Positions 1 to 64,000 of a stretch of DNA of 64,000 bases are shown here, one piece after another. Origin of the DNA: Shewanella loihica PV-4 (GTDB lineage Bacteria; Pseudomonadota; Gammaproteobacteria; Enterobacterales; Shewanellaceae); NCBI RefSeq assembly GCF_000016065.1, contig NC_009092.1, forward strand, positions 1,116,001-1,180,000, read 5' to 3'. The notes below the pieces were generated by a model that was not told where the DNA came from, did not search any database, and saw only the letters and a list, made by a program, of their open reading frames with translations. The translations under genes and the position numbers were made by a program. Position 1 is the first letter of the stretch; every line of letters begins with the position of its first letter.

Positions 1-78
1 CCTTTCTACCGCTCGATTTTTAGCGCCTTTAGTCAAGCCTGCCAAGCCAGAGCAGCTCAACGCAAGAGATAGTGAAGC

Positions 79-1428
79 ATGAAGAAGTTAATCGATTATT
101 TGAAAGCCAATAAGATCACTGAGGTCGAGTGTGTCATCAGCGATATGACGGGGATTGCCCGCGGCAAGATTGCGCCGGTCGATAAGTTTATCGACGAGAA
201 GGGGATGCGTCTGCCCGAGAGTGTGCTGCTGCAGACGGTGACCGGCGACTATGTGGATGACGACCTGTACGACAGCCTGCTGGACAAGGCGGATATCGAC
301 TTTGTCTGTGTGCCCGATGAAAATGCGGTGTTCATGTTGCCCTGGACGGTCGAGGCCACCGCCCAGGTGATCCACGACACCTTCGATAAGATGGGTAACC
401 CCATAGAGTTGTCGCCCCGTAACCTACTGAAGAAGGTGCTCAAGCTCTATGAAGATAAGGGCTGGAAGCCGGTGATCGCCCCCGAGATGGAGTTCTATCT
501 GACCCATAGAAACTCAGATCCCGATATGCCATTGATTCCACCAGTTGGCCGCAGTGGCCGCAAGGAATCGGGCCGTCAGTCGTTTTCTATCGACGCCGCC
601 AACGAGTATGACCCGCTGTTCGAAGATATGTATGACTGGTGCGAGGCCCAGGGACTGGATATCGATACCCTGATCCACGAAGAGGGCACGGCCCAGATGG
701 AGATCAACTTCAGCCATGGTGATGCCCTGTCGCTGGCGGATCAGGTGTTTGTGTTTAAGCGTACCCTGCGTGAGGCGGCGCTCAAGCATGACGTTTGCGC
801 CACCTTTATGGCCAAGCCAGTCACCGACGAGCCGGGCAGCGCCATGCATATTCACCAGAGTGTGGTGGATATCAAGACGGGCAAGAACATCTTTACCAAT
901 GAGGACGGCACGAAAAGTGCTAAGTTCCTGTGCTACATAGGCGGCCTGCAGAAGTATATTCCCGAGTTGTTACCGCTGATGGCCCCGAACGTCAACTCCT
1001 TCAGACGATTCCTGCCGGGCACCTCTGCGCCGGTTAACCTGGAGTGGGGCGATGAGAACCGCACCTGTGGTCTGCGGATCCCCGAGTCGTCACCTCAGAA
1101 CCGTCGTATCGAGAACCGTATCGCCGGTGCCGATGCCAACAGCTACCTGGCCATCGCCGCTACTCTGTTGTGTGGTTACATGGGCATGGTGGAAGATGTG
1201 AAACCATCGACGCCGGTACAGGGACGCGCTAACGAGAATCGTCAGGGGATCAGCCTGCCGCTGACGCTGGAAGAGGCGCTGGCGGTGATGTCGGAAAGTT
1301 CGGCGGTGAGGGAATATCTGGGTGACACCTTCACCTCAGGTTATATCGCGGTGAAGCAGGCGGATCTGGAAAACTTCCGCCGGGTGATCAGCTCATGGGA
1401 ACGTGAGTTCCTGCTGCTGACCGTTTAG
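79..1428 (+). CDS. puuA: gamma-glutamylputrescine synthetase (glutamine synthetase family)
   Basis: 449 aa, the usual length for PuuA-type members of the glutamine synthetase family. These enzymes use ATP to join glutamate to putrescine, the first step of the Puu putrescine route in the cytoplasm. Family motifs are visible in order: APEMEFYL near residue 135 and HEEGTAQMEINF near 205 (metal and glutamate ligands), GSAMHIHQS near 255 (the GS active-site His), NSFRRFLPG, then NRTCGLRIPES and RIENRIAGADAN (ATP/glutamate site Arg residues). The ATG lies a few bases after a purine-rich AAGAGATAG. It heads a same-strand run that continues with potFGHI and puuB, which supports the polyamine assignment over a plain glutamine synthetase. 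The exact amine substrate is inferred from this context. Confidence 0.88.
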   Translation: MKKLIDYLKANKITEVECVISDMTGIARGKIAPVDKFIDEKGMRLPESVLLQTVTGDYVDDDLYDSLLDKADIDFVCVPDENAVFMLPWTVEATAQVIHDTFDKMGNPIELSPRNLLKKVLKLYEDKGWKPVIAPEMEFYLTHRNSDPDMPLIPPVGRSGRKESGRQSFSIDAANEYDPLFEDMYDWCEAQGLDIDTLIHEEGTAQMEINFSHGDALSLADQVFVFKRTLREAALKHDVCATFMAKPVTDEPGSAMHIHQSVVDIKTGKNIFTNEDGTKSAKFLCYIGGLQKYIPELLPLMAPNVNSFRRFLPGTSAPVNLEWGDENRTCGLRIPESSPQNRRIENRIAGADANSYLAIAATLLCGYMGMVEDVKPSTPVQGRANENRQGISLPLTLEEALAVMSESSAVREYLGDTFTSGYIAVKQADLENFRRVISSWEREFLLLTV

Positions 1429-1545
1429 CCTTTTTGCACCAGATTGGGGCAGGGCCGGCGACAAAATGAAGCAAGATTGCCGGGGGGATTAACCCCCTGG
1501 TGGAGTCATGGGTAACTAACCGGTGTAATTAGATATAAATTCATA

Positions 1546-1574
1546 TTGATGGTGAAATTATTCGATTTTACACT
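1546..1574 (+). promoter_or_regulatory. candidate sigma-70 promoter for potF
   Basis: TTGATG, a 17-base spacer and TACACT lie about 130 bases before potF, in the 278-base gap after puuA. The fit is moderate and no operator was recognised. It would give potFGHI-puuB a promoter separate from puuA. Confidence 0.3.
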
Positions 1575-1694
1575 AGCGATGAATGTTAAACAGGTTCGAT
1601 GCAGTTGTAAGCTGTAGCATTGGCAATAATAACAATGAAAGCCGTCACAAGCGGCAATGCAATGGCAGTAATCATCAGACTACTGGCAAGCTAA

Positions 1695-2807
<1,113 letters not shown>

Positions 2808-2905
2808 TGCCTACACCCGGGGGCAAGTTCGCTTGCCCTCCATTTCTTAGATCATCTTAACTATTGCAGTAGGTGCCTTAGCGGTGCTTTTTGTGGAGAA
2901 GTATT

Positions 2906-4042
2906 ATGGCTAGCAATTCGGGCGTCACCAACAAACCGACAACAAAGACGCAAGGAGAGGTGTTGCTGAAGATAGAGAGAGTCAGCAAGCTATTTGACGA
3001 TGTTCGTGCAGTGGACGACGTCTCGCTTAATATTAATCGTGGGGAAATTTTTGCACTGCTTGGCGGCTCAGGTTCGGGGAAATCGACGCTGCTTCGCATG
3101 CTGGCCGGCTTTGAGAAGCCGACCGAGGGACGCATCTATCTCGATGGGCAAGACATCACTGACATGCCGCCCTATGAGCGTCCTATTAACATGATGTTCC
3201 AATCTTATGCCCTGTTTCCACACATGACGGTGGCGCAGAATATCGCCTTCGGCCTCAAGCAGGACAAGATGCCCAAGGCCGAGATTGAGCAGCGGGTGAA
3301 GGAGATGCTCAAGCTGGTTCACATGGAGCCTTATGCCAAGCGCAAGCCGAACCAACTCTCAGGCGGTCAGCGTCAGCGTGTGGCCCTGGCCCGTTCACTG
3401 GCCAAGCGTCCAAAGCTTTTGCTACTGGACGAGCCCATGGGGGCGCTGGATAAGAAACTCCGTACTCAGATGCAGCTCGAGGTGGTGGACATTCTCGAGG
3501 CGGTTGGGGTGACCTGTGTGATGGTAACCCATGACCAGGAAGAGGCCATGACCATGGCCGAGCGTATCGCCATCATGAATGATGGCTGGATCGCCCAAAC
3601 CGGTTCGCCAATGGATATCTACGAGAGCCCGGCTAACCGCATGGTGGCAGAGTTTATCGGCAGCGTTAACCTGTTCGAGGGCGACATTGTCGAGGATGAG
3701 GTGGACCACGTGGTGATCAATGTGGCCAACATTCCTCAGCCCTTCTACGTGGGTTACGGGGTGTCGACCAGTGTGGATACTACCCAGGTATGGGTGGCGA
3801 TCCGTCCCGAGAAGACCCATATCAGCCGCGAGCAGCCAGAGGATGCGCGCAACTGGTGCGCAGGAAAGGTGGAAGATATTGCCTACCTGGGCGGTATCTC
3901 GGTTTACTACATACGCCTGTGTAACGGACAGCTTATTCAATCTGTGATGACCAACAGTGACCGCCGCGCCGACTCGCCCACCTGGGAAGAGGATGTCTTC
4001 GTCAGTTGGGAAGCGACCAGTGCCGTTGTACTGAGATCTTAA
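2906..4042 (+). CDS. potG: putrescine ABC transporter ATP-binding protein
   Basis: 378 aa ATPase of the putrescine importer. The Walker A motif GGSGSGKST, the Q-loop MMFQSYALFPHMT, the signature LSGGQRQRVALARSLA and Walker B LLLLDEPMGALD are all intact, followed by the H-loop VTHDQEEAM. The C-terminal third carries a TOBE-like domain, as in PotA/PotG. An upstream in-frame TTG at 2891 would extend the protein, but ATG 2906 is preferred because GTGGAG lies six to nine bases before it and the family begins with a short variable tail. It sits 98 bases after potF and 10 bases before potH, in one operon. Confidence 0.9.
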   Translation: MASNSGVTNKPTTKTQGEVLLKIERVSKLFDDVRAVDDVSLNINRGEIFALLGGSGSGKSTLLRMLAGFEKPTEGRIYLDGQDITDMPPYERPINMMFQSYALFPHMTVAQNIAFGLKQDKMPKAEIEQRVKEMLKLVHMEPYAKRKPNQLSGGQRQRVALARSLAKRPKLLLLDEPMGALDKKLRTQMQLEVVDILEAVGVTCVMVTHDQEEAMTMAERIAIMNDGWIAQTGSPMDIYESPANRMVAEFIGSVNLFEGDIVEDEVDHVVINVANIPQPFYVGYGVSTSVDTTQVWVAIRPEKTHISREQPEDARNWCAGKVEDIAYLGGISVYYIRLCNGQLIQSVMTNSDRRADSPTWEEDVFVSWEATSAVVLRS

Positions 4043-4052
4043 CGGGGGCGTT

Positions 4053-4958
4053 ATGAAGAAGTCATTGAAGTTTCGTTTGCCCAAGGGGCAGTGCTGGACG
4101 ATAGGCGTGCCCTATTTCTGGCTGCTGATGTTCTTTGCCTTGCCGTTTGCCATCGTATTGAAGATCAGTCTGTCGACCCCGGCCGTGGCGATTCCGCCCT
4201 ATGAGGCCTTGTATCAATATGCCGATGAGTCGCTGCAGATCATGCTCAATCTGGGCAACTATATTTTGATCTTCGAAGATCATCTCTATATCAATGCCTA
4301 CCTGGGCTCGCTCAAGATGGCCTGTGTTACCACCATCGGCTGTCTGCTTATCGGTTACCCCATGGCCTATGCCATTGCCAGGGCGCCTAAGCAGCATCAG
4401 ACAGTGCTGATCCTCTTGGTGATGTTGCCATCCTGGACTTCGTTCCTTATCCGGGTGTATGCCTGGATGGGCATCTTGAGTAACAACGGGGTGATCAATA
4501 ACCTGCTGATGTGGCTGGGGGTGATCTCCGAGCCGATTCAGATGCTTAACACTAATTTCGCCGTCTATATCGGTATCATCTACACCTATCTGCCCTTTAT
4601 GATCTTGCCGCTGTACGCCAACTTGTCGCAGCTCGATGGCAGCCTGCTCGAGGCCGCGGCGGATCTGGGTTCACGTAGCCTCAACACCTTCTGGAAGGTG
4701 ACGCTGCCGCTGTCGAAAGGCGGTGTGATTGCCGGGTCTATGCTGGTGTTTATTCCTGTGGTCGGGGAGTTTGTGATCCCTGAGCTATTGGGCGGTCCTG
4801 ATTCGCTCATGATAGGTAAGGTGCTGTGGCAGGAGTTCTTCAACAACCGTGATTGGCCGGTCGCTTCGTCGCTCGCCATCGTGATGTTGGCACTTCTGAT
4901 CATCCCTATCACCCTATTCCATCGTTATCAGTCCAGAAGTATGGAGAAGACGATATGA
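4053..4958 (+). CDS. potH: putrescine ABC transporter permease PotH
   Basis: 301 aa inner-membrane permease with about six hydrophobic segments. The first is near residues 20-38 (FWLLMFFALPFAIVLKIS). The cytoplasmic EAA loop that docks onto the ATPase is visible as EAAADLGSRSLNTFWKVTLP around residue 205. Length and sequence match PotH/PotB binding-protein-dependent permeases. It starts 10 bases after potG and its stop overlaps the potI start in ATGA, so the two permeases are probably translationally coupled and form a heterodimer. Confidence 0.9.
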   Translation: MKKSLKFRLPKGQCWTIGVPYFWLLMFFALPFAIVLKISLSTPAVAIPPYEALYQYADESLQIMLNLGNYILIFEDHLYINAYLGSLKMACVTTIGCLLIGYPMAYAIARAPKQHQTVLILLVMLPSWTSFLIRVYAWMGILSNNGVINNLLMWLGVISEPIQMLNTNFAVYIGIIYTYLPFMILPLYANLSQLDGSLLEAAADLGSRSLNTFWKVTLPLSKGGVIAGSMLVFIPVVGEFVIPELLGGPDSLMIGKVLWQEFFNNRDWPVASSLAIVMLALLIIPITLFHRYQSRSMEKTI

Positions 4959-5782
4959 GCAACAGACTAAGAAAATTGAGTTTCTCCACCCTGATGCTCT
5001 GGGGCGGGATGTTTTTCCTCTACGCGCCCATGTTCATCCTGGTCTTCTACTCGTTCAACGAGTCTAAGCTGGTGACCGTTTGGGGCGGCTTCTCGGCCAA
5101 GTGGTATGGCGAGCTGTTCCGCGACGACCAGATCCTCGATGCGGTGGCGACCAGCTTAAAGGTGGCATTCTTCGCCTCCACCATGGCGGTAATTCTCGGC
5201 ACCATGGCGGCCTTCGTGATGACACGCTTCGCTCGCTCCTGGGGCAAGATGACATTGTCGAACATGATCACCGCGCCCCTGGTTATGCCAGAGGTGATCA
5301 CGGGTCTCTCGCTGTTGCTGTTGTTCGTGCACATGGCGGATCTGCTGGGCTGGCCCGCCGAGCGTGGCATGTTGACCGTGTGGATCGCCCACTCGACCTT
5401 CTGCGCCGCCTATGTGGCCGTAGTGGTCTCATCCAGGCTGCGTGAGCTGGATATGTCTATCGAGGAGGCGGCTCAGGATCTGGGGGCGACGCCACTCAAG
5501 ACCTTCTTCCACATCACAGTGCCTATGATCTCGCCGGCGCTGATCGCGGGTTGGCTGCTCTCCTTCAGCCTGTCGCTGGATGACCTGGTGATTGCCAGCT
5601 TCGCCTCGGGACCGGGTGCAACGACCCTGCCTATGGTGGTCTTCTCCTCGGTGCGCATGGGGGTCTCGCCTAAGATCAACGCCTTAGCGACACTGATCAT
5701 TCTGATCGTCTCGCTGATCGCCTTCATCTCCTGGTATCTGGCCCGCCGCGCAGACAAACGCAGCCGTATGGTCAGCGACTAG
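4955..5782 (+). CDS. potI: putrescine ABC transporter permease PotI
   Basis: 275 aa second permease of the importer. The start is set at the ATG in the ATGA overlap with potH. An upstream ATG at 4853 would lie deep inside potH and add residues with no membrane-protein character. The N-terminal hydrophobic segment (LMLWGGMFFLYAPMFILVFYSF) and the EAA loop EEAAQDLGATPLKTFFHIT fit PotI/PotC. About six membrane spans are expected. After it come 83 bases and then puuB, so putrescine uptake and oxidation are encoded together. Confidence 0.9.
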   Translation: MSNRLRKLSFSTLMLWGGMFFLYAPMFILVFYSFNESKLVTVWGGFSAKWYGELFRDDQILDAVATSLKVAFFASTMAVILGTMAAFVMTRFARSWGKMTLSNMITAPLVMPEVITGLSLLLLFVHMADLLGWPAERGMLTVWIAHSTFCAAYVAVVVSSRLRELDMSIEEAAQDLGATPLKTFFHITVPMISPALIAGWLLSFSLSLDDLVIASFASGPGATTLPMVVFSSVRMGVSPKINALATLIILIVSLIAFISWYLARRADKRSRMVSD

Positions 5783-5865
5783 GCACGCAGCGTTAGCTCA
5801 AGACGACAGGCGGCCGCGCCGCCTGTCTACCCAAGCCATTATTATAACGATTCAGGGTGAATGAT

Positions 5866-7152
5866 ATGACCTGTACACCTCATGCAAATTCCTATTATGC
5901 GGCATCTGCCAATACCAAGGCGCTGCGCGACAAGTTAAGCGATAACATAGAGACCGACGTCTGTATCATAGGCGCCGGCTATACCGGCCTCTCTTCGGCG
6001 ATCCATCTGCTGGAGGCGGGCTTTAAGGTGACTGTACTGGAAGCCGCCAGGGTTGGCTTCGGCGCCTCAGGGCGTAACGGCGGTCAGATAGTCAACAGCT
6101 TCAGCCGGGATATCGACACCATAGAAAAGGTTGTGGGCACAGAGCAGGCCAAGTTGTTTGGTCAGATGGCCTTCGAAGGTGGCCGCATCCTCAAGGGGCT
6201 GGTAGCTAAATACAACATCCAGTGCGATCTGAAAGATGGCGGCGTGTTTGCAGCGCTGAACAAGAAACAGATGGGCCACCTCGAGGCGCAAAAAGCGCTG
6301 TGGGAGAAGCATGGTCATCTGGGGCACTTAGAGCTGCTGGATGAGCAGGGCATTCGCGACGTGGTGGATACCGAGCGTTATGTCGGTGGATTGCTTGATA
6401 AGAGCGGCGGCCATATTCATCCGCTTAACCTGGCACTGGGTGAGGCCGATGCGGTGGAATCCTTGGGCGGACAGATCTTCGAAGATTCGGCCGTTGTTCG
6501 TGTCGATCAGGGCGAGAATCCTGTGGTGCATACTCAGGAAGGTTCGGTGAAGTGTAAGTTTGTCATCGTCGCCGGTAACGCTTACCTCAAGGGGCTGCTG
6601 CCCGAGCTGCAGGCCAAGTCTATGCCCTGTGGTACTCAGGTGATCACCACTGAGCCCTTGGGTGAGGAGCTGGCGCACTCGCTGCTGCCCCAGGACTACT
6701 GCGTGGAAGATTGTAACTATCTGCTGGATTACTTCAGGCTCTCGGGTGACAAGCGCCTCATCTATGGTGGCGGTGTGGTCTACGGCGCGCGGGATCCTGC
6801 CAACATAGAGGCGATCATCCGTCCCAAGATGCTGGCGACCTTCCCGCAGCTTAAGGATGTGAAGATAGACTTTACCTGGACGGGTAACTTCCTGCTGACC
6901 CTGTCGCGCCTGCCGCAGGTGGGGCGTATCGGCGGTAACATCTATTACTCTCAGGGTTGTAGCGGCCATGGGGTGACCTATACCCATCTGGCGGGGCAGA
7001 TACTGGCCGAGACCATCAATGGCCAGGCGAAACGTTTCGATGCCTTCGCCCAGTTGCCCCATTACCCCTTCCCGGGCGGTCATCTGCTGCAGGTGCCTTT
7101 CTCGGCGATCGGCGCCTGGTACTACACAATGCGTGACAAGCTGGGTGTCTAG
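5866..7152 (+). CDS. puuB: gamma-glutamylputrescine oxidase (FAD-dependent)
   Basis: 428 aa from the chosen ATG. A GTG at 5857 is also in frame, but it overlaps the AGGG ribosome site that is well placed for ATG 5866. The FAD-binding beta-alpha-beta motif is at residues 35-60 (VCIIGAGYTGLSSAIHLLEAG), followed by the GFGASGRNGGQ flavin signature typical of the DAO/PuuB family. PuuB oxidises gamma-glutamylputrescine to the aldehyde, the step after PuuA. The distal position in a puuA-potFGHI-puuB array supports this over a generic glycine/D-amino-acid oxidase. The downstream genes of the pathway (puuC, puuD) are not in the window. Confidence 0.87.
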   Translation: MTCTPHANSYYAASANTKALRDKLSDNIETDVCIIGAGYTGLSSAIHLLEAGFKVTVLEAARVGFGASGRNGGQIVNSFSRDIDTIEKVVGTEQAKLFGQMAFEGGRILKGLVAKYNIQCDLKDGGVFAALNKKQMGHLEAQKALWEKHGHLGHLELLDEQGIRDVVDTERYVGGLLDKSGGHIHPLNLALGEADAVESLGGQIFEDSAVVRVDQGENPVVHTQEGSVKCKFVIVAGNAYLKGLLPELQAKSMPCGTQVITTEPLGEELAHSLLPQDYCVEDCNYLLDYFRLSGDKRLIYGGGVVYGARDPANIEAIIRPKMLATFPQLKDVKIDFTWTGNFLLTLSRLPQVGRIGGNIYYSQGCSGHGVTYTHLAGQILAETINGQAKRFDAFAQLPHYPFPGGHLLQVPFSAIGAWYYTMRDKLGV

Positions 7153-7170
7153 CCAGGTTATTGCCATTAA

Positions 7171-7195
7171 AAAAGCCCGCTCGATGCGGGCTTTT
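7171..7195. terminator. bidirectional rho-independent terminator between puuB and the SPFH gene
   Basis: AAAAGCCCGC and GCGGGCTTTT form a 10-base stem around TCGAT, with a T run on the plus side and an A run that becomes a T run on the minus side. It lies between two convergent genes. Confidence 0.85.
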
Positions 7196-7248
7196 TTGTA
7201 TTGATTAAGGCTTGCAAGCGCAATCAGAGTGTCGATGAATGTTTCTAG

Positions 7249-8187
7249 TTACTGTTTCTTGCTGCTCATGTTCCACAGCACGCTCTGGTCGCTGCCCATA
7301 ATGGTGGTGGGCATCTGACCGTTCCACTGCTGGGCGCGCACATAATCCACCAGAGTCTGAGATTCTCTCAGCGCCTCGGCCTTCTTCTTGATCGCTTCTG
7401 CTTCTGCGATACCCTTGAGGCGAATCGCTTCCGCCTCGGCAATCGCTTCTGTCTGAATGGCGTAGGCTTTACCGTCGGCAGTGGCCTTGGCGGCGTCACG
7501 CTTGGCGTTCGCCGTGTTCACCTCACGCTGGGCCTCCAGGTTCTGTCTTTCCAGACGGTGTTTCTCGGCGGCTGCGAGGTTTTTCTCTGTCTGTTTGGTC
7601 TCGATAGACTGGATATACTTCTGCGGAAGACCAAGATTTTCCAGCTGGGCGGAGTCCAGCTTGACCGGGTACTCCTTCATCTCCTCGACAAGAAAATCTT
7701 CTATCTGGGCGATCACCCGGCTGCGGTTTTGGATGATCTCCTCGGCCTTGTAACGCGCCAGGGCATCCTTGGCGGCGGATCTCAGCTTAGGGTCCAGGAT
7801 GCGCGATTCGAACTGGCTCAGGCCACCATAGCTCTTAAACAGGTCGAAGGCCTGATCGCGATTGACCGTCCAGTTGATGGACACCTCGGCGGTGACTGGC
7901 ATCTGTTCGTGGGTCGAGGCGTTGAGCTTCTCGACGTTCTTGCGGGTACGTATCTCTAAGACTTCGACCTTGTCGACAAAGGGGATCTTAACGTGCAGGC
8001 CGGGATTAACCTGTTCTGTGGCCTGGCCGAAACGCTTGATGATGCCCACATGGCCCTCATCGACCGTGTACATGGTCTGGCTGAACAGGACGAGGGCGAA
8101 AAGCAGGCCGGCGATTAACACCAGGGCGCCTTTGCCTTTGGTCTTTATCGTCGATAGGTTGGCGATATCCTTAGGTAGTGTGGTCAT
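7249..8187 (-). CDS. prohibitin-like SPFH/band 7 membrane protein
   Basis: 312 aa. One N-terminal membrane segment (residues about 20-40, ALVLIAGLLFALVLFSQTM) precedes an SPFH/band 7 domain containing VDEGHVGIIKRFGQ and NPGLHVKIPFVDKVEVL. A long Ala/Glu/Lys-rich coiled coil follows (residues about 200-285) with repeats of the AEAEAI type. This layout is that of bacterial prohibitins, which form large membrane rings and often modulate proteases such as FtsH. HflC is related but comes as an hflK-hflC pair, and no hflK is here, so a symbol is not given. Start chosen at ATG 8187, with GGAGAG just upstream, rather than the longer reading from 8235. Confidence 0.8.
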   Translation of the reverse strand: MTTLPKDIANLSTIKTKGKGALVLIAGLLFALVLFSQTMYTVDEGHVGIIKRFGQATEQVNPGLHVKIPFVDKVEVLEIRTRKNVEKLNASTHEQMPVTAEVSINWTVNRDQAFDLFKSYGGLSQFESRILDPKLRSAAKDALARYKAEEIIQNRSRVIAQIEDFLVEEMKEYPVKLDSAQLENLGLPQKYIQSIETKQTEKNLAAAEKHRLERQNLEAQREVNTANAKRDAAKATADGKAYAIQTEAIAEAEAIRLKGIAEAEAIKKKAEALRESQTLVDYVRAQQWNGQMPTTIMGSDQSVLWNMSSKKQ

Positions 8188-8319
8188 TCTCTCTCCTTGT
8201 GACTGTGTCTCTTGGCGGCAACAGCGCGTTGGCAATATCTGTTACGCCCAGGTTGTGCCCGAGTTAAGGTGCTGAGGATATTACGTTATTTACCCTTTGA
8301 GTCAAGGGAGAGTAGGGGG

Positions 8320-10770
8320 TCAGTGGTTGAGGAGCTGGTCGAACTCTTTGAGGGGGAGCGGCTTGCTGAACATATAGCCCTGGCCCTGTTCGCATTCCAG
8401 CGCCACCAGTTTTTGCAGCTGTTCGGCATCTTCTATGCCTTCGGCGATAAGCTTGAGCTTGAGGGACTTGGCCAGATGGATCACCGCCTTGACGATATCC
8501 AGGCTCTGCTCATCCCCCAGCATATCTTTGACGAAGGATTGATCTATCTTCAGGGTGTTGACCGGGAAGAACTTGAGGTAGCTGAGGCTGGAGTAGCCGG
8601 TGCCGAAATCGTCGATAGCGATGCTCAGTCCCAGAGAGGAGAGGGTATTGAGCACATTTAACGCCTCGTCGAAATCATACATGAGGGAACTCTCTGTCAC
8701 CTCGAGTTCGAGGAAGCTGCTGTCGAGTCCGGTGAGCTCCAGCACCTTGGCCACCGAGTCGCAAAACTCGGGATTGGTAAACTGCTTGGCGGCGATGTTG
8801 ACGGCGATCTGCAGCGGCCGACCCCTTTTTTGCCAGGCCTTTGCGGCCATGCAGCTCTGTTTGAGGATGATCTCACCCAGCTGATGGATGAGGCCTGTCT
8901 CCTCTGCAAGGGGAATAAAGTCCAGCGGCGAGATCAGCTTGCCGCTGGGGTCGTATAATCGGGCCAGTGCCTCCGCGCCTATGATCTCTTTGGTCTTCAG
9001 ATCCACTTTTGGTTGGTAGTAGACCTCTATCGCTTCCGTGTCGATGGCGGTGCGCAGCAGGGTGACCAGCTCGTGGCGTTTCGTTAGCTCTTGCTCGAGA
9101 TCCTCGGAGAAGTAACAGAAGCGGTTGCGCCCCAGATCTTTGGCGCGGTACATGGCTGCATCCACATGGGTCATCAGCTCCTCGGCCCTGAGGGCGTCCG
9201 AGGGGTAGATGCTGATCCCGACGCTGACCGACAGGGTATATTCCTGGCCGTCGATACGAAATGGCGTGTTGAGGCTGCGGACGATATCTGTGGCGATAGA
9301 GTCCACCTGGCTGGTGGCGGTGAGCGAAGGCAGCAGCAGGACAAACTCGTCGCCGCCGATGCGCCCCAGGGTGGCGTTGGGGTCGATGAGGGACTGCAGT
9401 CGTTTCGCCACCTGCTTGATCACCTGATCCCCATAGCTGTGGCCCAGGGAGTCGTTGAGGTATTTGAAGTGATCTATGTCGATCAGCATCAGGGCGACGC
9501 TCTTGTCATAGGAGTCGGCCACGGCGCAGGCGTGATTGATCCTGTCATGCAGCAAGATGCGATTAGGCAGGTCGGTCAGCTGATCATGGTTGGCCAGGTG
9601 GCTCATCTTCAGCGACATGGCCACAGACTCGCTGCAATCGTGGAAGACTATGATGCCGCCTGTGACCTTGCCTTCGCTGTCTGTGATGGGGGCGGCGGAG
9701 TCTTCAATCTGGAAGGTGGTGCCATCCAAGCTGTTGAGCTGACAGTTGAGGGCCATGGCGACGTTGCGTTTCTCCTTGATGGCGATGGTGACCGGGTTAG
9801 GGCTGCGGTACTTGGTCTTGGCATCGCACAGATCCATCACCTGTTCGATATGCAGGCCGATGGCGTCGCGACACACCCAGCCGGTGAGGCGTTCTGCGAT
9901 GGGATTCATGAAGGTGATCATCGCCTCGCTATCGGTGGCGATGACGGCGTCGCCGATGGCGTTGAGCATGATCTTCAGGCGCCGATTCTCGGTATCCAGT
10001 TGGCTCTTGGCCCGCTTGATGGAGGTGATATCCGTCAGGGTCAGCAGCATGCCCGCCACGTGTCCATCTTGTTTCCTGATGGTGAGATGGGCCTGGGCAT
10101 AATCTATCTTGCCCGGGGTATCTTCCAGGGCAACCTCGAACTGATGCTTAGGTTTATTGCTGGCGATACGGGCCAGTATCTCCTCATACAGGGCCTTAGG
10201 TAGCAGGCTAGAGGCGGGCTTACCCAGTGCATCTTGGGGGATAGTGCCGAACCACCTGCCGTTGTAGTCGTTATGAAAACGGTTGAGCAGATCCTTAGAC
10301 CAATAGGAGATGTAAGAGGGGATCTGATTGACCAGGGCTTGCATATCCTGGCGCGCCTCTATGATGGTCTGCTCCTGACGTTTGAGCAGCAGATGATTCT
10401 TGACCCGCAGGCGACAGGTGGCGAGATCGATAGGCTTGTGGATGAAGTCTATGCCGCCCGAACTGAGGGATTTATATTCGAAGCTGCTCTCGCTGTGGGC
10501 GGTCACGAAGATCACCGCGCTGTTGCAGGTCTTGGGGTTATTCTTCAGGCGCTTACACATCTCGAAGCCATTCATCTGTGGCATCTCGATATCCAGCAAT
10601 ATGATGGCGGGTTGATGTTGCTCGGCCTTATCCAGCGCGTCCTGACCACCCGTACTACAGATGATCTCGGCCAGATCGGTAAGGGATTGCTCCAGCAGAT
10701 GTAGGTTGGCGCTCTCATCGTCGACAACTAATATTTTTTGTCGAGTCTCTACATCGTTGCCGAAAAGCAT
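8320..10770 (-). CDS. response regulator with PAS, GGDEF and EAL domains
   Basis: 816 aa cytoplasmic protein. An N-terminal receiver (about 10-130) has KILVVDDE, the phospho-acceptor in ILLDIEMP and the IHKP lysine. Two PAS-like regions follow (about 145-375). A diguanylate cyclase domain has an intact GGDEF near residue 470, and a C-terminal phosphodiesterase domain has an intact EAL (GAEALARL, near 598), DDFGTGYSS and LKIDQSFV. Both catalytic motifs look active, so it could make and break c-di-GMP. ATG 10770 with AAGGAAT before it is preferred to the TTG at 10788. It is divergent from the hybrid kinase at 11012, separated by 241 bases. Its receiver resembles the stand-alone receiver at 14561, so the kinase may phosphorylate both. 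Confidence 0.9.
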   Translation of the reverse strand: MLFGNDVETRQKILVVDDESANLHLLEQSLTDLAEIICSTGGQDALDKAEQHQPAIILLDIEMPQMNGFEMCKRLKNNPKTCNSAVIFVTAHSESSFEYKSLSSGGIDFIHKPIDLATCRLRVKNHLLLKRQEQTIIEARQDMQALVNQIPSYISYWSKDLLNRFHNDYNGRWFGTIPQDALGKPASSLLPKALYEEILARIASNKPKHQFEVALEDTPGKIDYAQAHLTIRKQDGHVAGMLLTLTDITSIKRAKSQLDTENRRLKIMLNAIGDAVIATDSEAMITFMNPIAERLTGWVCRDAIGLHIEQVMDLCDAKTKYRSPNPVTIAIKEKRNVAMALNCQLNSLDGTTFQIEDSAAPITDSEGKVTGGIIVFHDCSESVAMSLKMSHLANHDQLTDLPNRILLHDRINHACAVADSYDKSVALMLIDIDHFKYLNDSLGHSYGDQVIKQVAKRLQSLIDPNATLGRIGGDEFVLLLPSLTATSQVDSIATDIVRSLNTPFRIDGQEYTLSVSVGISIYPSDALRAEELMTHVDAAMYRAKDLGRNRFCYFSEDLEQELTKRHELVTLLRTAIDTEAIEVYYQPKVDLKTKEIIGAEALARLYDPSGKLISPLDFIPLAEETGLIHQLGEIILKQSCMAAKAWQKRGRPLQIAVNIAAKQFTNPEFCDSVAKVLELTGLDSSFLELEVTESSLMYDFDEALNVLNTLSSLGLSIAIDDFGTGYSSLSYLKFFPVNTLKIDQSFVKDMLGDEQSLDIVKAVIHLAKSLKLKLIAEGIEDAEQLQKLVALECEQGQGYMFSKPLPLKEFDQLLNH

Positions 10771-11011
10771 AGAAGAATTCCTTTTCAAATCTGCCGTCTA
10801 TATTCAGCTTAGCCGACTATAATCAGTTTGCTTAAGGTTTTTCGCGCTTAATGCTGAAAACCAGATTAAATACTACTTTTTAGTTAGTTAGCTGCGGGTA
10901 ATTGACCATATTCTCCGATAGAACACCGCGCAGTTTATCGCCTATGCTGAAAGCGTATTGATTGAATAACAGTGTGTTACTGAGGCTGGATAGTAAAAGG
11001 AGTTATAGTCC

Positions 11012-14000
11012 ATGGTGCGACAGATTTCACGCTTATCTTCTCTCTTTGGCGGACGCTCACTGCTGCTGGCCGCCTCCATGCTGGTGCTTATGGTGGCGCT
11101 TGTCATCATCGCCAGCTTCGAATCTCAATTAAATCAGAATATTGTCGACGGTCTGCGCTCCGATCTCGAGATTCAGAGCGAGCAGGTCAACAATCAGGCC
11201 CAGGACAGGCTTAACCGTTACTTCAACAACCTACGTTTTCTGTTTGAGACCCCGCCTATCTCCGGCCTTTCCCGGGCCAGAAATAATCAGGGGATCGACC
11301 CTGTGGACGAGACCCGCTACGACCAGTGGCGTCACCGACTGGAAACTATCTTCGTTGCCTTCTTACAGAACAATCGCGAGTATGAACAGCTGCGCATATT
11401 GAGCAGTGATGGCATGGAGCTTATCCGGGTAGACAGGCGCGGCGGCGCCGTGCAGGTGATAGATGATACTAACTTGCAAGACAAGCAGGGGCGGGATTAT
11501 TTTCAGGCCAGTAAAGATCTGCAGCAGGGGGAGATCTATACCTCGCCCATCAACTTAAACCGTGAGTTTGGCAAGATAGATTATCCCTACCGCCCCATGT
11601 TGCGTCTGGCAACCCCGATCTTCGATGACAACGGCGGTCACTTCGGTCTGCTTATCGTCAACATCAATGCCAACGCTCTACTCTCCTCTTTCAAGCGCCT
11701 GGTGCCTGCGCCCATAGAGCTTGTGCTGACCGACAGCGATGGCTATTTCTTGGTGCATCCCGATGAGGAGATGCGTTTTAGCCGCGACCTGCATCCAGAC
11801 CTGGTGTGGGATAAACATTATCAGCAGAGCAAGACACTTAAGCGTAACTTCGAGTTGGTGCTCGACAGCTATCACGATAATAAGCCCTATTATGCCTATC
11901 GCCGCGCCATCACGCTCTCTAACGATGCCCAGAGCGGTCGGCTTACCGCGACCCTAATGGCGCCCAAGCAATATGTGCAGGAACTAGCGGTCTCCCGGCG
12001 CATCAGTGTCTACAGCTTCATGTTGGCCGTGGGAGTCTTGTTTCTGTTTGTGGTCATCATACTGGGGCGCAGCGCCCGTAGCAGTCAGGCGCTGGCCAAG
12101 GAGAAGGCGCAGTCGGCGGCGATCATCGATGGCTCCAAGGATGCCATCATAGGCGTGGGTACCAGCGGCGTGGTCAACAACTGGAACCGCGCCGCCGAGT
12201 TACTGTTTGGCTATGACGCCGACTACGCCAAGGGCCACTTTATCAATCAGCTGGCGCTGCTGCCCGAGGTCGACCTGGCGGCCTTGGTCTCAAAGGCTAA
12301 TCAGGGTAACAAGACACTTAATCTGGACGCCGAGCTGCCATTGAACGAGGGGCGCATCGTCGATCTCTATGTGTCGGTTTCCCCCATCCTGGGGGAGAAC
12401 AAGCATGCCCTGGGCGTGGCCATCATCATACGTGATGTCTCCATCGAGAAGCAGGCGGCCAAGAAGATCCAGCTGGTGAACGCCGAGCTCGAGAAGAAGG
12501 TGGCGATAAGAACCCAGGAGCTGCAGAAGGCCAGCCTAGTGAAGAGCAGCTTCATCTCTAACATCAGCCATGAGATGCGTACGCCGCTAAATGGCATAGT
12601 AGGTACTTTGAATCTGGTGCGTAAAGACTCGCTTACCGAGCGCCAGGCGAGGTACCTGGAGATGGCCGAGGTGAGCGTTAATACGCTTTCTGCGCTGATT
12701 AACGATGTGCTGGATCTTTCCAAGATAGAGGCGGGCAAGCTGGATTTAGACATGAGCAGCTTTAATCCCCTCAACCTGATCGAGAGTGTCTGCAGCAGCA
12801 TGGCGGTGAAGGCCCAGGAGAAGGGGATAGAGTTTGTCATCGATGTGGTCGACCTTCGCTGCCAGAGCGTAGACAGCGACCCCCACAGGATCACTCAGAT
12901 CCTCACCAATCTGATAAACAATGCCATCAAATTTACCGACCATGGCTATATCAAGGTCAGGGCCCACAGCCGCCTCCGAGAGACGGGGGAGCTAGAGTTT
13001 ATCTGTGAGGTGTCTGACACAGGGATAGGGATCGCCGAGGAGAATCAGGCCAAGCTGTTTACCGCTTTCTCTCAGGCCACTTCGAGTATTGCGGCCCAGT
13101 ATGGTGGCACAGGGCTGGGACTCTCTATCTGTAAGGAACTCAGCGAATTACTCAACGGCAAGATGAGTTTCGAGTCCCACAAAGGGCAGGGGAGCTGCTT
13201 CATCTTCACCATGGTGTTGCATCAGGGCGAGTTTAAGCTGATGGCGCCCGAGGCGCTGCTGCACGAGATGACCTGTAGCGTCTTGCTGGTGAATGAGGCG
13301 CAGCAGGCCTGCGTCGAGGCGGCAATTGCCCGGCTCGGTGGTAAGCTGCTACCGGGCTCGCCCATACGCGACTGGCTCAATCAGGATGCTCCCGTACCCG
13401 ATGTTCTGCCCCACGTGTTAATCGTGGAGCAGCGTCACTCCCTGCTTACCGATCTCGACAGTCTCTGGCCGACACTGACGGCGACTCATAAGCGACTGCC
13501 GAGAGTATTGGCCTTTCAAAAGAGCGCCGATGGCAATAAGGCGCTGAGAAATATTGAGCTTGAGTATCTCAATAACCCGCTGCTCTTCTCCGAATTTATG
13601 CAGAAGTTTGGCGCGCCCAAAGCGAGTTCTGGCGTAGAAAATGTTCATCCCCAAGTGACTCCCATAATCTCTGAGGAGGAGGCCCATCGCATCAAAGGTG
13701 CTCGGGTGTTGGTGGTCGATGATAATGAGATCAACATAGAGGTTGCCCTGGGGATCTTGTCCGAGCTGCCGCTGGAATTTGTCAGGGCCATCAATGGTCA
13801 GGAGGCGTTAACCAAGCTGAGGGAGTGCGAGCAAGAGGGGCTGGGCGTGCATTGCATCTTGATGGACTGTCAGATGCCGATCCTCAATGGCTATGACTGT
13901 ACCCGGGCGATCCGTGCCGGGGAAGCGGGCGAGGCGTTTGTCGATACGCCCATTATTGCCATGACGGCCAGTGCCATGATGGGCGAGCGTGACAAGTGCA

Positions 14001-14527
14001 TCGAGGCGGGCATGAATGACTATATCACCAAGCCTATCGTGGCCGAGCGTCTGCAGGAGAAAGTGACCGATTGGCTGATCTCTGTCTGTGAGTTTGGTGA
14101 CTTGCCTACTTTAGTTGAGGCTGCGCCCCATGAGGAGATCCAAGTAAAGGATGAGGACTATGTCTGGAACCGTCAACTGGCCCTCAGCCGGTTGATGAAC
14201 AATGAGGTGCTGTTCGCCGAGATCTGCCAGATGTATCACGACACGTCGCCGGCACAAGTTGGCGAGCTGGAGGAGGCGATCGCCGCTAAGGATTATGAGA
14301 AGGTGCGTCAGCTCAGTCATGGCCTCAAGGGGCTCTCCAGCAGCATAGGTGCCATCCAGCTACAGGAGCAGTTTTTGAGCCTGGAGATGGAGGCGAAGAT
14401 GAAGAACTGTGATAAGTTGAATCTACTCTTCGGGGTAATAAAACCTTGCTATGCCAAGCTCATGGAGCGGCTGCAGGAGACGCTCGAGCCCAAGGATGAG
14501 GTACAAAACGCGTCTGCCCAGACTTAG
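11012..14527 (+). CDS. hybrid sensor histidine kinase (sensor, PAS, HisKA, HATPase, REC, Hpt)
   Basis: 1171 aa inner-membrane kinase. TM1 is near residues 17-36 and TM2 near 330-352, enclosing a roughly 290-residue periplasmic sensor of the dCache type. A PAS domain (about 370-485) and a short coiled coil follow. Then come the HisKA domain with SNISHEMRTPLNG (phospho-His near 520), the HATPase with NLINNAIKFTD and GGTGLGLSI (about 630-735), a degenerate receiver-like stretch (about 745-880), a full receiver with VLVVDDNEIN and the acceptor Asp in LMDCQMP (near 951), and a C-terminal Hpt with LSHGLKGLS (His near 1103). This is a complete BarA/ArcB-style phosphorelay. The next gene is a receiver 33 bases away. 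The ligand cannot be told. Confidence 0.9.
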   Translation: MVRQISRLSSLFGGRSLLLAASMLVLMVALVIIASFESQLNQNIVDGLRSDLEIQSEQVNNQAQDRLNRYFNNLRFLFETPPISGLSRARNNQGIDPVDETRYDQWRHRLETIFVAFLQNNREYEQLRILSSDGMELIRVDRRGGAVQVIDDTNLQDKQGRDYFQASKDLQQGEIYTSPINLNREFGKIDYPYRPMLRLATPIFDDNGGHFGLLIVNINANALLSSFKRLVPAPIELVLTDSDGYFLVHPDEEMRFSRDLHPDLVWDKHYQQSKTLKRNFELVLDSYHDNKPYYAYRRAITLSNDAQSGRLTATLMAPKQYVQELAVSRRISVYSFMLAVGVLFLFVVIILGRSARSSQALAKEKAQSAAIIDGSKDAIIGVGTSGVVNNWNRAAELLFGYDADYAKGHFINQLALLPEVDLAALVSKANQGNKTLNLDAELPLNEGRIVDLYVSVSPILGENKHALGVAIIIRDVSIEKQAAKKIQLVNAELEKKVAIRTQELQKASLVKSSFISNISHEMRTPLNGIVGTLNLVRKDSLTERQARYLEMAEVSVNTLSALINDVLDLSKIEAGKLDLDMSSFNPLNLIESVCSSMAVKAQEKGIEFVIDVVDLRCQSVDSDPHRITQILTNLINNAIKFTDHGYIKVRAHSRLRETGELEFICEVSDTGIGIAEENQAKLFTAFSQATSSIAAQYGGTGLGLSICKELSELLNGKMSFESHKGQGSCFIFTMVLHQGEFKLMAPEALLHEMTCSVLLVNEAQQACVEAAIARLGGKLLPGSPIRDWLNQDAPVPDVLPHVLIVEQRHSLLTDLDSLWPTLTATHKRLPRVLAFQKSADGNKALRNIELEYLNNPLLFSEFMQKFGAPKASSGVENVHPQVTPIISEEEAHRIKGARVLVVDDNEINIEVALGILSELPLEFVRAINGQEALTKLRECEQEGLGVHCILMDCQMPILNGYDCTRAIRAGEAGEAFVDTPIIAMTASAMMGERDKCIEAGMNDYITKPIVAERLQEKVTDWLISVCEFGDLPTLVEAAPHEEIQVKDEDYVWNRQLALSRLMNNEVLFAEICQMYHDTSPAQVGELEEAIAAKDYEKVRQLSHGLKGLSSSIGAIQLQEQFLSLEMEAKMKNCDKLNLLFGVIKPCYAKLMERLQETLEPKDEVQNASAQT

Positions 14528-14560
14528 GGAGTTTCAATAAAAAATGTCGATAGGTAGATA

Positions 14561-15028
14561 ATGGAACAGAATAACGATATGTCTCCATTAGTGTTTTCTC
14601 GTAAGGGGAGAATTCTGATCGTCGATGATATGCAGGTCAATATCATCATACTCAGACAGCTCCTGAGCCAGGAATATGAGATAGCCACGGCCCTGAGTGG
14701 TCAGGAGGCGCTCGCCCTGTGCCATAGCTTCAAGCCGGATCTCTTGCTCTTGGATATCGAGATGCCGGGGATGTCCGGCTTCGAGGTCTGTCGCCGTTTG
14801 AAATCTGAACCCTGCACTCGGGAGATCGCGGTGATCTTTGTCTCTGCTCATCACGACGAGGAGCAGGAGGTGAGCGGTTTTGTGCTGGGCGCGGTGGACT
14901 TTATCCATAAGCCGCTCAATGCCGTGGTCACCCAGACCAGGGTAAAGAATCAGATGCTGTTGAAACGCCAATCGGATTTGCTGCGCTTCATGCTTAAACA
15001 GGAGGCGACTCGCAGTGTTTCAAGCTAG
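14561..15028 (+). CDS. stand-alone receiver-domain response regulator
   Basis: 155 aa, a single receiver domain with no output domain. RILIVDD at the acid pocket, LLLLDIEMPGMSG at the phospho-acceptor, the switch VSA and the FIHKP lysine are all present. A short C-terminal tail (LLKRQSDLLRFMLKQE) looks helical. The sequence, especially the DFIHKP to RVKN-LLKRQ stretch, is close to the receiver at the start of the GGDEF-EAL protein at 8320-10770, which suggests paralogues answering the same kinase. It lies 33 bases after the hybrid kinase and ends in the terminator at 15092. Confidence 0.85.
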   Translation: MEQNNDMSPLVFSRKGRILIVDDMQVNIIILRQLLSQEYEIATALSGQEALALCHSFKPDLLLLDIEMPGMSGFEVCRRLKSEPCTREIAVIFVSAHHDEEQEVSGFVLGAVDFIHKPLNAVVTQTRVKNQMLLKRQSDLLRFMLKQEATRSVSS

Positions 15029-15089
15029 GCGTGTCGAGCTAGGTATGTCGAGCTAGTTTTAGTGAGAATAAGCTGAGAGAGCCCGAATA

Positions 15090-15157
15090 ACAAAAAAGCC
15101 TGCAAGATGCAGGCTTTTTTGTTTGAATTGGTGGCCCCTCACAGACTTGAACTGTGG
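15090..15157. repeat. 68-bp perfect direct repeat, left copy (tRNA-Ile2 3' end plus terminator)
   Basis: The 68 bases from ACAAAAAAGCC to GAACTGTGG recur exactly at 22220-22287. They contain a terminator hairpin and, on the minus strand, the T arm, 3' acceptor strand and CCA of a tRNA-Ile2. The two copies bracket 7.06 kb carrying four exported-hydrolase genes, so they look like attachment-site scars of a tandem insertion. Confidence 0.85.
15092..15120. terminator. rho-independent terminator, both strands
   Basis: AAAAAAGCCTGC and GCAGGCTTTTTT form a 12-base stem around AAGAT. On the plus strand it ends the kinase-receiver transcript; on the minus strand it would have served the tRNA-Ile2 whose 3' end lies next to it. 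Confidence 0.85.
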
Positions 15158-15163
15158 GTCTAA
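15129..15163 (-). pseudogene. tRNA-Ile2 3' fragment (T arm and acceptor only)
   Basis: On the minus strand this reads CCACAGTTCAAGTCTGTG followed by AGGGGCCACCA. That is the T arm, the 3' acceptor strand and the encoded CCA of an ileX-like tRNA. It ends at about the variable loop; nothing tRNA-like continues upstream. It is identical to the fragment at 22259 over the T arm and acceptor. Confidence 0.75.
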
Positions 15164-15480
15164 GGGAGATGACCTTGTTGAACTCGTGGCGATTCATATG
15201 GCGTTTTTGCTGCCGTTATCCAACGTCTGTCCTATTTGCCGTCTTAGTCGGTTAAGTCATCTTGATAAGTGATTATTATTTTTAATTTTTAATGAGTTTT
15301 TTTGAATATTAGGTTGTCATTAAAAAGTTTCATCTTTTGTTTGTACTGTCATTATTTATTTTCTCATCCTTCTTAGTGCGGCTCGTAGTGTGACGTGCTT
15401 CACGGAAATGAAGTGAAGTGAGCGCATAATCGCTTAACCGATGGTTAACAAATGTGTCTTTCACTTAAGGAAAAGCGATT
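15158..15480. other. non-coding gap before the M20 peptidase gene
   Basis: AT-rich, 323 bases after the repeat. No gene is seen. Only the AAGGAAA ribosome site for the peptidase at 15481 is clear. The right end may hold a promoter, but no convincing boxes were found. Confidence 0.5.
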
Positions 15481-17007
15481 ATGGCAAAGTGCTTTAAATA
15501 TGGGGTTATTGTTTCTCAGATAGCCTTGATCGGTTTAAGTTTCTCTATACAAGCCAAGGAAAATAATGATTTTTCCTCTATGCAGATGAAAGGGGTTGAG
15601 CAGGTGTCGGTGAAGGTAGACCTAGACCCTGCGGTTGAGCGTTTGTCTAAGGCGGTGCAGTTTCGCACCATCTCGAATCAAGACAGAAATGACTTCGATG
15701 AGAAGGCTTTTACCGACTATCATCAGTTTTTAGAAAAGGCCTACCCCAATGTGCATAAGACGCTCAAGCGTGAGGTATTAGGCTCTCCCCGTCCATTTAG
15801 TCTGTTATATACCTGGAAAGGTAAAGATCCCTCCCTGCCACCTGCGCTGTTTTATGCGCATCAAGATGTGGTACCTGTCCCGAGTGAGTCGAGAGACCAG
15901 TGGGCCGTCGATCCCTTCGCCGGTGCGGTGCAAGACGGTTATATCTGGGGACGAGGCGTCTTAGACGATAAAAATCAGATCCACGGCATCTTAGAGGCGG
16001 CCGAGATGAAGATTAAGGAGGGGTGGCAGCCGTCACGTACTCTTTATTTCGTCTTTGGTCAGGATGAAGAGGTGGGTGGACCCGAAGGGGCCAAGTATAT
16101 TGCCGATGTGTTAGAGCAGCGCGGCATCAAGCGATTTGCCTTCGTCATTGACGAGTCGGCGCCGCTGACTCCGGGTATCTTCCCCGGCATTCCTGATAAC
16201 ACAGCCCTGATCGGTATTGCCCAGAAAGGCTTTGTGAGTCTCGAACTGGCGATGAATGGCATAGGTGGTCATTCCTCTCAGCCGCCTGAAGAGTCCAATA
16301 TCGGTATTCTGGCTAAAGCCATTACCAAGCTGGAGGCGGCGCAGTTCCCCTATCGTATCCATGAGGCGGTGCGTCATCAGTATCGCTATATGGGCCCTGA
16401 ACTGAGTGAAGATAAACAGCCTATGTATGCGGCGGTGGCTTTTGGTAAGGATGGTGAGATCACCCCATTGGAGCAGAAGTTTATCGATGAGATGGCGAGC
16501 CAGCAGGTGACCCGAGCCATGTTGCATACCACCATTGCGGTGACTATGTTTAATGCTGGCATCAAAGATAACGTGTTACCGCCTTCGGCCACGGCCGTGG
16601 TGAATTTCAGACCCATGCCGGGTGATACGCCTGAAGTGATCATTGCCCACGTTAAGAAAGCCATAGGTGACGATCGCATCACGGTAAGGGATATCTCGGC
16701 GTCGACTCCCGCAACCAATGTGGCCGACCCGAGTAGCAAGAGTTATCAGCAGCTTGAGAAGACCATACGTCAGATCTACGGCAACGATCTCATCGTGTCG
16801 CCTTTCTTCGTGATCGGTGGCTCAGACTCTAAGCACTTCCAGGCACGTAAGTTTGCCCCTGATGTTTATACCATTACCGGCTTGCAACTGGAGTCGGTGA
16901 AGGAGTTCGCCGGATTCCATGGTGTCAATGAGCGTATTCGTGTCGATGAATATGGCCGCACCATAGGTTTCTTCTACAAGTTGATGGATAACTTAGAAGA
17001 ACTGTAA
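15481..17007 (+). CDS. exported M20-family metallopeptidase
   Basis: 508 aa. The N-terminus has a signal peptide (VIVSQIALIGLSFSIQA, cut near residue 25), so the enzyme acts outside the cytoplasm. M20 zinc ligands and catalytic residues are in order: FYAHQDVVPVP (His and Asp), GRGVLDDKN (bridging Asp), QDEEVGG (catalytic Glu and ligand), GGHSSQPPEESN in the dimerisation domain and HGVNERI near the C-terminus (last His). Length fits the Gly-X/PM20-like carboxypeptidases of this family, which cleave peptides or N-acyl amino acids. It stands on the 7-kb segment framed by the 68-bp repeats, with another exported hydrolase 256 bases downstream. Substrate unknown. Confidence 0.85.
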   Translation: MAKCFKYGVIVSQIALIGLSFSIQAKENNDFSSMQMKGVEQVSVKVDLDPAVERLSKAVQFRTISNQDRNDFDEKAFTDYHQFLEKAYPNVHKTLKREVLGSPRPFSLLYTWKGKDPSLPPALFYAHQDVVPVPSESRDQWAVDPFAGAVQDGYIWGRGVLDDKNQIHGILEAAEMKIKEGWQPSRTLYFVFGQDEEVGGPEGAKYIADVLEQRGIKRFAFVIDESAPLTPGIFPGIPDNTALIGIAQKGFVSLELAMNGIGGHSSQPPEESNIGILAKAITKLEAAQFPYRIHEAVRHQYRYMGPELSEDKQPMYAAVAFGKDGEITPLEQKFIDEMASQQVTRAMLHTTIAVTMFNAGIKDNVLPPSATAVVNFRPMPGDTPEVIIAHVKKAIGDDRITVRDISASTPATNVADPSSKSYQQLEKTIRQIYGNDLIVSPFFVIGGSDSKHFQARKFAPDVYTITGLQLESVKEFAGFHGVNERIRVDEYGRTIGFFYKLMDNLEEL

Positions 17008-17263
17008 GTCGTTATACCATGTGCCTTGTCTGTCTCGGCACATGGTAGTTGCCTTAGCTCTCGTATCTTATTTAGCAGTGTGGAATTAAATGCATTTCAT
17101 AGTAGCGATGTGTGAAACAGTGTCTAATGTTTGTTAGGTAAGATTTAATCTTTTTAATATCAATAGGTAAGAAATTGCGAACACATTTTAGTTTGGATGT
17201 TGAAAATGATTAAAGATGTGTGAGCAGTTACTAGGCTAATTCAGAGAAAAAGGATATAGAGTC

Positions 17264-18601
17264 ATGAATAAATTGCTTGGATGTTTGATCTCTGTTGTTT
17301 TTCTAATAACCGCACTTCCCGGATTTTCGCAGGAAACTGAAGCTGTCACTTTATTTACCAATGTGAATGTCTTCGACGGTGTACATGAGAAGTTGATTAA
17401 AAATACTAACGTAGTGGTAACGGGTAATGTGATCACCAAGATCTCTAACGAGCCCCTAATGGTAGCCGGCGGCAAAGTCATCGATGGCGGTGGCCGTACC
17501 CTGATGCCTGGGTTGACGGATGCGCATTGGCATGTGATGCATGCCCATATTGCTAGCATGCAAATCTTTGTGAATGACATTGGCTATCTGACACTGGCGG
17601 GAGCAGAAAGCGCCGAGGCAACATTAATGCGGGGTTTTACAACGGTTCGAGATATGGGAGGTCCAGTTTTTGGCATTAAGAAGATGATCGATGAGGGACG
17701 ATATGTGGGGCCAAGAATTTATCCTTCAGGGGCCTATATTACACAGACTTCCGGTCATGGGGATTTCCGCTTTCCGACAGCAATGCCAAGGAAGGATGGC
17801 AGAGAATTGCTTGATGGGGAAATGATGGCATGGACAGCCGTCGCAGACGGAGTGCCTCAGGTGCTGAGACGAGTGCGCGAGAATTTAATGCGAGGCGCCT
17901 CTCAGATAAAGGTCATGGCAGGTGGTGGCGTAGCGTCACTAAGTGACCCCTTGGATGTCAGGCAATATACGTTTGAAGAAATGAAGGCTGCAGTGGATGC
18001 GGCTGCGACTTGGAACACCTATGTCGCTGTGCATGCATACTCAGATTACGCGGTCCGTGGTGCCCTGGAAGCGGGAGTCCAATCTATCGAGCACGGACAG
18101 ATGATAACGGAAGACACCGCAAAACTGATTAAGAAAAAGGGGGCTTGGCTTAGCTTGCAACCCCTGCTGAATGATGAAGACAGAGTGCCATTTCCTGAGG
18201 ATTCTTTCGAAAATAAAAAATTCTTAGCAATGACCGCTGGCACGGAGAAAGCCTACGAGCTGGCCAAAAAATATAATCTGAAACTTGCCTTTGGCACAGA
18301 TCTGCAAAACGGTGCGGCAATAGCTGCTAAACAGGGCAAATCACTGGCAAAACTTACTCGGTGGTATGAGCCATGGGAGGTTCTGAAAATGGCTACCAGC
18401 GCCAATTATGAGCTCTTTAAAATGTCGGGCCCGAGAGATCCCTATCCTGGTGAGAATGGCGTGATCAAGGAGGGAGCCTTGGCTGATATTATTTTAGTGA
18501 ACGGTAATCCGCTCGAGAACATCGATCTCATTGCCGATCCGGAGAAGAACTTCGTCATCATTATGAAGGACGGCAAGATCTACAAGAATACGCTGCAGTA
18601 G
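17264..18601 (+). CDS. exported amidohydrolase (prolidase-like metal-dependent hydrolase)
   Basis: 445 aa with a signal peptide (MNKLLGCLISVVFLITALPGFS). The amidohydrolase-superfamily metal sites are visible: DAHWHVMH (HxH), QIKVMAGGG (the carboxylated Lys), VHAYSDYAV and IEHGQMI (two His) and FGTDLQNGA (Asp). This set is that of binuclear peptidase-like members such as the Sgx9260/Xaa-Pro-type group, which hydrolyse dipeptides or N-acyl amino acids. It is followed 31 bases later by a serine hydrolase, probably in the same transcript. Together with the upstream M20 enzyme this suggests scavenging of peptides in the periplasm; the exact substrate is not known. Confidence 0.83.
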   Translation: MNKLLGCLISVVFLITALPGFSQETEAVTLFTNVNVFDGVHEKLIKNTNVVVTGNVITKISNEPLMVAGGKVIDGGGRTLMPGLTDAHWHVMHAHIASMQIFVNDIGYLTLAGAESAEATLMRGFTTVRDMGGPVFGIKKMIDEGRYVGPRIYPSGAYITQTSGHGDFRFPTAMPRKDGRELLDGEMMAWTAVADGVPQVLRRVRENLMRGASQIKVMAGGGVASLSDPLDVRQYTFEEMKAAVDAAATWNTYVAVHAYSDYAVRGALEAGVQSIEHGQMITEDTAKLIKKKGAWLSLQPLLNDEDRVPFPEDSFENKKFLAMTAGTEKAYELAKKYNLKLAFGTDLQNGAAIAAKQGKSLAKLTRWYEPWEVLKMATSANYELFKMSGPRDPYPGENGVIKEGALADIILVNGNPLENIDLIADPEKNFVIIMKDGKIYKNTLQ

Positions 18602-18632
18602 CTAGTGGACTTAGCATCAATAATGAGGATTC

Positions 18633-19988
18633 ATGATGAAACAGCTCAAAAGTTTTTCACAGTACAGATTGAGAAATGAGCGGCTACACTCAGCAAGAAC
18701 TTTGTCGTTGTCTGCCGCGATGCTTATCGGCATACAGAGCCTAATGCCTGCCATGGCAGAGCAGCAGCCGGTCTCGACCAGTAAATCCGTCACCGAGATC
18801 CGCGAGCTGTTTCATTTTTTCCATACCCCCGCCAATGTGGTGCAGATACAAGTGGCTAACGATAAGACCCTGTATGCCTGGCAAAATATGTCTGCCTTTC
18901 AGTACACCATGCAGATAGAACGGGATGGTCCTATCAGTCTTTTGCCTGAGAAAATTGACCCTAAAATCGGTCAACTCACATTCACCCGTCCCGGCAAAGC
19001 CCTAGAAACCGTGGCGCAGCATTTTGACAATAGCAACATGGATGGCCTGCTGGTGTTACATAAGGGCAATGTGGTTTATGAAAGCTATAAAACCATGCGT
19101 CCATTCGATAAGCACCAATGGTTTTCTTGCAGTAAGGTGATCCCTGGCACTATGGTGGAATTGCTGGCATTGGAAGGCAAAATCGATATTAAAAAACCTG
19201 TGAGTACCTATGTTCCCGAGCTGAAAGGATCGGGCTGGGATCAGGTGACGGTGGAAGAAACCTTGGACATGGCGACAGGGCTGGATTCAACCGAGCATGA
19301 GGAGCCCAATGACGATGCACGAGTGAACCCTATTCGTGGCTGGTATAAATGGGCTGTCAGTCTTGGCCTGTTTGAAGACAAGCAGAATCTTAATCAGAGC
19401 CCGTTCGATGTCTTACGTAACATGAAAAAGATCAAACCCGGCCATACTGTATTTGAATATAACTCCATCAATACCTTTGTTCTGGAACTGATCGTCAATC
19501 AGGTCACCGGTAAAACCCTCAACGAAGTCTTTGGTGACAGGGTCTGGCGCAAGATTGGTGCACAAAACGACGCCTTTGTCGGTGTCACCAAATATGGACT
19601 GGGTAACGGTTGGGGATTTGTGAACACCACCCTGCGTGATATGGGCCGCTTTGGCATGATCTTTACCCCAAGCTGGAATAAGATCAGCAAGGAGCAGATC
19701 ATCCCCGATAGCCTTATAACCTCAATCCAGAAAGATGGCAAACCCGAGATTTATCTAAAAGGATTTGTCGGTAAAGAACTGCAGAAGTCCTTCCCGGATA
19801 TCAAGGGGCTTAGCAACCGTTATCAATGGGACATCGTCTTCCCCGACGGCGATTTTTATAAAGGCGGCGTGGGCGGCCAAGGGCTCTATATTTCACCAAG
19901 CAATGACACTGTGGTGGTCTGGTTCAGTACAGGTAAACAGCAAGAAGAGATCCTGGCTCGCGAGATAGTGAAGAGTCTGGGTGTATAG
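18633..19988 (+). CDS. exported serine hydrolase of the class C beta-lactamase/esterase family
   Basis: 451 aa. A long N-region leads to a hydrophobic segment and a likely cut after MPAMA near residue 42. The catalytic SxxK is WFSCSK (Ser165, Lys168), the YxN equivalent is EYNSINT, and the third motif is KGGVGGQG rather than KTG. That pattern is typical of PBP4*/EstB-like esterases and peptidases rather than true beta-lactamases. ATG 18633 and 18636 are both possible; the second is slightly better spaced from GAGGA. It follows the amidohydrolase by 31 bases. No resistance role is implied by the sequence. Confidence 0.8.
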   Translation: MMKQLKSFSQYRLRNERLHSARTLSLSAAMLIGIQSLMPAMAEQQPVSTSKSVTEIRELFHFFHTPANVVQIQVANDKTLYAWQNMSAFQYTMQIERDGPISLLPEKIDPKIGQLTFTRPGKALETVAQHFDNSNMDGLLVLHKGNVVYESYKTMRPFDKHQWFSCSKVIPGTMVELLALEGKIDIKKPVSTYVPELKGSGWDQVTVEETLDMATGLDSTEHEEPNDDARVNPIRGWYKWAVSLGLFEDKQNLNQSPFDVLRNMKKIKPGHTVFEYNSINTFVLELIVNQVTGKTLNEVFGDRVWRKIGAQNDAFVGVTKYGLGNGWGFVNTTLRDMGRFGMIFTPSWNKISKEQIIPDSLITSIQKDGKPEIYLKGFVGKELQKSFPDIKGLSNRYQWDIVFPDGDFYKGGVGGQGLYISPSNDTVVVWFSTGKQQEEILAREIVKSLGV

Positions 19989-20260
19989 CAGTACGAGATG
20001 ACACTAAGTGTTCAACGCTGACCTAATGTGGAAGGTACCGAGCGTCAGCGTTGCATTTTTAAATAGGCTACAACCAGCTAAGGGTCAGATGAAATCCATT
20101 GTTCACCGAGTTGTCAGTGGGGAATGACCCTTTAGTTTTAGTCATTTTCATGCTTGCGTTGAAAGACTGGCTATCGTTGGTGATAAACATCGCCTTGTAG
20201 GTGTTTTAGGTTGGCGATAATGCTTCCGTTAAAACGATAAGATTATAGCCGTGTAGGAGA

Positions 20261-22042
20261 ATGGGAAATAGGATGAATGCAATGACAATAATCAGACTTA
20301 TTTTTGTGGCAGTGTTTTTGTTTGGTTGCAGTTCAAGCCCAAGGGCTCCTAGTGGTGGTGTGGTTGATGAGTTGACGCAGAAACATATGGAAGATCGCCG
20401 TTGGCGTTCAGCTGACGAGCTAAAAAGAGATTACATTAAACTTGCATCAGAATCTTCTCTTCCGATTCAGGAAGCGCTTGTCAAAGTGGTAGGAACGGAT
20501 ACCGGCAATGCTATTCAAAGTATTGCAGATAAAATTTATCTTATCGAAAACGCCAAATATACGGTTGACCTGACTTACTATATTTTTTCCACAGATATAG
20601 TGGGGGAGGCGGTTTTAGGCGCTTTATGTAATGCGGTAAAAAGAGGCGTTGATGTTCGCATTATGGTTGACAGCTTAGGTTCATTTAGCTTCGTACATAG
20701 TGAATTAAAAGGACTTAAAGAGTGCGAGAATGAAGCCGGATATTTAAAGAATCGCCAAGGAGAAATCACTAACAGTAGAGCTAGAGTTCAAGCCGTCGTT
20801 TTCAATGCGTTGACTGAGCTGGCCTCTGATAGTAATCGCCGATCTCATGACAAACTTTTAGTTGTTGATGGCGCTTACCCGGAAAATGCATTTGTTATGA
20901 CAGGTGGACGTAATATTTCGACTCATTATTATGCCCTAGATGAAATCGGTGAATTTGACCCTACAGCGTTCAAAGACATTGAGATAATCATTCGCCCCTT
21001 ACCGAATGCTTCAGCGACAACTTCTGCTGCACAACTGGCTGAATATTACTATTCAGTGCTATTTTCTAAACCTGGAAATAAATTCATAACCGCAGTACTA
21101 GATTATGAAGGTGTGATGGAAAAACACCAAGAAAAGTTAATGGAATTAAAACAAAAACAGGGGTTTAAGCAGGCTTATCAACGAGCAGCTGAGCATACTC
21201 AGCAAGGTTTTTCCTCAACAAAGACTCGTTTAGCACATGAACTTGATAATTTAATCAACGACAATTTGGTGTCAAATTACAGCTCAAACAAGCTTAAAAA
21301 TGCGAATTCCATTAGTGGGATATTGGGGCGCGTTGGTTTTGAAAATTATGATTTGAAAAAAGTGAGAATAGTCTCACCATACCTGTTTCTTCAATCTGAT
21401 CTGTTGAAGGATGAAGCGCTGATCGATGAAAATGTAAATGTGACGCTTGAGTGGCTAAACAAGGACCCAGATCGCACGATCGAAATCATCACTAACTCAG
21501 TATTGACTAGTGATAATTTTTCTACTCAGGCAGTGATTGACATGCATACCGCACCGATATTATTGATGAGTCCCGAACAACGAGAGCAATGGCTAGATAG
21601 TGATCTAGAAGTGAATGAAGAAAATCTAGAATTTACTTCTTCGGAAACTTGGAAAAAGTTAGTGAACCATCCCCGAATTCTTTTCTATCAGCTCGGTAAG
21701 GATGATGCCGTTCCTCTAGGGGGGGATCAATATTACGGCAAGTTGCATGCTAAGTTTGTTATTGCTGACGATAAAGCCTTTGTAGGAACGACTAACTTGG
21801 ATTTTCGCTCACTTATTTATAACAATGAAATGGGCTTTTTTCTGTTTAATGGTGTAGTCATAAAGGAGCTTAACGATCAATTTGAGCTGTTGAAATCTCA
21901 ATCGACTAGGTGGGGTAGCGACGAATGGCTAAGTATGAGGCATAAGGTGCGAGAGAGTGGCGGGTTAAAAGGGATGACAACGAAAAAACAGCGCCTAATT
22001 TATAAAACTTTGGAAAATACCGGGCTGATATATCAATTTTAG
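20261..22042 (+). CDS. phospholipase D-like lipoprotein (two HKD motifs)
   Basis: 593 aa. The N-terminus ends in VAVFLFGCSSS, a lipobox-like cut before Cys, so the protein is probably membrane anchored. Two PLD motifs are present: HDKLLVVD near residue 203 and HAKFVIAD near 496 with GTTNLDFRS after it. This is the two-domain layout of cardiolipin synthases and related phospholipases. The ATG at 20261 touches AGGAGA and is too close to it; ATG 20273 or 20282 is a likelier start. Codons are more AT-rich than in neighbouring backbone genes, which fits transfer. It could be a ClsC-type synthase or a secreted phospholipase. Confidence 0.78.
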   Translation: MGNRMNAMTIIRLIFVAVFLFGCSSSPRAPSGGVVDELTQKHMEDRRWRSADELKRDYIKLASESSLPIQEALVKVVGTDTGNAIQSIADKIYLIENAKYTVDLTYYIFSTDIVGEAVLGALCNAVKRGVDVRIMVDSLGSFSFVHSELKGLKECENEAGYLKNRQGEITNSRARVQAVVFNALTELASDSNRRSHDKLLVVDGAYPENAFVMTGGRNISTHYYALDEIGEFDPTAFKDIEIIIRPLPNASATTSAAQLAEYYYSVLFSKPGNKFITAVLDYEGVMEKHQEKLMELKQKQGFKQAYQRAAEHTQQGFSSTKTRLAHELDNLINDNLVSNYSSNKLKNANSISGILGRVGFENYDLKKVRIVSPYLFLQSDLLKDEALIDENVNVTLEWLNKDPDRTIEIITNSVLTSDNFSTQAVIDMHTAPILLMSPEQREQWLDSDLEVNEENLEFTSSETWKKLVNHPRILFYQLGKDDAVPLGGDQYYGKLHAKFVIADDKAFVGTTNLDFRSLIYNNEMGFFLFNGVVIKELNDQFELLKSQSTRWGSDEWLSMRHKVRESGGLKGMTTKKQRLIYKTLENTGLIYQF

Positions 22043-22219
22043 GTTTGCCTTTGCCTGTTATAAGTCTTTTGAGTACGTCGTTAGGATCTTGGTATCAGCG
22101 GCTTGTTAGGCTATCAGAGGGGTTGCAGATTGCCGTTAGACAAATTGATCGAGCATTACAATAGTCGTCGACTTCCTAGGTTTGTGGAAACAGGGAAGAG
22201 CGTTAACTGAACAACAGAT

Positions 22220-22287
22220 ACAAAAAAGCCTGCAAGATGCAGGCTTTTTTGTTTGAATTGGTGGCCCCTCACAGACTTGAACTGTGG
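22220..22287. repeat. 68-bp perfect direct repeat, right copy
   Basis: Identical to 15090-15157. Here it continues into an anticodon arm on the minus strand, which the left copy lacks. It contains the same terminator hairpin and tRNA 3' end. Confidence 0.85.
22222..22250. terminator. rho-independent terminator, both strands
   Basis: Same 12-base stem as at 15092 (AAAAAAGCCTGC / GCAGGCTTTTTT). It would end transcription of the PLD gene and lies just beyond the 3' end of the tRNA remnant. Confidence 0.8.
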
Positions 22288-22305
22288 ACCTAACGATTAT
22301 GAGTC
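22259..22305 (-). pseudogene. 3' half of the split tRNA-Ile2(CAU) gene
   Basis: On the minus strand this reads GACTCATAATCG, then GTTAGGTCCACAG, the T arm and AGGGGCCACCA. It supplies the anticodon loop CTCATAA, variable loop, T arm, acceptor 3' strand and CCA. The sequence upstream (minus-strand sense) is only a degraded D-arm-like stretch that no longer pairs. Joined to the 5' half at 37232-37273 it gives a tRNA-Ile2 with full acceptor and T stems and four of five anticodon pairs. It therefore marks the left edge of the island. Confidence 0.8.
22295..22305. other. attL-like core, GATTATGAGTC
   Basis: The 11 bases GATTATGAGTC in the anticodon region occur here and at 37233-37243, at the two ends of the island. 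They are the shared core expected of site-specific recombination in a tRNA anticodon arm. A third copy lies in the intact tRNA at 37161-37171. Confidence 0.65.
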
Positions 22306-22365
22306 TAACACGCCAAATTGAGCTAACTGCATGATTTAGCTCGTCTTTTTCAAATTTTCTTTTCT

Positions 22366-22390
22366 AAAAAAACCTGCCGGAACGGCAGGT
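22366..22390 (-). terminator. rho-independent terminator on the minus strand
   Basis: Minus-strand ACCTGCCG, TTC, CGGCAGGT is followed by seven T. It would end a leftward transcript coming from the hairpin-rich region at 22.47-23.2 kb, where no protein gene on that strand is convincing. Confidence 0.7.
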
Positions 22391-22469
22391 AAATCCCTTG
22401 TATTTACTGCCTCCGGAACAACGGTTTTGGAAGCAGTTTTACGTCTGAAATTTTACCTGCCGGGAAAAA

Positions 22470-22611
22470 CAAAGCCCCCGAAAGCGAATGTCTGTGGCGG
22501 ACAACTTTCGAGGGCTTCACCGGCTCACTGAGTGAGCGAATTTGTTTTACAGGGCACATGTTAGCCCTGTATCGAACAATTCGCAAGTAGCTCAGGGGCC
22601 GCACTCGGCCC
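22470..22611. other. cluster of four consecutive hairpins
   Basis: Four inverted repeats follow one another: 22472-22484 with 22505-22517 (13 bases, one mismatch); GCTCACT/AGTGAGC at 22523-22537; 22536-22546 with 22575-22584 holding an inner ACAGGGC/GCCCTGT stem; and GGGCCG/CGGCCC at 22596-22611. This density points to a structured RNA or a DNA site such as an origin, not a coding region. Confidence 0.55.
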
Positions 22612-23243
22612 AGAGAACGCGAAAGCAAGCCTGTGGCCGAGTCGGCGGCAGGTTTGTACGTCCTCCCCTGATTGTCGCGGGTCGCGCCGCTAACTTGGGG
22701 GCTGTCTCGCTGGGCTTGCCGCTCAGATTAGCCCCTCCTGGTGTAACAACCAGGCAAACCCTTGTTGCGGCTTGGCTGCTGCGGCTTGTGGTTAGTACAG
22801 AGGAAGCTCAGGGGGCCGCGTGGGATTATGCACCGCTTCAGTTGCTGCACGGGGAGTTGATCAGGCTAGGCCCCATAAAAACCCAAGCCAGTAAATCGCA
22901 GCATGGGGCGAAGGGTGTTGCCGGAGCGCGGAGCCACCAAAACGGCTTGAGAGAGCGCAGAGTGCCCAGAATCAGCTGGGATCATTACTGCCTGTACTCA
23001 GAGACATATCAAGCCTAGGTGACAGTACCGGCTGGCTGTAATGCCTTGAGGGCGCAGCTTTTCGCTTAGTGAACCAAAACCTTGCCTTAAAGGGTTTTTG
23101 GGGAGCTAGGGGAAAGACTGCGCCAGCCAGGGGGCTGGCCGCTTCGCGGGAGGCCGCAGGCCTCAAAAAAATTTAAAGCGCGGTGGAAGGTGTTTAGCCC
23201 ACCAACCACCGCTAACCACAACCACCTTACAGGAGGTGATTCT
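22612..23243. other. GC-rich region without a convincing gene
   Basis: About 630 bases of GC-rich DNA with further short inverted repeats, for example CCTGGT/ACCAGG near 22737-22754 and GCCAGCC/GGCTGGC near 23122-23139. Open frames here are Arg-rich, lack good ribosome sites and match nothing I recognise. It ends in the AGGAGG site of the HTH gene. It may be a leader, an origin or a long non-coding RNA. Confidence 0.5.
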
Positions 23244-23588
23244 ATGGCTACTTATGATTCTAACGGTTCAGAAATCAATGGAACACAAGCTCGAAGCTTT
23301 GGACGTGTTTTATCGTTGCTTGTCGCTGTTGAACGACTCGAAAAACCCAATTTGGATGCATTGGTAGAGAGAACGAACCTTCCAGGTCGATCAATTCACG
23401 CAATGATTGGAAAGCTGCATAAAGACTATTTTGTGGTTATTGAAAGACAAAATGGTCGCCGGTTCGGTTATTACAAGGTTGTTGATTGGGGCGTCCTAGA
23501 TCGAGATCGAATCCTCAAGATGGTTGGGGACGACGAATCAGAAAAGGCCGATGAAGAGCAGTGCGAGCTGGATTTCCAGCCAATTTGA
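23244..23588 (+). CDS. small winged-helix-like DNA-binding protein
   Basis: 114 aa. ATG 23244 is chosen because AGGAGGTG lies directly upstream; the open frame extends further but without a ribosome site. The middle (residues about 18-75) reads as a helix-turn-helix with a wing: LSLLVAVERLEKPNLDALVERTN, then SIHAMIGKLHKDYF and ERQNGRRFGYYKV. The C-terminal tail is acidic. It is the first gene of a five-gene run to 25763, so it may regulate that run. No specific family can be named with certainty. Confidence 0.65.
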   Translation: MATYDSNGSEINGTQARSFGRVLSLLVAVERLEKPNLDALVERTNLPGRSIHAMIGKLHKDYFVVIERQNGRRFGYYKVVDWGVLDRDRILKMVGDDESEKADEEQCELDFQPI

Positions 23589-23635
23589 CAAGTGCTTTTC
23601 TGAAATTACGTTGAACTAACCCGAGAGGATTTTTT

Positions 23636-23956
23636 ATGAATAAATATTCACTTCGATACCGTATTGCCAGAGCACAGTTGAGTTGTCATTTGCTTGAAAC
23701 TGCTGCTGGTCAGGAATTTCCTGATATTCGTGATTGGTCAATATATGCGGTTACCAGATTTGTGGTTGATGGAAATTTTGTGTCGCCTGATCAGGTTCCG
23801 CTGATTGGTTCGGATGGCCGTCAGGTCGTTTTTCTCGGATATGCCGAACGTCGAGAAATTCCTGACATTAAGGCGATTAACGTCTCGTCCTTAGACCAGA
23901 TCATGGCTCTACAGTTTTACAACCAGATCGCAGCTAATGCAGAGGTGGGTGTATGA
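23636..23956 (+). CDS. hypothetical protein of the island operon
   Basis: 106 aa, not recognised. GAGAGGA precedes the ATG. The protein is soluble in appearance with mixed alpha/beta character (DWSIYAVTRFVVDGNFVSP, QVVFLGYAERREIPDIKAI). It ends four bases past the start of the next gene (ATGA overlap at 23953), so it is probably co-translated with the small membrane protein downstream. Its place between the HTH gene and membrane/periplasmic genes suggests a role in element transfer or regulation, but nothing in the sequence proves that. Confidence 0.6.
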   Translation: MNKYSLRYRIARAQLSCHLLETAAGQEFPDIRDWSIYAVTRFVVDGNFVSPDQVPLIGSDGRQVVFLGYAERREIPDIKAINVSSLDQIMALQFYNQIAANAEVGV

Positions 23957-24213
23957 AATCGTCCGTTCAGTTTAAATTTCAACTTATGGCCTGGCTGATT
24001 CATTTCGCCGGAGTGGTGTTTGCATTCATTGCTCTGCACTGGATTCAGGGTTGGCTTACCTGGTTTTCAAATGAATGGATCTCGGGCGCGTTCATAGTTT
24101 TTGGGGCGCTGTATTTGTCTGCGGTTACGATGCGTATTTACAACGGAGTTCATCCAGGGCCACGACTGATCCAGCAGCATTTTGAGCGTTTTGGAGGTCA
24201 TCGTCATGAGTAG
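23953..24213 (+). CDS. small two-span membrane protein
   Basis: 86 aa. Two hydrophobic segments are clear: MAWLIHFAGVVFAFIALHWI (about 10-30) and ISGAFIVFGALYLSAVTM (about 43-60). The C-terminus is basic and His-rich (GGHRHE). The start overlaps the upstream stop in ATGA and its own stop overlaps the next start by eight bases, so it is in a tightly coupled run. Not recognised; a membrane partner of the TraY-like protein is possible. Confidence 0.6.
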   Translation: MKSSVQFKFQLMAWLIHFAGVVFAFIALHWIQGWLTWFSNEWISGAFIVFGALYLSAVTMRIYNGVHPGPRLIQQHFERFGGHRHE

Positions 24214-25375
24214 ATGGACGATAGTCGAGAAGGAGGCCCTTAAACGGGCCTCCCATTTCGTCTGCGTAATTTTGGTGGCGCTCAGCTCACAAGCTCAGGC
24301 CACCAGTTGCGATCCCTGTATTCAGGCTGCCGCCAATGGCGCTGAATTCACAATGGTCAGCGCCATTAATACCGGCGTTACTTCCGTACAAGCGAATGAG
24401 GCCGCCACAAAGGCTCTTAACTCTGCAATACAGGCAACTGACACTGCAATCCTGGCAACATTGAATCTCAACACACAGCAACTTCTGCAGGGGTTGTCAG
24501 CTTCGACAAACAGAGTTGAATTGTCTGTTCAGCAAACCTCTAAAGCCGTAGAGCGGATGACTGATCACACGGTTAAAAGCATGGTGTCAGCTTTAAAGCA
24601 GGTTCGAGTTGCTGAGGAGGTGGATGAGAACAATAAGGCATATAGCGGCGTCCTTGCTCAACCACTTTCCGTGGAGATAGGAGCCAACAGAGCGCCCTTA
24701 TTGAAACAGGGGTTTGTTCAGTCCGATCAGGTATGGCGCCAGATGGCAGACGACATGAATGCTTGGAGCAACAACACAAGCGATGCTGATCAGGCTGGAA
24801 TGGGAGTTAAACAGGCTGCTCTACTGACTGAGGGGGAGGCCGTCTGGAGTCCGGTACCGCTAGTTACACAATCTCAAATTACCACAGACAAATCAGTTGA
24901 AATGCAAAAGCTGCTAACCATGCTAATCAATCCCGTTCCTCTACCTTCGGCGTCTGATGAGCAAATAGCTTTTAGTTCGGAGGCCGGTGAGTATGAGCTT
25001 GAACGTCGGATTCTCAATGCTCAATTAGGGCTTGTACACGCTGTATTAGCGAAATCAGTTGCCGACAAGCAACCACTCATTCCAATGTCAGATGAAGACT
25101 GGCAAAAGGGCTATGTAATGGCTGAGCCTGATAACAATGGCAGCGTATCTGTGATGAGTATGCTGGAATCAGAAACGATTGGGCGGTTAGGGGCTGAGGG
25201 CTGGTATCAGGACGTAAAAACAAAAACCCAGGCTGGCATATTAAGGGAGCAGGTTGCGATGGGATCAATCAATGCAGCGCTCTGGCATAGGCTACAGCAG
25301 CAGGAAGAGCAAGCGCTTGTTCTGCAGTCATTACTGCTGCTAAACACCTTACGGGAGGGGCAACCTCATGAGTGA
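24206..25375 (+). CDS. periplasmic protein, probable conjugation-system component
   Basis: 389 aa. ATG 24206 follows GGAGGTCATC; the longer frame from 24182 is rejected. A signal peptide (FVCVILVALSSQAQA) is followed by a CxxC pair, TSCDPC. The region after it (about 40-130) is rich in Ala, Thr and Gln and likely forms a long helix. The start overlaps the previous gene and the stop overlaps the next. It resembles exported Ala/Gln-rich proteins seen beside TraY/DotA genes in Dot/Icm-like systems, but I cannot name a family. It is the likeliest partner of the TraY-like protein encoded convergently at 25764-28076. Confidence 0.6.
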   Translation: MSRWTIVEKEALKRASHFVCVILVALSSQAQATSCDPCIQAAANGAEFTMVSAINTGVTSVQANEAATKALNSAIQATDTAILATLNLNTQQLLQGLSASTNRVELSVQQTSKAVERMTDHTVKSMVSALKQVRVAEEVDENNKAYSGVLAQPLSVEIGANRAPLLKQGFVQSDQVWRQMADDMNAWSNNTSDADQAGMGVKQAALLTEGEAVWSPVPLVTQSQITTDKSVEMQKLLTMLINPVPLPSASDEQIAFSSEAGEYELERRILNAQLGLVHAVLAKSVADKQPLIPMSDEDWQKGYVMAEPDNNGSVSVMSMLESETIGRLGAEGWYQDVKTKTQAGILREQVAMGSINAALWHRLQQQEEQALVLQSLLLLNTLREGQPHE

Positions 25376-25763
25376 TATTTTGATGAACCAGCGAGAGCTG
25401 CTCAAGTGGTCACAACGACTTGCAGAAGATGACTGGAGCCACCAAGTTTGGGAAAACTTGGTATTCAGCGGAGCGTGTGCCAGTTTATGGCTTATCTGCA
25501 TATTTACGTTAGTTGCCTGCCTGGTGCCGCCTATCAGACGGTTGATTCATAGTCGAACTGGTGTTTATCTGCCCTGGAATATCTGTGTTGGAGTGTGGCT
25601 GATTACAGGTCTAATCGGGATTATGGGATGGCCGTCTCTTTTCACAGTTGGCGTACTCGCCTATTGGGTTAATGCCACTGTCCCAGGGTGGTTGCTGGAA
25701 CCAGTGGCAGAGTTTACTCAGCAGTTTTTTACTGCTGCTGGTTGGTTCATTTGGCGTTATTGA
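25368..25763 (+). CDS. small multi-span membrane protein
   Basis: 131 aa with three hydrophobic segments (about 37-58, 75-95 and 97-117). Its ATG lies in an eight-base overlap with the gene before it, after GGGAGGGG. Its stop codon is directly abutted by the stop of the convergent TraY-like gene at 25764, with no base between them and no terminator. Not recognised. The context suggests a membrane part of the same transfer-related set. Confidence 0.58.
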   Translation: MSDILMNQRELLKWSQRLAEDDWSHQVWENLVFSGACASLWLICIFTLVACLVPPIRRLIHSRTGVYLPWNICVGVWLITGLIGIMGWPSLFTVGVLAYWVNATVPGWLLEPVAEFTQQFFTAAGWFIWRY

Positions 25764-28076
25764 TTACTTGGGGCTGAGCATTTTGCTGATTTTGCTCATC
25801 CCCGATTTTGCAGCACCGGTAGCACTTTTGATTCCATTGCCTGCTGCTTCCGACATTGATTGAGCACCACCACGGGTTTTATCTCTCATTGAGTGACCAG
25901 CCCCGCCCACCAATTTTGCTGCACCACCAACAAAAATACTGCGGCTTTGCTGCTCATTGGACGCTTCACCCAAATTCTCAGCCCCCCCTCCAATGTACCG
26001 TAATACCTTGTCTGGGACTTCATGAATTAATCCGTAAGCTCGATGCGCGATCTGGATCAGGACAATGGTGAAGATTGCCAGTAACGCGGCCAGTGTGACT
26101 ACGCCGGACAGGCTATCACCTATCATCCCACTCATTGCCGGTAGAAAAAGCAACATGAGAACCTTACCCATGACGATGACCAGCAGCATTCCTGAGAAAA
26201 AACCAAATATGGCAAGAGTCGGCCTCAGAAATAGCGATAGGGCCACCATATAGCCCGCTTTGGCTCTCTCCCCTATGAACCCCTGCCCCTCAGGCATGGC
26301 ATGGCTCACGGCCCAAACAGGAGCCGCTATTACGGCCTCGATGAGCATTACAAGCCAGCCAGCTACACCCATGATCCAGAGAATCATAGGGGTGGCTGGT
26401 AGATAAAATGCCAGCATCAGCGCGATTGGAATCAGTAAAAAACCCGCGCCGACCAGAGACCATAGAGTTTTGTTTGTCATACGGCAAAGCGTGCTGGTTA
26501 CGGGTCGTGAGGCCCCGCCGATCAGACCGCCTACAGCTTCGCTGGTGTCATCGGCAACGCAAGCTGCCAGGTCAGTCAAAAATGCCGCCGCAAGCGTTGT
26601 CTCAAAGGCCGTTATTATCGTGTGTCCAACGTTTGCCATACCAGCAATAGGGTCTGGCTCACTCAATGCAAAATTCAATATTGAATCAGCAGTGCTCATA
26701 ACAACGCCCAGCCCGTTATTGTCGTCTGCATAAGTAGATCGTTCCATTGCATTCACGAGTGCGCCGGTTCTTGGGTCAGTAACTTGCATATTCTGAGAAT
26801 AAGCTGACAGGGCGCTGGAGAATATTTTGTAATCTGCATTTTCTATGGCCGATTCCGTTGGCCCTGATAATTCTGCCTGTACTGATACCATTTTTTGTGT
26901 TTCAGCATTAACTCGTTGCAAGTCCCAATACCATGCGCCGACTGAAATCCATCCGGCATCCCGAGCACCCACGGTCATACCAGCAGCATCGGGATTGCCG
27001 CCTGCCCATTTATTTATGCGAGCAGTAGCAATTTCGCTTAGTGCATCATTAACGGCTTTGTCATAGCCAATTTTGAATTGCTGGACAGCCATGTTGTAGG
27101 CGGTTGGATCAGGATCGGGCGCGGTATCATCCACCGCCTTTAGCACAATCTCTCTTGCCAAGGCATCGAGATCCTCATCCAGATCTGCATGAGCCTGAAT
27201 GATTTTTGACTGAAAACTCCTGACGGGAACATCTATCGCCGTCCCTTCGTCAATTTCAGCGAATTCCAGACTGATAGAACCGCAGGGATTCGAGCCGTAA
27301 CTTCTCGGAACACCACTCGGAAAACCAGAAAGCCAGGCTGCGCCATACGCGACGCCGGCACCAGCCAGACTGTAGCGACTGTCATACCGCTGCATGACTT
27401 TGTGCTGAACAGGAACCAGGGTAGACCCCGTTGAACCGGATGAACGCATGGAAACCACTTGATCATCAGCAACAATTTCAATCGGCTTCTCCTCAATATT
27501 TACATGCCGGTCAGCGGTATTGATTCCATGCATACAAACGCGCGATTCTAAAATTCGCATGGCCGTTTGTTCATAGTTGATGGCAATCTGCGGAGGGTAT
27601 AGCGTACCAGTCCCACTGATATGATCTAGGGCCATATTCCACGTTGAGTTTGCCAATCCAATTCCATGTCCGGCCAACCAAAGCACACCAATCTGCATAG
27701 TGGAGTAACCCCCACTGAATGGCAAAACCAGAGCCAAGGCTACGACCATTCGTAGTGGTACCCACATAGTAGAATACATCTTCCCAAGAGGGTTTCCTTC
27801 GTGAGCCGAATTCAATACTCCGGTTAAAAACACGTAACCGATTATTAGGCCGGTAAACACAAGCATTCCTGTGTTCAGAATCTGTGACATTGCACCTAGC
27901 ACTGAATCTGGAGCGGAAGGCCCCGTTCCTCCAGTAATGATGTCAACAGTCGAGCCAAATATATAACGGAGGTACTCCAAGCTTTTGTCTTGAGGATCAA
28001 CGTCAGTTATCGACGCAAACGCCAATGAGCTACTCAGCAGAAGAGGGAGTAGCAGAAGTGCTGTTTTCATTCTCAT
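25764..28076 (-). CDS. traY: DotA/TraY-family polytopic membrane protein
   Basis: 770 aa. A signal peptide (ALLLLPLLLSSSLAFA) is followed by a membrane segment near residues 70-90, two more near 105-150, a long hydrophilic middle region (about 160-480) and a second cluster of spans (about 525-690). The C-terminus is Ser/Gly/Ala-rich. This signal-TM-long loop-TM cluster layout, and WVPLRMVVALALVLPFSGGYS, are typical of IncI TraY and Legionella DotA, inner-membrane parts of type IVB secretion. ATG 28076 has GGGAGAT nine bases upstream. No other type IVB core gene is in the window, which is unusual for this family. Entry exclusion or replacement of a helper TraY are possible roles. Confidence 0.78.
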   Translation of the reverse strand: MRMKTALLLLPLLLSSSLAFASITDVDPQDKSLEYLRYIFGSTVDIITGGTGPSAPDSVLGAMSQILNTGMLVFTGLIIGYVFLTGVLNSAHEGNPLGKMYSTMWVPLRMVVALALVLPFSGGYSTMQIGVLWLAGHGIGLANSTWNMALDHISGTGTLYPPQIAINYEQTAMRILESRVCMHGINTADRHVNIEEKPIEIVADDQVVSMRSSGSTGSTLVPVQHKVMQRYDSRYSLAGAGVAYGAAWLSGFPSGVPRSYGSNPCGSISLEFAEIDEGTAIDVPVRSFQSKIIQAHADLDEDLDALAREIVLKAVDDTAPDPDPTAYNMAVQQFKIGYDKAVNDALSEIATARINKWAGGNPDAAGMTVGARDAGWISVGAWYWDLQRVNAETQKMVSVQAELSGPTESAIENADYKIFSSALSAYSQNMQVTDPRTGALVNAMERSTYADDNNGLGVVMSTADSILNFALSEPDPIAGMANVGHTIITAFETTLAAAFLTDLAACVADDTSEAVGGLIGGASRPVTSTLCRMTNKTLWSLVGAGFLLIPIALMLAFYLPATPMILWIMGVAGWLVMLIEAVIAAPVWAVSHAMPEGQGFIGERAKAGYMVALSLFLRPTLAIFGFFSGMLLVIVMGKVLMLLFLPAMSGMIGDSLSGVVTLAALLAIFTIVLIQIAHRAYGLIHEVPDKVLRYIGGGAENLGEASNEQQSRSIFVGGAAKLVGGAGHSMRDKTRGGAQSMSEAAGNGIKSATGAAKSGMSKISKMLSPK

Positions 28077-28383
28077 AGTTTTTTATCTCCCATCCACGCG
28101 TAATTAGAAAGTTTCTATCTGTTTGTCGAGTTGCATGGCGATTTAATAATTCAGTCAATCCAGCCCTAAACTTTTCATTTCTTTCTGCCTCGGCTGCAAC
28201 GCATGAAGCAATCACCATCAACTCCCGATTCCGTGCTTTTCGGTTTTCGGCTTTTTGCTGCGCAAGAAAATCGCTGAGCCTTGCGGTTAGCTGATCGTGT
28301 TTTTCCAACTCACTGGCAATTCTTGGATCAATCGATGCTAAGGCGCGTAGTTTTTTTTCTTCACTTGGTTTAAGTCGTGCCAT
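28030..28383 (-). CDS. small mobilization accessory protein (MobC position)
   Basis: 117 aa, charged and probably mostly helical (RLKPSEEKKLRALAS, then SELEKHDQLTARLSDFLAQQKAEN). ATG 28383 is preferred for its GGAGAT site. The 3' end overlaps the TraY-like start by 47 bases. It is divergent from the relaxase across the hairpin cluster at 28594-28692, the same layout as mobC-oriT-mobA in IncQ plasmids. The role as a relaxosome accessory protein is inferred from position, not from a recognised domain. Confidence 0.55.
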   Translation of the reverse strand: MARLKPSEEKKLRALASIDPRIASELEKHDQLTARLSDFLAQQKAENRKARNRELMVIASCVAAEAERNEKFRAGLTELLNRHATRQTDRNFLITRGWEIKNYENENSTSATPSSAE

Positions 28384-28593
28384 AAAAATATCTCCAAACA
28401 CATTCCACTTAATTCTTCCATCTCAAAAGCATCCCTTAAATAGAAAAGTGTCGAAAAGTACAGTTTTCTCTGGAGTTAAAAAGCGGGCTGATATTAGTCT
28501 CATTCAATGCATTAAATCAGCCGCTCAATTGTGCTGTTTAACAGCGTATAGGCGAGAGGATGCGAGTTTTTGCACAAAGTTTGAGGCTGGCAC

Positions 28594-28692
28594 GGGGTGA
28601 GCCCCTCTGGCGATGAAGAGCGCAATACGAAAACTTCGTTTTCTTGCGGCAGGGGTAACCCCTGCACCCCAAAATCGGCTTATGCCGATTTT
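28594..28692. other. candidate oriT: four inverted repeats upstream of the relaxase
   Basis: In order: GGGG/CCCC at 28594-28605; CGCAA/TTGCG enclosing GAAAAC/GTTTTC at 28621-28648; GCAGGGGT/ACCCCTGC at 28649-28665; and AAAATCGGC/GCCGATTTT at 28671-28692. They fill the gap between the MobC-position gene and the relaxase. The last one also looks like a terminator or attenuator before the relaxase. No nic site can be assigned by eye. Confidence 0.5.
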
Positions 28693-28713
28693 TAAAAACC
28701 ATGAGGAATCGTT

Positions 28714-28881
28714 ATGGCAATTTTCTTTCTTCGTATGAACCCAGTTTCAAGGCAAAAGAAATTGCCTAGCGGAAAAATTATTAAGCAATCAGCGACTGCT
28801 GGAGCGGCATACAGGGCGGCTGAAAAAATTGTTGATCAGAGAACTGGGAAGGTTTCGGACTACACCCAAAAAAAGGCGTAA
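28714..28881 (+). CDS. mobA: relaxase N-terminal segment (55 aa) carrying the catalytic Tyr
   Basis: A 55-codon frame from ATG 28714, after TGAGGA, to TAA 28881. It encodes the start of a MobA/MobL (MobQ) relaxase: MAIFFLRM at the N-terminus, then SATAGAAYRAAEKIVDQ with the motif I Tyr at residue 33, and TGKVSDYTQKK at the end. In family members DYT-KKGV runs straight on. Here the frame stops after QKKA, while GV is read in the -1 frame that leads into the long ORF at 28881. The stop and the next ATG overlap as TAATG. Alone it cannot be a relaxase, because the metal-binding His residues are in the next ORF. Confidence 0.75.
   Translation: MAIFFLRMNPVSRQKKLPSGKIIKQSATAGAAYRAAEKIVDQRTGKVSDYTQKKA
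28869..28875 (+). promoter_or_regulatory. A_AAA_AAG slippery heptamer (candidate -1 frameshift site)
   Basis: In the frame of the 55-aa segment the codons are CAA AAA AAG, giving A_AAA_AAG, the heptamer used by E. coli dnaX. A -1 slip leads to GGC GTA ATG and on into the relaxase body, restoring the family sequence KKGV. GGGAAGG lies 16 bases upstream. No strong downstream stem was found. A lost A in the homopolymer would look the same. Confidence 0.55.
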
Positions 28882-30173
28882 TGGCGACAATGCTATTTAA
28901 CAATCAGGGATTAAGCAGAGCTGAGCTATGGAATATGAGCGAGCTATCAAATCCAAGGAAAAATTCTCGTGTTGCACGAGAGACCATTGTCGCCCTTCCA
29001 CATGAGCTGAATTTGGATAGCTATAAATCCATTTTAACAAGATATGCCAATGCAATAGTTGAACGATATGGCGTTGCGGTTGATGTGGCCATTCATGCAC
29101 CAGGTAGAGATGGCGACCATAGAAACTTTCATGCTCACGTCTACTGCACCACTCAAGTAATAGAAGATGGAAAACTTGGAAGGAAGGCAGAGATTGAGTG
29201 GAGTGATGCGAATCTGAAAAAGGCTGGAATACCAAAAGGAAAAGCACAGCTTTTGGCCGTTAAGCAGCTATGGGAAAAGTGTGTAAATCAGGAGTTTTAC
29301 AGGCTCGGAATGGACGAGCGAATAGATCACAAGTTTGAAATTAAGGGAGACAAAATACCTCAAGTTCACGTGGGGCCGCATGGAACCAAGCTGGCTCGAC
29401 ATGGGAAAGGCCACGAGTCAGACGAGTGGCAAATTAACCAGGCGATCATCGCCTACAACAATGTTGTTTCATTACAACAAAAGAGGACTGAAAAAATGCA
29501 AAACCAATTACAAACCGAAATCCAAAGTAACACCTCGACACCTCAAAAAACCGCGACCGCCTACGGTGGTCTTGCAGCCTCTCAGGAGGCGGCTGAGGAA
29601 GCTCTGAAGCAGGTCAAACAGCGAACCCAGGAACAGCAAAAGAATGAATCGGAACAGATAGAGGCTGAGCGGTGGAAGCCAGCACAGATAGACCCCAACA
29701 AGGGCAGTGTTATCAATATGTTTCAACAGGATTCCCAGGGCGTTTATCGATGGACTAAGGGGCGAAATGAAGGTGCGGAAGCATTCCGCGATACGGGAAA
29801 AGCAATTCACAGTCAGACTACCAATTCATGGGCGCTGGCTGCCGAACTGGAGCTTGCAAAAGCCAAAGTTGATGCCGGTGACTGGAAGGAGATCCGCACT
29901 TTTGGCAGTGAGGAATATCGTCGTGCGGTGTGGATACAGGGACAAACGATGGGAATACAGGTTGAGGGTTACAAGCCCACGAAAGAAGAGCTTGCCAGAT
30001 ACGGCCAAGCACCTGCTCAAGGGTTGGCCGGTGATCAAAAATCAGCAGCAGAAGCTACCCAAAACCGCTTTCAAACAGACCAGAAATTTCAGAACAAATT
30101 CGAGAAAAATTCCGGCACGGCCAGCACGCCGGATAACTCCAACTCTAGCCCATCACGTAGTCCCAAAATGTAA
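28881..30173 (+). CDS. mobA: MobQ (MobA/MobL) relaxase, main part
   Basis: 430 aa from the ATG in the TAATG overlap. The relaxase domain fills residues 1-160: ALPHELNLDSYKSIL near 38, then IHAPGRDGDHRNFHAHV (residues 71-87), the metal-binding His motif III, and RIDHKFEIKGDKIPQVHVGP near 150, typical of the family. The rest is hydrophilic, Gln/Glu-rich and probably coiled coil. The motif I Tyr is missing here and sits in the 55-aa frame upstream. With a -1 shift the product would be about 487 aa, near the usual MobA/MobL size. It would nick oriT and lead the strand into a type IV system. Confidence 0.82.
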   Translation: MATMLFNNQGLSRAELWNMSELSNPRKNSRVARETIVALPHELNLDSYKSILTRYANAIVERYGVAVDVAIHAPGRDGDHRNFHAHVYCTTQVIEDGKLGRKAEIEWSDANLKKAGIPKGKAQLLAVKQLWEKCVNQEFYRLGMDERIDHKFEIKGDKIPQVHVGPHGTKLARHGKGHESDEWQINQAIIAYNNVVSLQQKRTEKMQNQLQTEIQSNTSTPQKTATAYGGLAASQEAAEEALKQVKQRTQEQQKNESEQIEAERWKPAQIDPNKGSVINMFQQDSQGVYRWTKGRNEGAEAFRDTGKAIHSQTTNSWALAAELELAKAKVDAGDWKEIRTFGSEEYRRAVWIQGQTMGIQVEGYKPTKEELARYGQAPAQGLAGDQKSAAEATQNRFQTDQKFQNKFEKNSGTASTPDNSNSSPSRSPKM

Positions 30174-30193
30174 GTCACTATTGGAGTATTCTA

Positions 30194-30673
30194 ATGAGCA
30201 AGTCAAAAATTGAATTGGTAAAAGACAAAATAGCCTCTCTTCAAAGTCGCTTAAATTGCAAGCTTCAGGTGACGATCTATAACAGCGGATTAAACGATGA
30301 TGACTTCAATCAAGCTGCGAGAGATTGTCGTATGTCGATGGTTACGTTTAAGTCAGATAGTGATGAATGGGGCGATACCCAGGGAGAGGTTTTTTCTGTG
30401 CGTGTTGTTGCTGAAGGGCTAGGAGAGATCCCTTATGCCCTTATGTGTGAGACGGCCTATTTCGAAAATGGCGAGGATAAGGGAGAGGCCGAAGTGTTCA
30501 GCAGTCGTGCGCTTGCCCCGGCAGCGCTGGCCAGCGTAGTGACCAGCATGTTGACCATTGATGAGCTTGAAAGCCTAGTTAATTCCGCCTGTGAGTCAGG
30601 AAAGCTTAATGACCAACAATTGACACTTATTAAGCAAGAATACCTAGGTGAGGAGGTGGCAGATGGCGTCTAA
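30194..30673 (+). CDS. hypothetical island protein
   Basis: 159 aa, not recognised. It begins with a charged MSKSKIELVKDKIASLQSRL helix and has an acidic middle and C-terminus. It starts 20 bases after the relaxase gene and ends 11 bases inside the next one, so the three probably form one transcript. A mobilization accessory role is possible from context only. Confidence 0.6.
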   Translation: MSKSKIELVKDKIASLQSRLNCKLQVTIYNSGLNDDDFNQAARDCRMSMVTFKSDSDEWGDTQGEVFSVRVVAEGLGEIPYALMCETAYFENGEDKGEAEVFSSRALAPAALASVVTSMLTIDELESLVNSACESGKLNDQQLTLIKQEYLGEEVADGV

Positions 30674-30908
30674 CCAAGGCCGAACGATCCTGGACACGCT
30701 AGGGACTGCATTGCGCAGCCCCCAGACAATTCGCAATGAGTGCCTGGCTAAAGGTTTGGAGCGTTTCAAACTGAGGCAGGTAATGCGCCAGGCGGAAGAG
30801 CGGAACCAAGAAAGGCGGCAGGTAGAAATTGCCGAAAACCGCAGCAAGGCGCTTTTCAGCTCGAAAATAGATGAATTGGAGGATTTATCTAAAATGTTTG
30901 ATGACTGA
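30663..30908 (+). CDS. small charged island protein
   Basis: 81 aa from ATG 30663, with AGGAGG six bases upstream inside the previous gene; the frame could begin at 30648 but has no site there. Highly charged and helical (RFKLRQVMRQAEERNQERRQ). It closes the relaxase transcript and is followed at once by a terminator. Not recognised. Confidence 0.6.
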   Translation: MASNQGRTILDTLGTALRSPQTIRNECLAKGLERFKLRQVMRQAEERNQERRQVEIAENRSKALFSSKIDELEDLSKMFDD

Positions 30909-30910
30909 AA

Positions 30911-30928
30911 CCGCACCAGTGCGGTTTT
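30911..30928 (+). terminator. rho-independent terminator after the mobilization genes
   Basis: CCGCAC, CA, GTGCGG then TTTTCG, three bases after the stop at 30908. The stem is short but perfect. Its right arm begins the TGCGGTTTTCG motif repeated at 30963 and 35586. Confidence 0.6.
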
Positions 30929-30930
30929 CG

Positions 30931-31125
30931 TCATTTAAATTCATTGAGTGGACGGGAATCAATGCGGTTTTCGGCATTTTCCCGTTCACCAGTCCCCACA
31001 CAGATATGGCGAGGCAGTTCCATTGGCACGTCGTCCACAACCAGGTAGTTATACTTCTCTCTTTCCTCCTGAGATGCGGCATCAAATTCGGCTTGTGTGA
31101 CCAAGAACCTTGGCAGATATTTCAT
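30931..31125 (-). CDS. small ORF directly after the serine recombinase
   Basis: 64 aa. The ATG follows the recombinase TAG with no gap, and GGGCAGG at the recombinase 3' end can serve as its ribosome site. The sequence (KYLPRFLVTQAEFDAAS, then EKYNYLVVDDVP) looks like a folded peptide rather than random. It would be the last gene of the methylase-endonuclease-recombinase run. The hairpin at 30952-30985 lies inside its 3' end. Not recognised; moderate doubt that it is real. Confidence 0.42.
   Translation of the reverse strand: MKYLPRFLVTQAEFDAASQEEREKYNYLVVDDVPMELPRHICVGTGERENAENRIDSRPLNEFK
30952..30985. repeat. two-tier hairpin with TGCGGTTTTCGGCA apex
   Basis: Outer arms ACGGGAA (30952-30958) and TTCCCGT (30979-30985) enclose inner arms AATGC and GCATT around the loop GGTTTTCG. 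The same apex, with a different stem, occurs at 35574-35614. Confidence 0.5.
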
Positions 31126-31755
31126 CTATTGCCTGCCCTCAATGACTTGTTTCCCGTAGTCTCTCAGTTCACCTTTCGGGCTGACATAACGATACAGGGT
31201 CTGTCTAGATACTCCCAGTTCACGGCACAATTCCGAAACGTTCGTATCCCGGTGCTGCATTGACGCCTGAGCCAAACGAACCTGGCTCTTGGTCAACTGA
31301 TGCCTGCGGCCACCCTTTTTGCCTCTTGCACGAGCGGCGCTGAGTCCGGCTAGAGTCCGTTCCCTAATCAGTTCGCGCTCGAATTCAGCCAACGCAGCAA
31401 ATATCCCGAAAATCATCTTACCTGCGGCAGTGGAGGTGTCGATGTCTGCCCCTTGGCCGCTGATCACCTTGAGGCCAACCCCTCGATCGTTTAATCCCTG
31501 AACCGTATTTACAAGGTGTGTGAGATTGCGCCCCAGTCGGTCGAGCTTCCATACAACAAGTGTGTCCCCCTCCCGTAGAGCTTTAAGGCAAGCGTCAAGT
31601 CCCGGGCGGCTATCCTTCTTACCAGATAGCCGGTCGTAGTAGATATTGGATGGGTCTATGTCCAAAGCCCGCATAGCATCCTCTTGCAAATCCAAGACTT
31701 GAGAGCCATCAGACTTAGAAACTCGGACATATCCAATCTTCATTGAGTGGGTCAC
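31126..31755 (-). CDS. serine recombinase (resolvase/invertase family)
   Basis: 209 aa. The catalytic Ser is in YVRVSK at residue 13. The resolvase core continues with DRLSGKKDSRPGLDACLKAL, LVVWKLDRLGRNLTHL and EFERELIRERTLAGL, and ends in a helix-turn-helix (VSELCRELGVSRQTLYRY). This is a full Pin/Tn3-resolvase-type small serine recombinase. The frame can start at GTG 31755, overlapping the endonuclease stop as GTGA, or at ATG 31743. It is unusual to find it translationally coupled to a restriction-modification pair. It may resolve element dimers or invert a segment; no res or invertible site was identified. Confidence 0.88.
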   Translation of the reverse strand: MTHSMKIGYVRVSKSDGSQVLDLQEDAMRALDIDPSNIYYDRLSGKKDSRPGLDACLKALREGDTLVVWKLDRLGRNLTHLVNTVQGLNDRGVGLKVISGQGADIDTSTAAGKMIFGIFAALAEFERELIRERTLAGLSAARARGKKGGRRHQLTKSQVRLAQASMQHRDTNVSELCRELGVSRQTLYRYVSPKGELRDYGKQVIEGRQ

Positions 31756-32849
31756 TTGTTGCGGTTGGAAAGGGACGTCAGCTTGACAGATTCGTCATGC
31801 TCTCTCAGATCGATAATGTAATCCGGCTCAGTAGAGAACCAGGCATAGGAGCCCCATGCCAGCTCAGAGATAGATTTTTTGAAGGGTTGCGAGCTTCGAT
31901 CAAGAAATGCAGTTAGGAAAGCCAGGTGTTCGGGATCAAAGCCGGCTTCTGTCGCAAGAGTCGTCAGAATCTCTTTCCTTTGGCGGTTGATGGGGCCGTC
32001 AGATGCGACAACCTCAGTGAACACAACCAGCATTTCAAGTCCCGTGCTGTCGTCCCCTAGATCAACCAGGATAATGTCGGGAAGGGCCCGTGATGGATCT
32101 ATTTGAAGCCCTAGCGCCTTCGCCAAGGCTTCGTCCTGGGCTACCACCTTGTTTCCCGATTCCGATAACCAGAGCACTTTTGGCTTTTTTAGGAATCTCG
32201 GTGCGAACTCTTCTATAACAGCCTTGGATATAAGGCTAGACGGCCCCGGTTCAAGTTTGCGTATTGCGCCATCAGGAAACTTGATCTGTACAGATTCGGA
32301 GTCCTCTGAGCCATAGTCCTTCATCAACTTCAGGCGTGTAATTGCGGCTTTTGAGAGATGTCTTTTCTGCCAGCTTTCAATTGCGGCATCGAGATCATCA
32401 CCGTAAAGGTTGATAGAAAATAGTGCTGAAAATTCTTTTTGTAGGGCGTAAGTGGGCTTTGATGAAGTGGTGGGGATACCTTGGCGAACTACAACGGCTT
32501 GAAGGGGAATCAGCCCTGTTCGGATGGTTTCATCCCGTACAGGCTCCCGACTGTTCGCCGCATACCAAGGGTTTTCAGGCTTCTTTTTCTTATTGGAAAG
32601 CATCATTTTTACCCATGCTTTCCTGTTTTCGGCATCAGTTAGTTGGGCTTGCTCATCCGTCATATCCGTGACCTGGCTTGGACGAACCCATCGATCTGAT
32701 CCCTCAATGGCTCCGGCATAGAACATCACATAGATGGTTTTAGCTGCCATTTCTCGAATAAGATAATTTCTGTGCTCTGTGCCTTCTGGGAAAATTTGTG
32801 GGAGTCTTTCAGCGATCAATGCTAACGATGGTACTTCCGGAAATGTCAC
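31752..32849 (-). CDS. BsuBI/PstI-family type II restriction endonuclease
   Basis: 365 aa. The C-terminal half carries the BsuBI/PstI signature: LPDIILVDLGDD followed by LVVFTEVVASDGPIN, which contains the PD...E/K-like catalytic core, and ILTTLATEAGF. Members cut CTGCAG, so that target is likely but not shown. The GTG start overlaps the methyltransferase stop as GTGA, and its own stop overlaps the recombinase GTG. The pair would protect the host from unmodified DNA and also hold the island in the chromosome through post-segregational killing. Confidence 0.82.
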   Translation of the reverse strand: MTFPEVPSLALIAERLPQIFPEGTEHRNYLIREMAAKTIYVMFYAGAIEGSDRWVRPSQVTDMTDEQAQLTDAENRKAWVKMMLSNKKKKPENPWYAANSREPVRDETIRTGLIPLQAVVVRQGIPTTSSKPTYALQKEFSALFSINLYGDDLDAAIESWQKRHLSKAAITRLKLMKDYGSEDSESVQIKFPDGAIRKLEPGPSSLISKAVIEEFAPRFLKKPKVLWLSESGNKVVAQDEALAKALGLQIDPSRALPDIILVDLGDDSTGLEMLVVFTEVVASDGPINRQRKEILTTLATEAGFDPEHLAFLTAFLDRSSQPFKKSISELAWGSYAWFSTEPDYIIDLREHDESVKLTSLSNRNK

Positions 32850-34633
32850 TTTGTTTTTTCCCCATAGAATTCTGACACCTTGCGCTCTATCGTCGCTTTA
32901 GGGCATCCGCTACTGATTAATTGTTCTAATTCGCAAATTTGGTCAACGGTGGGCAGAGGTAAAGCATTCAATTCATAGGCAGATACAGCAACGCTGCCAC
33001 TGATACCACGAAATGCCCTGTCCACGGCTTCAGTGCTGAGTAAGGCGCAAACAGTTTTCGGGCTGACTACTGCAATGTCTAAGCCTTCGCAGTAAATCAT
33101 GTTGAGGTGGTTTTCCACTACGGCCCCGCCATGCTCATCTAAGAAGTCTTGTGGTAACAAGGCTGGGATTAGGCGGCGAGCCTGCTCTTTCGCAGTAGTA
33201 CGCTGCAGCAGAACACAAGAATGCCGTGTTACCAGGTGAGGCTGTTTAGCGGAGAGCGCAAGATACGGAACATGATTCCGGCGAGTGGCGCTGAACTTGA
33301 ATCCGTCGGCTGTTACTGATTCTGCCCAGATCAATGGCAGAGTGCTTTTTGAAGGCATCGAGCGGAGCTGATCTTTGTGGCGGTTCCACACCAGTTGGCC
33401 AGTCGAGACTGTATAGCCAAGGTCGATCAGGCGCGTGGGCATCTTTTCCAGGTTGGCGATAAATTTCGCATCAGCCGTGCTGCGAGGAAGTACCCAAGGC
33501 TCACCCGACTTAGGAATTTTAACCTTACCGATCTTTTCAACCTTCGCGGAATTTAGCCCTTGCGGCATGATCAGCGATATATTGGCAGACTGATTACTTT
33601 TCTCTTTTTTGTATGCTGTCAGTAAGGTTTCCTGAAGTACGTCATCAAAGACGCCATTTCGATCAGAGATGAAGTCAATACCTTTTACCGTTGTTTCGGC
33701 GGTCAGCAGCTCGCGCAGTGATTTGAAATATTGCCCACCCAGGAATGAAGTGGGAGTGAGGTAAGCAACCACACCATTGTCAGCAGCAAGTCGCAATGCC
33801 AAGTCTGTAAACAAACCATATAGATTCGCATGGCCGTACAATGACCGAGAATAGGTGTCCCGCATTTCCGGAGAAAGTGTTGTACGCCCATAGGGAGGGT
33901 TGCCAATTACCAAGTCAAAAGTGCCCATATTGGACACGTTAAGTGCATCTCCAACGGTGACTAGATTCGGCAATCGCCGTTTAGCCTCAACACATAGCGG
34001 AAGAATAGATGCTTCTAGGATGACGCTGCTCATCCATGCAGCAAAGGGGTCAATTTCGATACCACGCAGCCTTTGGCCAATGCGTTTGAGCGTCCATTCA
34101 GCGGACGCTTTGGGCATGCGCTTAATCATTCTCATGGCAACAGGGGCCAAGAAGGCACCGCCACCACATGCAGGGTCAATTGCCGTACCCTTGCCGAAAT
34201 CAAAGCCAGCTTTTTCGGCCAGATCCAGCAGTCTGGATACCAGCGGCGGCGGCGTGTAATAAGCCCCCAGGCTTGAGCGCAAGGAGCTGGGTAACATTAC
34301 CGTGTAGATTGAGCCAATCAGATAACCAGCATCTTCTACTGGGAACTGAGCAATCAGCTCTCCTGTATCTGCAGCCAACTGAAGGGCATCAGGCTCAATT
34401 TCCTGCTCCAGGTATTGAGAGCCTTTAGGCTTCATTCTCGACTTGTAGCGTTTGCAGAGGGTCTGCCAGTACGCATCGATTACGGCAGCACAAAATACCC
34501 GCGCATCCTGAACACGTTGCTCATCAGAGTTACGTGAGTTTGCAAAGCCCCTCGCCATCGCTTTGCAGGCATGGTAGCGCACGAGTGGGTCATTGAGCTG
34601 TGCAACATCCTGTAAGGCAAGCGCCGTTCTCAT
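32846..34633 (-). CDS. N6-adenine DNA methyltransferase of the type II system
   Basis: 595 aa from ATG 34633, which has AAGGAAAC just upstream; the frame runs on to 34732 without a site. Motif I is DPACGGGAF and the catalytic motif IV is DLVIGNPPYGR (NPPY), the pattern of amino-adenine methylases in PstI/BsuBI and Eco57I-like groups. The C-terminal part is the target-recognition region. It precedes the endonuclease with a GTGA overlap, so the methylase is made first from the same transcript. Upstream lie two palindromes that could be operators, and a KfrA-like gene is divergent. Confidence 0.85.
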   Translation of the reverse strand: MRTALALQDVAQLNDPLVRYHACKAMARGFANSRNSDEQRVQDARVFCAAVIDAYWQTLCKRYKSRMKPKGSQYLEQEIEPDALQLAADTGELIAQFPVEDAGYLIGSIYTVMLPSSLRSSLGAYYTPPPLVSRLLDLAEKAGFDFGKGTAIDPACGGGAFLAPVAMRMIKRMPKASAEWTLKRIGQRLRGIEIDPFAAWMSSVILEASILPLCVEAKRRLPNLVTVGDALNVSNMGTFDLVIGNPPYGRTTLSPEMRDTYSRSLYGHANLYGLFTDLALRLAADNGVVAYLTPTSFLGGQYFKSLRELLTAETTVKGIDFISDRNGVFDDVLQETLLTAYKKEKSNQSANISLIMPQGLNSAKVEKIGKVKIPKSGEPWVLPRSTADAKFIANLEKMPTRLIDLGYTVSTGQLVWNRHKDQLRSMPSKSTLPLIWAESVTADGFKFSATRRNHVPYLALSAKQPHLVTRHSCVLLQRTTAKEQARRLIPALLPQDFLDEHGGAVVENHLNMIYCEGLDIAVVSPKTVCALLSTEAVDRAFRGISGSVAVSAYELNALPLPTVDQICELEQLISSGCPKATIERKVSEFYGEKTK

Positions 34634-34734
34634 TGTCGTTTCCTTATCGGTAAGGGTGGTGGTGTGTTGCATAAACCACCGTTTGTGGAGCGCCCAAGAA
34701 TATGGCCCCCAACCCCAAAATTTCCGCATCATAT

Positions 34735-34751
34735 ACTGTAACTTATACAGT
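34735..34751. promoter_or_regulatory. 17-bp inverted repeat before the methyltransferase gene
   Basis: ACTGTA, ACTTA, TACAGT lies about 100 bases before the methylase ATG. It is a candidate operator for timing the restriction-modification genes. No C-protein gene was recognised to go with it. Confidence 0.4.
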
Positions 34752-34803
34752 GTCTATTAAACGTAGCACAGTTTAATTATGGAACAAAAATAAGATTTTT
34801 CAC

Positions 34804-34831
34804 TTGTCTTGATATGTATTGTATGTATAAT
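34804..34831 (+). promoter_or_regulatory. kfrA promoter (TTGTCT, 16 bases, TATAAT)
   Basis: A perfect TATAAT -10 box at 34826-34831 and TTGTCT at 34804-34809. The -10 box lies inside the palindrome at 34813-34849, so a protein bound there would block RNA polymerase. Confidence 0.6.
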
Positions 34832-34849
34832 ACGTACATACAATACATA
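34813..34849. promoter_or_regulatory. 37-bp palindromic operator between the R-M genes and kfrA
   Basis: TATGTATTGTATGTA and its exact reverse complement TACATACAATACATA are separated by TAATACG. Fifteen-base perfect arms covering a promoter -10 strongly suggest an operator. KfrA proteins bind palindromes in their own promoters, so the gene at 34865 is the likeliest binder. Confidence 0.65.
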
Positions 34850-34864
34850 CACGGAGCCGCAAAG

Positions 34865-35482
34865 ATGAAAATTAAGCCAGAGATTAGGGAGAGAATTGTT
34901 GTTGCTGCCAGTGCGCTGGCGGCAGAAGGCATTGACAGCCCTACCAATGAGCAGGTGCGCGAGCGTATGGGTGGCGGTTCGCTTTCTCATATATCGCCTG
35001 TTATGCGCGAATGGAGGGAGTCAAGAAAGGCAGAAGTTGTTGCAGCCTTGGAGATGCCTGCTGAATTGAGGAAGGCTATTGAGTCCTCTGTGGGGCAAGT
35101 GTGGACTGCAGCCAGCAAGCTGGCATCTGCCCAGGTTGAGACCGTGCGGCAGGAAGCTGACGCCGCCATCGAGGCCGCCACCGGTGAGCGGGATGAGGCG
35201 TTGGCAGAGGTTAGCCGTCTGGAAGAGCGAATTGCTGAGCTGCAAAAAGCCGTGACTGAAAAAGAGCAAGCTGTCAGTCAGGCTCGCGAAGAGCTGGAAA
35301 GAGATCGCGCTCAAAGCTCCAAGTTGATTAGCGATAATGCCGCCCTTGTCGCTCGTGTGGATGACAGGGATGAACAGATCAAAGGGCTTAAGGCCGAGTG
35401 GAAAGAGTCGCGTGATGACAATAAGGCTCTGCAAAATGAGCTTGTTGAGATAGCGCGTGATTCTGGCAAGGGTAAGCGGTAA
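34865..35482 (+). CDS. kfrA: KfrA-like DNA-binding coiled-coil protein
   Basis: 205 aa from ATG 34865; the longer frame would start inside the palindrome. Residues 1-100 match the KfrA N-terminal DNA-binding domain (VRERMGGGSLSHISPVMREWRE). Residues about 100-200 form an unbroken coiled coil rich in Glu, Ala and Lys. KfrA of plasmids autoregulates and helps maintain the replicon. It is divergent from the restriction-modification operon across the 37-bp palindrome. Confidence 0.8.
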   Translation: MKIKPEIRERIVVAASALAAEGIDSPTNEQVRERMGGGSLSHISPVMREWRESRKAEVVAALEMPAELRKAIESSVGQVWTAASKLASAQVETVRQEADAAIEAATGERDEALAEVSRLEERIAELQKAVTEKEQAVSQAREELERDRAQSSKLISDNAALVARVDDRDEQIKGLKAEWKESRDDNKALQNELVEIARDSGKGKR

Positions 35483-35573
35483 GTTTGGTGGGTAGACCTC
35501 GCCGGTCTGGCTTCGCGTCTCTCGATAGAGAGAACGCAGTGAACGTACCGGCGAGCAAAGAGAAAAGCAAATC

Positions 35574-35614
35574 AAGTGGAAATAGTGCGGTTTTCGGCAG
35601 TGTTTCTTCCACTT
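35574..35614. repeat. hairpin with TGCGGTTTTCGGCA apex
   Basis: AAGTGGAA (35574-35581) and TTCCACTT (35607-35614) enclose TGC/GCA around GGTTTTCG. The apex matches 30963-30976 exactly, while the outer stem differs. It is in the 277-base gap between kfrA and the DUF4224 gene. Confidence 0.5.
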
Positions 35615-35759
35615 CATTTGAGTTTTAGGGTGTTTGAGGCACTTTCTCTCGAAAAGTGAAGTTTTTTGTTGATGGGGGTTGACGGCTGAGACAAAAATTC
35701 AATTGTCCGCGGTCATCCGCCGTCCGCAACACGTGAGCTAAACGAAAGAAGAGGTGCTT

Positions 35760-35981
35760 ATGGATCTACTACTAACAGACGATGAAGTGACAATGTTGAC
35801 TGACTACGAAAAGCCGAAGGCTCAGTGCAGGCAGTTGATGAAAATGGGGATTACATTTGAGGTCGGTCGAACCGGCAAACCAAAGGTGCTGCGAGATGCA
35901 GTGAAAGAAAAGCTCGGCGGATCTAGCTTCCGCAAACGCAAAGAGCCAGCAGTAAACGTTGCCGCACTGAGCGGCATGTAA
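35760..35981 (+). CDS. DUF4224-type protein preceding the integrase
   Basis: 73 aa from ATG 35760 with GAGG upstream. The sequence LLTDDEVTMLTDYEKPKAQ, then QLMKMGITFEVGRTGKPKVLRD, is typical of DUF4224 proteins, short probable DNA-binding proteins encoded immediately before tyrosine integrases in phages and islands. It lies 10 bases before the integrase. A role as a recombination directionality or regulatory factor is inferred. Confidence 0.72.
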   Translation: MDLLLTDDEVTMLTDYEKPKAQCRQLMKMGITFEVGRTGKPKVLRDAVKEKLGGSSFRKRKEPAVNVAALSGM

Positions 35982-35991
35982 GGAGGTCACG

Positions 35992-36966
35992 ATGGGAAGA
36001 CGGCGGAAATCGGACAATCATTTACCTCCAAAGGTGTATCAGCGCTCAGGTAGTTATTACTTCGTTGATAAAGATGGTAAGTGGATTAAGTTGGCCTCCA
36101 GCTACCCCGAGGCAATGGTTAAGTATGCAGAAATTGTTGGCGATGTTGGAAATCTGGTTACCGTTAGTGATCTGCTGGATCGCTACCTGCGGGAAGTGGC
36201 TCCGCTGAAGGCCGAGGCTAGCTACAAAAGTAATCTGGCGCAGTCAAAATTTTTGCGAGCAGGTCTGGGAGATATTCGGGTGGATGAGCTGACGCCACGG
36301 CACATCTACCAATATATGGATGTGCGAGGAAAAAAGGGGAAAACACAGACAAATCGTGAGATTGCAATGTTGTCCCACATGCTCAAATATGCCATTCGCT
36401 GGGGATTGATCGATCACAATCCCTGTCGCAGTGTTATGCGCTTTAAAGAGACACCCAGAGATCGCTATATTGAGGATAAAGAATATAAAGCATTCAGAGA
36501 TTTTGCAGGCCCCCTAATTGCCGCGTATATGGATTTTAAGCTTCTAACGGGGCTCAGAAAGTCGGACATTTTGAAGTTAAGGCGAGATGCACTGAAAGAG
36601 GACGGGATTCATGTTTTGATCAACAAGACGAAGCGGAAAATCATTATCTCTTGGTCAGATCACCTTCGGGCCGCAGTGCAGGCGATTAAAGATTTGCCTC
36701 GCCCGATTAACAGTATTTATTTGTTTTCAACGCGAAAGGGCCAGCCTTACACGACTGATGGGTTTTCATCCATCTGGCAGCGAAAGATGGTCAAAGCGAT
36801 GGAAAAAGGTATATTAACGGAACGGTTCACCGATCACGATGTGAGAGCTAAGACAGGAAGCGATGCGGAGTTAGAGCATGCTACCAGGTTGCTGGCTCAT
36901 CTCGATGCGAAGGTGACCCAGAAACACTACAGAAGAAAGACAGCAGTAGTGCGTCCTTTGATGTAG
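35992..36966 (+). CDS. int: tyrosine-recombinase integrase of the island
   Basis: 324 aa with a strong AAGGAGG site. The N-terminal SAM-like core-binding domain is at about 55-150. The catalytic residues are visible: TGLRKSD (Arg, near 189), NKTKRK (Lys), HDVRAKTG (His and second Arg), LLAHLDAKV (His) and the nucleophile in KHYRRK (Tyr313). It lies 158 bases from the intact tRNA-Ile2 and about 270 bases from the attR-like core, the usual integrase-next-to-attachment-site layout. It should integrate and, with help, excise the island at the anticodon arm of tRNA-Ile2. Confidence 0.9.
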   Translation: MGRRRKSDNHLPPKVYQRSGSYYFVDKDGKWIKLASSYPEAMVKYAEIVGDVGNLVTVSDLLDRYLREVAPLKAEASYKSNLAQSKFLRAGLGDIRVDELTPRHIYQYMDVRGKKGKTQTNREIAMLSHMLKYAIRWGLIDHNPCRSVMRFKETPRDRYIEDKEYKAFRDFAGPLIAAYMDFKLLTGLRKSDILKLRRDALKEDGIHVLINKTKRKIIISWSDHLRAAVQAIKDLPRPINSIYLFSTRKGQPYTTDGFSSIWQRKMVKAMEKGILTERFTDHDVRAKTGSDAELEHATRLLAHLDAKVTQKHYRRKTAVVRPLM

Positions 36967-37124
36967 TATTTTGGAAACGGCTGGTTTTTTTGGAAAGAGG
37001 TCTGAAAAAGCTGGCGTGATAGACCCTCAGATTGAGGCGTCTGGATTCAGTTAGGATGGGGTGTTTTGAGCACCCTCAAGGTTAAAGCCAAAAACCTTCT
37101 AACTGATTGATTTGAAAGGAAAAA

Positions 37125-37201
37125 TGGTGGGCCCAGCAGGACTTGAACCTGCGACCGATCGATTATGAGTCGAGCGCTCTAACCAACTGAGCTATAGGCC
37201 C
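37125..37201 (-). tRNA. tRNA-Ile2 (CAU anticodon), intact, on the island
   Basis: 77 bases with encoded CCA. Acceptor GGGCCTA pairs with TGGGCCC (one G-T), the T stem is GCAGG/CCTGC and the anticodon loop is CTCATAA. The TTCAAGTCC T loop and overall sequence resemble E. coli ileX, not the elongator tRNA-Met with TTCGAATCC. The C34 would be modified to lysidine by TilS to read AUA. It lies between the two halves of the split tRNA, so it belongs to the island. Automated tools may call it tRNA-Met because of the CAU. Confidence 0.88.
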
Positions 37202-37231
37202 ATTTAAACTTTCCTTTCTCCCCAGGCCAAC

Positions 37232-37273
37232 TGATTATGAGTCGTGTGCTCTAACCAACTGAGCTAAGGGGCC
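37232..37273 (-). pseudogene. 5' half of the split tRNA-Ile2(CAU) gene
   Basis: On the minus strand GGCCCCTTAGCTC, the D arm and CACGACTCATAATC match ileX. After the anticodon loop the sequence departs (AGTTGGCCTGGGGAG) and cannot complete the anticodon stem, T arm or acceptor. Its acceptor strand GGCCCCT pairs exactly with AGGGGCC of the fragment at 22259. It lies beside rpoD, where ileX lies in E. coli. Confidence 0.82.
37233..37243. other. attR-like core, GATTATGAGTC
   Basis: Second end copy of the 11-base core at 22295-22305. Together they define an island of about 14.94 kb. Confidence 0.65.
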
Positions 37274-37424
37274 GACTTAAGATAGTCGTCACTATCGAAA
37301 GCGCAAAGAAGTATACGAGGTTTAAAAGCGCTTGTCACCACCGATCTGGCAAGAATTCTGAACTTTGAATTCAACTGCTTATCTGTTGTTCAATCGGATT
37401 ATAAGCAGGGGCATAAAATAAAAA

Positions 37425-37444
37425 AGCCAGCACTGTGGCTGGCT
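37425..37444 (-). terminator. rpoD operon terminator
   Basis: AGCCAGC and GCTGGCT form a stem, preceded on the plus strand by an A run that is the U tract on the minus strand. It lies 33 bases after the rpoD stop. Confidence 0.82.
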
Positions 37445-37476
37445 TTTCTGCTCTGTTTTAGACGCTGCTAGCGAGT

Positions 37477-39318
37477 CTATTCATCCAGGAAGGATTTCAA
37501 GATCTCTGAGCGAGACGGGTGACGCAGCTTACGCAGTGCCTTGGCCTCGATCTGACGAATACGCTCACGGGTCACGTCAAACTGCTTGCCCACTTCTTCT
37601 AGGGTGTGGTCGGTGTTCATATCGATACCGAAACGCATGCGCAGAACCTTGGCTTCACGGGCGGTCAGGCCGGCGAGCACTTCGTGGGTGGCGTTCTTCA
37701 GGCTCTCACCGGTGGCGCTGTCCAGTGGCAACTCGAGGGTAGTATCCTCGATGAAATCACCTAAATGCGAATCTTCATCATCGCCGATAGGGGTTTCCAT
37801 TGAGATAGGCTCTTTGGCGATCTTGAGTACCTTGCGGATCTTATCTTCCGGCATCAACATGCGCTCGGCCAGCTCTTCAGGTGACGGCTCGCGTCCCATC
37901 TCTTGTAGCATCTGACGGCTGATACGGTTGAGCTTGTTGATGGTCTCAATCATATGAACCGGGATACGAATGGTACGTGCCTGGTCGGCAATCGAACGCG
38001 TGATCGCCTGACGGATCCACCAGGTTGCATAGGTCGAGAACTTGTAACCACGACGGTATTCAAACTTGTCTACCGCCTTCATCAGGCCGATGTTACCTTC
38101 CTGGATCAGATCCAGGAACTGTAGGCCACGGTTGGTGTATTTCTTCGCGATAGAAATTACCAGACGCAGGTTAGCCTCAACCATTTCTTTCTTAGCGCGG
38201 CGAGCCTTGGCTTCACCGATAGACATGCGACGGTTGATATCCTTGATGGCGGCAATGGCCAGGCCGGTTTCATTCTCGATGGCATCGAGCTTGGCGCGGC
38301 AACGTTGAACGTCTTCGGCAACCATCTCCAGCCCTTCGGCATAGGGCTTCTTGGCGGCAATCTCTTCGTTGAACCATTCGATGCTGCTCTCGTTAGAGGT
38401 GTAGACCTTAACGAAGTTCTTCTTCGGCATCTTGGCCTGCTCGACACACAGCTTCATGATGAGGCGCTCTTGAATACGCACCTTGTCCATCATTTCGCGC
38501 ATGTTCTTCACCAGGCGGTCGAACTGCTTAGGTACCAGACGGAACTCTTTGAAGATCTCGCCAATGTCGAACAGGGCGGCAGTCGCTTCTGGGTGTTCAC
38601 GACCTTTAAGTTCAATCACTTTTAAGGCTTTTTCGTGTGCTTCACGCAGCTGGGTGAAACGCTCGCGCGCTTCTTCCGGATCCGGGCCTTTTGGCGAATC
38701 TTCTTCATCGCCGTCATCGTCCTCGTCATCGCCCTCGTCATCTTCGTCGTCGAGATCGTCGTCCGACAATTCTGAGCCGATATGGGTCGCCGTCGGCGCC
38801 ATGTCTTCGGCATTAGGGTCAACAAATCCAGAGATAATGTCTGATAGTCTGACTTCTTCAGCTTCGTAGCGGTCGTACTGCTCAAGGATCATGGCGATCG
38901 CTTGAGGATATTCGGCTACAGACGCCTGAACCGTGTTGATACCTTCTTCGATACGCTTGGCGATTACGATTTCGCCTTCGCGGGTCAGAAGTTCTACCGT
39001 ACCCATCTCGCGCATGTACATACGCACGGGATCTGTGGTACGACCCAGTTCAGCTTCAACCGTAGCCAGAGCCGCGGCAGCTTCTTCGGCAGCATCTTCA
39101 TCGGTGCTGTCTTCAGACATCATGATCTCATCGGCATCCGGCGCCTGCTCATAGACGCGAATACCCATGTCATTAATCATCTGGATAATATCTTCGATCT
39201 GGTCTGAGTCGACCATATCTGCAGGCAAGTGATCGTTCACTTCTGCATAGGTTAAATAACCTTGCTCTTTACCTTTGGCAAGCAACAATTTAAGTTGCGA
39301 CTGCGGAGTTTGCTCCAT
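37477..39318 (-). CDS. rpoD: RNA polymerase sigma factor RpoD (sigma-70)
   Basis: 613 aa from ATG 39318 ([13 protein letters not shown]), the same length as E. coli RpoD; the frame extends upstream but lacks homology. Region 1.1 is at the N-terminus, region 1.2 at about 95-130 ([11 protein letters not shown]), and an acidic Asp/Glu run ([18 protein letters not shown]) in the non-conserved region. Region 2 includes [37 protein letters not shown] in segments, and region 4 ends with the helix-turn-helix [20 protein letters not shown]. It is the last gene of rpsU-yqeY-dnaG-rpoD. Confidence 0.97.
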
Positions 39319-39443
39319 AGATATCATCCAAGTTGGGTAACTGTTACAACGACGGGCATTGTGTGCCGCGCAAATCGTCAATTATAGCCGTGTGCACTGT
39401 GCTGTGCTAGTCCAAGTGTTTACTTTGTGAGACAAATTTTGCT

Positions 39444-41171
39444 CTAAGCTTGCCCTTGGATTACTGCGATGAGCTTTTTAAGTTGCATCCGCTCTTCTTT
39501 AGTATGGTGCTGTTTTAAGCTCAATTCCTGATAACGTTGTTCAATATATTGATTGTTCAACCAAATCAGGGCTTTTTTGAACTCTTGCTGAAGGTTTTCA
39601 TCCGCCACTTGATGCTCCCATTGGGCTAATTTCTTCAGGGTGTCTAGCTGATCGTCACCCCTGAACTGTTCAAGTAGTTGTGCGCTGTTGACCTTCTCGG
39701 CGCGAGTTCTGTCGAGTAAGAGGCTGAGCAAATCTATGCCAGCCATCTTGATATGTTTTAGCGCAGGCTGCACAGGCAGGTTATTGCCTAGGTGCGGATG
39801 CTGTACCAGCAGGGCGATGGCTAGTCGCAGTGGGGTACCGCGTCCCTTAAGCGCTTTGTTTTGCAGGGGCTTATTTGCATCAATGCGTTTAAAGCCGAGC
39901 TTACGCTGCAATTCTTCTGCACTGTTCATGCCGAGCTTATAGGCGAGATTCTCAAGCAAAAGGCTCTGCAGAACTGTGTCTTGTACTTTCTCTATCAGGC
40001 TCATGGCCTGTTTGGCCAGGGTGCCCTTGTCCGTGCCATAGCGGCTGGCTAAGGTATCGAACAGAAATTCCGGTAGTAACTTGGCCTCGGCAATCAGCTG
40101 CTCGAAGGCCGGTTTGCCTATCTGACGCACCAGCGAGTCGGGATCTTCCCCCTGGGGCAAGAACATAAATTTTACTTGGTCGCCGGGCTTGAGCAGCGGC
40201 AGGGCGGTTTCAAGTGCCCGCCAGGCCGCCTCGGTACCTGCCTTGTCGCCGTCGTAACAACAGATCACCTCTTTGGCGCTGCGCAGCAACAACTGAAATT
40301 GATCCGCCGTGGTCGAGGTGCCCAGAGAGGCAACCGCATAGTCGACGCCAAATTGTGTCAGGGCCACCACGTCCATATAGCCTTCGACAATCAGGATCTG
40401 ACTGGGATCCCTGTGTCTCTGTTTGAGTTCATACAGGCCATAGAGTTCATAGCCCTTATGAAATATGGGCGTTTCCGGCGAATTCAAGTATTTCGGCGTG
40501 CCGTCACCTAAGACTCGGCCGCCAAAGCCAATTACTCGGCCGCGGCGATCGCGAATGGGGAACATGAGGCGGTCACGGAACCTGTCGTAACGCTTGCCGC
40601 TGTCGTTCTCAATCACCATACCTGCGGTGAGTAGCTTGTCCTGGGCATCCTGGTTTTGCCGGTAACGCCCTAAAAGGCCATCCCAACCATCGGGAGCGAA
40701 GCCGATGTTGAAGTGCTCGATCACCTCATCGGAGAGGCCTCGGTGGGCGAGGTAGTCGAGCACCTTCTGCTTGTCTGTGTGCTGTTTCAGTTGGCTTTGA
40801 AAGTAGCGGCTGGCCTCTTCCATCAGCTGGTAGAGGTCGCGGCTTAAGCCTTCGTCGCGGCGTTTGCCTGTACCTTGCTCTCTGGGGACTTCAAGGCCTA
40901 AACGGCCGGCGAGTTCCTCGATGGCATCGACAAAGTCGAGCCTGTCATATTCCATGACGAAATCGATGGCATTGCCATGGGCGCCACAGCCGAAGCAGTG
41001 ATAAAACTGTTTGTCTCTGCTGACGGTAAAAGAGGGTGACTTTTCGCTATGGAAGGGGCAACAGGCAGAATGATTTTTGCCCGCCTTTTTCAGGGGGACC
41101 TTGGCGTCGATGAGATCGACTATATCGGTGCGAGCTACAAGCTCATTGATAAACTCACGAGGTATCGCCAT
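39444..41171 (-). CDS. dnaG: DNA primase
   Basis: 575 aa from ATG 41171 (MAIPREFINELVART), the standard DnaG start; the longer frame is rejected. The N-terminal zinc ribbon is CPFHSEKSPSF with FYHCFGCGAHG (residues about 40-65). The TOPRIM core has VEGYMDVVAL and CYDGDKAGTEAAWRA. The C-terminal helical part contacts DnaB. DnaG makes the RNA primers for replication. It is in the macromolecular synthesis operon, 125 bases before rpoD and about 97 bases after yqeY. Confidence 0.96.
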   Translation of the reverse strand: MAIPREFINELVARTDIVDLIDAKVPLKKAGKNHSACCPFHSEKSPSFTVSRDKQFYHCFGCGAHGNAIDFVMEYDRLDFVDAIEELAGRLGLEVPREQGTGKRRDEGLSRDLYQLMEEASRYFQSQLKQHTDKQKVLDYLAHRGLSDEVIEHFNIGFAPDGWDGLLGRYRQNQDAQDKLLTAGMVIENDSGKRYDRFRDRLMFPIRDRRGRVIGFGGRVLGDGTPKYLNSPETPIFHKGYELYGLYELKQRHRDPSQILIVEGYMDVVALTQFGVDYAVASLGTSTTADQFQLLLRSAKEVICCYDGDKAGTEAAWRALETALPLLKPGDQVKFMFLPQGEDPDSLVRQIGKPAFEQLIAEAKLLPEFLFDTLASRYGTDKGTLAKQAMSLIEKVQDTVLQSLLLENLAYKLGMNSAEELQRKLGFKRIDANKPLQNKALKGRGTPLRLAIALLVQHPHLGNNLPVQPALKHIKMAGIDLLSLLLDRTRAEKVNSAQLLEQFRGDDQLDTLKKLAQWEHQVADENLQQEFKKALIWLNNQYIEQRYQELSLKQHHTKEERMQLKKLIAVIQGQA

Positions 41172-41268
41172 TGCTGTATAAATGCCGCCTTTTCGCGAAA
41201 TTAAACCGAAAGAGTAGAAACAAACAAGCCGTGCGTAGGCACGGCTCATTCATACATTGAACTTAAGA

Positions 41269-41712
41269 TTACTTGAGTTTTGCCTTGATCAGAGCGCCAA
41301 TTGACGCCATGTCGGCTCGCCCTTGTACCTTAGGTTTCAATGCTCCCATTACTTTGCCCATATCCGCCATGGATGATGCGCCTACCTCTTGGATAGTGGC
41401 ATCGACTAGCTCGGCAACCTCTTCTTCAGAAAGAGGCTTAGGCAGGAAAGTCTCGAGGACTCGAATCTCTCCGGCTTCTGCTTGGGCTAGTTCGTCACGA
41501 CCTGCCGCTTCATATTGAGCGATAGAGTCGCGACGTTGTTTAACCATTTTGGTTAAGACAGCTATGGCTTGATCATCATTCAGCGTCTCGCGGTTATCCA
41601 CTTCGATCTGTTTGATGGCAGCCAGCGCCATACGAATCGTACCTAGACGCACCTTATCTTTGGCGCGCATGGCTTCTTTCATCTGGTCTTTTAGCTGATC
41701 AACTAGGCTCAT
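41269..41712 (-). CDS. yqeY: GatB/YqeY-domain protein
   Basis: 147 aa. MSLVDQLKDQMKEAMRAKDK at the N-terminus, the RKKRDSI-like VKQRRDSIAQYEAAGR and the C-terminal MGKVMGALKPKVQGRAD are typical of YqeY, related to the tRNA-binding tail of GatB. Function is not settled. It lies six bases after rpsU and before dnaG, the usual position in Shewanella and Vibrio. Confidence 0.9.
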   Translation of the reverse strand: MSLVDQLKDQMKEAMRAKDKVRLGTIRMALAAIKQIEVDNRETLNDDQAIAVLTKMVKQRRDSIAQYEAAGRDELAQAEAGEIRVLETFLPKPLSEEEVAELVDATIQEVGASSMADMGKVMGALKPKVQGRADMASIGALIKAKLK

Positions 41713-41718
41713 AAGAGA

Positions 41719-41934
41719 TTAGTATAAACGTACGCGACGCGCGTTTTCGCGAGAAAGCTTCTTAGCAAGACGCTTAACTGCAGCAGCTTTAGCGCGCTTA
41801 CGTGCAGTAGTTGGCTTCTCGTAGAATTCACGAGCACGAACGTCGGCTAGGATACCAGCTTTTTCACAAGAGCGCTTGAAACGACGTAGAGCTACGTCAA
41901 ATGGTTCATTCTCACGTACTTTAATAATTGGCAT
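41719..41934 (-). CDS. rpsU: 30S ribosomal protein S21
   Basis: 71 aa, exactly the usual length. [21 protein letters not shown] and the very basic C-terminus ([17 protein letters not shown]) are S21. First gene of the rpsU-yqeY-dnaG-rpoD operon. AAGGGGTGATGG-type ribosome site just upstream (minus strand). Confidence 0.97.
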
Positions 41935-42280
41935 ACGCCATCACCCCTTAGGTGTAGTTTGTATTGAGTTAATTTCTTAACCCAAGTTAATTTAAAAATG
42001 GTGCGGAATTCTATACCGACTGTCGACCTTTTGTAAACCCCCTTGTGGCGATCCTTTCGGGATCCTTTTTCGGGGCAACATCCTTAAGTTTAGCATTTCC
42101 TTGTGTCTATATCGTGGTAGACATCACGACAGACCAGTTGAGGACGCCTGGTGCATGCCCCATCAAGTCTGGGCTCGGCCGGGATCGTCGGGCGATACTT
42201 GGTGAGTGTGCAATCCATTGGTATTTCCGCGGGCAAGCAGGTAAAATTGGCCGCCACTTTATTTAGCGTGATGAGGAAAA
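41935..42280. other. divergent rpsU/tsaD intergenic region
   Basis: 346 bases with no convincing gene. A small GATCC/GGATC hairpin with a T run sits at about 42049-42071 and may be an attenuator or terminator for rightward transcripts. The short frames here do not look like proteins. Confidence 0.5.
41958..41985 (-). promoter_or_regulatory. candidate promoter of the rpsU operon
   Basis: On the minus strand TTGGGT, 16 bases and TACAAA, ending about 24 bases before the rpsU start. Moderate match only; the real start point is not shown by the sequence. Confidence 0.3.
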
Positions 42281-43294
42281 ATGCGAGTTTTAGGTATAGA
42301 GACATCTTGTGATGAGACAGGTATCGCCGTCTATGATGACGAAAAAGGCCTGTTATCTCATGCGCTTTACAGTCAAGTTAAACTACACGCCGATTACGGC
42401 GGGGTAGTGCCTGAGCTCGCATCGCGCGACCATGTGCGCAAGATCATCCCGCTGATAAGGCAAGCCCTGAAAGAGGCTAACTGCACTCAAGATGATATCG
42501 ATGCCATCGCCTATACCAAGGGCCCAGGTCTGGTGGGCGCCCTGTTGGTGGGGGCCTGCGTCGGCCGCTCGCTGGCCTTTGCCTGGGGCAAGCCCGCGGT
42601 GGGCGTGCATCATATGGAAGGTCATCTGCTGGCGCCTATGCTCGAAGAGGATGTGCCGGAATTTCCATTTCTGGCGCTGCTGGTCTCAGGCGGTCACTCT
42701 ATGATGGTGGCGGTCGAGGGTATAGGTCGCTATCAGGTGCTGGGTGAATCTGTGGATGACGCCGCCGGTGAAGCCTTCGATAAGACGGCTAAGCTGATGG
42801 GGCTGGATTATCCTGGTGGACCGAGACTCGCTAAGCTGGCCGCCCAGGGCGAGCCTAACTGCTACCGTTTTCCACGCCCGATGACAGACCGTCCCGGGCT
42901 GGACTTTAGCTTCTCTGGCCTTAAGACCTTTGCCGCCAATACCATCGCCGATGAGCCCGATGATGAGCAGACCCGCGCCAATATCGCTCGCGCCTTCGAA
43001 GAAGCCGTGGTCGACACCCTGGCCATCAAGTGTAAACGCGCCCTGAAACAGACTGGCTATAACCGTCTGGTGATCGCCGGTGGCGTGAGCGCTAACAGCC
43101 GTCTGCGCGAGAGCCTGGCGGAGATGATGCAGGGGCTCGGTGGTAGGGTCTACTACCCCAGAGGCGAATTTTGTACCGATAACGGCGCGATGATCGCCTA
43201 TGCCGGCATGCAGCGACTCAAGGCCGACCAGCTAGAGCCGCTCGCGGTGAAGGGGATGCCCCGCTGGCCGCTGGACTCGCTACCACCGGTCTAA
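42281..43294 (+). CDS. tsaD: tRNA N6-threonylcarbamoyladenosine synthase subunit
   Basis: 337 aa, as in E. coli TsaD (formerly Gcp/YgjD). [19 protein letters not shown] at the N-terminus, the metal-binding HHMEGHL near residue 110 and the ASKHA-fold motifs SGGHSM and [11 protein letters not shown] are present. With TsaB, TsaE and TsaC it makes t6A37 on tRNAs reading ANN codons, in the cytoplasm. GATGAGGA upstream is the ribosome site. It is divergent from rpsU, the conserved arrangement in Gammaproteobacteria. Confidence 0.96.
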
Positions 43295-43321
43295 TCAACT
43301 CGCTCCTTATCGTTGCGACAA

Positions 43322-43343
43322 AAGCCCTTCCTACGAAGGGCTT
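43322..43343. terminator. terminator between tsaD and plsY
   Basis: AAGCCCTTC, CTAC, GAAGGGCTT with a T run after it; lies between convergent genes and has A residues before it, so it can act on both strands. Confidence 0.82.
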
Positions 43344-43458
43344 TTTTGTATTTGGTGAACGTATGATTTTGCTTAAACGACAGGCTGAGATAATTACTGA
43401 GCTATTGTATGGGGGAGCTAATATGCGGGTTAGCTGTGGGGGTTACTTGGGATAAGAC

Positions 43459-44070
43459 TTAGTTGCCGTCGGTGCGCTTCTTGCGTGATACCTTTGACTC
43501 TTCGCCCTTGAGTAGGCGATGAATGTTTTCCTTGTGGCGTATGATGATCAGCAAGGAGAGCATGGCCACGGGCACGGTAAAGCGCTCGTCGAAATACCAG
43601 GTATAGGCGGGGGCCAGCAGGGCGGTGACTATGGCGGCCAGTGATGAGTAGCGGCAGATCAGTACCACTATGACCCAGGTGGCGATCAGTGCCAGAGACA
43701 GATCGGCACCTATGGGCGCCATGGCGCCGAAGGCGGTCGCAACGCCCTTGCCGCCCTTAAACTTAAAGAAGATGGGGAAGATATGCCCCAGACAGGCGGC
43801 GATGGCGATCACCCCGAGGGAGACGGCATCGACGCCGAGACGGAAAGCGACATAGGCGGGCACCGCGCCCTTGAGCATATCGAACAGCAACACCATGGCG
43901 GCGGCGCTGGCGCCACCGATACGCAGCACATTGGTTGCGCCTGGATTGCCTGAGCCTTGGCTACGAGGATCGGGTAACCCTCTGAGTCGACAAACTAGCA
44001 CGGCACTGGATATCGAGCCTGCCAGGTAGGCGGTCAATATCATCGCTAGAGTCAGCAGCGTTAAGCTCAA
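43459..44070 (-). CDS. plsY: acyl-phosphate:glycerol-3-phosphate acyltransferase
   Basis: 203 aa inner-membrane enzyme with about five spans. [12 protein letters not shown] (residues about 38-50) and [12 protein letters not shown] are the PlsY active-site motifs. It transfers an acyl group from acyl-phosphate to glycerol 3-phosphate, the first step of phospholipid synthesis. The C-terminus is basic ([14 protein letters not shown]). It is divergent from folB across about 296 bases in which no gene or strong site was seen. Confidence 0.93.
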
Positions 44071-44366
44071 ATTGGTTTCCTTATCCTTCTTAAGGTATTA
44101 TCCCGCCCTAGTTATTGAGGCGGCTGACTAAACCTTGTATTTTACGCACTGGTTGATTGGCCATGTAATGATAACGGGCGATTTTGGCATCCGTTTTCTT
44201 ATCCCTGATTCGTTGTCATTACAGTCGCTTATCCTACTTGGGTTTTCGGCTGCACGAAAGGGGAAATCACAGATATCTGTGTGATCCGGGGCATTATAAC
44301 CATATTGGTCCTTGTAGCTTATTAGACCTCTTCTATTACCTATTTTTTTGCCTATCGGGAGGCATC

Positions 44367-44720
44367 ATGGACAAGGTACTTATTTCACAGCTTAAAGTCG
44401 AAACCGTGATCGGTATTTACGAGTGGGAAAAGCAGATCCATCAAAACCTGCTGATCGACCTCGAGATGGCCTGGGACAACAGTCTGGCGGCCGCCAACGA
44501 CGACTATCAACATGCCCTGTGTTACGAGACCGTCTCAAATCGGCTCACGGCCCTGATCACCGAGAAGCCGATAGAACTAATCGAGACGGTAGCGCAGATC
44601 TGCGCCGACTGCGTCATGGATGAGTTTGACGTGCCTTGGGTGAAGGTGAGGGTGATGAAGCCCGGCGCCGTGCCCAGCGCGCAGGCCGTGGGTGTCGAGA
44701 TAGAGCGAGGTCATCTGTAA
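44367..44720 (+). CDS. folB: dihydroneopterin aldolase
   Basis: 117 aa from ATG 44367, with GGGAGG immediately upstream; the long frame beginning at 44184 is rejected. MDKVLISQLKVETVIGIYEW at the start, ALCYETVSNRL in the middle and VRVMKPGAVPSAQAVGV at the end match FolB. It converts dihydroneopterin to the hydroxymethyl-dihydropterin that FolK uses. folK begins four bases after its stop, so the two folate steps are coupled. Confidence 0.92.
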   Translation: MDKVLISQLKVETVIGIYEWEKQIHQNLLIDLEMAWDNSLAAANDDYQHALCYETVSNRLTALITEKPIELIETVAQICADCVMDEFDVPWVKVRVMKPGAVPSAQAVGVEIERGHL

Positions 44721-44724
44721 CCTT

Positions 44725-45216
44725 ATGGCACGCATCTTCATCAGCATTGGCAGTAATATTCACCCTGAGGGCTACTTTAACGCCGCCCTCAAGGCCTTAA
44801 GCACTCACTTCGATAACCTATGCCTCTCCAGCGTCTTTGAGAGCGAGGCGGTCGGTTTCGATGGCAGCAATTTTCTCAACATGGTGGTCGCCGCCGATAC
44901 CCAGCTTGGTATCGCCGAGGTGGTGGCGCTGTTTAAACAGATAGAGTCGGATAATGGCAGGCTGCCGGGGGCGAAGAAGTTTAGCCCTCGCACCCTAGAT
45001 CTCGACCTGCTGCTCTATGACGACTTGGTGACCGAGACGCCCATAGTGCTGCCGCGCGCCGAGATCACCACCAACGCCTTCGTGCTCTGGCCGCTGGCGG
45101 AGATCGCCCCCGAGCGGGTCCATCCCGTGGCGCAGCTTTCTTATCAGACCCTATGGGACAATTATGATAAGTCGCAGCAGAAGCTGTGGCCTGTCGAATT
45201 TCAATGGTCTTATTAA
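44725..45216 (+). CDS. folK: 2-amino-4-hydroxy-6-hydroxymethyldihydropteridine pyrophosphokinase
   Basis: 163 aa. SIGSNIHPEGYFNAAL at the N-terminus and FSPRTLDLDLLLYDD, the HPPK signature with the magnesium-binding DxD, near residues 90-105. FolK transfers pyrophosphate from ATP to the pterin made by FolB. The ATG is four bases after folB. Confidence 0.92.
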   Translation: MARIFISIGSNIHPEGYFNAALKALSTHFDNLCLSSVFESEAVGFDGSNFLNMVVAADTQLGIAEVVALFKQIESDNGRLPGAKKFSPRTLDLDLLLYDDLVTETPIVLPRAEITTNAFVLWPLAEIAPERVHPVAQLSYQTLWDNYDKSQQKLWPVEFQWSY

Positions 45217-45250
45217 TTTCATTAGCCGACCCAAATCGTAAAGGATAATC

Positions 45251-46051
45251 ATGGATATTTTTCAGGTAATAGTCTTGGCCCTTATCCAAGGCCTGACTGA
45301 GTTTTTACCTATTTCTAGCTCTGCCCACCTCATCTTACCCGCCCAGCTGCTTGGCTGGCAGGACCAGGGGCTGACCTTCGACGTGGCGGTGAATACCGGA
45401 TCCTTATTGGCCGTGGTGATCTATTTTCGCCGTGAGCTCTTCTCCATGTTTACCGCTTGGACCAGCAGTCTGGTGACGCGTCAGCAGACTCAGGAGAGCA
45501 AGCTGGCCTGGTGGATCATTCTGGCAACCATTCCTGCGGTGATCTTTGGCTTTACCGCCAAAGACTTCATCTCGACTCATCTGAGAAACATCGAGGTGAT
45601 CGCGACAACGACTATCGTCTTCGGCCTGCTGCTGTGGTGGGCGGATAAGTTAAACCGAGAAGGTTTTAGCGAGTTTCAGGTGGGCTGGAAGAAGGCGCTA
45701 CTTATTGGCTTCGCTCAAGCGATGGCGCTTATCCCAGGTACCTCACGCTCAGGTGCAACCATTACCGCGGCCTTAGCTCTGGGCCTAAGCCGTGAGGCGG
45801 CGGCGCGCTTCTCGTTTCTCATGTCTGTGCCCGTCAGCCTGGGCGCGGCCATCTTGGTGGTGAAAGATCTGCTCTCCAGTCAGGAGGCGATCGATTATCA
45901 GGCGCTGGTCTTGGGTACGGCGCTGTCATTTGTGGCCGCCTATCTCTGCATCCACTACTTCCTGAAGATCATCAGCCGCATGGGGATGACGCCTTTCGTT
46001 ATCTATCGTCTCGCCTTAGGGGCTATCCTGTGTGTAGTGATTTTTGCCTGA
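45251..46051 (+). CDS. uppP: undecaprenyl-diphosphate phosphatase
   Basis: 266 aa integral membrane protein. [17 protein letters not shown] (residues about 14-30) and [17 protein letters not shown] (about 163-180) are the two BacA/UppP active-site motifs. It recycles the lipid carrier used for peptidoglycan and other envelope polymers by removing a phosphate from C55-PP. It follows folK by 34 bases, on the same strand. Confidence 0.95.
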
Positions 46052-46083
46052 TGGCCGCGAAGTTAAGTTATTAAGAGAGCCCT

Positions 46084-46908
46084 ATGAATAGTCATTATTT
46101 GTGTCCCCTCTGCCAAGCGCCGCTGATGGTGCATCAAGGCAGCCAGGGGCTACACTGCGCCAACAAGCACCATTTCGACAAGGGGCCGCAGGGGTACTGG
46201 GTGTTCAGTCAGCCCAAGAAGCCCCATATCGATTCGCGGCAGTTGATGCGTGCCAAACACTTTCTGTTGGAATCGGGTATCTTCGCCCCCGTGGTCGAGG
46301 CCATTCAGCGTCAGCTAACTGAGCGATTGCCGAGTGATGCCACGTTGTCGCATCTGGATGTCGACAGCGGCGAGGGTTATTACCTGCGGGCGCTGGCTGG
46401 TGTGTTTAACGCGCTTGGCCAAGCCGTTGAACAGACAGGTGTCGCCGAGGCGGAGAACGCCCTGTTTGTGGCGGCAAAGGCGCAGCCTGAGGCCAATCTG
46501 GTTCAGAGCCAGCTCAAGGTGTTACCCTTCGCCGATGACAGCTTCGATCTGGTGAGCCTGTTCGATAAGCCGCTCAAAGGCAAGGAGCCGCTGCGGGTGC
46601 TTAAACCCGGCGGCACCTTTATCTGGTTATCGCCGGGCCCGCGTCACCTGTGGCAGATTAGAGAATTTATCTATCCTAACTTAACCGAGAAAGGCGGTGA
46701 GCCGCAGCAGCCTAAAGGTGTCACCCTGGTGGCGAGCGAGCACATTACTTATTCCCTGGCGCTCAGCGGCGAGCAGGCGCTGACGTTGCTGGAGATGACC
46801 CCCTTTGCCTGGCGGGCCAACGATAAGATAAAGCGGCAGATCACTCAGCAGGAGTTTGCGGCGCTGGAGATAGATCTCTATCTCACCCTGGCGACGAAAG
46901 ATGCTTAG
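46084..46908 (+). CDS. rlmA: 23S rRNA (guanine-N1)-methyltransferase, RlmA family
   Basis: 274 aa. The N-terminal zinc ribbon CPLCQAPL with LHCANKHHFD (residues about 8-35) and FDKGPQGYWVF match RlmA, which methylates G745 in E. coli 23S rRNA. The SAM-binding Rossmann part begins near LSHLDVDSGEGYYLRAL (about 95), and the SAM-domain strand PFADDSFDLVSLF follows near 155. LRVLKPGGTFIWLSPG is also typical. The E. coli family enzyme is similar in length. Confidence 0.82.
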   Translation: MNSHYLCPLCQAPLMVHQGSQGLHCANKHHFDKGPQGYWVFSQPKKPHIDSRQLMRAKHFLLESGIFAPVVEAIQRQLTERLPSDATLSHLDVDSGEGYYLRALAGVFNALGQAVEQTGVAEAENALFVAAKAQPEANLVQSQLKVLPFADDSFDLVSLFDKPLKGKEPLRVLKPGGTFIWLSPGPRHLWQIREFIYPNLTEKGGEPQQPKGVTLVASEHITYSLALSGEQALTLLEMTPFAWRANDKIKRQITQQEFAALEIDLYLTLATKDA

Positions 46909-47001
46909 GTGAAAGTACATTTATTCACCACTAGAAAATCCCGGCGGCTCGGGTTACCCTTTGAGCCAAACCTTTAACTCGATTTTTGGAAAACCGTTTT
47001 G

Positions 47002-47943
47002 ATGATGCGTAAATTGCTGTTGCTCATCTTGAGTCTCGCACCACTGCAGTTACTTGCTAATGTCTATTCCCTGCCGGCCAATGGCGGCCGCCTCATCGGT
47101 GAGCTGCAGACCCATGTGGTCGAGAAGGGCGACTACTTCAAAACCATCGCCGATAAATACAATATCGGTATCTTGGAGTTGATGGAAACCAATCCTGGGG
47201 TGGATCCTTTCCTGCCGACTCCGGGCACCCAGTTAGTGATCCCCACCCAGATGTTGCTGCCGGATGTGCCGCGCAAGGGCATAGTGATCAACCTGCCGGA
47301 GCTGCGTCTCTACTATTTCCCTAAGAATGGCCGCGAGGTGCATGTCTTCCCCGTGGGCATTGGCCGTATCGGCCGTGAAACCCCAGAGATGACCACCAAG
47401 ATTAAGGCGCGTATCCCTAATCCGAGCTGGACACCGCCGGCGAGCCTGCGCGCCGAGCACCTGCGTGAGCGCGGCGAGGTGTTGCCGCCCGTGGTGCCTG
47501 CTGGCCCGGATAACCCACTGGGTAAATACGCCATGCAGCTCTCCTATGGCGATGGCAGCTACCTGATCCACGGCACCAACAAGGATTTCGGTATCGGCAT
47601 GCGCGTCAGCGCCGGCTGTATCAGACTCAACCCAGATGATATAGAGTGGTTGTTCCATCAGGCCAAATATGGCGACAGCGTGCGGGTGATCAACCAAACG
47701 GTAAAGATTGCTACCGAGCCCGATGGCCGTCAGATCATCGAGGTGCATTCGCCCCTGTCAAAGACGGAAGATCAGCCCCGTGAGAAGGTGATCAGCCTGA
47801 GCAGCAAGGTGGTGAAATTTATCAGCCAGGAAAGCGTCGACAACACCAAGGCAAACGATGCCCTGCTGACCCAGAACGGCATCCCTATGGTGATCTCACA
47901 TCCACCGCTAACGGCGGCTCAGGATTTAGAGATCACTCCCTAG
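47002..47943 (+). CDS. periplasmic L,D-transpeptidase (YkuD/ErfK-YbiS family)
   Basis: 313 aa from ATG 47002 (47005 also possible). A signal peptide (LLLLILSLAPLQLLA) is followed by a LysM-like domain (THVVEKGDYFKTIADKYNIG, about residues 38-83). The YkuD catalytic domain follows (about 95-230) with HGTNKDFGIG and the nucleophile in SAGCIRLN. This is the ErfK/YbiS/YcfS/YnhG group that links Braun lipoprotein Lpp to peptidoglycan. An Lpp gene lies 300 bases downstream on the other strand and ends in Lys, which supports that role here. The C-terminal tail after about 250 is not conserved. Confidence 0.88.
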   Translation: MMRKLLLLILSLAPLQLLANVYSLPANGGRLIGELQTHVVEKGDYFKTIADKYNIGILELMETNPGVDPFLPTPGTQLVIPTQMLLPDVPRKGIVINLPELRLYYFPKNGREVHVFPVGIGRIGRETPEMTTKIKARIPNPSWTPPASLRAEHLRERGEVLPPVVPAGPDNPLGKYAMQLSYGDGSYLIHGTNKDFGIGMRVSAGCIRLNPDDIEWLFHQAKYGDSVRVINQTVKIATEPDGRQIIEVHSPLSKTEDQPREKVISLSSKVVKFISQESVDNTKANDALLTQNGIPMVISHPPLTAAQDLEITP

Positions 47944-47980
47944 ATTTTATTAGGTTTGAGTGACTGGTGAGTATATCTAA

Positions 47981-48003
47981 GGCGTCCATTGGGCGCCTTT
48001 TTT
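47981..48003 (+). terminator. terminator after the L,D-transpeptidase gene
   Basis: GGCGTCC, ATT, GGGCGCC (one G-T pair) followed by seven T. Confidence 0.78.
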
Positions 48004-48204
48004 GTGGGCGCTTTTTTAGCGGAGGTCTGGAGTGAGTGTCTTAAATAGCCGTGCGTGACTAGGCGCTACAGGCTAAAACGAAAACTTAGATACAGTCGGT
48101 GCAGAAAGCTTAGAGGATGAGCTGAGTCAGAGAAACTTGAGGTGAAGAGTGGGGGATGACGAGCTTAGGAGAGAATTGAAAGTTAACGCAGTGGGGGGAA
48201 AACA

Positions 48205-48232
48205 TATCGGCAACACAGAAGTGTTGCCGATA
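48205..48232 (-). terminator. lpp terminator
   Basis: TATCGGCAACAC and GTGTTGCCGATA form a perfect 12-base stem with loop AGAA, eight bases after the lpp stop. The trailing minus-strand ATGTTTTCC is a weak U tract. Confidence 0.7.
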
Positions 48233-48240
48233 CAGACAAA

Positions 48241-48507
48241 TTACTTCTTGTAAGAAGAAGCGATGTTGTCGATGCGGTCGTTAGCACGCTTAGCTTCAGC
48301 TTGTGCGTCCATCGCAGCAGCTTTTGCATCTTTAACGTCAGCAGCAAGAGCACCTTGCTCAGACTTCAGAGAGCTAACTTCAGCTGATAATTGATCAACT
48401 TTGTTGCCTAGGTTAGCAACGCTTTCTTCTAGAGCAGTAGTGTTTGCGCAACCACCAAGAAGGGCAGTCATTGCTACGCCAGCAATCATCAGTACTTTTT
48501 TGTTCAT
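48241..48507 (-). CDS. lpp: major outer-membrane (Braun) lipoprotein Lpp
   Basis: 88 aa. Signal peptide ending in the lipobox ALLGGC (Cys20), then a coiled-coil body of about 60 residues with heptads (NLGNKVDQLSAEVSSLKSEQ) and an Ala-rich stretch, ending in SSYKK. The terminal Lys is the residue bonded to peptidoglycan in E. coli Lpp. It tethers the outer membrane to the wall. An L,D-transpeptidase able to make that bond is encoded at 47002. The 209-base gap upstream is AT-rich, as befits a strong promoter. Confidence 0.88.
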   Translation of the reverse strand: MNKKVLMIAGVAMTALLGGCANTTALEESVANLGNKVDQLSAEVSSLKSEQGALAADVKDAKAAAMDAQAEAKRANDRIDNIASSYKK

Positions 48508-48716
48508 TGGGAAATCCCTTTAAATAAGTTGGATTGAGTTGGAGCAGCCGAAAAGTACAACTGCAACTGGTTAATTATGTCATAGCCATTTTATTTTGCT
48601 ATGAATTTTCACCCTAAGGTCGTAATACAATATCTCATGATTGTGCAAAATCAAGCTTGTCGAGGGTTTTTGCTCAAATTTTGGCTAATGATCACTAAAA
48701 CTTAACCTTAAATTAG

Positions 48717-49958
48717 CTATGGCTTTGCATTTACGGCGGTTTTTCGCTTGTACTGGTCGATGACCTCGACCCTTTGCTTGTGTAACTGTGCCTTGATCTC
48801 GGCGCCCTTAAATCCCGCCTCTATGATAGGCTTTATCGCCACGTTGCGCGCCAGCTCAAAACAGTGCTGCACATAGGCCCCTTGGGGATAGGGGCGCTCC
48901 TTCAAGCCTGTGCGTCCCTTGCAGTCGGCTTCGCAGGCCAGCAGGAGTTGCGGCAATCGCTCGGGCTTACGCCAGAGATCGGCCTTGTCGAACAGCTTGA
49001 CCATGGTCTCGGCTCGCAGTTCGAAGGCATTGTGGATGTTCTGATGCTGGTCGCTCACCAAGAGAGCCAGATCCCGGTAGTCGTTGGGGACGCGAAAGCG
49101 CTCGCACAGGGCGCGAATGAGCGGCAGGCCTTTTTGGCCATGGCCGTGATGTTTCGGCAGATGTTCCTTAGGCGACAGCGCCTTGCCAAGGTCGTGTACC
49201 AGGGCGGCGAAGCGCACCTGCTTGTCTTGGCTGAGTCTGGCGGCTTGCTCTAGCACCATGAGGGTGTGTATGCCGGTATCTATCTCTGGGTGCCACTGCT
49301 CTGGCTGAGGGATACCAAACAGGGCTTCTATCTCGGGAAAGAGTATTGCCAGGCCGCCAGCTTCTCTGAGCACCTCGAAGAACACCTGGGGCGCCTCTGT
49401 GCTCAGCGCCTTATCCAGCTCCTGAAATACCCGCTCAGGCGTCAGCGCCTCGAGCTCACCGCTTGCGGCGATGCGTTGCATCAGTGCCATGGTCTCTGGG
49501 GCGACCTTAAAGCCCAGCGGCTGAAAACGGGCGGCGAAGCGGGCGACCCTGAGCACCCGTAGCGGATCTTCGACGAAGGCGTCCGACACATGCCTGAGCA
49601 GGCGCTGCTCGATATCGGCCTGACCGCCATAGGGGTCGAAGACTCGGCCGGTTTCATCCTGGGCGATGGCGTTGATGGTGAGATCCCGCCTCAGCAAGTC
49701 TTCCTCCAGGGTGACATCGGGCGCCGCGTAGACGCTAAAGCCGCCATAGCCGACGCCTGTCTTACGCTCGGTGCGCGCCAGGGCATACTCCTGCTGGGTC
49801 TTGGGGTGGAGAAATACGGGGAAGTCTTTACCCACCTGGCGATAGCCTTTGTCGAGCATCTCTTGCACTGTCGCGCCCACCACCATGTAGTCACGATCTT
49901 TAATGGGAATATTGAGTAACTGGTCGCGGACGGCGCCGCCAACTAAATAGATCTTCAC
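48717..49958 (-). CDS. cca: CCA tRNA nucleotidyltransferase / phosphohydrolase
   Basis: 413 aa, close to E. coli Cca (412). The nucleotidyltransferase head has GGAVRDQLL (residues about 7-15), the metal-binding KDRDYMVVG and [10 protein letters not shown]. The C-terminal HD domain is intact ([21 protein letters not shown] region near 255). It builds or repairs the 3' CCA of tRNAs. It stands alone on the minus strand, divergent from gspA. Confidence 0.94.
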
Positions 49959-50145
49959 GTCTCACCAAGAGAAATCTTTGTATTGGCCTAAGCTTATCAT
50001 GGCAAGTTGTTAAACCGTATCCTTTCGCCACTTCGATAGCAGGCTCGAGGCGCTGCTTTAACGCAATTATTTGGGGGGAATTTTTGACAACGTCTCCCCT
50101 AGGGATTAATTTGAACCGTCATTACTATTTTGGGACTGAGACGGC

Positions 50146-51909
50146 ATGTACAAGGCGTTTTACGGACTTAGCGATAACCCGTTTTCGATCGCACCCAACC
50201 CTCATTATCTGTTCCTGAGTGACAGGCATCGTGAGGCGTTGGCTCATTTAACCTATGGATTGGGTGAAACCGGTGGTTTTGTCTTGTTAACCGGCGAGGT
50301 GGGCACGGGAAAGACCACAGTGTCGCGCTGCCTGCTCAACCAACTGCCCGAAAATACCGATACCGCCTTTATCCTCAACCCCTCGCTGACCGAGCTTGAG
50401 CTGCTGGCCACCCTGTGTGACGAGCTGGGGGTGCATTATGGCGAGTCGCCCACCCTGAAGCAGCTCACCGATAAGCTGAGTCAGTTCCTGCTGGCCAACC
50501 ATGAGAAGGGGCGCAATACCGTCCTGATCATCGACGAGGCGCAGCATCTACGGGCCGAGGTGCTGGAGCAGCTTAGGCTGCTGACCAACCTGGAAACAGA
50601 TACCAAGAAGCTACTGCAGGTGATCCTTATCGGTCAGCCGGAGCTACAACAGCTGCTTAAGCGTCAGGAACTCAGACAGTTGGCTCAGCGCATCACCGCA
50701 CGTTATCACCTGCTGCCATTGACTCAGCAGGAGATCGCCCTCTATGTGCAGCACAGGCTTCAGGTAGCTGGACGTCACGAGCCGCTGTTTCACCGCAGCG
50801 CCATCAAGACGCTCCACCAATACAGTGGCGGTATTCCCCGCCTGATTAATCTCTTGTGTGAACGTGCCCTAATGGCAGGTTATGCCCAGTCTAAGGTGCC
50901 TATCGACGCCAACATGGTGAGAACCGCCGCCAGCGAAGTCTTGGGCGAGGAGATCAAGCAGCGCAAACTGCTGTGGCCGGCGACGGCCGCGACCCTGATC
51001 CTGGCGACCTTTGCCGGCGCCTTCTACTTCTTTAATCTGCAGGGGCATGGCGGCATAGCTCAGGCAAACACAGATCAGGCAAACACAGCTCAGGCAAATA
51101 TGGCCCAGACTGGCGCAGTGCAGGCCAATGAGCCGAGTGCCACCGGTGCGCAGCAGGCTAATCAGAACCATTCACAAGCCGTCCAGACACAAACGCAGCC
51201 ACAAACTCAAACCAATCTGGCAAGCCGCCAAGTTGAAGAGAGCAATGCCAGCCTGAGCGCCGATCAGCGCATATTGCGTCAGGCAATCAATCAGAGTCGC
51301 AGCATAGACACCGCCTACGCCGCCATACTCGGCCTGTGGGATAAGGCACCTTATGTTGGCCTGACCGCCTGTCAGTCGGCCAAGCAGCAGGGGCTGGATT
51401 GCTTCCAGCAGCAAGGCAACTGGCATTCCTTGGTACGCCTCAACTATCCCGCCGTGGTCTATTTGCAGGATGAGCGCGGCGAGCCCTTCTACGGAACCGT
51501 CGTGTCCCGCCAGGGCGAGCAGCTGTTGCTGCAGCTGGCGGAGCAGCAGCTGTGGGTCGACAGAGACTGGTTTACCCGCCACTTTGCCGGTACCTTCGAG
51601 CTATTGTGGCAGGCACCAAGCTATCAGCCTAAGGAGATAGGCCGAGGCTCGGCGCCGGCGCAGATCCAGTGGCTGGAGAATGCCCTGGCGCAGATCCAGA
51701 ACAAGCCCGCCCGTTTGGTCGACTATTTCGATGCCGAGCTGGAGCAATCTCTGATGGATTTCCAGCGTCAGCATGGCCTGCGCGCCGATGCCATCGCCGG
51801 TAGCCAGACCTTAGTGCAGCTCAATCTCTACCTCAGCGATAAGGGCCCGAGATTGCAGGAGCAGCAAGTAGGATTGCAGGGAAGAGTGCAAGGCGAGGGA
51901 CGCTACTGA
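50146..51909 (+). CDS. gspA: GspA/ExeA-type ATPase of secretion-pore assembly
   Basis: 587 aa. MYKAFYGLSDNPFSIAPNPHYL at the N-terminus is the ExeA signature. Walker A is GEVGTGKTT (about residue 50) and Walker B VLIIDEAQ (about 127). A single membrane segment follows near 285-307, then a Gln/Ala/Asn-rich linker with repeated QAN units, and a C-terminal peptidoglycan-binding domain (about 500-570). ExeA with ExeB helps the type II secretin through the peptidoglycan layer. The stop overlaps the gspB start as TGATG. Confidence 0.88.
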   Translation: MYKAFYGLSDNPFSIAPNPHYLFLSDRHREALAHLTYGLGETGGFVLLTGEVGTGKTTVSRCLLNQLPENTDTAFILNPSLTELELLATLCDELGVHYGESPTLKQLTDKLSQFLLANHEKGRNTVLIIDEAQHLRAEVLEQLRLLTNLETDTKKLLQVILIGQPELQQLLKRQELRQLAQRITARYHLLPLTQQEIALYVQHRLQVAGRHEPLFHRSAIKTLHQYSGGIPRLINLLCERALMAGYAQSKVPIDANMVRTAASEVLGEEIKQRKLLWPATAATLILATFAGAFYFFNLQGHGGIAQANTDQANTAQANMAQTGAVQANEPSATGAQQANQNHSQAVQTQTQPQTQTNLASRQVEESNASLSADQRILRQAINQSRSIDTAYAAILGLWDKAPYVGLTACQSAKQQGLDCFQQQGNWHSLVRLNYPAVVYLQDERGEPFYGTVVSRQGEQLLLQLAEQQLWVDRDWFTRHFAGTFELLWQAPSYQPKEIGRGSAPAQIQWLENALAQIQNKPARLVDYFDAELEQSLMDFQRQHGLRADAIAGSQTLVQLNLYLSDKGPRLQEQQVGLQGRVQGEGRY

Positions 51910-53036
51910 TGTCTATCCTTCTCGATGCGGTGACCCGCGCGAAACAGCAAGATCAACAGCTAGACCCTGTGATCACCCCAAGGGCCCAGTATGAGGCGAT
52001 GCAGCCCAAGTGGCCTCTGGTCGTCAAATTAGGCTTGTTAGGTACTGGCCTTGGCGGAGCCATCGCCCTTGCCTGGGTGCTCAGTGGGCAGGGAGAGCTA
52101 GGCGCGCAAAAGCAGGCCGCATCAGTATCTAACGTATCTAGCATATCTAGCCAACAAACCTCAGCGATGCAGACACAAGCCCTGCCCCAGCAACAGCCCC
52201 AGCAACAGCGAGTGGCTGAACAGCCGACTGCCCAGCCTTCTCTTGAGCAGAATCCTCTGACAGGCATCAAGCTTGCGGGGAAGGTTGCCCTGCCATTGCC
52301 GGTGGAGCGCCCCAGTGCTCAAGCCCGGACGAGTGAACCCATGATGGCATCTACCACTCAGCCAAGGCGTCAGCAGGCCGCGCAAAGCCGTGTAAACCAA
52401 AGCCGTGCAAATCAAAGCAGCGTAAACACCAGCGCCACAAGTAATCAGGGCTATGTAAACGACCTGGGCGCAGATGAGCCGATCATCTTAGGCGCCAACG
52501 CCAACGAGCGTGGGCGAGAGCTGCTCAGCTCTCTCAAGGCGCAGGTGGACGAGGCGGCGGCCGATGTCGGCCTGGACGCTGCTTACGTTGAGGAGCAGCG
52601 CGCAAATCAGGGATTGGAGCAGGCTTTCGACCAAGCAAGCGAGCAACAAGCAGAGCCAGTAGCTGAGCAGCGCCCGGTAGTTAAGGATACCAGCAAGCTG
52701 GTAGCAGCCTTCGAGGCGGCGCTCAAGGAGGTGGAGAAGGAGAACGCCGTCGCCACACCCGTGACTCAGCCTAAGCTTGATCCTATTCCGGCGGCCCAGC
52801 CCGACGAGCTGCCCAAGTATGGCCAGCTACCTGCTGGCATTCAGTTGCAGGTACCCGAGTTTAATATTCTGGCCCATGTCTATGCCAACGATCCAAAGAA
52901 CCGCTGGCTGAATGTGGATGGCGCGGAGCTGCAACAGGGCGACATGATTGGTGGCAAGCTGAAGATTGTCGAGATACGCCCGAGGGATGTGGTGTTAGAG
53001 GTGGCCGGTACCGAGTTTAAGGTGCCCGCTATCTAG
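51909..53036 (+). CDS. gspB: GspB/ExeB-type protein
   Basis: 375 aa. SILLDAVTRAKQQ at the N-terminus is typical of GspB. One membrane segment lies near residues 37-60, followed by a long low-complexity Gln/Ala/Ser linker. The C-terminal GspB domain is about 315-375 (FNILAHVYANDPKNRWLNV, then RPRDVVLEVAGTEFKVP). It pairs with GspA in the inner membrane, with the two reading frames overlapping. It ends before the terminator at 53100. Confidence 0.86.
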   Translation: MSILLDAVTRAKQQDQQLDPVITPRAQYEAMQPKWPLVVKLGLLGTGLGGAIALAWVLSGQGELGAQKQAASVSNVSSISSQQTSAMQTQALPQQQPQQQRVAEQPTAQPSLEQNPLTGIKLAGKVALPLPVERPSAQARTSEPMMASTTQPRRQQAAQSRVNQSRANQSSVNTSATSNQGYVNDLGADEPIILGANANERGRELLSSLKAQVDEAAADVGLDAAYVEEQRANQGLEQAFDQASEQQAEPVAEQRPVVKDTSKLVAAFEAALKEVEKENAVATPVTQPKLDPIPAAQPDELPKYGQLPAGIQLQVPEFNILAHVYANDPKNRWLNVDGAELQQGDMIGGKLKIVEIRPRDVVLEVAGTEFKVPAI

Positions 53037-53097
53037 GCGCAATTTGGGTAGCTGCTTAGCCTAAGTCAAATAAGCAGATGCTAAATTAGTAAGAAAA

Positions 53098-53125
53098 AAG
53101 GCGATGAATCATTCATCGCCTTTTT
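53098..53125. terminator. bidirectional terminator between gspB and nhaD
   Basis: GGCGATGAAT and ATTCATCGCC form a long stem flanked by A and T runs; the genes on either side converge on it. Confidence 0.83.
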
Positions 53126-53182
53126 CGTTTGAGTCTTGTTTGGTCTCAGTGCCTAAACAAAGAATGTCTAGCCAAAGAGTGC

Positions 53183-54430
53183 CTAGCCAAAGAACTCGTA
53201 GGCCAGTAGCAACGTCAGACCATAACCACAGGTGTAACACAGAGCCAGTGCAGGCACATACTTGAGGTAGGTGACGAAGGTGAGCTCTTTCACCTTACTC
53301 ATGGCGATGATACCCGCCGCACTACCAATCACCAGCAGAGAGCCGCCCACGCCTACAGAGTAGGTGAGGCCCAGCCACTCAGGGGTGTTAAGCACAGGTT
53401 CGGCCTTCAATAGCGCCGCAGTGAGCGGTACGTTATCCAGAATCGCCGAGCCGATACCCGTCACGAAGTTAGAGATGTTCGGGTCAAACTTGGCATAGAC
53501 CTCGGTCAGTAGATGCAGGGTGCCAATCTCTTTTAGCATGCCCACGAGCAGCAAGATCCCCAGGAAGAAGAGTAGGGTTTCGAACTCTACCTGACGGATA
53601 TATTCGAGGATCTGTAGCTCTTCTTTGTTGCTGCGCTGCAACGTGCCCATCAGGAACATCACCGACAGACCCGACAGGAAGGTCAGCACAGGCGGAATAC
53701 CGAAGAAGATGTTGAGCACCATGGTCATTATGATGGTGATCAGGAAGATGAGGGCGATAAACACATCCAGCTTGCTGTATTGGCGCTTGATGGGGGTGGT
53801 GCTCACATAGCCTTCCGCCTTCAGCGAGAACAGCACCGCCAGCAGCATCACACTGGCCGCCGCCGGGATAAATAGCATAAGCAGCTGCGAGATATGGACA
53901 TGGCCGCCGAGGAAGATCATTAGGGTTGTCACGTCACCGGTGATCAGCGCCACACCGCCCGAGTTCACCGCGAAGATGATGAGTACCGACATGCGGCGCT
54001 TCATCTGGCTCTCGAGTTGAAAGGTGGTCAACAAGCCCAAGGAAACCAGGGTCGCGGTGACGTTATCACAGATGGCCGACAGCACTAGGGAGAAGAGTGC
54101 CACCTGTATCATCAGCATGCGCACAGAGACCTTCTGGGGGAACAGCTTCTGCACCAGGATCTGAATCATGCCCTTGGCGTTCAGATAGGCCACGAAGGTC
54201 ATGGTGGACATCAGGAAGAGCCAGAGGGTGGCGATTTCCAACAGGTTGTGGTCCAGTTCCTCTGCCACTAGGTGCTGGTGGCTGGGATCTCGCGCCGCAA
54301 CAAACAGGGTGATCCAGGCAACACAGCCGAAGAAGAGGGTGGTTTTAGCCTTATTAATGTGGGTAACTTCTTCAAAAATAATGCTTAATAGCGCTAGCAC
54401 AGCAAGTGTGATCAGGAAAATGTTGAGCAT
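53183..54430 (-). CDS. nhaD: NhaD-type sodium:proton antiporter
   Basis: 415 aa from ATG 54430 (MLNIFLITLAV), with AGGAAC upstream; the longer frame from 54484 is rejected. About ten to twelve hydrophobic segments, of the ArsB/NhaD ion-transporter superfamily. NSGGVALITGDVTTLMIFLGG and IGSAILDNVPLTAALLKAEP are conserved in NhaD. It exports Na+ (or Li+) in exchange for protons, as in other marine bacteria. The gene stands alone. Confidence 0.86.
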   Translation of the reverse strand: MLNIFLITLAVLALLSIIFEEVTHINKAKTTLFFGCVAWITLFVAARDPSHQHLVAEELDHNLLEIATLWLFLMSTMTFVAYLNAKGMIQILVQKLFPQKVSVRMLMIQVALFSLVLSAICDNVTATLVSLGLLTTFQLESQMKRRMSVLIIFAVNSGGVALITGDVTTLMIFLGGHVHISQLLMLFIPAAASVMLLAVLFSLKAEGYVSTTPIKRQYSKLDVFIALIFLITIIMTMVLNIFFGIPPVLTFLSGLSVMFLMGTLQRSNKEELQILEYIRQVEFETLLFFLGILLLVGMLKEIGTLHLLTEVYAKFDPNISNFVTGIGSAILDNVPLTAALLKAEPVLNTPEWLGLTYSVGVGGSLLVIGSAAGIIAMSKVKELTFVTYLKYVPALALCYTCGYGLTLLLAYEFFG

Positions 54431-54876
54431 ACATTTGTTCCTACGGCTGATAGTAAATCCCGTCCGGCAGAGGTGAGACGGCATGATTTACATCAAGGTT
54501 TGGTTAAGGTTGTTGTGTTAGGCGGCGATCTGACCATAGGATGGGATAATACGCAAGTGTTACCTTAGTCTAATTTCGCTTAAAAATGCGATCTCGCGCA
54601 CATCGAGGCTTTTGAAATAGCGGAATATTTTTTGATTCCTTGAATCTGTGGTGAAAGCTGCTGAATTCTCGCCTTCGGTTTTACTGGATTTAGGGTATTC
54701 CCCTGAATATTGTCATTTATACAAGAGTCTCTACTGGCTGCGGCTGTCAAGTTGGAATAAATTGTTTACGTTTGGCGCCCTGCCAGGCGAATCGATGTTT
54801 AGCATCTCGAAATTGGTAGATGTGAGGCATGCCGATTTTGGTGGCAAAGCGTGGGGCGTGCACAGGCTCTGAGACG
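54431..54876. other. region without a convincing gene
   Basis: 446 bases between nhaD and the repeats. A 74-codon frame at 54648-54872 on the plus strand starts at GTG without a good ribosome site and resembles nothing known; I leave it uncalled. Confidence 0.5.
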
Positions 54877-54965
54877 AAGGCCTAGGCTTTGAGCCAAATG
54901 TTTAGGCAAGGAGTAAAGGCCTAGGCTGCAAGTAAAGGCCTAGGCTGCAAGTAAAGGCCTAGGCT
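54877..54965. repeat. short tandem repeat with AGGCCTAGGCT core
   Basis: AAGGCCTAGGCT occurs four times. The last three copies are in an array with a 19-base unit (GTAAAGGCCTAGGCTGCAA), and a decayed form lies between the first and second. It sits between nhaD and the hemL terminator. Confidence 0.7.
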
Positions 54966-54987
54966 ATGGGTAAAGCCGGGCAATAAA

Positions 54988-55009
54988 AAAGGACGCCTGG
55001 GCGTCCTTT
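54988..55009 (-). terminator. hemL terminator
   Basis: AAAGGACGC, CTGG, GCGTCCTTT with an A run on its left that is the U tract on the minus strand, 45 bases after the hemL stop. Confidence 0.8.
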
Positions 55010-55054
55010 CTGTTTTTCGTTACGATTGCTCGTTCGAATGACTGGCGCTAGCTA

Positions 55055-56341
55055 TTACTTAGCCATGCGGGCGAAGACGCGATCCGCTGCGGCCAGCGTT
55101 TCTTCCAGTTCCTTCTCGCCATGTGCCATAGAGAGGAAGCCAGCTTCATAAGCGCTAGGCGCCAGGTAAACGCCTTCGTCCAGCATGCCGTGGTAGAAGG
55201 TGCGGAAGGCTTCTGCATCACACTGGGTGACCTGATCGAAGCGGGTTACCTGCTCCAGCTCGGTAAAGAAGAAACCGAACATGCCGCCCACATAGTTGAT
55301 GCTCAGCGGAATACCATGCTTGTTGGCTGCGGCCTTGAAGCCTTCGGCGATACGCTTGGTCTTGGCGGCCAGCTCTTCATACAGGCCTTCGGCGCAAAGC
55401 TCTTCCATCTGCGCTAGACCTGCCGACATGGCAATAGGGTTACCCGACAGGGTACCTGCCTGATACACAGGACCTGTAGGGGCGATGAACTGCATCACCT
55501 CTTTACGGCCACCAAAGGCGCCCACTGGCATACCGCCGCCGATAACCTTACCCAGTGTGGTCAGGTCAGGCGTAATGCCGTAGTGGCCTTGTGCACCACT
55601 CTTAGAGACGCGGAAACCTGTCATCACCTCGTCGATGATCAGCAGGGCGCCATACTGGTCACACAGGGCGCGCAGACCTTCCAGGAAGCCTGGAATTGGC
55701 GGGATGCAGTTCATGTTGCCGGCAACTGGCTCAAGGATGATACAGGCGATCTCTTCTGGGTACTGTTCAAACAGTGTCTTCACAGATTCCAGCTCGTTGT
55801 AAACCGCGGTCAGCGTGTGCTTAGCAAAATCTTCCGGGATACCCGGAGAGCTTGGCTGACCTAGGGTCAGGGCACCAGAGCCCGCTTTTACCAGCAGACA
55901 GTCGGCATGGCCGTGGTAGCAGCCTTCAAACTTGAGGATCTTGTCGCGATTGGTAAAGCCGCGTGCCAGACGGATGGCGCTCATGGTGGCTTCTGTGCCT
56001 GAGCTCACCATACGAACCTGTTCCATCGAAGGCACCATCTCGATCACCTTCTCGGCCATGCGCACTTCAAGCTCGGTTGGCGCACCGAAAGAGAGACCAT
56101 TCTCTACTGCGTCCAGTACGGCTTGACGGATCTTTGGATGATTATGACCCAAGATCATCGGGCCCCAAGAGCCAACATAGTCGATATAGGCCTTGCCGTC
56201 GGCATCATAGATGTAAGCGCCGTCGGCTTTTTCGATGAAACGTGGTGAACCACCCACGCCGTTGAAGGCACGCACGGGTGAGTTAACGCCACCAGGGATA
56301 GTTTTCTTAGCCTGCTCAAATAGGGTTTCAGAACGGGTCAT
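55055..56341 (-). CDS. hemL: glutamate-1-semialdehyde 2,1-aminomutase
   Basis: 428 aa, near the usual 426. The PLP site is [11 protein letters not shown] followed by [17 protein letters not shown], with the Schiff-base Lys near residue 265; [13 protein letters not shown] and [19 protein letters not shown] are also typical. It makes 5-aminolevulinate for haem in the C5 pathway, in the cytoplasm. pyrB ends 27 bases upstream on the same strand, so they may share a transcript. Confidence 0.95.
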
Positions 56342-56368
56342 TCTAGATCCTTTAAAGTCGTCGCCAGA

Positions 56369-57388
56369 TTAAAAATCGGCTTTTTGTGAATACCAATTTA
56401 CCGGACATTCGTGCTGTTCAAGCTGTGAATCAACACCTAATGTCAACGCAAACAGCGCCATGCGGATAAGCAATCCGTTATCTGCCTGTCTGAAGATGGC
56501 CAAGTTTGGATGACTGTTGAGGTCATTGTCCAGCTCGTTGGCCTGCTCTCTCGAATCGCGGGGCAGCGGATGCATGATCACTGTATTCGATTTGCAATGC
56601 TGTGTGTAAATATTGTGGTTTAAGCGGAACTTACCACGATACTTGTTGGCCTCTTCCTGTGAAGGAAAACGCTCTTCTTGAATACGCGTCAGGTAGAGTA
56701 TATCAGCCTGATCTAAATTGCCTTCAAGTTGATCTGTTATTGTGATCTTATGCCCAGCATTTTCAATGTCATCGATCACATAGTCTGGCATTGCCAGCTC
56801 TTTTGGTGAGATCAGGGTGAAGCTCACATCCTTGTACATGCATAGAAGGCGCGACAGCGAGTGTACCGTGCGGCCAAACTTGAGATCGCCCACCATGGCG
56901 ATGTGCATGCCGCTGATGCTGCGGCCACCGGCGGCCAGCTCTTTCTGAATGGTGAACAGATCCAGCAGCGCCTGGGTCGGGTGCTCGTTCGGGCCGTCGC
57001 CACCGTTTATTACTGGTACTCGGCTACCCTCGGCAAACTCACGCACCGAATAGGCATCGGGATGACGCATGGCGATCACATCCGAGTAGCTAGAAAGTAC
57101 GCGGGCGGTGTCGTACAGGGACTCACCCTTAGAGAGTGACGAGGTGCCTATGCCGACGGTTTCGTTGACCTTGCCGCCCAGCAGGTTGAAGGCACTGCCG
57201 AAGCTGACCCGGGTACGGGTGCTGGGTTCGAAAAACAGATTACCCAGAATCGCGCCGTCGAGTACCGTGGTGCGTTTGCGTCTGAGGGCATAGGGAGTCA
57301 TTCGCGATGCGACGCTAAAGATCTCTTGTACGGCATCTAGATTGAGTTGGTTTACCGAGAGGATGTGTGAACCTTGAAACTGAGTCAT
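56369..57388 (-). CDS. pyrB: aspartate carbamoyltransferase
   Basis: 339 aa, longer than the 311-aa E. coli catalytic chain but as expected for the Shewanella/Vibrio type. FFEPSTRTRVSFGSAFNLLGG (carbamoyl-phosphate site, near residue 52) and GPNEHPTQALLDLF (near 131) are intact, as are DSREQANELD-type C-terminal residues. It makes carbamoyl aspartate, the first committed pyrimidine step. No pyrI regulatory-chain gene follows; hemL does. Confidence 0.9.
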   Translation of the reverse strand: MTQFQGSHILSVNQLNLDAVQEIFSVASRMTPYALRRKRTTVLDGAILGNLFFEPSTRTRVSFGSAFNLLGGKVNETVGIGTSSLSKGESLYDTARVLSSYSDVIAMRHPDAYSVREFAEGSRVPVINGGDGPNEHPTQALLDLFTIQKELAAGGRSISGMHIAMVGDLKFGRTVHSLSRLLCMYKDVSFTLISPKELAMPDYVIDDIENAGHKITITDQLEGNLDQADILYLTRIQEERFPSQEEANKYRGKFRLNHNIYTQHCKSNTVIMHPLPRDSREQANELDNDLNSHPNLAIFRQADNGLLIRMALFALTLGVDSQLEQHECPVNWYSQKADF

Positions 57389-57868
57389 CAGCCTTTATTT
57401 CCAATTTCGGGGGGCAAAATGGCCGAAGCAGATGGTCATTTCGCCCTAAGTTATGTAGGGTGGCTGAGGCGACACTATACCAGACATAGCGAGGCGGTGG
57501 AATAACCCGCCTAGCAAATTTGCGTGTTGGCACAAGCTTTGTTTGGCTAGATCCTGTGAGCCAGATTGGCGCCGAATATAGAGTCGAGTAGCAGGGACGA
57601 GTGGTAGCGGCAAGAAGCGGGTAAGTGCGTCGATCGACTAAGGGTGGATTAGTTCGCATCTCAGGTTAACCTATTGAAACTAAAGGCGAGTCACGCGCGT
57701 GTCGCGCTATTCTCTTGTCTGAGTCGGCAGGCGTGTCGTGCTCAAGTCGTGCTGATGTTTTATCAAAGTCATGCTTAAGTCACGCATAAGTCGGCTAAAC
57801 GCCGTGGTGGGGCAAGCTACCCGGGGCTAAGCTGGCATCTCCAATTAAACAGAGGGTTAAGGAAAACA
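57389..57868. other. region without a gene upstream of pyrB
   Basis: 480 bases between two divergent genes. It has loose repeats of AAGTCRYGC near 57745-57790 on the plus strand and should hold the pyrB promoter on the minus strand. No pyrimidine leader peptide or clear boxes were recognised. Confidence 0.45.
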
Positions 57869-58375
57869 ATGATCATTCGTAAACTACGTCTTCAACGGGC
57901 CTGGTCGCAGGAGCAACTGGCGCAGCATTCAGGGCTTAATGTGCGCACCATACAGCGCCTGGAGCGGGGACAGAAGGCGAGTCTCGAATCATTGAAATCT
58001 TTAGCTTCGGTATTTGAGGTGCCTCTGGAGGCGCTGCAACAGGAGATGGATATGAGTATGACAATGGACAAGCAAACCGATGAAGCAGTTAATGAGAGCC
58101 TGGCGCCGATCAGCAGTGATGAGCGCGCCGCCATCGAATATGTCAAAGAGCTGAAAGGCTTCTACAGCAACCTGGTGACCATGGCGATTGTCTTGCCGCT
58201 ACTCTACCTGCTGAATCTGATGATAAGCCCAGGTTATATGTGGGTCTGGTGGGTGGTAATGGGATGGGGCGGCGGCCTGGTGCTGCACGCCATCTCGGTA
58301 TTTGAGCCTTTTAGCCTGTTTGGGGCGAGCTGGGAGAAACGCCAGATTGAGAAGCGACTCAAGCGTAGGCTCTAG
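57869..58375 (+). CDS. XRE-family regulator with a two-span membrane domain
   Basis: 168 aa. An N-terminal HTH (residues about 4-58; SQEQLAQHSGLNVRTIQRLERG) is followed by a linker and a 2TM domain with hydrophobic segments near 103-122 and 127-147, ending in a basic tail (EKRQIEKRLKRRL). This is the HTH plus 2TM architecture of membrane-bound regulators. AAGGAAAACA precedes the ATG. Its target is unknown; it lies alone between pyrB and the ClC gene. Confidence 0.78.
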   Translation: MIIRKLRLQRAWSQEQLAQHSGLNVRTIQRLERGQKASLESLKSLASVFEVPLEALQQEMDMSMTMDKQTDEAVNESLAPISSDERAAIEYVKELKGFYSNLVTMAIVLPLLYLLNLMISPGYMWVWWVVMGWGGGLVLHAISVFEPFSLFGASWEKRQIEKRLKRRL

Positions 58376-58426
58376 CGTTAAGATTCAGATATAGGCGTCA
58401 GTCTAATGTCTTTAGGCTGGCGCCTG

Positions 58427-60136
58427 CTAAATCTGCCCTTGGTTGATCTCTTTTTGCAGCATCACCCAGCTGATCACTCCGACCACATTGTCGCGCTTAT
58501 CCTGATAGATAAATACTTCGCCGCGACGCTCCTTAGAGAGAATGTCGTATACCTCTTTCAGGGTGGCGGTATCCACTAGGCCCTCTATGGGGTGACGGGT
58601 CAGGGTACTCATCTCCTCGGTGACCTGCAGCTCTATCTGCAGCATCTCCATCTGGCCCTGATTGTTCTGCATCAACACAGATCGCCCCTCGGCGCGCTTA
58701 AGCACCTCCAGCAGCAGCTCGTCGTTGTCTTTCACGATAACGAAGCGCTTGTCCATCACGGCGCGCACCCCCTGTTTCTGCAGACCAAGTTTGACCGAGG
58801 AGACCTTGTAGTCCAGCCCCATCAGCTCTATCTGCTTGTAGAACAGCGACTTGGTATTGAACGCCTGATGGGCGATCAGGAACGCCGGAATGGTCACGAA
58901 CATGGACGGCAAGATGATGGCGGCGTTATTGGTCAGCTCCAGCAGGGCGACCAGGGCCGCCAGGGGTGCGCTGAGGCAGACCCCCATCATGGCCGTCATG
59001 CCTATGATGGTGTAGAGGCCCACATAGGGGGTGATGGTAGGAAACAACATGGCACTGACCACGGCTAGGATGGCGCCAATTAACGCGCCTATGCCAAATA
59101 GCGGGCCTATGATGCCACCTGGGATCCCAAGGCCGATGGCGGCTATGGTGGCGATGATTTTGCCCAGCAACAAGCCGACCAGTAGCGCAAGGCTGGGATG
59201 TTCGCTGATGGCGTGGCTGATGGCAAGGTCGCCGCTGCCCAGCGCCTGTGGCAGGAAGAAACCTATGATGGTGGTGATAAGCCCGGCGATGAGCAGGCGC
59301 AGGATCAGGGGATGCTGCTGTCCCTTAGCTGTGACTTTTAGCAGGGTGTGATTAAACAGGGCGGCGATACAACCCAGGGTGACGCCGCATAGCGCCAGTA
59401 CGGGATATTGCGACAGGGGAATATGGCTTACCCCAATCTGGTCATATTCATGGATATTGCCAAACACCAGCTGGCTGGAGAGGGCGCCGCAGATGGCCGA
59501 GAGCATGATGGGGAAGAAGTAATGCACCTTGTATTCGCGCAGTATCACCTCGAATACGAAGATCACTGCCGCCAGCGGGGCGTTGAAGGTGGCGGCAATC
59601 CCGGCGGCGATGCCACTGGCGCACATGATGCGCACGCTGTTGTCGGGCAGCTTAAACTTCTCCGCCATCACGCTGGCGCTCACCGCCCCCAGATGTATGG
59701 CCGGGCCCTCACGGCCCACGGAGAAGTTGGTTGCCAAGGCAAACAGCGCCTGAAAGAACTGTCCCGGCGCGGACTGCAGGGGGATCTTGCCGTAGTGCAA
59801 TTTCATCCGCTGCATCACGTAGGCGATCCCCATGCGTTTATAGCGCTTGGATCCCAAAACGGCCACAAACCAGATTAAGATCGCCCCTAAAAGTGGCAAT
59901 AGGACTCGCCAGTCACCTAAGTTGCCAGTAAACTGCCACTCTTGGGTCTGGGTGAGCTGGTTGAGCCACAGCAGCAGAAGTCGAAACAATATGATCACGC
60001 CAGAGGCCACCAGGGCGAAGGCGAGGGCGAGGCCACAAAGCTGCACGCTGATCTTGGCCTGGGCCAATTTGTCTTTGAGGTCGGTATTCAGGTATTTCTG
60101 GCATTGCTGTATGGCGCTGTTTATTCTGAGCTGCAC
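58427..60136 (-). CDS. clcA: ClC-family chloride channel/transporter with C-terminal CBS-like region
   Basis: 569 aa from GTG 60136, which has GGAAGG five bases upstream; TTG 60154 is less likely. About ten membrane spans. The external-gate motif GREGPAIHLGA and the later GGIIGPLFGIGA are present, but the first selectivity motif GSGIP of ClcA is replaced by RMGIA. A pair of CBS-like segments follows (about 455-565; KRFVIVKDNDELLLEVL and GEVFIYQDKRDNVVGVISW). Retention of the gating Glu suggests a transporter rather than a channel. The specific ion is uncertain because of the altered motif. Confidence 0.83.
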   Translation of the reverse strand: MQLRINSAIQQCQKYLNTDLKDKLAQAKISVQLCGLALAFALVASGVIILFRLLLLWLNQLTQTQEWQFTGNLGDWRVLLPLLGAILIWFVAVLGSKRYKRMGIAYVMQRMKLHYGKIPLQSAPGQFFQALFALATNFSVGREGPAIHLGAVSASVMAEKFKLPDNSVRIMCASGIAAGIAATFNAPLAAVIFVFEVILREYKVHYFFPIMLSAICGALSSQLVFGNIHEYDQIGVSHIPLSQYPVLALCGVTLGCIAALFNHTLLKVTAKGQQHPLILRLLIAGLITTIIGFFLPQALGSGDLAISHAISEHPSLALLVGLLLGKIIATIAAIGLGIPGGIIGPLFGIGALIGAILAVVSAMLFPTITPYVGLYTIIGMTAMMGVCLSAPLAALVALLELTNNAAIILPSMFVTIPAFLIAHQAFNTKSLFYKQIELMGLDYKVSSVKLGLQKQGVRAVMDKRFVIVKDNDELLLEVLKRAEGRSVLMQNNQGQMEMLQIELQVTEEMSTLTRHPIEGLVDTATLKEVYDILSKERRGEVFIYQDKRDNVVGVISWVMLQKEINQGQI

Positions 60137-60211
60137 AGTAACCTTCCGGATCAATCGTTAGTAACGCTTCGCGGGGCGAATGAAGAAATTATCATAAGGG
60201 GCTAGTACTTA

Positions 60212-61129
60212 ATGCCAAATTATCATCGCTGGGTCGATCGCATGCAAGTGCTCGAACGAAAAATTAGACCTTCGAGCGTTTATCTGTTTTGTTTAGTGAT
60301 CGTGGCCTTCTTACTCGGCGTGTTGACCTGGGACCTCTGGTCCGCCAATCATTCGGTGACACCGACCCAATCCAATGGCCGCGAGGCCGAGCTGCGCCAG
60401 GCGCTCAAGGAGCAGGCCGAGGTGCTGGCCTCGCGTAATCTCGAGCTGTCGCTGGAGCGCGAAGCCAACAGTAACATGCAGAAGATGTTTCTCGAGCAGC
60501 ATCAGAAACAGAAGTCACTCGACAGAGAGCTGGCCTTCTACCGCAGCATCATGGCGCCAGAGCATCAGGCCGACGGCGTCGCCATTCACGGACTGGAGAT
60601 GACGCCGGGCCCACTGACCCATCAGTATCAGATCAAGTTAGTGCTTACTCAGCTGCAGAAGCGCAAGCAGGCGTTGAAGGGCCAGGCCAAGCTCGTTTTT
60701 GTCGGCGTGCAGCAGGGCAAGATAGTGACCCTGCCACTTTCATCGCTTACCGATGCCAAGTTTGCCTTTAGCTTCCGTTATTTTCAGACCCTTGAGGCGC
60801 AGATCACCCTGCCAAGCGATTTCGAGCTGTCTCGGGTCGAGACTGAGGTCATAGTGCCCGCCAGTCGCTGGAGTAAGGGCGCAAAGGCGCAGCAGAGCTT
60901 CAGCGCCCAGGAACTTCTGGCCACGCCAGAGGGCGACACTGACGTAGGTGCCCGCTCCGGCGGCGAGCCCAACGCGGTAGAGGAGCCCCATGGGGAGGAG
61001 GGCTATGCCCCCGCCGAGGAGGGCGAAGGTTCACAGATTTCAACAGAGCCACGACTATTACTTGAACAAAATAGTCAGGTATCGGATAATTCCGCTCAGC
61101 AAACCGATGTAAGAGGTAGTAATGACTGA
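60212..61129 (+). CDS. DUF6776-type membrane-anchored coiled-coil protein
   Basis: 305 aa. One membrane segment near residues 25-45 ([18 protein letters not shown]) is followed by a coiled coil (about 52-115; [21 protein letters not shown]), a beta-rich region (about 125-225) and an acidic tail. It precedes erpA with an 8-base overlap, the usual neighbourhood in Shewanella. Function unknown. ATG 60242 is an alternative start. Confidence 0.7.
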
Positions 61130-61472
61130 ACAAGCTGAAGATACAATGCCAATTCGTTTTACCGACGCGGCAGCGGCCAAGGTAAAAACCCTATTGGAGG
61201 AAGAGCAAAACGACGCGCTTAAGTTACGTGTGTACGTGACAGGTGGCGGGTGTTCAGGTTTTCAGTATGGCTTTACATTCGATGAGAAGGTCAACGAAGG
61301 TGACTTTACCGTTGAGAAACAAGGGGTTCAATTGGTTGTCGACCCAATGAGCCTGCAATACCTGGTAGGCGGTGAAGTGGATTACACCTCGGGCCTGGAA
61401 GGCTCTCGTTTCTTCGTTAAGAACCCTAACGCCACCACCACCTGTGGCTGTGGTGCCAGCTTCTCGGTTTAG
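61122..61472 (+). CDS. erpA: iron-sulfur cluster insertion protein ErpA
   Basis: 116 aa A-type carrier. The three conserved Cys are visible: one in [13 protein letters not shown] and two in the C-terminal [25 protein letters not shown] at the N-terminus is standard. It delivers Fe-S clusters to targets such as IspG. ATG 61122, with AAGAGG upstream, lies in the end of the previous gene. Confidence 0.94.
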
Positions 61473-61524
61473 GTCTAATCTCTTAAACCGAAAGCCGCGA
61501 TGACGCCATTGAGCGCATAAAGAA

Positions 61525-61546
61525 AAAGCCAGCAATAGCTGGCTTT
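61525..61546. terminator. terminator after erpA
   Basis: AAAGCCAGC, AATA, GCTGGCTTT with a T run; also usable from the minus side. Confidence 0.82.
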
Positions 61547-61600
61547 TTTGTATCTGTGTCCTTTATGACTCTAATAACTCTAGGCTGGTAGGTCACCGGC

Positions 61601-62104
61601 TTATTTCATGATATTCATGCTGTTCTTGATATGGCAGTAGGCCTTTACCTTAGGAGTGAAGGCTATCCACACCTGCACCACGGCCAGCAGTATCAGCACA
61701 GTGAACACTAACCAATCTGGCAGCTTGCCCTGCCAATCGCCCAGGTGAAAGGTCGAGGGACCGGCCACCAGATTGTCAGGATCATATAAGATCACCGGCA
61801 GCAGGCTCACCAAGACGAGCTGTATGATGGTGTAGCCCCTGAGCATATAGAGTCCAGCCTTCTGGCGGCCCAGCACGGCAATCACCATCAGCAGGGTCAG
61901 CATGCAAAACAGCACCCCCTGCTTGGCCATCAGGCCACTGACGGAGGCCAGGGTCAGCAGACTCAGCAGGGCCAACAGACGCTTGGGCAGCTTAGCCTTC
62001 ACCGGCTGCTGGCTAGCGGCTTTTGTGAGTTCAGCGGCTTGTGCCTTGTCAGCCTGGCCGTTTGTCTCAGTCATCTCTGGCATCGACACCTTATTCTCTT
62101 CCAT
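61601..62104 (-). CDS. hypothetical four-span membrane protein
   Basis: 167 aa, not recognised. A polar N-terminal 40 residues is followed by hydrophobic segments near 43-58, 64-80, 91-107 and 131-150. Charged residues between them would give a small integral membrane protein. It starts 30 bases after the DUF2750 gene on the same strand. Confidence 0.62.
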   Translation of the reverse strand: MEENKVSMPEMTETNGQADKAQAAELTKAASQQPVKAKLPKRLLALLSLLTLASVSGLMAKQGVLFCMLTLLMVIAVLGRQKAGLYMLRGYTIIQLVLVSLLPVILYDPDNLVAGPSTFHLGDWQGKLPDWLVFTVLILLAVVQVWIAFTPKVKAYCHIKNSMNIMK

Positions 62105-62134
62105 TATCTGAACCGAAGCGTTAACGTTAGCCGA

Positions 62135-62506
62135 TCAGTGACGCGGCTTAGGCGTCAGACGCTGCTCAAGTTCGTAGGGCGGGATCACCACGCCCAGATC
62201 GTCCTGTACCGGGAACACGGCGACAAACAGGTCATCGTCCTGCATGCCAGGCACCCAGCGCTCTAGCCACTCGTCCAGCGGGATGGCCAGTGGGATGCAG
62301 TCGGCCCAGTCGTCGACGGCCCACTGCTTGGCGGATTCTTCACATGGCCACATAGGGATGCAGTCTTCATCTTCTGTGGTCAGCATGACGCAGCCATCGA
62401 CATCCTGTAGGGTCCACAGTGTCTTGGTGGCCTTGGCTTGCTCGACGAGATAGTCGTAACGGGCCTCTGGGGTCATCTGGCTGGCTTGTTGTGCACTCTT
62501 GGTCAT
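62135..62506 (-). CDS. DUF2750-family protein
   Basis: 123 aa from ATG 62506; an ATG at 62521 is also in frame but has no site. TPEARYDYLVEQAKATKTLW and MWPCEESAKQWAVDDWADC match DUF2750, small soluble proteins of unknown function common in Gammaproteobacteria. It shares its strand with the membrane protein downstream. The chemistry cannot be inferred. Confidence 0.72.
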   Translation of the reverse strand: MTKSAQQASQMTPEARYDYLVEQAKATKTLWTLQDVDGCVMLTTEDEDCIPMWPCEESAKQWAVDDWADCIPLAIPLDEWLERWVPGMQDDDLFVAVFPVQDDLGVVIPPYELEQRLTPKPRH

Positions 62507-62663
62507 TGCTGTCTCTTTCATCAATTAGTGGCTGGGCCGATTGGCCGCCATGATAGCAATCTGCGCCGCCCTACGCTAACAGTTTTGTCCCTGAGATGGG
62601 CGGTGCAGAGCGCCTTGGATAATATTAGTTGTCGTGAGCAGTTGCCTTACTCTGACGGCTTAC

Positions 62664-63773
62664 TCAGTTGCCGGGGAAGAGGCCGCCGAGCACGGTTTCC
62701 CGGCTGGCGCCCGTGACGGCCGGCAGGTTACCCGGTAGCCCCAGCTTGTGGCGCATGGCGAGCCAGGCGAAGGCGATGCCTTCCACCCACTGAGGATCGA
62801 CCCCCAGGCTGGCGGTGGTATGCACCTGATAGCCTGGCAGCAGCGCCGCCAGACGTGTTAGCAACTCAGTGTTAAAGGCGCCGCCACCGCACACATAGAG
62901 CTCGGCCTTTTCGGTGAGCTTGAGGCAGTCGTTGGCTATGCTGTGGCAGGTGAGATCCAGCAGGGTGGACTGAATATCCGACTCGTGCAGATAGCCGAAA
63001 TCGGAGGTCTGCTGCTCCAGCCAGGCCTGGTTAAACAGCTCGCGTCCCGTGCTCTTGGGGGCGCTGAGGGAGAAATAGGAGTGGGAAAGCATCTGCTTGA
63101 GTAGCTGCTCATCCGTCTTGCCGCTGGCCGCCCAGGCGCCGTCCTTATCGTAAGCCTCACCTTGAACCTGCTTGATCCAAGTGTCTATCAGGGTATTGCC
63201 CGGACCGTTATCGAAACCAATTACAGCGCTGGCATCCCCAGGCAGATAGGTGATGTTGGAGATGCCGCCTATGTTGAGGATCATCCGCTGGTGCCCGGTT
63301 CTCGCAAATAGCTGTTGGTGAAAGGCGGGTACCAGAGGCGCGCCCTGACCACCCAGGGCGATATCTTTGCGGCGAAAGTCGGCGATAACATCTATGCCCG
63401 TGAGGGCGGCTATGGTGTTGGGGTCGCCAATCTGCAGGGTAAAACCCAGCTCCAGGTTGGGCATGTGGCGCACCGTCTGGCCGTGGCTGCCGATGGCCAT
63501 GATCTGATGTCTGTCGACGCCGCTCTTGGTCAGCAGGCCCTCCACCGCCTGGGCAAACAGCTTGCCGACGCTGCGGTCCAGTATGCCCATGCGGTTGATC
63601 TCGTCCGATCCCGACTGACACAGGCGCTGCAGGCCGCTCAGCAGATGGCTGGGCAGCGGCTCGGTATGGGTATCGACCAGGGTGATCTTATCGTCGCTGA
63701 AGTCGACCAATACCGCGTCGACACCATCCATGCTAGTGCCCGACATCAGGCCGATATAGTAATGTTTGCTCAT
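62664..63773 (-). CDS. anmK: anhydro-N-acetylmuramic acid kinase
   Basis: 369 aa, the usual length. [18 protein letters not shown] at the N-terminus is the AnmK ATP-binding motif; [24 protein letters not shown] and [10 protein letters not shown] follow. It phosphorylates anhydro-MurNAc from turnover of the wall so that it can be reused. It begins 37 bases after the M23 peptidase gene on the same strand, another wall enzyme. Confidence 0.95.
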
Positions 63774-63810
63774 CTAGATGTCCTGGGGTCTGTTGACCCA
63801 AAAGAGAGAC

Positions 63811-63999
63811 TCACTGGGAGGCCAATTGCACTTGCTTGTTCTGTTCAAGTTTAGCCATCAATTGCTTACTCAGGGCGAGGAAGCTGGATTTTTCCTTGCT
63901 GTCTATGGGCAGAGATTGCGGCAGCTTGACCGTACGTGGATTGCGATGCACGCCGTTAACGATAAACTCATAGTGCAGGTGAGCGCCTGTCACGCGGCC
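63811..63999 (-). CDS. M23 metallopeptidase, C-terminal fragment at the window edge
   Basis: Only the last 62 codons are in the window. The visible GRVTGAHLHYEF is the HxH zinc motif that ends the M23/LytM domain, followed by a tail of about 50 residues. The first part of the gene lies beyond 64000. It is probably an endopeptidase or amidase-activating protein acting on peptidoglycan; EnvC/NlpD-type roles cannot be separated from this piece. Confidence 0.75.
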   Translation of the reverse strand, partial: GRVTGAHLHYEFIVNGVHRNPRTVKLPQSLPIDSKEKSSFLALSKQLMAKLEQNKQVQLASQ

Positions 64000-64000
64000 G

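Follow-up and report, generated by a model that had tools for sequence, protein, structure and literature searches.

The closest described systems to the locus reported here are actinobacteriophages that show tRNA-dependent lysogeny, in which the host tRNA gene used for integration is left broken and the phage brings a cognate tRNA (Guerrero-Bustamante and Hatfull, mBio 2024, PMC10865867). As set out there, the targets include tRNA-Ile2-CAT, which is used by the Gordonia phages OneUp and Mollymur; integrases related to one another occur both with and without tRNA rebuilding; and the tRNA of phage Fionnbharth overlaps another phage gene and has strong promoter activity upstream. The same paper cites prophage Lj965 of Lactobacillus johnsonii, which reportedly also leaves its target tRNA unrebuilt and encodes a cognate one, and its authors asked how prevalent the strategy is beyond actinobacteriophages. 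In work on prophage and island tRNAs of Sinorhizobium meliloti, a host tRNA gene is described as replaced by one that a phage carries (PMC11476347, PMC12429752).

We analyzed a window of 64,000 nucleotides from Shewanella loihica PV-4 in which a 14.9-kb island (about 22306-37232) interrupts the host's tRNA-Ile2(CAU) gene, located behind rpoD, within its anticodon arm. We consider it very probable (roughly 0.86) that this island destroys the single host tRNA-Ile2(CAU) gene without rebuilding it, and that a carried foreign copy replaces its function as in tRNA-dependent lysogeny. The features at the two junctions are:

37477-39381, minus strand: rpoD, the host gene upstream of the target tRNA (Pfam sigma-70 domains)
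37233-37273, minus strand: 5' half (nt 1-41) of the native tRNA-Ile2, forming attL, 100% identical to the native gene of relatives
37233-37243, minus strand: att core GACTCATAATC at attL, in the anticodon arm, read from the sequence
37125-37201, minus strand: complete carried tRNA-Ile2(CAU) of foreign type (ARAGORN; Rfam, 71.4 bits)
22295-22305, minus strand: att core GACTCATAATC at attR, read from the sequence
22259-22305, minus strand: displaced 3' half (nt 31-77) of the native tRNA-Ile2, 100% identical to the native gene

An earlier sequence-only reading had proposed a tRNA-Ile2 split by the island, and its outline is borne out. The 3' half lies exactly where it was placed (22259-22305, matching nt 31-77 of the relatives' native tRNA at 100%); the 5' half, put at 37232-37273, is correctly located and one base shorter (37233-37273); and the sequence said to end each half is an 11-bp core common to attL and attR. 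Joining the halves by script with their flanks (152 nt) gave a full tRNA call by ARAGORN, as the proposed cloverleaf demanded. The first 128 nt of this joined sequence are identical to the intact loci of two relatives (G091 and G092), and it matches those of G033 and G102 at 98.6% (146 columns) and 96.8% (155 columns). The island itself has no BLAST match to the loci of these four close relatives, and exact 41- and 47-nt matches flanking a stretch absent from them rule out chance. If the island were excised at this core, an exact native tRNA-Ile2 gene would be left behind. The roughly 7 kb past the 3' half (about 15164-22258) is an older insertion at the same site.

The intact tRNA might instead be the rebuilt target of an ordinary tRNA-targeting island, with the extra 5' half a relic of an older insertion. 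Ordinary islands do use this site, as their typical remains occur in 13 of the genus's 128 other genomes and an older insertion is present at 15164-22258, and several of the integrase's relatives do rebuild: at least 10 of 74 integrase-family loci with a convergent tRNA nearby have a rebuilt target and a displaced 3' copy. In L068 (58% integrase) a single complete tRNA-Ile2 stands next to rpoD, and there is no half. However, the intact tRNA is identical to the native one at only 60 of 77 positions, and the differences fall in both halves, so it is not a host 5' half joined to an island 3' half. Moreover, the native 5' half immediately follows the host promoter, and its exact continuation is the native 3' half at 22305. 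We regard the rebuilt-target explanation as very improbable.

The complete tRNA between the halves is thus of clearly different sequence, as had been claimed, on the evidence of ARAGORN, Rfam and the 60/77 identity; its five best matches elsewhere in the class are at 94-95%. ARAGORN labels every tRNA with a CAT anticodon as tRNA-Met, and the Ile2 class was assigned by us. Eight CAT tRNAs are present among the genome's 94 tRNAs, which we take to be five initiator, two elongator and one Ile2. A genome-wide count, which the earlier reading had called for, yielded this one tRNA-Ile2 and no tRNA-Ile(UAU) among the 94 tRNAs; no second tRNA-Ile2 was found among them. In its first pass the tRNA search covered 150 of 210 candidates, which leaves a small chance of an unusual extra copy. 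Within the window, ARAGORN and Rfam report the carried tRNA only and no functional tRNA at either junction. Hence the further claim, that the island breaks the host gene and supplies a replacement instead of rebuilding at the junction, agrees with what we find: no tRNA is rebuilt, and the carried copy is the sole Ile2 found. Its loss would be expected to be lethal.

Breakage would have been neutral if the host had possessed two tRNA-Ile2 genes beforehand, only one of which the island broke. No evidence for this emerged, though identical tRNAs in tandem are frequent at other places in the genome. Against it, ARAGORN applied to 30 rpoD loci of the genus, that of the window among them, reports a single tRNA-Met(CAT) per locus, and the second tRNA here is of foreign type and lies between the att cores. 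The comparison of the rpoD 3' region in 29 island-free relatives likewise revealed one intact native gene beside rpoD and never both tRNAs. Prior redundancy is accordingly hardly credible.

The annotated genes of the island are:

35992-36966, plus strand: tyrosine integrase (PF00589, 5.7e-9; phrog_1, 9.6e-47)
34814-35482, plus strand: KfrA_N plasmid DNA-binding protein (PF11740, 2.5e-22)
32846-34732, minus strand: type II adenine methyltransferase (PF07669; PADLOC MTase_II, 7.9e-250)
31752-32849, minus strand: BsuBI/PstI-type restriction endonuclease (PF06616, 2.8e-42)
31126-31755, minus strand: serine resolvase/invertase (PF00239, 3.6e-43)
28881-30173, plus strand: MobA/MobL (MobQ-like) relaxase (PF03389, 8.2e-28; NF041496 below cut-off)
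25764-28076, minus strand: DotA/TraY family protein (TIGR04346, 9.1e-125)

The integrase noted earlier between the halves (35992-36966, PF00589) is the only open reading frame matching a phage family, and no phage structural genes were found, among the 16 larger island frames compared with Pfam and the ten of those compared with PHROGs. Transfer-related genes comprise the MobA/MobL relaxase and the single DotA/TraY protein, and from this gene content the element looks like a mobilizable, non-phage island. Plasmid and phage collections contained no close relative: all integrase matches were below 60% identity, and the whole island matched through the tRNA only, among the matches listed. Closer integrases, at 73-85%, are those of P0002-P0005.

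The same layout recurs with different integrases in two integrated cases, one in the same genus (G085) and one in another family of the order (G656), and in attP form on a viral contig (L289). Of the 128 other genomes of the genus, 126 contain the Ile2 pattern; in G085 its matches are that genome's own carried gene and a 3' half. Among the 129 genomes of the genus, 5' halves that are not continued occur only in the window's own, G085 and G125. Two further genomes (L125 and L136) contain likely cases at tRNA-Ser(UGA), for whose halves a strict pattern found no 3' partner. Agreement between isotype and target in these other cases is partly by construction, since the searches sought a half of the same tRNA. 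Pattern matches on viral contigs L288 and L365-L369 were rejected as cases, being phage tRNA arrays or tRNA pairs.

The position of the carried tRNA relative to the host promoter bears on how it might be expressed:

37310-37338, minus strand: promoter-like site GTGACA-17-TATACT of the host tRNA-Ile2 (10/12 matches)
37202-37232, minus strand: 31-bp spacer separating the carried tRNA from the core, with predicted pairing to the orphan 5' half
22372-22390, minus strand: terminator-like hairpin from a sequence scan, upstream of the carried tRNA if the island is circular

The carried tRNA lies 31 bp behind the core, in the same direction and downstream of the host promoter-like site (one found, 0.3 expected). 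A somewhat looser promoter pattern precedes the tRNA in all 32 examined loci of the genus, that of the window included, and no promoter-like site was found at the island's far end. Terminator-like sites number three in the region (0.8 expected). It has been discussed that phage tRNAs serve codon use or resistance to tRNA-cutting defenses (PMC10865867, PMC10688831), and replacement could be a side effect of such a function. Yet this tRNA adjoins the junction, is aligned with the promoter of the host tRNA and, in the window's case, is the sole Ile2 remaining, which makes a mainly codon-use or anti-defense role quite unlikely. G656 yielded no promoter-like site on the host side and a weak one (9/12, not above chance) at the far end, so that two of the three integrated cases support promoter capture. 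The carried tRNA could also have a non-consensus promoter of its own.

In the predicted precursor of the window the carried acceptor stem forms with probability 0.966. With the orphan half included, acceptor probabilities are 0.97 (window), 0.98 (G085) and 0.41 (G656); without it they are 0.81, 0.98 and 0.33. Compared with shuffles, acceptor folding gave p = 0.065, 0.005 and 0.095, in the same order, and the minimum-energy precursor of G656 has no cloverleaf. The spacer hairpin gave p = 0.25, 0.028 and 0.006 against shuffled spacers, and 0.048, 0.005 and 0.006 against random 20-mers of the window island; for L289, with its own tRNA half as a stand-in for that of a host, the values were 0.08 and 0.28. 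These results do no more than suggest that the spacer may sequester the orphan half by folding.

Acceptor-stem incompatibility was rejected as a general reason for carrying a whole tRNA. When the host's 5' half is fused to the 3' half of the carried tRNA, the chimera has two acceptor mismatches for the window, a single one for G656 and none for G085, and ARAGORN still calls all three, so incompatibility is at most part of the reason. The idea that attP is a decayed tRNA is weak (D-arm-like stretch before the attR core, p = 0.016 with the native half and 0.058 with the carried one).

In the replacement we propose, the mobilizable island would recombine at the 11-bp core, which lies in the anticodon arm of the single host tRNA-Ile2(CAU) gene, and destroy that gene; attP would have no working 3' tRNA half, and therefore no tRNA would be rebuilt. 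Integration would bring in a complete foreign-type tRNA-Ile2, 31 bp inside the junction and in the same direction. Transcription from the host tRNA promoter may then run across the orphan half and the spacer and continue into the carried tRNA, RNase P may trim the read-through precursor, and AUA would be decoded by the carried tRNA alone while the island stays integrated; once the island was excised at the core, the native gene would be whole again. A bolder version, which we hold to be possible though doubtful, is a replacement tRNA activated by integration: a promoterless attP-tRNA cassette (core, short half-complementary spacer, whole tRNA), silent in the circle and turned on by capture of the host tRNA promoter, with the broken half folded away, the cassette or strategy being joined to several integrases in Gamma- and Betaproteobacteria. 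If true, a whole carried tRNA would free anticodon-targeting elements from matching the host acceptor stem.

What looks new here is a clear case in an apparently non-phage island, together with two further integrated cases and one attP form. An essential gene can thereby come to lie on mobile DNA, the island should be hard to lose except through exact excision, and island-finding programs, which assume a rebuilt target tRNA, lose that premise here. The system also offers a ready test of promoter capture.

The island follows the logic of tRNA-dependent lysogeny, so the principle is already known. Breaking and replacing had been presented as a departure from what tRNA-targeting elements usually do; both acts stand, and the strategy is already published for phages (PMC10865867). 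As far as that account describes them, both systems have a tyrosine integrase, a common core of some 10 bp that lies inside a tRNA gene of the host, a host tRNA that is not rebuilt, and a cognate tRNA of the same isotype that is not closely related to the host's. Target, integrase, carried tRNA and lack of another copy all correspond, whereas the elements described there are temperate phages of Actinobacteria and ours is a relaxase-bearing island of Gammaproteobacteria; its tRNA, unlike that of Fionnbharth, follows the core after 31 bp and is aligned with the host promoter. Lj965, as cited there, differs in being a Lactobacillus prophage. The Sinorhizobium meliloti case, likened by its authors to tRNA-dependent lysogeny, concerns Alphaproteobacteria, phage-related sequences and other tRNAs in the accounts given (PMC11476347, PMC12429752). 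Islands of the Islander type, as characterized in PMC4383910, share with ours the tyrosine integrase, the anticodon-loop crossover and the displaced 3' fragment at the far end, but they restore the disrupted gene, and the island described here does not.

The genome is a single 4.6-Mb contig, of which the window is 1116001-1180000. Behind rpoD the minus strand reads, in order, a sigma-70-like site, nucleotides 1-41 of the native tRNA-Ile2, a 31-bp spacer, a complete but different tRNA-Ile2 and a convergent integrase gene:

Between rpoD and the 5' half, minus strand: sigma-70-like site (GTGACA, 17 nt, TATACT)
22305-22259, minus strand: native tRNA-Ile2 3' end, final 47 nt, by sequence match to the native gene

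The native halves overlap in GACTCATAATC. The sequence-only reading had taken them for one host gene split by an island, and joined they do form a full tRNA that ARAGORN calls. The site is intact in relatives without the island: the joined 152-nt site is 100% identical over 128 nt to G091 and G092, and 98.6% and 96.8% identical to G033 and G102. The island (22306-37232) had no BLAST match within the loci of these four genomes.

Counted genome-wide by ARAGORN and pattern search, there is one complete tRNA-Ile2 gene, the carried one. The genome has 95 Rfam tRNA places, all inside the stretches examined and the window; ARAGORN called 94 tRNAs there and left the weakest place (31.5 bits) uncalled. 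Among the 94 were three Ile-GAT, no Ile-TAT and eight CAT tRNAs, which we take to be five initiator-like, two elongator-like and one Ile2. The pattern search gave just two Ile2-like CAT sites, the carried gene and the 3' half of the split native one. The first tRNA look scored 150 of 210 candidates, so a further, unusual Ile2 could exist. Since the carried tRNA matches the native one at only 60 of 77 positions, its five best matches elsewhere (369 genomes of the class) reach 94-95%, and seven of the nine best matches read (91-95%) lie beside rpoD, it looks, by sequence, like an orthologue from another lineage of the class.

The same layout occurs with other integrases. In G085, another genome of the genus, a 12.6-kb island (locus L256, 2913-15614) carries a half and a complete tRNA-Ile2 together with a cytosine methylase and a tandem pair of integrases:

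L256 15614-15574: 5' half, followed by a 51-bp spacer
L256 15522-15446: complete tRNA-Ile2
L256 2957-2913: 3' half

G656, from another family of the order (loci L290, 10351-10506, and L331, 1986-2030), has a 5' half, a 38-bp spacer and a complete tRNA differing from the native one at 4 of 77 positions, with the 3' half 25.6 kb off (a 25.6-kb island); an integrase with an Arm-DNA-bind_3 domain adjoins the tRNA, and rpoD lies about 7.5 kb ahead of the half on the same locus. An architecture pattern matched two genomes, our own and G656, among 394 of the order, a lower bound because the pattern is exact, with G085 outside that sample. On the IMG/VR contig L289 (35.5 kb; 10216-11452), an integrase, core, spacer and complete tRNA-Ile2 without a host half are read as the attP form of such an element; its integrase has best phage matches of 45-48%. 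Another IMG/VR contig, L370 (1-188), may be a further case: it begins inside a tRNA-Ile2-like 5' half, behind which come a complete tRNA-Ile2 and an integrase distantly related to that of the window (29%). The window integrase had no tblastn match at 1e-3 in L256, L257, L286 or L289.

A protein search with that integrase gave 362 proteins, its own included, among the matches listed, the nearest other being 85% identical. We retained the loci of the best 80 of 212 confirmed relatives on genome contigs and the best 79 of 100 on viral contigs. With further genome-search loci added, a convergent tRNA lay within 1.2 kb of the integrase at 74 loci, our own included: ten had a rebuilt tRNA and a displaced 3' copy within the DNA of those loci, and three (our own, L125 and L136) a 5' half and then a complete tRNA, the other loci being assigned neither way. 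L125 (11112-11361) and L136 (9341-9590), from MAGs labelled Herminiimonas and Azoarcus, are likely cases for tRNA-Ser(UGA): beside integrases related to the window's, a tRNA-Ser(UGA) 5' half precedes a complete, different tRNA-Ser(UGA). A strict-pattern search for the 3' partners of these halves found none. In an integrase tree of 49 hand-chosen rows, our own and the Ser cases fall into two clades (0.997 support), each including members without an orphan half; local support is low (0 to 0.5 beside the Ser cases, 0.09 beside our own). At L068 (58% integrase), a single complete tRNA-Ile2 separates the integrase from rpoD, and there is no half.

Across the genus, the native-locus query matched all 129 genomes sampled, our own included (G136 too weakly to be classed). 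An uncontinued 5' half, scoring within the range of the matches listed, was confined to our own genome, G085 and G125, and a displaced 3' fragment of at least 44 nt occurred in at least 15 genomes besides our own, G085 and G125 among them. The remaining 13 combine a gene at rpoD with a fragment, the pattern left by ordinary rebuilding islands, with the two on different contigs in five (G134, G132, G029, G064 and G073). From these counts, the rpoD-linked tRNA-Ile2 site is therefore an insertion hotspot where rebuilding is commoner than non-rebuilding. Our own genome also holds an older insertion: window 15164-22258 is missing in G033, where the tRNA runs straight into the equivalent of 11000-15163.

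15129-15172: decayed 3' tRNA fragment, with the older insertion

This insertion into the same tRNA (15129-22258), shared in part with G091, carries PLD-like, beta-lactamase-fold, amidohydrolase and M20 peptidase genes. In G125 (L257, 1069-1567), an rpoD-linked tRNA-Ile2 is broken at nucleotide 57, and a 5' half and a 3' half, both separate, follow it; this may reflect either misassembly or a double insertion that has decayed. No complete Ile2 was found there in the stretches read or by the pattern, which also misses that genome's elongator tRNA-Met.

The host promoter-like site, upstream of our 5' half, is the sole one in the region, and a looser promoter pattern lies upstream of the tRNA at 32 of 32 loci. 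The island's far end, which in the circle would lie ahead of the carried tRNA, has no promoter-like site and bears a terminator-like hairpin directed towards that tRNA. G085 is consistent, with the same host site and, at its far end, only one site in the wrong direction. G656 does not fit: we found no host promoter-like site there, and its far end has a single weak one. In L289 we found none. In the predicted precursors, the carried acceptor stem has a mean probability of 0.97 (window), 0.98 (G085) and 0.41 (G656, whose minimum-energy precursor has no cloverleaf), and the orphan half partly pairs with the spacer (0.56, 0.85 and 0.55). Compared with shuffled spacers, this predicted folding is suggestive and not established. 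We infer that integration may capture the host tRNA promoter, which would then drive the carried tRNA, and that a spacer hairpin would insulate it by folding the orphan half onto the spacer.

The small island has a lone DotA/TraY family protein (25764-28076) alongside a MobA/MobL relaxase; its function may, as a guess, be entry exclusion or hitch-hiking. Of six ORFs at 22542-25763, one matches a winged-helix Pfam domain and five had no match in Pfam, PADLOC, NCBIfam or PHROGs at 0.001.

Open-licence papers, searched by title and abstract start, yielded no gammaproteobacterial or non-phage island carrying its target tRNA, which, the search being limited to such papers, is weak evidence that none has been published. 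The principle of an element supplying the tRNA it breaks is already known: in PMC10865867 (Guerrero-Bustamante and Hatfull), it is described for cases that include tRNA-Ile2-CAT, with cores of 9-10 bp, and the phage tRNA is shown to be required. The term tRNA-dependent lysogeny appears in 18 of the open-licence papers. Set against that work, what differs here is an island that does not look like a phage, in a gammaproteobacterium.
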